29,111 nucleotides of DNA from Cytauxzoon felis (lineage: Eukaryota > Apicomplexa > Aconoidasida > Piroplasmida > Theileriidae), in the NCBI GenBank assembly GCA_020283715.1, contig JAIQCW010000053.1, positions 1-29,111 of the forward strand, given 5' to 3'. Each line of letters opens with the position of its first letter. The stretch's first letter is position 1. A program made the translations under genes and the position numbers. Of the stretch, positions 1 to 29,111 are shown piece by piece. Below the pieces are notes generated by a model. The model was not told where the DNA came from. It searched no databases and was given only the letters and a program-made list of their open reading frames with translations.

Positions 1-255
1 GAACATCTTCGTTCTTCCGGGTAGACGTTATACCGAGGATGATCTACGGGAATCCGAGGGGAAGTAAATAGAAGAGGCCGCCACGGCGAGTGGAAGACCT
101 ACGGTGTAATGGAAGGTGGAGATAAGGATGTAACCTAAGTGGAGAACCCGTAGCTGATCTCAGGGAAGCGGAGGGGGAAGTAAATAGAGAAGCTGTCTGC
201 AAGACGACCTCAGGTGGACATAGACCTATCGGTCGTCGGATGGACCTCGAGTGGA
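1..255 (+). mobile_element. Composite repeat element, right-arm modules (left end outside window)
   Basis: Two plus-type arms stand in tandem. The first, at 1-100, has the module around 15-60 (bases ending in gatgatctacgggaatccg), then aagtaaatagaag, then a ccgccacggcgagtgg hairpin module. The second, at 140-255, has the gtagctgatctcagggaagc module, then aagtaaatagag, then the gctgtctgcaagacga hairpin module and acctcaggtgga, and ends with a tcggtcgtcgga module and acctcgagtgga. The same modules recur on both strands through the window. The left arm is presumably upstream of base 1. No coding function is claimed. The 15-75 stretch is closely repeated in inverse at about 20755-20815. Confidence 0.8.
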
Positions 256-534
256 TGTTGTAGTTGTATAATATTATGACTTACTTTTGTGTAAATATGT
301 TGTATTAATTTTTGAGATGTATTGATGTATAATGTTTGATGAGATTTTTAGCGATTTCGACAGGGCAGGTGATATTATTATTAGTGAGTATATTAGCCCA
401 AGGTCTAAATATTATATTATAAATGAATAATAAATTAATATTACCTTATTTCTATAATTGTATTACAACTATAAGTTAATTCTAAAATATTATTATAATG
501 TATACCCAATTCATTTCTTAATTTTATTATAATA
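256..534. other. AT-rich stretch with no gene recognised
   Basis: Between the edge element and the 3' end of the tail-anchored protein gene. It is strongly AT-rich with no convincing open frame, RNA gene or repeat module. It may hold the 3' untranslated region of the minus-strand gene that ends at 535. Confidence 0.4.
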
Positions 535-2300
535 TCAATACAATAACCCTTTAATTCTATAAAGAATAATAATAATAATAAGAAGAAGAATCATTTTACC
601 TATAAATTCTCTTGTTATATTAATATTATATCCATAATCTAATTTCATTCTATTCAATATCTCAAATAATAAATTATATTGTATTTGTAATAATTGTAAA
701 CGAGACTGCAATATATCATAATCATATCTACACCTATCATACTTGTCCTTCAATGCCATACTCTCTATTCTATTCAACTCTATATATATATATATATATA
801 TCATCAATCTCATATATACTCGAAGTCCAATCCAACTCTCTTCCCACTTCCACCTGAGGTCTTTCCACTCGCCGTGGTGGCTTTCTCTATTTACTTCCCC
901 TCCGCTTCCCTGAGATCAGCTACGGGTAATCAACTTGCACCTAGGACAACTTTTATCTTTATGACCAAGTTCTTGTTTAATTCCATCGAGTTTTCCTGCA
1001 AGATCAGTGCTAATAGTATTGGCACCTGGATTTATTTCATCATATTCAGTTCCAGTGGCAGCATTTGTCCATGTATTGCCCCTAATACGCTTATACCATT
1101 TATTACTAGGACTCGCAGCAGCTTGACCAGTTTGTGATAAACATATTAAATATGGCTTTTGAAGATTGTCATCATCTTTCGCAAAATATACAAATACACC
1201 TCCAGTAGTACTAAATTGCTGACTAGCAAGCACACTATTCTCAATTCCTTTCGTCACATGACCGTGTATTGTTATCCGATTGATACTGAAAGTGCCACCA
1301 CCTTGTTTATGATGTCTGAAACCTTTATAATTTGTGCCACTAGCAGATACTTCTGAAACAGTAATTTGATCGTTATTAGGATTTGCTGTGTATGGACTAC
1401 CAGTAGAATTATCCTTTTCAAGTTTAACTTCAAATTTTCCTTTAACCTCACCAAGTTTGGTTTCAAGTGTTCTAAGATCAGGACCTCAAGTGGATTACCC
1501 GAAAACGATCTCAGGGAGTTTGAGGGGGAGGTAAATAGAAGGCCTCCACGGCGAGTGGGAAAGAGAGGTGGATTGTAACTTCAGTTGTATCTAAATTCTG
1601 GTGATGTATGATAAATATACCATTTGTATGTTTTAATTCATCTAGTTCCATTTTGGAGACCATGAGCTATGGAGAAGATGTGTATTATGTATATGAATCA
1701 TACCATTATCCATGGTTTTTTAAGATCGTTATATCTTTCTAGATATTTTATTGGTGATTTATTATCATTTATATCCAAGTTTTTAATTTTTGAATTACAT
1801 GTACCTATAATAAATTGAGATGTTAAATGATAATAAAAATATATACCATAAAGAAATTCTGATATTTCTTTTGAATTTAATGTACTTTTTTTCCTCTAGA
1901 ATTATATTTATAAGAAAAAAATTTTCTTTTATATATATAAACATACTTTACAAGTATTATTATATGAGGATTGTATAATATTTTTATTATTTATAGATGA
2001 TTTATAATCATAACAATATGAATCATCATATGTACCTTTAAGAATATTTGGTATAAATGTTTCATTATCTGTTGTAATTAATTGATTTTTAGATGATTCT
2101 ATATTATTATTATTATTATTTGTTAATACTTCATTATTATTATTATTTAAATCATTTTTATCATTTATTGTATATAATGTTGTATCATATGGTATTGAAT
2201 CTATAGCCTTTGATAATAATATTATCTGTGATGTTAATTTATCCAAATCATCAGATATATTCGTCTTTATTATCGAATCATCAGTAGTACCCTCTCTCAT
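535..2300 (-). CDS. Tail-anchored coiled-coil protein (264 aa, five exons)
   Basis: Reconstructed exons on the minus strand are 2300-1947, 1895-1847, 1804-1704, 1666-1621 and 779-535. All have GT/AG borders and phases that join to one frame. The N-terminus starts MREGTTDDS and has a leucine-rich helix (DDLDKLTSQIILLSKAID). An Asn-rich low-complexity middle follows, then a predicted coiled coil (residues about 170-230; KDKYDRCRYDYDILQSRLQ). The C-terminus is a single hydrophobic segment (GKMILLLIIIIILYRIK) followed by a very short basic tail. That architecture fits a tail-anchored membrane protein, possibly SNARE-like, but no family is recognised. Introns 1-3 are 37-51 bp, whereas the last is 841 bp because it holds a composite repeat element with an antigen-like fragment. 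The first four exons are less certain than the last, and the start could lie upstream. Confidence 0.55.
821..1590 (-). mobile_element. Composite inverted-repeat element with antigen-like payload, in an intron
   Basis: Left arm is 821-925, minus-type: tccaatccaactc, then a ccactcgccgtggtgg hairpin, then ctatttacttcccc, then cttccctgagatcagctac. Payload is 926-1483. Right arm is about 1484-1590, plus-type: acctcaagtgga, then gatctcagggagtttg, then a ccacggcgagtggg hairpin, then ggtggattg. The arms are inverted relative to each other. The whole unit lies inside the 780-1620 intron of the tail-anchored protein gene. No transposase is encoded. Confidence 0.75.
916..1483 (-). pseudogene. Fragment of a secreted-antigen-like gene (payload of the element)
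   Basis: One open frame on the minus strand runs from about 1483 to 916. It has no start codon of its own and its last five residues (LITRS) are encoded by the repeat arm. The peptide begins around TLETKLGEVKGKFEV. It continues with VTKGIENSVLASQQF, GGVFVYFAKDDD, a KPYLICL / NKWYKRI / NTWTNA stretch, and ends in SCPRCK. The pattern of alternating aromatic beta-strands recalls, from memory only, repeated-domain secreted proteins of the Theileria equi group. An AG at 1475-1474 on the minus strand may be an old splice acceptor, so it could be a captured exon. It lies in the same direction as its host gene. It is unlikely to be expressed as a protein from here. Confidence 0.55.
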
Positions 2301-2744
2301 TTGAAAAATCCTCTCTTTTACCTTTTGATGAAATTATACTTTTTTTCTTACCAAGAATATTCTCTTTTCTTCTTCTTTCTTCTTTCTTTTATCTCCCTCT
2401 TCGAGGAAATTAGTTCTTATATCCTTTGTACTATACTATATATCGAAGAATTTTCCTCTTCCTTCTTCACCACTTCAATCGAAGGATTTTCTTTTCTTCT
2501 TCTTTCTTCTTTCTTTTATCTCCCTCTTCGAGGAAATTTCTCTTCTATCCTTTGTACTATACTATATATCGAAGAATTTTCTTCTTATATGGAGGAATTT
2601 TCTCTTCTCTCTATCCTTCAAGGAACTTTCTTCTTATATGGAGGAATTTTCTCAACTCTCTATGCCCTTAAGGAACTTATACTCTTCTCTCTTCGAGGAA
2701 TTTTCTCAACTCTGAATATGAGGAATAAATTTATATGGAAATAA
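2301..2744. repeat. Pyrimidine-rich imperfect tandem repeat
   Basis: The plus strand is almost all C/T with recurring cttcgaggaa and gaagaatttt blocks. A unit of roughly 90 bp at about 2364-2454 recurs at about 2491-2580, spaced about 127 bp. Shorter units (gaggaattttctc) follow at 2600-2710. Open frames through it are Phe/Ser-rich artefacts of composition. On the minus strand it is a purine tract directly upstream of the ATG at 2300, so it is likely promoter or 5' untranslated sequence of the tail-anchored protein gene. Confidence 0.7.
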
Positions 2745-3384
2745 ATCAATAGATATTTTTTAATTTTATAAAAACGGCATGTATATATATAGACATCATG
2801 TATTAGATGTAAAATAACTAGTATTATAAATATATAATGATTAAGCCACATATAATTTAGTGTAGTCATTAGACAATGGTTTATAGATTGAAATAAATCT
2901 ATAGCTAGCTATGAATATTCATTAATTAAAATTCTTAATAAATTAATAATTTATATAAATTTATATTAATTTGATTATTAAATAATGGAATGAGGATGTT
3001 ATCATCATTATTAGTTAATGTATGAATATAATCATCCTTGGATGCATCGTTAGATGATAACAGTTGTAATTATTATTCGATACATCAGATATCTATCCTT
3101 ATATAAGATCTATTTATATTATAAAATTGAATTATAATTATAAATTCATTATATAGTCAATTAATTAATTAAAACTATAAGCCCCCATGTGTATTATTAT
3201 CTTATAGACAGTGTATAAAATTTTATTTAATCCTCTCCCTACAATAAAATTTATAATTGTAATTCAGTTTTATAATGTTGTTCTTATAGTAAATTTGTAT
3301 ATATTTGTGAAATGTGTATATTGATGTTAATATACAACATCATTAATGTATGTTGTATTGTATATAACCCCTTTATATATAAAT
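2745..3384. other. Intergenic AT-rich region between divergent genes
   Basis: 640 bp between the tail-anchored gene on the minus strand and the CCp-type gene on the plus strand. No repeat modules, RNA gene or convincing reading frame were seen. It should contain the upstream control sequences of the CCp-type gene, but I recognise no specific motif. Confidence 0.5.
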
Positions 3385-6300
3385 ATGTGTACATGTTATA
3401 AATTGATTTTTATATTAACTATACTAAAGTTTATATATATTACCGAATCTATTTGGTATCTTGAACCTACAAAGGGTATTATTTCTAATTTTCATAGCTA
3501 GCTTTTATAATTTATATAGACGCTATAATCACCAATACTATACCTATAACTGACATTAAGAAAGAAGTTGAAGGCTCTGAAGAGCGTGGAGAAGGTGGAG
3601 GTGTGAAGATTGAGGGTAATAAGAAAAATGAGAGTAGTGAAAAAGGTAATGTTATACTCAACAAGACATTATATGGTGGTATAAAAGCTATTGCGGATTC
3701 AACATATAAAGGGTAATTTGAAAATTGGTACATTGTATAGTCATTCATTATTAGGATTGGTAATAGTGGTTTTAGAAAGTATGATGCAAATAATGCATTA
3801 ACAAAAGGTAATGGTTATTGGTGTAGTGAAGGAGATTTATTGGAGGATCGTATTATTACATGGACTGGTATATTAAAAGTTGAAAGATTATTACGTGGTA
3901 TAATAATTACATGGGAATATAAACCCTCATTTAGTATGTTGAAATATTCATCTACTCGAATTCCTAATTCATTTAGTATCAATTTCTACAAGTAGAAATG
4001 AATCTGGACCATTTGAAGAAATTGTACCATTCAGATCATGTTCAGATGGTAATTTGAATTGCTCCTATGATATTATTCTGAAAATTTTTCCTCATAGCTG
4101 ATAATATCCAAGAAATATCATTCCCACATAAAGTTGATGCTAAAGTTATACAAATTCATATGAAAGGACAAATCAATGGATACTTTGGTATAACCTTTGT
4201 ACAATTTATAGGTTAAGTAGATCCATATTATTCCATATACAATCCTTCTTATAGGTGAAGAGGATCCATTATTCCGTATACAATCTGGTATAACATCAAT
4301 TGAAGTATATTTAATTTAAGACCTTATTATATACCAATAGGATATGTGCTTACAATTTGATAATACCGGTGAAGTCATATTAGATGGTTGTATATCATCA
4401 ATCGCTAATTTAGAATTCAATGATCTATGGAAATATAATGATAAGAGTATGTTATAATCATTACCACTATCACTATATCCATTAGAACAATTATATAATC
4501 CATTAAATAATCTCTGTATGACATTAGAAGATGGTCTAGAAACTAATGGTGGTAAAATAATAATGATGCCATGTAATGATTATAAAGATGGTAGAAATTC
4601 TTGGTAATATATATAATTATATATTTTTATATTCAATTATATAGGGATATAACATCTAATAATCAAATAAAATTAAGACGTAAAGGTAATCTATGCCTAT
4701 CACAATCCGGTACATCTGCCGGTCTTGTTAATGTTGCATTAAATAAAATAGCAACCAGCAATTATACACTCATGTATAATAACAATCATACAGCCGAAAA
4801 AGCATTAGATGGTAATGCTAAATCATATTGGCTCTCCAAAAAATTTAAAATGGATGATATACCATATGTCAATTTCATCATCAATCTACAAGATGTATAT
4901 AAATTAAGAAATATAGAAATCAATTGGATCTATCCACCAATGACATTTAAAATCTTTACCAAAAAAACACAAGATGATAATTGGCAACAAATTAAATATA
5001 TCAAAGCTAATACACTCAAAAACAATGATGAATACCTACTCAATCAATACGCACAATTCATCAAACTCGATCTCTCATCACCCAATCCCGAATTTATGTA
5101 CGTCTCTATCCAATCTTATACCCTGAATTACCTCAACCTGAGGTCCAATCCAACTCTTCATTCCACTCGTCTCCACCTGAGGTTACATCCGCCTCTTCTC
5201 CACTCGCCGTGGTGGCTTCCTCCAATTACCTATCTCTAAAGAGTAGAGCCACTCCCAGAGATCGTGGCGAAGTGTAGATGTAGGTGGTTATGAGGATTGG
5301 ACCTCAAGTGGAGAACCCGAGAACGATCTATGGGAGTTTGAGGGGGAGGTAAATAGAAGAGCTGTCTGCAAGACGAAGAGAGTTGGATTAGACCTAGAGT
5401 GGAGATTAATATACATTATTTTTACAGTGACAAGGATGGTGATATGCAGTATGGTATAAATAATATATTTGTGTATACGAATAGATTGAGGACTATAGTG
5501 GATTCGTGTGATGAGGTGAAGAATAGTAGGGATGCTCGGGATAAGTATTTTTTGGAGTCTGTATATGATGTGGATTTCAATAGTACATTATTATTAAAGA
5601 AATTAGAGGGTAATATAGAGGATATGGTTGGAGTATTAGAGGGTAAAATGGTTAATATAGAGAGGAATAGTCCGAATATGAGGAAATGTAAAAGTAAATT
5701 TATGAGTTTTTATAATAAAGTTGATGAATTAAAGGTTAAATATGATAAAAGTCTTGAAGCATTACATAAATTAGGTAAGTAAAATGGGGTTTTTTTTACA
5801 CTATAATTATATTTAGAGGGTCATGTAACATCTATAAAGGATGTATCAACGAAGGTATATCCATTAGATTGTATATATATAAAGAATATGGGTTTAAATA
5901 ACCCCAGTGGTTTCTATGATATCAAACCATATTGTAGTAATGATGTTATAAGAGTATACTGTGATATGTATACAGGCTCATCATATTATATTGCATGTAT
6001 GTTTTTATCTCTCTATATTCTTACCCCCATTTACACTATAATAGCAATCGATGAGAATGTGGGGAATGATGGTACAATTAGTGTTGAGAAAGCATTAGAT
6101 AAATGCTCATATTATGGCCTTGAACCATTATACCTAATGGATAAAAGTCAAGTTGAATCATTAAAGATCGCATTAAGCACTATGGACGCAGGATCAAATG
6201 ATATATTCCCACTAGGCATTTTAAAAAATAATGAAATTTACTCACTAGATATGAAAAGAAACATCACAGAATTTATCGAAATACCACTACAAGATCAACA

Positions 6301-9300
6301 AAAGATGGAAGCATACTCAAATAAAGAATATACCTCTACCGTTCCCAATACCTCCTCACCTAATCCTGCCGTCAGCTCTTACACCGAGGTCCAATCCAAC
6401 TCTATTCGTCCTGCAGACAGCTCTTCCAATTCACTCTCCGTAGACGGTAATGCCACTCCCGGAGATCGTGGCGATGTTAAAGGTGATGTAGAAGGTAGTA
6501 ATGGAGGTAGAGTTAGTACTGGACCTCAAGTGGAACCCGCAGCTGATCTCAGGGAAGCGAAGGGGGGGGTAATAAAGGAGCTGACGGCAGGACGACCTCA
6601 GGTGGAAAGGAAAGGACCTCGGAGGAAAGTGTTGGTGAGAATACGGTGCGAGTGAATGAGGTTAATCCGGGTGTTGGTAACATTATTGGTATAACTAGGA
6701 GTTCGTTGAGGATAATAAATGGTAATGAGGTTGAAATGTCTGGGATTATATGTAAGTTTTTGTTATCCTTCTCTACCTCATTGCTTCTTGTAGGTTCGAG
6801 TAATTATAATAATTTGAAAATGCCACCTAGTGTAATGGAAATTATGTGTAGTAGTAATGTATTGGAAAATGTTAATTTTAAAACTACACCTGGTATGAAA
6901 TATGTGGTAAAATGCCCCGATAATTGTCTAGAAATTGGTGAGTTTGCACTATAATTTATTATTAATAAACCCCATTTATTTAGTTGACGATACATATAAT
7001 GTTGAGGGTGGTATGAATGATATATATTCATTATCTAGTCCAATATGTATATCAGCTATACATGCAGGATACTATGATCGTACATCACCATTAGAAATTG
7101 AAATTGTAACATCAACAAATAATCTAGATGGATTCTATCAAAATGGTATCAATGGCCAACCATCAAACACAAATATCGGTGATCCCGCATACAAGATCAA
7201 AAAAATAACAAATACATGTCCAAAATCAAAGAAATTATCAACCTTAACCAATGTTAACTCTACCACTCCATCTGAAGTTACCTCTACCGTTCCCAATACC
7301 TCCTCACCTAATCCTGCCGTCAGCTCTTACACCGAGGTCCAATCCAACTCTATTCGTCCTGCAGACAGCTCTTCCAATTCACTCTCCGTAGACGGTAATG
7401 CCACTCCCGGAGATCGTGGCGATGTTAAAGGTGATGTAGAAGGTAGTAATGGAGGTAGAGTTAGTACTGGACCTCAAGTGGAACCCGTAGCTGATCTCAG
7501 GGAAGCGGAGGGGGAAGTAAATAAAGGAGCTGACGGCAGGAATGTAACCTCAAGTGGAGAAGGTACCACAGCCGCAGATGGAAAAGACGGTGTCAAGGCC
7601 TCGAGTGTTGATGAAGTGAAAAGGATGGTTGTGGTTGAGGATAATAGGCGTATAGATTCTTATACTGGTGAGGCGATACAGATGTTAATTAGTAAGATTT
7701 ATAAACATAATGTTAAGGGTTCTCCTAAATTTTTGGATTTATTTCGTGAGCATTCTGGTATTGTAAGTTGATATTAATTTATTGGATATTTAATTTATAG
7801 ATTTTATCTACTGCTATTGATCTTATTAAAAAGGCTGATTTAAAAAGAATACCTAGTAATGTAAGTATAAAATATAGTGTTATTTTACCCCATTATATTA
7901 GGATTTATTTAATAAGCTTGATAATAAGTTATTATTATTACAAGATAGGATACAATTGATAGCATCGCATTTATTATATAAGAAACAGAATTTATTAGAT
8001 GATATTGAAAAGGTATATTTAATAATTATAGTGTATTTTATCCCCATAGTTAAATAAGGAGAAGACGATTAATATATCTAATGATTCATGGAGTATAAAT
8101 GATATTGATGATTTTAATATATATAATATATTTACCGTAGAAAATACAAATGATATAAATGGTAATAGTAATTGGATTATTGATGAATTAAATATTAATG
8201 ATAATATTGAATTAACCATATCGCAAATGTCTGAAATTAAACCCCATAATGATATATTGGGTGGAACATATTTATATTTAAAAAATCATAAATTTTATGA
8301 TTTTATATACTCTTGTTGTATATATGCTGGTAGTAATGGTACTATAGGTATACCATTTAGAATAGCTGATTTAAATAATTTCTATCTATTACAATTAAAA
8401 CAGGTTTGTATATTCTATTAAAAATTTACCCCATTTTTACAGAATAATGGGGGTTTTAAACGTTTGATACGTATAACTGATGGTATACCATATGAATTGG
8501 CACGTATAGATGATGGAGGTTATATACAAGAAGGTAAATATTATCATAATATAAATTTAATATTCAGTTTGGTATACAATAAGAATAGAAACAAGACAAT
8601 CCAGAATAATGATATCAATAATACATGGGGATAACCCAATATTTGATATACCAAACCCTATTATTGATATCATAGACTCTACACAAACATACGGAACCAT
8701 AGGATTATATACCGGCAAAATATCATACGCACACTTTAAAAGATTATATATCAATACACTACCATGCTTAAGATATGATAAACCTCCCAATACACCCGAA
8801 CCAACCTATTGCAGTATGTTTATTCCAAAATATCCTAAACCCAATCCACCTCATACACCGAGGTTACAATCATACTATCCTTTCCACCTCTTTTCGTCTT
8901 GCAGACAGCTTCCTCTATTTACCTCCCCTTCCAGCTCCCGTAGATCGCTTCCAGGTTCTCCACTTGAGGTCCAATCACTAACTTCTCACCGCCACGATCT
9001 CTGGGAGTGGCTATACTCTTTAGATATAGGTAATTAGAAGAGCTGACGGCAGGATGAAGAGAGTTGGATTGGACCTCGAGTGGAGTGGCATTGTTTGAGA
9101 TATTGAGTATAAATAATTTACAGGTATATATAAGGAGGATTATGTATCGAATTTTCTGAGTAATTGGTTGGTATATAATAGTCGTGGTACATGGGGTTAT
9201 GAATATGATTTGATGGGTGAGCATCGTGTGATAGCGAATGTATGGAAGCGTGGTATAGATGAGGAATTGGAGCCTACGATGGCATTATTAAAGAATCATC

Positions 9301-10442
9301 GTGGTTGTAGTTATGGTATATTTAATGTATCTGTATTATTACAATGTGATTATGGTAGTATTGGTATTGTAATAAGATTTCATAATATAAATGAATATAT
9401 AATAATAGATATATCAGATGGTTATTCTAGAATTAGACAAAAATATAATGATGGTTATATTACATTATCAGAAACACGCACTATAAATATAAAAATGGGG
9501 TCATGGAATAATATATCAGTTTCATTTATTAATGATTTATTTACTGTTTCTATTGGTGATTATAATGATACCAATCTACTATTTTTAAATGTCAAGGGAA
9601 AATATAATATCAAAAAAGGCGGTAGTGTAGGATTAGCCAATTATAATTGTAATGGATGCGCATTCACCAATATCTCACTCAAACCCATCTATCATAATAC
9701 AATCTATCCACCCGAAATCCAATCCACTTCCCTTCCACCCGAGGTCCAATCCAACTATGATCCCACTAGGCGTGGAGCCTCCTCCAATTACCTCCCCGTA
9801 AACGGTAATGCCACTCCCGGAGATCGTGGCGATAATAGTTCAGAACAGTACAGGACCTCAAGTGGAAGTGGAAAACCCGAGAACGATCTACGGGAGTTTG
9901 AGGGGGAAGTAAATAGAGAGGCCGCCACGGCGAGTGGAAAGGAGAGTAGTACTGGACCTCGAGTGGAACCCGCAGCTGATCTCAGGGAGGCGGAGGGACA
10001 ACTAAATAAGGAAGCTACCACGGCGAGTGGAAAGACCTCAGGTGTACATAACGATCATGATAATATTTCTGTTGGTGAGCGTTATTGTAATGTATTGGAT
10101 AGGAGTGCTGATTGTAAGAGGATGAAGTTTGAGAATATGGATGATTGTGTATCTAATTATTGTGATTTTTGTTGTCAATATCATTATAATGATAGGTATA
10201 CTCAAGAAATTTGTATTGATGAATGTAAACTAAATAATAAATCTGTTGTTTCATTACAAAAAGCTATTGATGAATTTTGGTTTAAATGTTCAAATTATGA
10301 ATTTATTAATAAATTTGAAAATTTTAATAAAATTCAAGTCTGTAATTTATGCTGTAAATCAATGATACCTATACATAATCTTAATTATTCTATCAATCTT
10401 TTAGCTAAAGAAAAATGTCAAGAATTATGTCAATTTATTTAA
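3385..10442 (+). CDS. CCp/LAP-type multidomain adhesive protein with LCCL domain (about 1.9 kb aa, 20 exons)
   Basis: Exons: 3385-3475, 3520-3712, 3755-3933, 3977-4048, 4098-4211, 4255-4304, 4341-4446, 4486-4603, 4645-5097, 5428-5774, 5817-5996, 6045-6751, 6794-6937, 6984-7762, 7801-7860, 7902-8012, 8050-8403, 8443-8533, 8568-8813, 9124-10442. Exon 1 encodes a hydrophobic signal-like start (YKLIFILTILKFIYI). Domains in order: discoidin-like (YDANNALTKGNGYWC), ricin-B-like (MCLQFDNTGEV, LCMTLEDG), a second discoidin (HTAEKALDGNAKSYW), a collagen/fibrinogen-like NEC region (PSGFYDIKPYC), LCCL (CPDNC then SSPICISAIHAG), two laminin-G/concanavalin-like regions (TYGTIGLYTGK; GSVGLANYNCNGC), and a Cys-rich C-terminus (about 9 CxxC-type cysteines). 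This order matches apicomplexan CCp1/CCp2 sexual-stage secreted adhesins. Composite repeats sit in introns 9 and 19 and in exons 12, 14 and 20. Exon 12 changes frame (see findings). Confidence 0.85.
5127..5402. mobile_element. Composite inverted-repeat element in intron 9 of the CCp gene
   Basis: Minus-type modules come first: cctgaggtccaatccaactc, cacctgaggtt, ccactcgccgtggtgg, gccactcccagagatcgtggc. Plus-type modules follow: acctcaagtgga, gatctatgggagtttg, gctgtctgcaagacga, agagagttggatt. There is no payload. Unlike the exonic copies it contains stop codons in the frame that the exonic copies keep open. It enlarges an intron to 330 bp (5098-5427) where neighbours are 36-49 bp. Splicing over it joins PEF to DKDGDMQYG in frame. 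Confidence 0.8.
6331..6625 (+). mobile_element. Exonic composite element between NEC and LCCL domains
   Basis: Lies within exon 12 of the CCp gene and is read through. The minus-type half encodes EVQSNSIRPADSSSNS and GNATPGDRGD; the plus-type half encodes GPQVEPAADLREA. Bases 6331-6539 look identical to 7279-7487. Near 6562-6575 the usual gaagtaaat module is altered to a run of eight G plus gtaat. This shortens it by one base and moves the frame. Confidence 0.8.
7263..7560 (+). mobile_element. Exonic composite element after the LCCL domain
   Basis: Lies in exon 14 of the CCp gene. It is a near-duplicate of the copy at 6331, with 209 identical bases by eye, and keeps the canonical gaagtaaataaaggagctg module. 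The frame stays open through GPQVEPVADLREAEGEVNK and on into the downstream helical segment. The LCCL domain is therefore bracketed by twin copies in direct orientation. Confidence 0.8.
8845..9090. mobile_element. Composite inverted-repeat element in intron 19 of the CCp gene
   Basis: The minus-type half runs from cacaccgaggttac through cttgcagacagcttcc, cccgtagatcgcttcc and ccacttgaggtccaatc. It is followed by cgccacgatctctgggagtggc, then gctgacggcagg, gaagagagttggattgg and acctcgagtgga. It sits in a 310-bp intron (8814-9123) with donor GTATGT and acceptor TTTACAG. Splicing joins EPTYC to IYKEDYVSNF in frame. Confidence 0.8.
9717..10047 (+). mobile_element. Exonic composite element before the Cys-rich C-terminus of the CCp protein
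   Basis: Read in frame in exon 20. The minus-type half encodes PPEVQSNYDPTRRGASSN and GNATPGDRGD. Two plus-type arms follow, encoding KPENDLREFEGEVNREA and GPRVEPAADLREAEGQLN, each closed by the ccacggcgagtgga hairpin module (ATASGK). The insert forms a hydrophilic linker between the second laminin-G-like region and the Cys-rich tail. Confidence 0.8.
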
Positions 10443-10524
10443 TTTAAAAAACCCCATCAACGTGGGGGAAATTAACAATTATAATGGGGTATTTTGCCCA
10501 ATAATTATAGTGATTTTTTTTATA

Positions 10525-12035
10525 TTAAATTATAAATGGTATTAGACAATAGTGAGTTCCAAATTGATGATCTTTATACCATAACTTATTATAATAAGAT
10601 AATATAATCATTTCTATAATGACAAATATAGTACAAATTAACCTGACATTTTCATTATAAAAAAAAATATATAAACAAACATATTTTCATTACATATTAA
10701 TGTCAAATAAAATAAACATTCCATTAAATAATGGGGACATTTAATAAAATTAAATAAACCACCCGTTGGTAATTTATATTTATCCCCAGATCGTAATTTA
10801 TAAAATTTATAATGATATTTAAACTAATAAATAATAATATATCAAATAATAATACAATATACCTGAATTAATTGAATAATTAAATTCAATAATACAATCA
10901 CATAATTAAATTTCAATTTACAACCACATAATGATAATGGAAGAATTATATAATAACTGTAATATTCATATGAAAATAATGTATCAGTTCCATCATTCAC
11001 TCGAGGTTATAGCCTCTGTTCCCACTGCGTGGCGCCTCTTCTAATTACTTCCCCTTCCAGCTCCCGTAGATCGCTTCCAGGTTCCACTTGAGGTCTTGTT
11101 TTCTTTCCTTCAATGTTCAGCATTTACATAATTTATTTCTCTCTCTGATCGGGTCAGTGTGCTCAACATTCTCACGACCCATAGGCGGTGAGACTAATGC
11201 CTTGCAGTATTCACAGCAAAATATGTACCTCATCACGTGACTAATTCCACATGTGAATCCATCCTTTAAGCAGTTTTGAGCGTTGTCTCTGCAGCACTTA
11301 CAAGGGTAATACGCTTCCTCTTCGTTTGATTTAGTTTCTCTTTTTGAGTTGGCACCATCAGCGAAAACTGAATAAATAATATTAAACCAACTCAATACTC
11401 TATTTTTTGCTTCCTTTACAACTTTAGACATTATTATGGTCAGCTCAGGTACATTACAGTCACACTCTACAGTTTTCAACTCCTTCGTATACACCTCAAC
11501 GAGTTTAAGTACAAATACTGTAAGACCCGTAGCTGATCTCAGGGAAGCGAAGGGGGAAGTAAATAAGGAAGGCCGTCTGCAAGACGATGATAAGGTGGTG
11601 AATAATAGTACTGGACCTCAAGTGGAACGGCAGTATAATAACATGGATACGAACCTCATTGCGAAGAGGTAGGCAACAATGTGTATTTGTGACTGTGTTT
11701 TTAGACGGTTGAACATGAATATTTGCTCGGAGAATCTTCTGACTAGGTGAATTTCGAAGAGTACTCGGTACACATTGCTATCCTAATGATTAAGGGGATG
11801 AATGAATGAAAATTGACAAGAAATTTACATTTAATAGTAAAAATGTATTTACAATTAATCCTAAAACATAGAAATGTACGAATTTATCCTTTGAAATTAG
11901 TATGGAATCTCCATCAGTTATCCCTGAACGATGCTTGCCGTGCAAGGACCAATTTTTTATAAATTTAAACTTCGTTGATAAAAGTAGACATATTAATGAT
12001 GATATAAAGTAGAATTTTATTATTAAATCTATCAT
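10525..12035 (-). CDS. SRD5A3: Polyprenol reductase (SRD5A3/DFG10 family, steroid 5-alpha-reductase fold), 233 aa, five exons
   Basis: Minus-strand exons are 12035-11829, 11782-11643, 10956-10863, 10823-10681 and 10642-10525; phases fit. This family reduces polyprenol or polyprenal to supply dolichol for N-glycosylation and GPI synthesis in the ER membrane. Family signatures seen are KDKFVHFYVLGL (the HFY region), FEIHLVRRFSE, QIHIVAYLFAMRF, LRSGDKYKLPTGG, KCPHYLMEC (the conserved PHY.E motif) and a C-terminal WYKDHQFGTHYCLIPF. Several hydrophobic segments are consistent with a multi-pass membrane enzyme. The length is somewhat below the usual 300 or so. Intron 2 is 686 bp because it holds a composite element with an antigen-like fragment; the others are 38-46 bp. 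The last small intron (10680-10643) is the least certain. Confidence 0.75.
10998..11632 (-). mobile_element. Composite inverted-repeat element with Cys-rich antigen payload, in intron 2 of the polyprenol reductase gene
   Basis: Left arm is 10998-11096, minus-type: cactcgaggtt, a ccactgcgtgg hairpin, ctaattacttcccc, cccgtagatcgcttcc, ccacttgaggt. Payload is about 11097-11522. Right arm is 11523-11632, plus-type: gtagctgatctcagggaagc, aagtaaataag, the gtctgcaagacga hairpin, acctcaagtgga. The arms are inverted. The payload reads in the same direction as the host gene. Confidence 0.8.
11117..11518 (-). pseudogene. 3'-terminal fragment of a Cys-rich variant-antigen-like gene (copy A)
   Basis: Open on the minus strand from a possible splice acceptor (CTTACAG just before 11518) to a stop at 11117. 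The peptide begins VFVLKLVEVYTKEL. It carries ECDC, a variable stretch, CKCC, NCLKDGFTCGI and FCCEYC, then ends EHTDPIRERNKLCKC. Two other fragments in the window (23027-23302, 25775-26702) share the LVxxYTKEL, CCx5NCxKDGxxCGI pattern. I infer a piroplasm surface-antigen family comparable to VESA-type proteins, but the family name is not certain. It lacks an N-terminus and sits between inverted repeat arms in an intron. Confidence 0.6.
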
Positions 12036-12205
12036 TTATTACATAGCTAATGTTGTAGATATTGTTAAAGGCAGAGGGTATAAATAGCCTTACCCTGACT
12101 ACCCTCTATTGTATAGGTGTAATAAAGAACCTGATGTAAAGGTTGCAAATGATTTTAATTATAACATGACAATTTATAAAAAATTTTATTTAGACCCATT
12201 TGAGA
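12036..12205. promoter_or_regulatory. Divergent intergenic region (bidirectional promoter candidate)
   Basis: 170 bp between the start codons of the polyprenol reductase gene (minus) and the 186-aa protein gene (plus). It contains agagggta at about 12073 and its perfect inverse taccctct at about 12100, with a TATAAATA string between them. Function is inferred from position only. Confidence 0.35.
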
Positions 12206-12801
12206 ATGGTAGAGGATGATATAAGTAAATGTTATGAAGGTTTATTGGATATAAAGGGTATATTTCCAAATTGGTGTAATACTCAAAATAATTTTTACTA
12301 TCATTGGAAGAAGGTTTTGTATTCATCAATTGAGGACAATAAAGATGTAGTAAACCTTTACTTAAATATATTGAGTCCATTGATCAATTCTAAAGGTGAA
12401 GGTATAGAGTCTACTGTAGCGTTAGAATTGATTCGTAAATTGGATGAATATCGCAAGACTACAGATGATCAATTCCAAGTATACAATTTAGAACAATTGC
12501 TTAATAAAGATACATCTACCATTAAAGTACCACAAAAAGAGGTCAAAACTCGACCAGCAACAAAAGTTGTACCAAAGAAAACTAAAACTATAGAAGAAGT
12601 TAATAATGTTATAGGACATGTTTATGGTACCAGAAATCGATCCAAAGCCTCACTAGATGATAATGATAGAGTATCCGCCATCGGTAAACATCTAAAAAAA
12701 GGATTCTTCTCAGATTACGTCTGGGATTTCATGCTATCCGGAACAGATGTAAGTTGAAACTCATTACATAAATGATAACACAGGATATCAATGATGAATA
12801 A
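12206..12801 (+). CDS. Unrecognised 186-aa protein with Lys-rich middle
   Basis: Two exons, 12206-12748 and 12784-12801, are separated by a 35-bp intron (GTAAGT...ACACAG); the second adds only DINDE before the stop. The start MVEDDISKCYEGLLD is the first ATG in frame. The first 115 residues look helical (ALELIRKLDEYRKTTDDQF). A basic linker follows (KVPQKEVKTRPATKVVPKKT), then a conserved-looking C-terminus with GHVYGTRNRSKAS and KKGFFSDYVWDFML. No signal peptide or membrane segment is visible. I do not recognise the family. Confidence 0.6.
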
Positions 12802-12867
12802 GACCGAATACCCAAACAAATATAGTGAACTATACGGAGGAACCTGTGACTGATGAAGAGTGTAATG

Positions 12868-13005
12868 ACTTTTCACCTGAGGTTACAACCACCTCTCTTT
12901 GTCTTGCAGACAGCTCTTCTATTTATTCATCTCTAAAGAGTATAGCCACTCCCAGAGATCGTGGCGAAGGTGGAGGTAATGAGTGTACCTCATCTGTAGG
13001 AGTAA
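12868..13005. mobile_element. Composite element remnant between genes
   Basis: Minus-type modules acctgaggttacaacc, gtcttgcagacagctc and ctctaaagagtatagcc are followed by gccactcccagagatcgtggcg and a short degenerate right side. No payload. It is the only complete-looking copy in the window outside a gene, in the 250-bp gap upstream of heptatricopeptide protein 1. Confidence 0.7.
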
Positions 13006-13051
13006 CGTGAGGATGCATATCAGAAGTTTTTTAATCCACTATATCATAATA

Positions 13052-15169
13052 ATGTACATTAAAGGAATTGATTTTAATAATTTACTTAAATTAAATTCTA
13101 TAAAAACGTCTGGTCAGTATTTTAGCGGTAGCCGTTCTGAAGCGTTGTTTACTAGTGATAAATACAGAGTATTGAGCTGTAATTGCGGAAATTTTCGGAG
13201 TAAATTAGATATATTCAATAATTATCATGGCAAATTTTGTTTAAATTTCAGGAGGGTATCGATTTCTAGGATCCATACAACCTCTAGTAGACATTTGAAC
13301 GTTAGTGTAAGGAGGTGTAATCTTGCATTGAGTGAAGATAGTCCTTCTACTAACCAATCGCTTTCTATTCATCCATCTGACCATTCTTCACCTCCATCTA
13401 GCCTAGATACCCCTGTAACTGATGGATTTGAATCGAATGTCTATGTCAATACTGTATGTATGGAAATGGATAGGCTCTTGTACAAGTCCAAGAATTATGA
13501 TGAATTGTTAACACTCTTAGTCACCCATAGAGGGGTTTTATACCTCTACAACCTCGTCACTGCAATGAAAATACTCGCCACTTTTGTCAAAGATGATGTC
13601 CAGCCCGACGTCGATGTCGAAGACCTCTATGCTGGATATAATGAGATCAAAGGCGATAAAATTGGACTACCTGGAAGCGATCCACGGGAGCTGGAAGGGG
13701 AAGTAAATAGAGAAGCTCCATGCAATGGGAATGAAAGGACCTCGAGTATAACTGAATCACATAATAATCCGTTGGATGTACAAAACTTTGGTATTGTTTC
13801 ATCCTCTGATAGAGTGTTTACAAAGACTGAGAGTGACGTGTTGAATTATGAAAAATTGAATGCATTTATGAATGTAAAGTTTAAGAAGCCTAACAGAAAG
13901 TTATCGGAAGTGCTTATAAATGACGATAGGTGTGTTGATATTGTTGATGTTTATCATTAATCTTCAGGTATAAGTTATTAATACAGGACTTGTGTATGAA
14001 TAGATCAAAATTGGATTGTATATCAGCTTGTGGTGTAATAATATCTCTAGATGAGATTGGTCATAGATGTTATCCTTTATATAATGGTCTTTTAAAACAG
14101 TTACTGGATATTGATGTTCGTGGTTATAATAAGGTATTAATTCAAGTATGTCAATGTTATATTAGAGCTGGATATGATAATATACCCCTGTATAACAAAA
14201 TTATGGGTATTGATGGTATAATTGATAATGATACTATACCTGATATTATACGCTTATATGGTAATACAAATTCATATGATTACTCTCTAAATTCTAAGCT
14301 ATACAATACAGTTTATTCCTTAAATTATAATCCTAATAATATAAGTTGGATATCTGTAGCCTTTTCTACACATCAAGTCTACAATTTTTTAAATGATGAC
14401 ATAATGTTTAGGATATCAGATTATATAAATATTAATTATAGCAAGTTTAATCTTAGAGAATTGTGTAGATGTATATTATCATTTTGTAAAATGAAGCTGT
14501 ACTTCAAGAACTCTTGGCATTTATGTGCCAGAAGATTAACGGATGAATTATTCAAGTCTATAAATGAATTTTATACTATAGATTTAAATATTTATGAATT
14601 GTCACGGGTGATTAAAGATTTAACATCTTTTAATCCTAGTGATGAAATTATTCGTAAGCTTGTTGATGTATCATTAATTTATCTTGAAGATCATATTGAT
14701 GATTTAAATGAAGATTCATCTATCAACTTTGCAATCGCTACATGTCTAACTGATAAATTCGGTAGGTTGAAGTATAATCTTTACTCATGACACTAATATT
14801 CAGACTCTAATGGTTATATGCTATCGTATTTATGGCGTAAAATTGGTAGTGGTACAGAGTGGGAAAAATATAAATTTGAAGTCTTCAATCTCTGGCTCTA
14901 TCAAGTACTCAACTTTCCAAAGTTTAAATACAACATCAAGAAAATTTGTATAATTGGGTGTAAGTTTAGGTATAAAAATTGCTCATTATTTTACAGCAAT
15001 GAGAGAATGGATGTTGAAATATCATGCCGTGTCCATGGGTCAATCTTGTTATGATGTAATTAGAAATGAAAAACATCAGAAACTCATTGGTATAGACTTG
15101 ATATTTAAAGATACATGTGAAAAATTAAATGAAATAATAAATATGGGGGAAGTGGGGAAAATTAAATAA
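13052..15169 (+). CDS. Heptatricopeptide (HPR/RAP-type) organelle RNA-binding protein 1, 666 aa
   Basis: Exons are 13052-13948, 13987-14761, 14804-14959 and 14997-15169, with introns of 37-42 bp. The N-terminal 100 residues are basic and rich in Ser and Arg, as in an organelle targeting region. Helical repeats follow, with the family-like pattern LRELCRCILSFCKMKLYF and others such as LSRVIKDLTSF and LYNLVTAMKILATF. Apicomplexan HPR proteins bind mitochondrial or apicoplast RNA, notably fragmented rRNA. No clear C-terminal RAP domain is visible. Exon 1 contains an in-frame right arm of the composite repeat (13672-13745), read as GSDPRELEGEVNREA. Assignment rests on repeat pattern and gene style, so the family is likely but the target RNA is unknown. 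Confidence 0.6.
13672..13745 (+). mobile_element. Exonic right-arm fragment in heptatricopeptide protein 1
   Basis: Only plus-type modules are present: cctggaagcgatccacggg, agctggaagg, gaagtaaatagagaagc, the hairpin ccatgcaatggg, and acctcgagta. It is translated in the same frame as the exonic copies in the CCp gene. No left arm is seen, so this is a partial or decayed copy. Confidence 0.7.
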
Positions 15170-15296
15170 ATATATAGGGTAAAAATAATTATATTAATTG
15201 TGGGGTAAATATGGGTAATAAATTAATGTGGTGTAAATTAACCCAATAATATTAAAAAATATAGTGCATTTAAAATTGATAATATCGTAAGCCTCA

Positions 15297-17198
15297 TCAA
15301 TAATAGAGTGTGGCCTTCTTTAGTTGAAATTCAATGTCGTTCATATATGAAATGACATCACGTATACGTAATGATATGATACGTTTAAGACATAATGTAC
15401 ATGTGGTATTGTACCCATCATTAGATGTAAATTTATTAATATGTTGTTTAATATTATAGTATAGACTATTAGTAATAGGTGCAGTGTCATGGAGATATGA
15501 CCAAATGTTATTAGAACCCCATCCTTCATGATTTTTCCAACACCATGTAAACCATGCCCGACCACATGGAGCAATTATCAAATAATACCACAATAGAGCT
15601 ATAGACCAAGCCTTATAATTAGTATTACATAAAGTATTACTAAATGATGGTCTCTTGTACCAAGCCAGACCTAATTTATATGTATCAATAACAGAATTAT
15701 AATTCTCTTTACGTTTAATCCAATTACCCTCACCAGTCAAATAGCCAATCACATGAGACATTATAGTATCACAACGTTTTGTATTCTCTACACAAGTTGA
15801 ATCTGCCGCTGTATAAGAAAAGTCATTACTAAATGAGGAAGAAAAAATTGGCATCAAGGAGGAAGGATCATCATGACGAGGATAATCTTGATGATATTCA
15901 TCCTCTGCAGAGGTCATACTCCCATAAGAAGATCCTCTATTGAAAAAATAGTCATTATCATTAAGATGATTGTCATCTCCAGATACTTTTTGATTTCCAC
16001 CTTCGATATTTCTTGTACCATCCATACCCAGAGTACTTTTACCTTCACCACCCTCAATACCTACAGTACCTCTACTATCATTACGATCTATACCATCACA
16101 TGCATGCAAATAATGATATGGGGCATTATAATCATCATTAGACAAGACTTCCCAAAAAAGTAAATGAATAGGTATACTTAAAATAGCATAAAGATATGAA
16201 TATATAATAGATATAAATGTAATCAAATATATATTATACCTCAAATTAAAATCATTATCATCATTAAACTCATTAGATAAAATATTACAAATCAATGATA
16301 ATAATATATTAAATCTATTCAATATATCAATACAAGTCGCACCATAATAACGTTTCCTCATTCTATACATATAAAATAATAAAGATATCTTACCATATAA
16401 CCAATTTGTATACGTCTGTAATAATAAAGGCTCAGTATAATACTTGTAACAATCATTATTAATTAATATATAACCATATATATAATCCAATTCCGTTATA
16501 AAATAAGCAAAATTTATATAATCTACACCACTATCCAATCCAATCACATCATTCAACTTATTTAATTTATTATTTATACCATCATGAACTATATTCAAAC
16601 ATTTAAAATAATCCTCTCTATTATCAAACCTCAATAAACCTAAATAAGGCCCAGGTATTATACCAGAATCCGGCTCATTATATAAACCAATAAAATTTAT
16701 CTTATATAATTTATATACATACGTTAATATCACCAATGATATCATCTTTGGATCAATTATATGTATCAATATACTCTTCTGTGGAGGTATCTGATATATC
16801 GAACGATCTCTATTCAATAAATCAAGCTTAGATTGCCAACTATAACATAATTGCTGATAATATATACCAAAATAATCCCTTGACATACCAACGACTGTAT
16901 CATTCTTTTCATTCGATAATAATACACTCTGATTACTAATTATCAAACTCGTCTGAGATGTCTTTTGTGTATTCCACAACTGTAACAATGTAAAAGCATC
17001 CAAATCTGTACCACTCAATACATCACTAATAGCCGATCCTAACATATACTTATTCTTCAATATATCAATAAAACTATACTTCTGCGATACCAACCTCTTG
17101 AACATACTCAATTCATCTACATCGTCGTTACTTACAAATAATGAAGCCTCAGAGCTAGATTTTACACCAATGCTACCAACCACCGTGCTTTCAACCAT
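15297..17198 (-). CDS. Unrecognised 633-aa protein, single exon
   Basis: An uninterrupted frame from MVESTVVGS to the stop, with no repeat modules inside. Residues about 1-150 are mixed. Residues 150-350 are rich in Leu, Ile and Tyr with several moderately hydrophobic helices (ISLVILTYVYKLYKINFIG; ITFISIIYSYLYAILSIPIH). A low-complexity acidic/Gly/Ser linker occupies about 375-470. The C-terminal domain has Trp-rich and Cys features (CGRAWFTWCWKNHEGW; TTCTLCLKR). The alternation suggests a membrane-associated or helical protein. I recognise no family. It converges with heptatricopeptide protein 1 with 127 bp between the stops. Confidence 0.75.
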   Translation of the reverse strand: MVESTVVGSIGVKSSSEASLFVSNDDVDELSMFKRLVSQKYSFIDILKNKYMLGSAISDVLSGTDLDAFTLLQLWNTQKTSQTSLIISNQSVLLSNEKNDTVVGMSRDYFGIYYQQLCYSWQSKLDLLNRDRSIYQIPPQKSILIHIIDPKMISLVILTYVYKLYKINFIGLYNEPDSGIIPGPYLGLLRFDNREDYFKCLNIVHDGINNKLNKLNDVIGLDSGVDYINFAYFITELDYIYGYILINNDCYKYYTEPLLLQTYTNWLYGKISLLFYMYRMRKRYYGATCIDILNRFNILLSLICNILSNEFNDDNDFNLRYNIYLITFISIIYSYLYAILSIPIHLLFWEVLSNDDYNAPYHYLHACDGIDRNDSRGTVGIEGGEGKSTLGMDGTRNIEGGNQKVSGDDNHLNDNDYFFNRGSSYGSMTSAEDEYHQDYPRHDDPSSLMPIFSSSFSNDFSYTAADSTCVENTKRCDTIMSHVIGYLTGEGNWIKRKENYNSVIDTYKLGLAWYKRPSFSNTLCNTNYKAWSIALLWYYLIIAPCGRAWFTWCWKNHEGWGSNNIWSYLHDTAPITNSLYYNIKQHINKFTSNDGYNTTCTLCLKRIISLRIRDVISYMNDIEFQLKKATLYY

Positions 17199-17672
17199 TT
17201 TAAATCACTCTTTTCCACAACAAACAATCAAATCATACAACAAACATCTATTCTACATTATTTATACAAGGAATCACTTATACATTGGTAAAATTTTAAA
17301 GTTGTAAACCCTCAACTCCCCACGGCGCTTATGAAGGTTGGATTACAGAATATTAGACCAAAGTTATACAGTATTAAAGTGTAATGTTTAAAAATATTAA
17401 TATTATATACATTATTACTTGGTTAGAGTTGTAAATGATGTTAAGATGACCATTTACGAGACTAGAATACTCTACACTCGACTAGACATGAGATTCCAGA
17501 TGAATTGTAGTTTTGAACTAAGCACATAAATTTAACATCAAACGTCGTTCGATGAATACTTTAGAAATTCTATTACAGAATACCTTGTGATAGTAGGACT
17601 TTTACAAATATAACTAGACACGCTATAAATACACATGTAAACGTATAGATATACACGTACATCATCTGTTCT
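17199..17672. other. Intergenic region, no gene seen
   Basis: 474 bp between two minus-strand genes. It shows no repeat modules, RNA gene or convincing frame. It presumably holds the promoter of the 633-aa protein gene and the 3' untranslated region of the gap's upstream minus-strand neighbour ending at 17673. Confidence 0.5.
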
Positions 17673-18335
17673 TCAATTAAATTCGTGTTTGCATAAAGTT
17701 CGTATTGGATGATTCATTTGATTACGTGAATTACAATTGCATTGTAGACCATGAGCTTTATTCATCCTATTGTATTCATCATTCTTGATCATAACATTTG
17801 GTGGATAATTTTGTATATATACAGGTTGTGGAGGATCATTTTTAACAATAACATTTGGTGGTGGTTGTTGTACTACAATTGGCGGTCTTGATTTATTACG
17901 AACAACAACTGTATGTGGTTTTTGTAATAGGACAGTTGGTGGTTGTTGTTTATTATTAACATATAGAATATCATCTGTAACATCATTTCTATTATGACAT
18001 TTGAAATTACAATGATTTCTATTCTTTAATCTTTGATTCATACAATATCCACGACAATTTTGTTGTAAATCATTAAAATTTAAATGTATATAATCTGATT
18101 GACAACAACAATTAGTCATTTCTGGTATAAATTGTTTATTGCTATTAACAATTATAGATTGACTTCTAGGGCATTTATTAATTAAATTACGCTCCATTGA
18201 TTTATTACCACCTAATTGTAACCAGCCTTCAAATTCTATCTCTGAATTATCATCATCATTATTTATATATTTATGATAAGTCATTGGTATATTATTATTA
18301 TTATTAACATCTCTAGTTAATCCATATGATACCAT
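17673..18335 (-). CDS. Pro/Asn/Cys-rich protein with PPxVxVxN-type repeats (220 aa)
   Basis: Single exon, start MVSYGLTRDVNNNNN. The middle is Cys-rich (TNCCCQSDYIHL, CRGYCMNQ, CNFKCHNR). Residues about 130-190 carry repeated short hydrophobic-proline units: QQPPTVLLQ, RPPIVVQ, PPPNVIVKND, PPQPVYIQN, PPNVMIKND. The C-terminus is basic with further Cys. Such V/P/N repeats recall cytoskeletal or inner-membrane-complex proteins of apicomplexans, but this is an inference from texture, not a family match. No signal peptide or membrane segment is seen. Confidence 0.6.
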   Translation of the reverse strand: MVSYGLTRDVNNNNNIPMTYHKYINNDDDNSEIEFEGWLQLGGNKSMERNLINKCPRSQSIIVNSNKQFIPEMTNCCCQSDYIHLNFNDLQQNCRGYCMNQRLKNRNHCNFKCHNRNDVTDDILYVNNKQQPPTVLLQKPHTVVVRNKSRPPIVVQQPPPNVIVKNDPPQPVYIQNYPPNVMIKNDEYNRMNKAHGLQCNCNSRNQMNHPIRTLCKHEFN

Positions 18336-18465
18336 TATATCTATACATATATATATATGTACCCATTATATATATAAATACTACTGATACAACTGTGTTA
18401 TTATACATATTCATCAAATGATTCTATATGCATGTAATTCATCATATACTTGCATTAATATTGAA

Positions 18466-19665
18466 TTATAATCTAATACATTTATATACATAATAATATT
18501 TCAATTCATCATGAACTTCCAACCATAACCATTCCATCGACTCCATATTACGCTTTCTCATCCGCGATACTTCAATCGACCATAAATTATCCACCTATAT
18601 ACATATATATAAATGAACGAGTAGTCTACCGAATTTACACACTTATCTATCGACTCGACACCATCTGAGGTTACAGCCTTGTCTTCCACTCGCCGTGGTG
18701 GCTTTCTTCTAATTAACTATCTCTAAAGAGTAGAGCCACTCCCGGAGATCGTGGCGATGATAATGAGGATGTAACCTCAAGTGGATTACCCGCAGCTGAT
18801 CTCAGGGAAGCGGAGGGGGAAGTAATTAGAGAAGGCGCCACGCCTAGTGGAACAGTGGTTATAACCTCAGGTGGAGCGGTGAATGGAACAGTAGTAGTGG
18901 ATTGGACAACAGTTTAAGTTGTTGTTAGTTTGGGTGTAGATACAAACTTCTAGATGTTCTAATCTTAGTGATGGTGATCCGACTGATATGATGATTAGTA
19001 TTCCATTGGTTCTATTTGTTATTATGAGTATGAATGGATGGTTACTTGAGTAGTTTATGTAGACCTCGTAGTAATTTCGGTGCTTGAATTTCGTAGTTGA
19101 AATCACACTATGGGAATAAAAGATTATTATGAGTATTAAAATCAACTAAGATGGAGTCTAGACATCCTTTATCGATGATATAATCGAATGTAGCTTCATT
19201 ATACTTGCTGGTTAATTCTGTCGCGTCGTATAGTTCATCTATATATTGTAGTATGTTTGTCTATGGTGTAGAGCTATTACAGTGTAAATGAGGATATTTA
19301 ATTTTCATTTTTTCTATACAAATCGGTGAAAAATCGATATTTATAACATTTTTAATATCATCTTTATAAAATTCGTTAGCTAAATCTGTACATTTTTGAA
19401 GCTCTACAAGAGGCTGTTGTATTACCTGAGGTACCACAGCCAATGTGTAAGATGACATCATTTTTATTGAATGGTAATGATAATGTATTTGAAATCCCTG
19501 TCCAATTACTGTACCAATCGAATATTTCATGATTACTAAAAAGCTGTTAATCCTATAAGGCTGTAGAATAATACTCGCTGTAGTATTGGTTCCAATAGTT
19601 AACTGAATAATACTATGATGACTTATAACAAAAAATTTTGAATAATATAAACTAACTTTGGCCAT
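18466..19665 (-). CDS. Class-I SAM-dependent methyltransferase, METTL13/EEF1A-lysine-methyltransferase-like (202 aa, eight exons)
   Basis: Minus-strand exons: 19665-19657, 19612-19575, 19535-19426, 19385-19281, 19238-19147, 19107-19046, 19011-18948, 18594-18466. Phases close exactly. Small introns are 34-44 bp. Motifs appear in family order: MAKYYSVNYWNQYYSD at the start, FDWYSNW, the SAM-binding motif VILHIGCGTSDLANEF, the acidic ribose-binding loop NVINIDFSPICIEKM, then YDATEL, FDYIIDKGCLDSIL, GILIIISVGSPSLRLEHLE, and a C-terminal KYYYVYKCIRL. This layout is that of small methyltransferases acting on protein lysine (EFM/METTL13-like); the substrate is inferred. Intron 7 is 353 bp because it contains a composite repeat. 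It is divergent from heptatricopeptide protein 2, with 56 bp between starts. Confidence 0.8.
18660..18907. mobile_element. Composite inverted-repeat element in intron 7 of the methyltransferase gene
   Basis: Minus-type modules: atctgaggttac, ccactcgccgtggtgg, ctctaaagagtagagcc, gccactcccggagatcgtggc. Plus-type modules: acctcaagtgga, gcagctgatctcagggaagc, aagtaattagag, a ccacgcctagtgg hairpin, acctcaggtgga, gtggattgg. No payload. It lies inside the intron 18595-18947. Confidence 0.8.
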
Positions 19666-19721
19666 GATTTTAAATTAATTTCTTAAGGAAATGTAATGTC
19701 TAAGTTTGATTTGTAGATGCC
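19666..19721. promoter_or_regulatory. 56-bp bidirectional promoter interval
   Basis: This is the whole space between the start codons of the divergent methyltransferase and heptatricopeptide protein 2 genes. Regulatory role is inferred from position only; no motif is recognised. Confidence 0.35.
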
Positions 19722-21652
19722 ATGAGGTCAATTTTCTCAATTTATCGCAGAAATATAGGCGCTATTATACGTTATGGGAATGCAAATAATTTAAAGTTTG
19801 AAAAGCCATCAGAAGTTACAAAGTTTATAGGTAATTTGTTATAGAATCTTAAATGATATGTAAATTACTATAGAAATATCGGCAAGGAACCATTTATCGA
19901 ATAAGAATGTTGATTTCGACAAATGTAGAAGGCTTATTAACTATATGTGTAAGAGTATAAATGAGTATACTGTAACAGAGGTCAGGACTATAACGCATTC
20001 TATAGCGACCCTTTATAAAGATGATTGTATACCGGAATGGTATGATGTGATATCAAATTTTGTATATAAAAGAGCTTATATAACACCTGTATATGTCTTA
20101 TTCCCATTAATTAATAGTATATTGACATCTTTTTCATCACACATAATTCAACCCTTAGGCTTAGTAAGGATGGGATACAAGAACGAAAGTTTCTATACGA
20201 ACATGCTAAATATAGTTATAATGAGAATTAAAGAGGCAAATACCATAGATTTAGCCACAATATCGCAAACTATACTTCTAATAAAGAATATGAACATATT
20301 GAGCATAGGGATATTAGAAGATGTCATGAGTCACGTTTCCAGCGTCATCTTGAATAACAAAGAGCTTAGCAATGAATTATCAGCTACAAATGCTGTATTA
20401 ATACTCTATTCCTTTGCTAAAATGAAGATTTGTAACCTGAAATTATTCAATGCACTCATCGATTTGATCAATAACATGGACCCCAATGACTTTGAACCAC
20501 ATTTAATACCACTAGTATTGCACTCATTCGCTGCATTTAAACTCAAAGATGTCAATATGCTAAGTAAAGTATTAGATTTCGCACTAGATAATCTCCGAGG
20601 AATGAAACACGAAAATGTCGCAAACTGTATCAACGCACTCGCCAAACTCAACATCAATGACCGAAAACTACTTGAAGGTGAATATAATAAAAAATTACTC
20701 ATCTGCTACCTGAAGTTACAACCTTGTTTTCCACTCGCCGTGGCGGCTCTTCTATTTACCTCCCCTCGGATTCCCGTAGATCATCCTCGGTATAATGTCT
20801 ACCCGGAAGAACGAAGAATTTTCAACCCCTAAGAACAGACCTCCACCTGAGGTCCATCCTGCCGTCAGCTCTTCCATTTCCACCCGAGGTCGTCTTGCAG
20901 ACAGCTCTTTTAATTACCTCCCCGTAAACGGTAATGCCACTCCCAGAGATCGTGGCGATGAAGAAGGTAGAGATGTAATGAAGAGTAGTACTGGACCTCA
21001 AGTGGAACCCGTAGCTGATCTCAGGGAAGCGAAGGGGGAAGTAAATAGAGGAGCTCCATGCAATGGGAAAGGTGACGGCAGGATGGACCTCAGGTGGAGG
21101 TCTGTCTGCAAGATGAAGAGAATGTGGATGATGTAAAGTACTATATCTATAAACTAATTTATACTTTTAGGTTTAGTTAACAGAGCTGATGAGTTATTGG
21201 TTGATATTAGAATTCGTGAATTGAGTAAGTTTGTTTCATTTTATTCCTTCAAACTTCAGGTAATATTTTATGGAGTTTATCGATACTGAATTATGGGAAT
21301 GTAGAATTCATTAGGAAATGTCTACAAAAAGTACTGGAATATGACAATGTAGATCCCATATCATGTGTACAAGTGATGAAATGTATAAGATACTATGAGA
21401 TTAAAGACGAAGGTAAATTTTTAAGGGAATCCTTACCATTCATTGTACTCATATAGTACTGGTAGACAAGATCTTACAAAATTTCGAGAGTAAAATTAAT
21501 GAATGTCCAAGACATATCATTACACAGATGAAAAGGTAAGAGCATTCAATAGAATTTAATATTCCCTTTGACAAGTTATTAATATAATTGAACTTCATTT
21601 AATTTCTTATAGATATTGTGAAGAGATTGGATATCCAATACAAGGATGTTAA
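19722..21652 (+). CDS. Heptatricopeptide (HPR-type) organelle RNA-binding protein 2, 412 aa
   Basis: Exons: 19722-19830, 19874-20677, 21171-21224, 21260-21412, 21457-21535, 21613-21652. The N-terminus MRSIFSIYRRNIGAIIRYGN looks like a mitochondrial presequence. At least five helical repeats follow the HPR pattern: ATNAVLILYSFAKMKI, LIPLVLHSFAAFKLKD, NVANCINALAKLNIND, NILWSLSILNYGNVEF, CVQVMKCIRYYEIKD. These proteins are expanded in apicomplexans and bind organelle RNAs. Intron 2 is 493 bp and filled by a composite repeat; skipping it joins RKLLEG to LVNRADELLVD in frame. No RAP domain is seen at the C-terminus (EEIGYPIQGC). Confidence 0.75.
20706..21128. mobile_element. Large composite inverted-repeat element in intron 2 of heptatricopeptide protein 2
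   Basis: Minus-type modules run from ctgaagttacaacc, ccactcgccgtggcgg and ctatttacctcccctcgg into a cccgtagatcatcctcggt variant shared with 15-75. These continue with cacctgaggtcc, cctgccgtcagctc, cgtcttgcagacagctc and gccactcccagagatcgtggc. Plus-type modules then follow: acctcaagtgga, gtagctgatctcagggaagc, a ccatgcaatggg hairpin, gacggcagg, acctcaggtgga. It shows the widest module set in the window. No payload. Confidence 0.8.
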
Positions 21653-21712
21653 TTATAGAATCTTAGTGTGGTGTAATTAATCTAATTGTAAATACATATA
21701 TATAGAAATGAG

Positions 21713-23508
21713 ATGCTACCAATTTTTAGTTTTAAGGATGATTCCCGTACATGTGTAACTAGAGTTAGATATTCACCCTTGGCTGATGACGTGTTCGCCC
21801 TGGGTATCGATTCCGGTGGATACGTAAGATTAATGGATTTAGAAGCACAAAAGAGTGCAAAATATTTATATTATGAACATTTATTTTTAAAAGATGATGT
21901 ATATATGCCACATTTATGTGATTTTTCATTCAACAGTTCCGGAAGATATATATACGTGGCATCATCGGATGGCTGCATATCCATAAGCTCATTGAATATG
22001 ATCGGTAATCACTTGAATAAGAAGAAACAATTATTAACATTAAGTGATGCACATGTTGGTGGTACATTCTGTGTATATCCTTCAAAGTCATATGATTTCA
22101 TAATTTTTACGGGCGGTGGTGACGGCTACATAAAGCAGTGGGATTTAAGGCTACTTTCTAATAGAAATATATATAACATTAACGTGGATAATAAATCAAA
22201 GTCTAAACAGTGGTCTAAACCTCTAGTGTCATTATGGGCACATGTGACTGCTGTGTCATCACTCAGTTTCAAAGTAGACAAACATTTCCTGTCCTGTGGT
22301 ATAGATGAGAATATCAGAATATGGAGCTACGACTATTTTAATGCTGTGGAAACTATAGATAGCGACTGTGATAATCTAGGCGTATGGGATATGGTCACCA
22401 ATAGAGATAAGGTTATCGTCATTGGGAAATATGGAGATGCGTGGGCATTCTCACTGGATTATTTTAATAAATCCAACTGTAGAGACATTAAAAGATTCAA
22501 TCTAATGGATGGAATCAATAACGATGGTTCCTTATTCAGCACTTGGCGTAGAATCTGCACGTACAGTCATTACGTGGTAATACCCACCATCAATAACAAA
22601 GACAAAATCAAAGCCCATGTCATCGACCTAAATAATGGAAATTTCGTCGATTCACTAGTGTACAATGATCGCAATTATCCGTATAATATAGCATCTATAG
22701 ATGCGCATCCTAATCCTAATATCGGGCTCATACTTACCGGCGGTTAGTTTAAACTATTTTACACATTTATGCAAAAACGATAAAAAATGGTAAATTAAAT
22801 TATATACTTGCCATTTGAATCGCACATATAACGCGGTCACTGGTAGAATATGGATAACTACCACAACACACCCCCGATGAAACGTTGTTGATGTTTCCTA
22901 CACCTGAGGTCCTTTCCTTGTCCTGCAGACAACTTTCCACTTGAGGTATAGTCCAACTCTCTTGGTCTTGCAGACAGCTTCTCTATTTACTTCCCCTTCC
23001 AGCTCCCGTAGATCGCTTCCAGGTTATGTAGTTTCATCAAACTCGTTAAGGTGTATACGAAGGAGTTGAAGATACATGAGTGTAAATGTAAGCCTAAATT
23101 CACACCTGTACGTGATTATGACATAAAAATACCAGGAAAAATAACCAAAGGGACGTGTAAAAGTTCATTAATTAAATGTATACCGTGTCCCTGTTGTAAT
23201 TATGATTATGAAAATTGTTTTAAAGATGGTAGAAAGTGCGGTATAGGATATATAGACATAACATCATCACCCGCAGCTGATCTCAGGGAAGCGAAGGGAT
23301 AACTAAATAGAAGAGCTGACGGCAGGAATGTAACCTCAGGTGGAACGGCGAGTGGAAAGGCAAGTAAGGAACTTCAGGTTAAGGACACATTAACTACATT
23401 GTATTTTTTGTTGGAAGATAAATTTTATAATAATTCATGAAATATATTATAGGTGGTATAATGAATGGTATGTGTACAATTTGGTTGGATAAATTAAAGG
23501 GTAATTAG
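21713..23508 (+). CDS. WD40-repeat protein (361 aa, two exons)
   Basis: Exons are 21713-22742 and 23453-23508. WD-type blades are seen at GIDSGGYVRLMDLEA, HLCDFSFNSSGRYIYVASS, GGGDGYIKQWDLRLL, HVTAVSSLSFKVDKHFLS followed by GIDENIRIWSY, and a last blade that spans the intron (IGLILTGG joined to GIMNGMCTIWLDKL). The 710-bp intron inside the last blade holds a composite element with an antigen-like payload; without splicing the protein ends two residues into the intron and loses its closing strand. The specific WD40 subfamily is not recognised. The gene starts 60 bp after heptatricopeptide protein 2 and stops 26 bp before the NAP gene. Confidence 0.75.
22899..23365 (+). mobile_element. Composite inverted-repeat element with Cys-rich antigen payload, in the WD40 gene intron
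   Basis: Left arm is 22899-23026, minus-type: cacctgaggtcc, tgtcctgcagacaac, ccacttgaggt, gtcttgcagacagc, cccgtagatcgcttcc. Payload is 23027-23267. Right arm is 23268-23365, plus-type: gcagctgatctcagggaagc, gctgacggcagg, acctcaggtgga, acggcgagtgga. The arms are inverted and the payload is in the host-gene direction. Confidence 0.8.
23027..23302 (+). pseudogene. Short fragment of the Cys-rich variant-antigen-like family (copy B)
   Basis: An open frame of about 240 bp between the two arms reads CSFIKLVKVYTKEL, then ECKCKPKF, a Lys-rich stretch, PCPCCNYDYENCFKDGRKCGI. It then runs into the right arm (AADLREAKG, stop). It matches the central part of copies A and C. No start, no native C-terminus. 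It is clearly a fragment. Confidence 0.6.
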
Positions 23509-23534
23509 AAACGTAGTGTATTTTATATATAGAG

Positions 23535-24870
23535 ATGGTGGAGACATCATTATCGAATGTGAGTATAATTGAATCGATGAAGATATTACAAGTACGTGGT
23601 AAAAAATTATCAGATGAATTGAATGATCGTTTGAATTCATTATATAAATGGTATAATAATGAATTGAATTTAATATCAGATTCTATGATTGAATTATTAA
23701 ATGATAATAATAAAATAGAATTATTAAATGAATCATCATTAAAATATATTGATATTGAAGATTATGCTACAAAAAAATGGCCAAAATTTTGGTTATATGC
23801 ATTATTAGGTTGTAAAACTACTAGTAAATGGATATCAGATAAAGATTGTAATATACTTAAATTTTTAAATGATATAAGAGTTAATATAATTAAAATTAAT
23901 GAAAATATCGATTCATTTAATTTATTATTCTATTTTAATCGTAATGCATACTTTTCTAATAATGTCATTATCAAATCATTAACATTTGATGGTAATAATA
24001 TCACAACACAATCCGATATTATCAATTGGTACCATGATGATTATGAACATGATGATGATAATAATATCAGCTTCTTCGATTTCTTCAGAAATGATGTATG
24101 TTTTATACGAATGAATGTAGTGAACATTCCACCTGTAGTACAATCCATCTCTCTTTCTCTTGCAGAGAGTCTCCACCTGAGGTCGTCTTGCAGACGGCCT
24201 TCTCTATTTACTTCCCCCTTCGCTTCCCTGAGATCAGCTTCGGGTATTCCACCTGAGGTTATAAATCCTAATCTCGACGAGATAAGGTTAAAGTGACGGT
24301 ATTCATGTTTGGAGGGATATCTCAATGGATATAATATGGAATTAAATGATGTTTCTTCAATTCAATACAACCATCAAATTCCTTTTCAATGAAGTATTGA
24401 CATTAGAATTACATCCAATAGTCATCCCTCAATCTTCATGAGTTTCCCCAGAAATTCAGAATTTCCTTCAAATTTCAGAGGTAAAAATGAAGTTAGTGAA
24501 ATTAGTGATTTTGACCTCAATTGGAGACCTCAGGTGGAACACCCGCAGCTGATCTCAGGGAAGCGGAGGGATAACTAAATAGAGAAGCTGACGGCAGGAC
24601 GAAGAGAGGTGGATATTTACCTAGACCTAACGCTCGTCGGATTGGACTACAGGTGGAGTGCTAAGTTGATTGTTATAGAAAATAAATGTATAGGTGTATG
24701 AGGAGGACATTAGGATGGCATTGGTGATTCGTGATAGATTATGTCGTGATCCATTGCGATATGTATTACGTTATCAGATGGATGAGGTAGATGATGAGAT
24801 GACTCCATCATCAATATCAGATATAGATGATGATATTGGTCGTCGTTATCCATTTTCTTGGTTATTTTAG
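23535..24870 (+). CDS. Nucleosome assembly protein (NAP/SET family histone chaperone), 245 aa
   Basis: Exons are 23535-24095 and 24694-24870. NAP-domain features in order: an N-terminal dimerisation-type helix (DELNDRLNSLYKWYNNEL), the earmuff signature KKWPKFWLYALLGCK, SDKDCNILKFLNDIRVN, FNLLFYFNRNAYFSNNVI, then IINWYHDDYEHDDD and SFFDFFRND. The second exon supplies the expected C-terminal helix (YEEDIRMALVIRDRL; DPLRYVLRYQMDEV) and an acidic tail. NAP/SET proteins carry H2A-H2B or H3-H4 and act in nucleus and cytosol. The 598-bp intron (donor GTATGT, acceptor TGTATAG) contains a composite repeat. The last 9 bp overlap the end of the convergent WDR83 gene. Confidence 0.85.
24128..24658. mobile_element. 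Composite inverted-repeat element with unidentified payload, in the NAP gene intron
   Basis: Left arm is 24128-24262, minus-type: cacctgaggtcgtcttgcag, acggccttctctatttac, cttccctgagatcagc, cacctgaggtt. Payload of about 250 bp (24263-24520) is AT-rich with no recognisable frame. Right arm is 24521-24658, plus-type: acctcaggtgga, gcagctgatctcagggaagc, gctgacggcaggacg, gctcgtcggattgg. The arms are inverted. Confidence 0.75.
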
Positions 24871-27223
24871 ATAATTGAATTTCCATATATTAATTACCCC
24901 ATCTTTACCTGTTGTTACAAATAATGTATTATCATTTAATATTATATCTTTAATATTTTTTTCAATATCATGTTTTAATTTTCCTTTATTTGTTAATAAT
25001 TGTGGATTAGAAAATGCTATACTTGTTATTATACCATTATGGGCATTTTCATATAATTTATATGATTTTTCACCATTATCAATTGCCCAATAATAAATAT
25101 CCCCACTTGAACAACCCGATAATATAAATTGTTCTAATGGATCAAATATACATTTAATTTTATAATTATTATATAAATGACCTTTATATTCTTGTAATAT
25201 TATACCACATTCAATTAATTTAATACTATCATCTAATAATCCAATTATATAACAATCTGTTATACATGTTGATAAATCCATACTAATAAATTATTATTTA
25301 TTTAATAATAAATATAAAATGAACTAACGATATTATGGGGTATGAAAATGAATCAATTTTTAATATACCTTTTCTTAAATCATATTGTCTAACACAACCA
25401 TCAATTGATGATGTCATTATAATAGATGATAATTCACCTACATATGTTATAGAATCTAATGCATCAGGTAATGTCTGAATAGGATTACGTGAACGATTAT
25501 CCCATATCTTCACCATCTTATCATCACTACCAGTACATAATAAACCATTCGATATATAATTACAACACAATACCTTACCTATATTATCATAATTAAATTA
25601 ATACAATTAAATAGACATCCAGTCCACCGAAGGTCCAATCCACTCCACCTTGTCTTCCACTCGCCGTTCCACCTGAGGTCGTCTTGCAGACAGCTTCTTT
25701 ATTTACTTCCCCTTCCAGCTCCCGTAGATCGCTTACAGGTTCCACTTGAAATCCCATTCTCTTCCCTTATATGTCTAGCATTTACATAATTTATCCTCTA
25801 CACTTATTGGATTGGTATGCTCTTCCTCATTATCACTACCCCCATTATTCTTTGGAACACCGACGCAATTACAGTTAGAGGCAGCGAAAAAAATATTTCA
25901 TAATATTAGAGATTCCACAATGTTCTCCATCCTTTAAGCAGTTTTGATAATCAAAGCCACAGCAGGGGCATGCCCAATCTATTCCAAACAATATAAGCGG
26001 TGCCGTTATAAAAATTGAATTTGAACCAAAAATGTTATGAAACATATCCTTGCATTCACACTCATGTTTATTCTTCAACTCCTTCGTATACTCCTCAACG
26101 AGTTTAATGAAGCGACATGTTTTACAATACTCGCAATTACCATTAGTACATTCACATGGAGCAGGAGTAGTTTGAGATTCTTGTGCAGGTGCTCCATTTT
26201 TCATAACCTCCTTCACTAATGCGATAAAATTATTAACTTGAGTACAAAAAGTGGATATAGAATTACACTTTTTCCCATCGCTACCACTACAACCAGAACA
26301 ATTTTCTCCATTACAACACATCATGCCGCATAATTTATTAAAGACGCCATTAGAATCAGGAGTAGGAGGTGGACATCCACAGTCACCACTGCAATTACAT
26401 TTCTCACCTGTAGTACAATTTGAACCTCCAGTAGTTGTAGGACATGCTTGAAGGCCGCTACAACTCGTTCCACCATTTTGTACATTATTTTCACCCTGAA
26501 GACTCCGCAAATCCTTAGCCGCATTAATCATATCCATATATTTACAAGCCACATTCTTAACGCGGCACCAATTTATATTAGTAAGAGATCCATAATTCGC
26601 CATACGTTTCCCATGCTCTGAATATAACATACAAGTGTATGGAGAATAAGGATTTCCACGAAACCTCAAGCAATTGAACAACGCTAGTATACGTAACCTC
26701 AATTGGAATACCCGCAGCTGATCTCAGGGAAGCGAAGGGGAAGTAAATAGAAGAGCTGACGGCAGGACGAAGAGAGATGGATTGAATCTCAGTTCTAGGT
26801 TCCTTCGGATTCACAGAGTTCGATGGGAACATACCGCCATGATTGTGTTTGCGTATAACTTTAGCTTCGATTGTATCCCAGACAAAGGCAGAGTGTTCAG
26901 CTCCGACGGATACGAAGTTTTTATTGTCTTCACTTAATGTAATGTCGTTAACTTCATAGTTGTGTGGACCTGATAGTTTAAGATTTGAATTGTATGGAAA
27001 AATACCAAAGAATTTCTTAATATGGAGCTTTTTAGATGGATTCCATAATCTTATTGTCCTATCATTACCAGCAGTCATACAATAGACTCCTGTAGAGTCG
27101 AATTTGACACTATTAATACAGCCTAAATAATATAGGTATAGTATTTTACACATTGGGGTGTATAAAATAAATTTTACCTTTATGTTCATTTAATGATCCT
27201 ATCAACTCTAATTTTGCATACAT
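24862..27223 (-). CDS. WDR83: WDR83/MORG1-type WD40 protein (334 aa, four exons)
   Basis: Minus-strand exons are 27223-27178, 27122-26835, 25578-25329 and 25282-24862. Joined peptides fit WDR83 closely: NEHKGCINSVKFDSTG, CMTAGNDRTIRLWNP, VGAEHSAFVWDT, then NHGG joined to KVLCCNYISNG, GSDDKMVKIWDNRSRNPIQ, SIDGCVRQYDLRKG, ILQEYKGHLYNNYKIKC, SGCSSGDIYYWAIDNGEK and TTGKDGVINIWKF. The length is close to the human protein. The family is a seven-blade scaffold linked to the spliceosome and MAPK modules. Intron 2 is 1256 bp and holds the largest composite element with a 0.9-kb antigen fragment on the same strand; the other introns are 55 and 46 bp. The start lies 21 bp after the SF-assemblin stop. 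Confidence 0.85.
25618..26800 (-). mobile_element. Composite inverted-repeat element with long Cys-rich antigen payload, in WDR83 intron 2
   Basis: Left arm is 25618-25750, minus-type: gaaggtccaatccactcc, ccactcgccgttcc, cacctgaggtcgtcttgcag, cccgtagatcgcttac, ccacttgaaat. Payload is about 25751-26697. Right arm is 26698-26800, plus-type: acctcaattgga, gcagctgatctcagggaagc, gctgacggcaggacgaagag, agatggattg. The arms are inverted. The payload is in the direction of the host gene. Confidence 0.8.
25775..26702 (-). pseudogene. Cys-rich variant-antigen-like gene fragment (copy C), one-base frameshift near its end
   Basis: Longest member of the family here. From the arm inward it reads SPYTCMLYSEHGK, NWCRVKNVACKYMDM, a Cys/Gly/Thr-rich region (GEKCNCSGDCGCPPP; CGMMCCNGENC), CRFIKLVEEYTKEL, ECECKDMFHNIFG, ACPCCGFDYQNCLKDGEHCGI. 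The frame then hits a stop at 25875, just after a run of seven A (25887-25893; T on the coding strand). In the adjacent frame the expected family ending appears (EEEHTNPISVEDKLCKC, stop at 25775), matching copy A. The N-terminus is cut by the repeat arm; no signal peptide remains. A hydrophobic segment (SIFITAPLILFGI) lies before the CCx5NC motif. Confidence 0.65.
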
Positions 27224-27244
27224 TAAAATAAAATTTAAAAAAAA

Positions 27245-28724
27245 TTATGTCAAATGTAGACGTGAATAGTCAGCTAAGACTTTAGCATAGCTCTGTAGTG
27301 CTAATACTATATCATCATCAGCATTTTCACGTGCTCTAGATTCTAATACAAGGCTATTATTTATATTTGCGATTTCATCCGATATTGTAGACTTCAATTC
27401 TTTCTCTGTCTCTTGTTTATAACGCTTCAATTCAAAAATTTCATTCTTCAATGTCTGATATGTTGTTGTTATATTCTGGAGTTCATTATTTATTGAAGTA
27501 TCAGCTTTCAATTCAATCTCCGATATTTTCTTTACAATCTGATCTTCACGTTCCTGACGTGCAATCTTCTCACTCTCAAACGTTTTCTATATTATAAATA
27601 CATCTAAAGGCTAAATAACATCAACTCACCTGTATACTCGCCAACGACTTCTCCAATGTAACACAATTCACCTCTATTGTATTCAAAAACTTCGACTCGT
27701 AATCATTTACATACTTCTGGATATTATCCAGACGCTCCGATAATGAATCAATCACCGTCTCCAATTGATCCAACTTCTGATTAAACACAGACTCCATCTT
27801 ACTCTGTACCGATACTATCTGACTCTCAAATATCTATAATATCAATGTAAACCGAATATAAAAAGTGCAACGACTCGAGCGAATATAGGCGTTCCACCTG
27901 AGGTCCAATCCACCTTCTCTTCCACTGGGCGTGGAGCCTTCTCTATTTAGTTCCCCCTCCGCTTCCCTGAGATCAGCTACGGGTTCCACTCGAGGTCCAG
28001 TACTAACTCCACCTTCCTTTCCACTAGCCGTGGTGGCCTTATTTACCTCACCTCGACTCCCATGGATCGTCTCGGATTCTTCGCCACGATCTCCGGGAGT
28101 GGCTTTACTCTTTAGGGATAGATAATTGGAAGAGCCTCCACGGCAGTGGAACGAAAGGTGGATTAGACTTCAGGTGGATTGGACCATTGGTGTACGATTG
28201 GTATGTAGATTATGGACATACTCCGTGTAGTGCTTTGATGGTTTCCATTCGTTTTTTGGATTCGACGGTGATGGCATTTTGAAGTTTATTTAGTGATTCA
28301 TTGATATTTGCGAGTCTTGATTCTTCTAATTGTCGCCGTTGTTTGGCTTGCAGTTCCATTTGTTTTTCGAATCCTATTAATTTATCATTGAGTAATAATA
28401 GTTTTGATCGTGTGCCTTTATTGAATCTTGGATCATAAGTTTCTGGTTTATCATATGAATTAATAACTGTATAGGTATAATTGGATGATGTATAGGATTA
28501 AAAGTACCTGGATATGAAGTTTGACGTATATATTTCCCTTTATTGTCTATTGAACTACCTGCAGATGACATATATGTAGTACCGAATGATTTTGAATGTC
28601 TAATCAATCTTTGTATAATCAAATCATCTTTAACATCAACAAGTGTACAATCTTTATCTTTAATGGGTTCAGTATCATATTCTTCAGTATTTTGCGATAT
28701 TATTAAACCCGGTTCTGATGCCAT
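27245..28724 (-). CDS. SFA: SF-assemblin (striated fibre assemblin / beta-giardin family), 335 aa
   Basis: Minus-strand exons are 28724-28508, 28466-28222, 27833-27630 and 27586-27245. After a variable head (MASEPGLIISQNTEE) the protein is one long coiled coil with SFA-type segments: KLIGFEKQMELQAKQRRQ, NESLNKLQNAITVESKKR, IFESQIVSVQSKMESVFNQ, LDQLETVIDSLSERLDNIQ, RQEREDQIVKKISEIE. SF-assemblins form striated fibres; in apicomplexans they tether the microtubule organising centre to daughter buds during division. Intron 2 is 388 bp and contains a composite element; removing it joins KALHG to IFESQ in frame. The other introns are 41 and 43 bp. The C-terminus DYSRLHLT matches no special motif. 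Confidence 0.85.
27893..28187. mobile_element. Composite inverted-repeat element in SF-assemblin intron 2
   Basis: Minus-type modules: cacctgaggtccaatccacc, a ccactgggcgtgg hairpin, cttccctgagatcagctac, ccactcgaggtccag, ccactagccgtggtgg. A cgccacgatctccgggagtggc module follows, and then plus-type ccacggcagtgga, ggtggattag, ttcaggtggattgg. No payload. It sits in the intron 27834-28221. Confidence 0.8.
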
Positions 28725-29036
28725 TTCCAGAAAAAATCAATTATAAATATTCATTTAAATATTTTTCTAGTACAAAATTAATAATATTATAGTCTAGTCA
28801 TTATATATCCATTCACATGGTGTGTAGGCCACTTCCACTATAATGACTAAAGAATATTAAAATATACAATTAAAAATCATGAAAATAATGAAATTACATT
28901 GAAATTAATTTTATTAATCATTTAAATTATTCAACTTTGTTATTTTTCAATAATCTATTTAATGTGTAACTTGACATGTCCAACACTCCCACCAAACATT
29001 ACACATGACCTCATCATTAAATACTACAACATCTAC
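28725..29036. other. Intergenic AT-rich stretch upstream of SF-assemblin
   Basis: 312 bp with no convincing frame, RNA gene or repeat module. Likely contains the promoter of the SF-assemblin gene. Confidence 0.45.
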
Positions 29037-29111
29037 TCGAGGTCAATACGACGACCTATAGGTCTAAGTCCAATCCAACTCTACTACCATCTGAAGTCCA
29101 ATGTCTATCAT
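29037..29111. mobile_element. Outer left end of another composite element, cut by the window edge
   Basis: Contains ctcgaggtc, the perfect 12-bp palindrome gacctataggtc next to cgacga, then gtccaatccaactc and atctgaagtccaa. These are the outermost minus-type modules seen at other left ends. The rest lies beyond the window. Confidence 0.65.

What the first reader, a model, noticed from the sequence alone, without database searches (positions are those of the whole stretch)
1..29111. A dispersed family of composite inverted-repeat elements built from a small module vocabulary
About 17 copies or partial copies occur in 29 kb. Seen directly: outer modules ggtccaatccaactc (left) and gagttggattggacc (right). 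These are followed inward by one of several short hairpin modules, then ctatttacttcccc / aagtaaatag, then cttccctgagatcagctac / gtagctgatctcagggaag. Left arms are the reverse complement type of right arms in every copy that has both. Modules are shuffled between copies, which points to recombination rather than simple copying. They are GC-richer than the surrounding DNA. No transposase or reverse transcriptase is present, so if mobile they are non-autonomous. I know of no described piroplasm repeat with this structure.
Basis: partly seen in the sequence, partly recalled or inferred. Interest (0 to 1): 0.95.

Follow-up and report, generated by a model that had tools for sequence, protein, structure and literature searches.

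The report
In-frame modular hairpin repeats in Cytauxzoon
A cat parasite's genome is peppered with thousands of short, hairpin-rich DNA inserts, many sitting inside genes without breaking their reading frame and some enclosing pieces of repeated protein families, so a genome reported to lack mobile DNA may be reshaping its own proteins, including a vaccine candidate.

Summary
The genome is Cytauxzoon felis: its Cf76 is identical to the published 723-aa form. The family's hairpin loop GATCTNNGGGA occurs 7,145 times genome-wide, against 14 for the reversed pattern. Hairpin stems differ between copies but stay complementary (D: 798 of 831 pairs). The common element is asymmetric: a D4 arm, a spacer, then a convergent arm with another D type (92 of 115 pairs; D4-D4 0 of 115). 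Of 17 such elements spanned by long open frames, 16 lie in one orientation and one frame; hosts include kinesin, MFS, LCCL and gamma-tubulin-complex genes. Published Cf76, reported cloned from cDNA, contains two. Two Cf76 alleles differ only within residues 119-298, around the first element. Non-D4 arms also flank other cargo: a ~290-bp core and single domains of two repeated gene families (9 of 14 loci tested). No target duplication, non-telomerase reverse transcriptase or phage-type integrase was found. Closest known kind: Rickettsia palindromic elements. Likely spread: hairpin-assisted template switching or gene conversion (inferred).

The parts
38..254 (+). two D-type arms in tandem (D5-c-b1, D1-c-b2-t) at the contig edge
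   Evidence: module map
850..1574 (.). cassette: arm (D1) - single domain of repeated family F, ORF 919-1485 on minus strand - arm (D3)
5142..5400 (+). D4/D3 element, sense to the CCp-type gene, frame not kept; intron by my reading of splice motifs
6326..6640 (+). D4/D1 element, canonical frame open across it; 6326-6572 is 98% identical to 7274-7520
7274..7600 (+). D4/D1 element in frame inside the LCCL-domain ORF (6932-7771)
8850..9095 (-). D2/D4 element, antisense to the gene, not in frame; intron by my reading
9710..10050 (+). D4/D3 element plus an extra D arm, in frame in ORF 9117-10442
10990..11640 (.). cassette: arm (D2) - fragment of Cys-rich family V, ORF 11117-11617 on minus strand - arm (D1)
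12864..12990 (+). D4 arm alone
13655..13745 (+). D2 arm alone, in frame in ORF 12983-13960
18660..18890 (+). D4/D1 element; folds with z -5.3 (single-strand DNA parameters)
20706..21130 (+). compound element (D5 arm + D4/D1 element); intron by my reading
22890..23360 (.). cassette: arm (D2) - about 75-aa domain of Cys-rich family V (23021-23251) - arm (D1)
24120..24660 (.). cassette: arm (D1) - 290-bp AT-rich core repeat - arm (D1); intron by my reading
25600..26800 (.). cassette: arm (D2) - Cys-rich family V ORF 25878-26723 on minus strand - arm (D1), beside WD40 exons; intron by my reading
27890..28190 (-). compound element (D1 arm, D6/D4 element) between ORFs of a minus-strand gene; intron by my reading
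29040..29100 (.). terminal-module fragments at the contig edge
   Evidence: sequence; D13

Best explanation
A family of non-autonomous, modular palindromic elements has expanded to roughly 3,500 loci (7,145 loops, about two per element; an extrapolation) in the nuclear genome of Cytauxzoon felis. Each element is a string of small modules, several of them hairpins: t, a, b, e/c and D. They are ordered as two convergent arms around a spacer or around cargo. Shown: one orientation and one frame of the element is usually the open one, and copies inside long ORFs are almost always in that orientation and frame, so host genes keep their frame and gain an insert; many other copies have broken frames, by my reading in introns and intergenic DNA. 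Shown: hairpin stems change on both sides while the loop stays. Inferred: the inserts are translated in most of these genes (reported only for Cf76) and behave as tolerated disordered linkers. Inferred: copies spread and exchange modules by homology- and hairpin-assisted template switching or gene conversion during replication or break repair, not by a dedicated transposase. This would explain ragged ends, absence of target duplications, self-complementary stems, module mosaics, arms around foreign cargo, near-identical copies 1-2 kb apart, and allele differences clustered around an element in cf76.
For: Copy number: 3,565 + 3,580 loops against 8 + 6 reversed. Architecture: D4Dk 47, DkD4 45, DkDk 23, D4D4 0 of 115. 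Frame: canonical frame open across 38 of 92 asymmetric elements; other sense frames 2 and 2; antisense frames 7, 7, 4. Of 17 asymmetric elements spanned by an ORF reaching 120 nt or more past both ends, 16 canonical, 1 antisense. 13 ORFs of 220 aa or more with in-frame modules on C9 and C4, 12 in canonical orientation. Hosts by Pfam: kinesin, GCP N-terminal, LCCL, MFS, CAF1B for 5 of 6 ORFs scanned. MFS relatives of T. equi, T. parva and two unnamed sources lack the element. mRNA: the paper reports a 2172-bp cf76 product from cDNA, the full length of the 723-codon ORF plus stop (PMC3748084 passages), which contains two elements. Hairpins: D 798/831 pairs Watson-Crick, 255 of 277 fully paired, shuffle maximum 106; E 442/456, shuffle maximum 375. 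No target-duplication signal (4.67 vs 4.73). The three most similar spacer pairs of 3,321 are 0.9-1.7 kb apart. Cf76 alleles: 61 differing columns, all in residues 119-298.
Against: 54 of 92 asymmetric elements do not have the canonical frame open throughout, so in-frame insertion is a minority outcome. MFS: the C. felis loop is enlarged beyond the element too. CAF1B: the element lies in a linker that is long and variable in relatives, so no clean empty site there. Cf76 differences run beyond the first element: 46 of 61 columns lie within 10 aa of it, 15 do not, and the second element is identical, so the block may be a hypervariable antigen region for other reasons. Near-identical spacers are only modestly enriched nearby (4 of 127 near pairs, 29 of 2,818 far). 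The mechanism rests on absence of a transposase, and only RVT_1, Phage_integrase and Y1_Tnp were usefully searched; the Helitron search was uninformative because no control rang. Element ends are ragged, so short target duplications could be missed. No occupied/empty pair between strains was seen.
Confidence: 0.6

Rival explanations
1. MITE-like DNA transposon family moved by an unrecognised or lost transposase; the arms are its terminal repeats and the short spacer its core.
For: Thousands of dispersed copies, convergent arms, short non-coding spacer, relatives lacking the insert.
Against: No target-duplication signal, no fixed ends, arms of different type, no Phage_integrase or Y1 match; the Mobilome paper reports Apicomplexa seem devoid of class II transposons (PMC9141347 passages).
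Confidence: 0.2
2. Structured RNA signal: the hairpins with their conserved 11-nt loop are bound in transcripts and selected there; dispersal was the means, regulation is the role.
For: Covarying stems with conserved loops in D and E; RNA fold z -3.0 for one copy.
Against: Non-exonic copies occur in both orientations by my reading; G-U pairs are hardly commoner than C-A mismatches (13 vs 7 of 831 cells); ORF-embedded copies pair their arms less well (mean z -1.14, n=15, vs -3.31, n=71); no Rfam match at gathering cut-off in the window.
Confidence: 0.1
3. Introner-like elements: the copies are mobile introns and the open frame is incidental.
For: Several window copies lie between exons (my reading of splice motifs).
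Against: One frame is open in 38 of 92 while the others are open in 2-7; cf76 is described as single-exon with a full-length 2172-bp product from cDNA, which spans both copies.
Confidence: 0.04
4. Arms are recombination sites of an antigen-diversifying cassette system: single domains bounded by arms act as donors for gene families or for Cf76.
For: 9 of 14 tested isolated domains are bounded by convergent D arms, 0 of 4 long-ORF domains; 4 such cassettes in the window; Cf76 alleles differ around an element.
Against: No donor-recipient pair was shown; the loci were chosen for short open frames; that the two families are antigens is a guess (0 Pfam families); the 290-bp core is cargo too and has no long open frame.
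Confidence: 0.15
5. Assembly artefact or ordinary low-complexity coding repeats.
For: Inserts look low-complexity in composition.
Against: GenBank/UniProt cf76 entries contain them; copies with broken frames keep the same hairpins and order.
Confidence: 0.02

Closest known systems
Rickettsia palindromic elements (RPE); similar elements cited for Wolbachia and Methanocaldococcus
   Same: Palindromic elements of about 150 bp inserted in frame into unrelated genes, typically in non-structured segments (PMC10969869 and PMC2996958 passages).
   Different: Eukaryotic nuclear genome; about 3,500 loci (extrapolated) against 44 RPEs reported for R. conorii; multi-hairpin modules with interchangeable covarying stems; two arm classes; other sequences carried between arms. 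No sequence relation was tested.
PARCEL (palindromic amphipathic repeat coding elements) of bacteria, diatoms and prasinophyte algae
   Same: Protein-coding palindromic repeats, mobile within genomes, present in some eukaryotic microbes (PMC2996958 passages).
   Different: PARCELs are tandem arrays of a 25-residue motif in ORFs of unknown function; here single multi-hairpin elements are dispersed in conserved genes and non-coding DNA. No sequence relation was tested.
MITEs
   Same: Short, non-autonomous, inverted-repeat, high copy.
   Different: No target duplications detected, no fixed termini, no partner transposase found, unlike arms.
Bacterial BIME/REP elements
   Same: Mosaics of small palindromes in alternating orientation (abstract of PMC2817692 in search listing).
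   Different: Inside coding sequence, in a eukaryote; no Y1 transposase (the REP-associated kind, recalled) found.
Palindromic organelle repeats (Volvox mtDNA/plastid; yeast GC clusters recalled)
   Same: Palindromes spread as apparently selfish DNA (abstract of PMC2670323 in search listing; yeast recalled).
   Different: Nuclear, in-frame coding, ordered arms and cargo.
Segmental gene conversion of Babesia bovis ves genes (recalled)
   Same: Dispersed gene-family fragments as possible donors.
   Different: Here fragments are bounded by a repeat arm; no conversion event was shown.

Membership tests
Rickettsia palindromic element kind (protein-coding palindrome) | palindromic repeat inserted in frame in unrelated protein genes | tested here: met
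   16 of 17 ORF-spanned asymmetric elements in the canonical frame; kinesin, MFS, LCCL, CAF1B, GCP hosts
Rickettsia palindromic element kind (protein-coding palindrome) | element present in mature mRNA and in the native protein | tested here: inconclusive
   one gene only: the reported cf76 cDNA product has the full ORF length and the ORF carries two elements; native protein not examined
Rickettsia palindromic element kind (protein-coding palindrome) | sequence homology to an RPE family | not tested
   no RPE sequence was compared
PARCEL | 25-residue palindromic motif in tandem array | not tested
   read from passages; motif model not run; the dispersed single-element layout differs
MITE | target-site duplication of constant length | tested here: not met
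   115 elements; ragged ends limit the test
MITE | terminal repeats shared with an autonomous transposon | tested here: inconclusive
   no Phage_integrase or Y1_Tnp; DDE transposase profiles were not searched
Retroposon/SINE | reverse transcriptase source other than telomerase | tested here: not met
   single RVT_1 locus, with Telomerase_RBD
Helitron non-autonomous element | RepHel helicase in the genome | tested here: inconclusive
   PF14214 no match, but no control rang
Introner | element is spliced out as an intron | tested here: not met
   one gene: full-length cf76 cDNA product; not tested for other genes
Described Rfam RNA family | match at gathering score | tested here: not met
   0 matches in the window

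The most novel reading that the evidence does not exclude
The arms are a genome-wide cassette system. Hairpin-bearing ends capture and carry single domains of repeated parasite gene families, and exchange between thousands of copies, including those inside coding exons, continually rewrites parts of exposed antigens such as Cf76, giving variation without a transposase.
Probability: 0.2. Interest if true: 0.95.

Novelty: new variant of a known kind. Interest (0 to 1): 0.85.

Why it matters
A survey of 64 apicomplexan genomes reported no transposable elements in C. felis (PMC9141347 passages), yet 9.1% of the sampled DNA lies in these module islands, and they sit inside conserved genes as open frame. 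Protein-coding palindromes are known from bacteria, and PARCELs from some algae; a dispersed, in-frame family of this size in a eukaryotic nuclear genome was not met in my searches. Stem covariation makes a DNA- or RNA-level mechanism testable. Practical point: parts of a published vaccine candidate, and two primers printed for it, lie in this repeat family, which bears on seroreactivity, primer specificity and allele comparison.

Tried and rejected
Rfam: no match at gathering cut-off in the window; in evalue mode one microRNA match far under its gathering score (38.5 vs 230), set aside as chance. The flank coding model was weak: 64 of 92 D4-containing elements had neither flank called; where called, flanks were sense 24, antisense 6; replaced by open-frame tests. 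First E-hairpin patterns matched nothing because of wrong spacing, corrected. One search stopped on a sorting error after its first results. Target duplications: none above control. Helitron profile: uninformative control. Introns were read by eye from GT/AG motifs and are inference. 'FAINT-like', 'VESA-like' and 'assemblin-like' in my notes are recalled impressions, not used as names because Pfam gave none. B hairpins: TGC-loop stems GTCT/AGAC (67), CCAT/ATGG (17) and CTCT/AGAG (16) pair, but GTCC/CGTC (48) does not in that register; B is described, not used as covariation evidence. Dx (a D loop without a classed stem) counts as non-D4 although some are decayed D4, so the 23 DkDk pairs are an upper figure.
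Full report
What was checked. The outer module GGTCCAATCCAACTC has 264 + 248 exact copies in the whole genome (8,623,106 bases, 181 contigs), none in the reversed control. I sampled 263,111 bases: C9:1-140000, C4:40001-100000, C71:1-30000, C114:5501-9500 and the window. C114 was chosen because it holds cf76, so the sample is slightly biased towards coding copies (2 of 115 elements).

Anatomy. Its 11-nt loop is GATCNNNGGGA, and the three bases on either side are complementary although they differ between copies: GCT/AGC, AGC/GCT, AAC/GTT, CAC/GTG, GAT/ATC, GAC/GTC. Of 831 possible pairs in 277 hairpins, 798 are Watson-Crick; 255 of 277 stems are fully paired, against at most 106 in 500 shuffles. 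A second hairpin, E, precedes the D4 hairpin: 442 of 456 pairs, four perfect stem types (CTCT, CCGT, CCCT, CCCA), shuffle maximum 375. Shuffling keeps composition but not relatedness of copies, so the contrast shows pairing, not the number of independent changes. The loop pattern GATCTNNGGGA is present 3,565 + 3,580 times genome-wide, against 8 + 6 when read backwards.

Order. D hairpins pair convergently. Of 115 pairs, 47 are D4 then another type (Dk), 45 the mirror image, 23 Dk-Dk and 0 D4-D4; 44 of the 274 D hairpins stayed unpaired. So the usual element is asymmetric and has a direction. Adjacent D hairpins no more than 130 nt apart: 93 convergent, 13 tandem, 0 divergent. Whole elements fold better than shuffles (z below -2) in 43 of 86 cases, controls 5 of 60.

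Coding behaviour. Read in its direction, one frame is open across 38 of 92 asymmetric elements; the other sense frames are open in 2 and 2, the antisense frames in 7, 7 and 4. The D4-to-Dk distance keeps that frame in 50 of 92, against 19 and 23 for the others: a mixture of frame-kept and frame-broken copies. ORFs reaching at least 120 nt past both ends span 19 of 115 elements: 16 asymmetric ones in the canonical frame, none in another sense frame, one antisense, and two Dk-Dk pairs. One search lists 13 ORFs of 220 aa or more on C9 and C4 with modules inside; in 12 the element is in canonical orientation. Pfam names the host for 5 of 6 ORFs scanned: kinesin, gamma-tubulin complex component, LCCL protein, MFS transporter, CAF1B. 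One 1,307-aa ORF carries three elements.

Relatives. The MFS protein aligns over both halves with T. equi, T. parva and two unnamed proteins; they lack the element, and the C. felis central loop is enlarged beyond it as well. In CAF1B the element lies in a linker that is long and variable in relatives too, so it is not a clean empty site.

Species and expression. The genome encodes a Cf76 protein identical over 723 residues to R9TJT0 of Cytauxzoon felis; the vaccine-candidate paper says that the isolate sent for genome sequencing has the 723-aa form, most others about 706 (PMC3748084, 12 of 22 passages seen). Cf76 carries two in-frame elements (residues about 179-262 and 598-657). The paper reports a single exon, amplification of the 2172-bp ORF from cDNA and expression in vitro; 2172 bp is 723 codons plus stop, so by that statement both elements are in mRNA. 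The deposited allele sequences were amplified from genomic DNA as I read the passage. Printed primers include TTCCACTTGAGGTCC and GATCGTGGCGG, which are element modules. Against the 706-aa allele there are 61 differing alignment columns, all within residues 119-298; 46 lie within 10 residues of the first element, 15 do not, and the second element is identical. The variable block thus includes the element but is wider.

Cargo. Five of the six Dk-Dk pairs with a gap of 258-309 bp share an AT-rich core of about 290 bp, pairwise 77-87% identical. A genome search scored 40 matches, the window's own included, out of 400 first-look candidates, at 82-100% identity. Other Dk-Dk pairs in the window enclose pieces of two repeated gene families: F (150 matches scored of 235 candidates) and V, Cys-rich (59 matches); the window members have no Pfam family. 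I fetched 14 isolated single-domain hits: 9 of the 15 F hits with an open frame under 250 aa and 5 of about 23 short V hits, window's own excluded. Nine have convergent D arms on both sides (6 of 9 F: L039-L044; 3 of 5 V: L049-L051). L052 has D arms in tandem, L047 a D arm on one side, L046 other arm modules on one side, L045 only a t module, L048 nothing. None of 4 F domains inside long ORFs on C4 has such a pair. The control is small and the choice was not random.

Mechanism. Only one reverse-transcriptase locus was found, and it carries the telomerase RNA-binding domain. Phage_integrase and Y1_Tnp have no match; the Helitron profile could not be judged. Flanks of 115 elements share no more sequence than mismatched flanks (4.67 vs 4.73 bases). 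The three most similar spacer pairs lie 0.9-1.7 kb apart, though overall enrichment nearby is modest (4 of 127 vs 29 of 2,818), and 6326-6572 / 7274-7520 in the window are 98% identical. With self-complementary stems, mosaic order and foreign cargo, hairpin-assisted template switching or gene conversion is the most economical reading, but it is inferred. ORF-embedded copies pair their arms less well (mean z -1.14, n=15, vs -3.31, n=71, p=0.012; open versus broken frame gave p=0.43), as if strong arm pairing were lost or disfavoured in exons.

Comparison. Rickettsia palindromic elements do the same thing in bacteria: in-frame palindromic inserts in unrelated genes (passages of PMC10969869 and PMC2996958). 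PARCELs are protein-coding palindromes reaching diatoms and prasinophytes, but as tandem arrays. This family works like an RPE; kinship was not tested. The differences are scale, nuclear eukaryotic setting, covarying interchangeable hairpins, asymmetric arms and carried cargo. The element peptide was found in no other organism: 2 of 338 candidates, both Cf76 (candidate length limits apply); Theileria and Babesia proteins are in that database. The Mobilome of Apicomplexa paper says no TEs were found in C. felis and that MITE candidates were removed as probable false positives (passages). Searches for Cytauxzoon with palindrom (1 paper), inverted repeat (6), gene conversion (9), gene family plus antigen (6), or genome plus repeat (30 of 87 shown) listed no paper whose title or abstract start describes it. 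Papers outside the open-access library were not seen.

Noticed in passing
window 2359-2713: Imperfect tandem repeats (units of about 127 and 49 bp), pyrimidine-rich; no element module was mapped there.
   Followed up: no
window 24262-24530 and copies on C9, C4: A second dispersed repeat, a 290-bp AT-rich core; all five copies in the sample lie between two D arms. By eye it holds a small hairpin (TCTCG-N-CGAGA); longest ORF within a copy is 84 codons or less.
   Followed up: partly
window 919-1485; genome-wide: Large repeated-domain protein family (150 scored matches), sometimes several domains per long ORF; the window member has no Pfam match.
   Followed up: partly
window 25878-26723; genome-wide: Cys-rich protein family with 59 matches; many are an isolated conserved domain of about 75 aa, some with stops.
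   Followed up: partly
L035 (cf76, C114:5501-9500): Two printed cf76 primers contain element modules common in the genome; primer specificity may be affected.
   Followed up: no
spacers output: Recurrent optional spacer modules (one around GATGGATCATCCATCATGGGAATGATGG, one around AACCCGGAAGAACAGGAA) occur inside several elements.
   Followed up: no
L053 (C56:73001-75000): Telomerase reverse transcriptase gene, the only RVT_1 locus found.
   Followed up: yes
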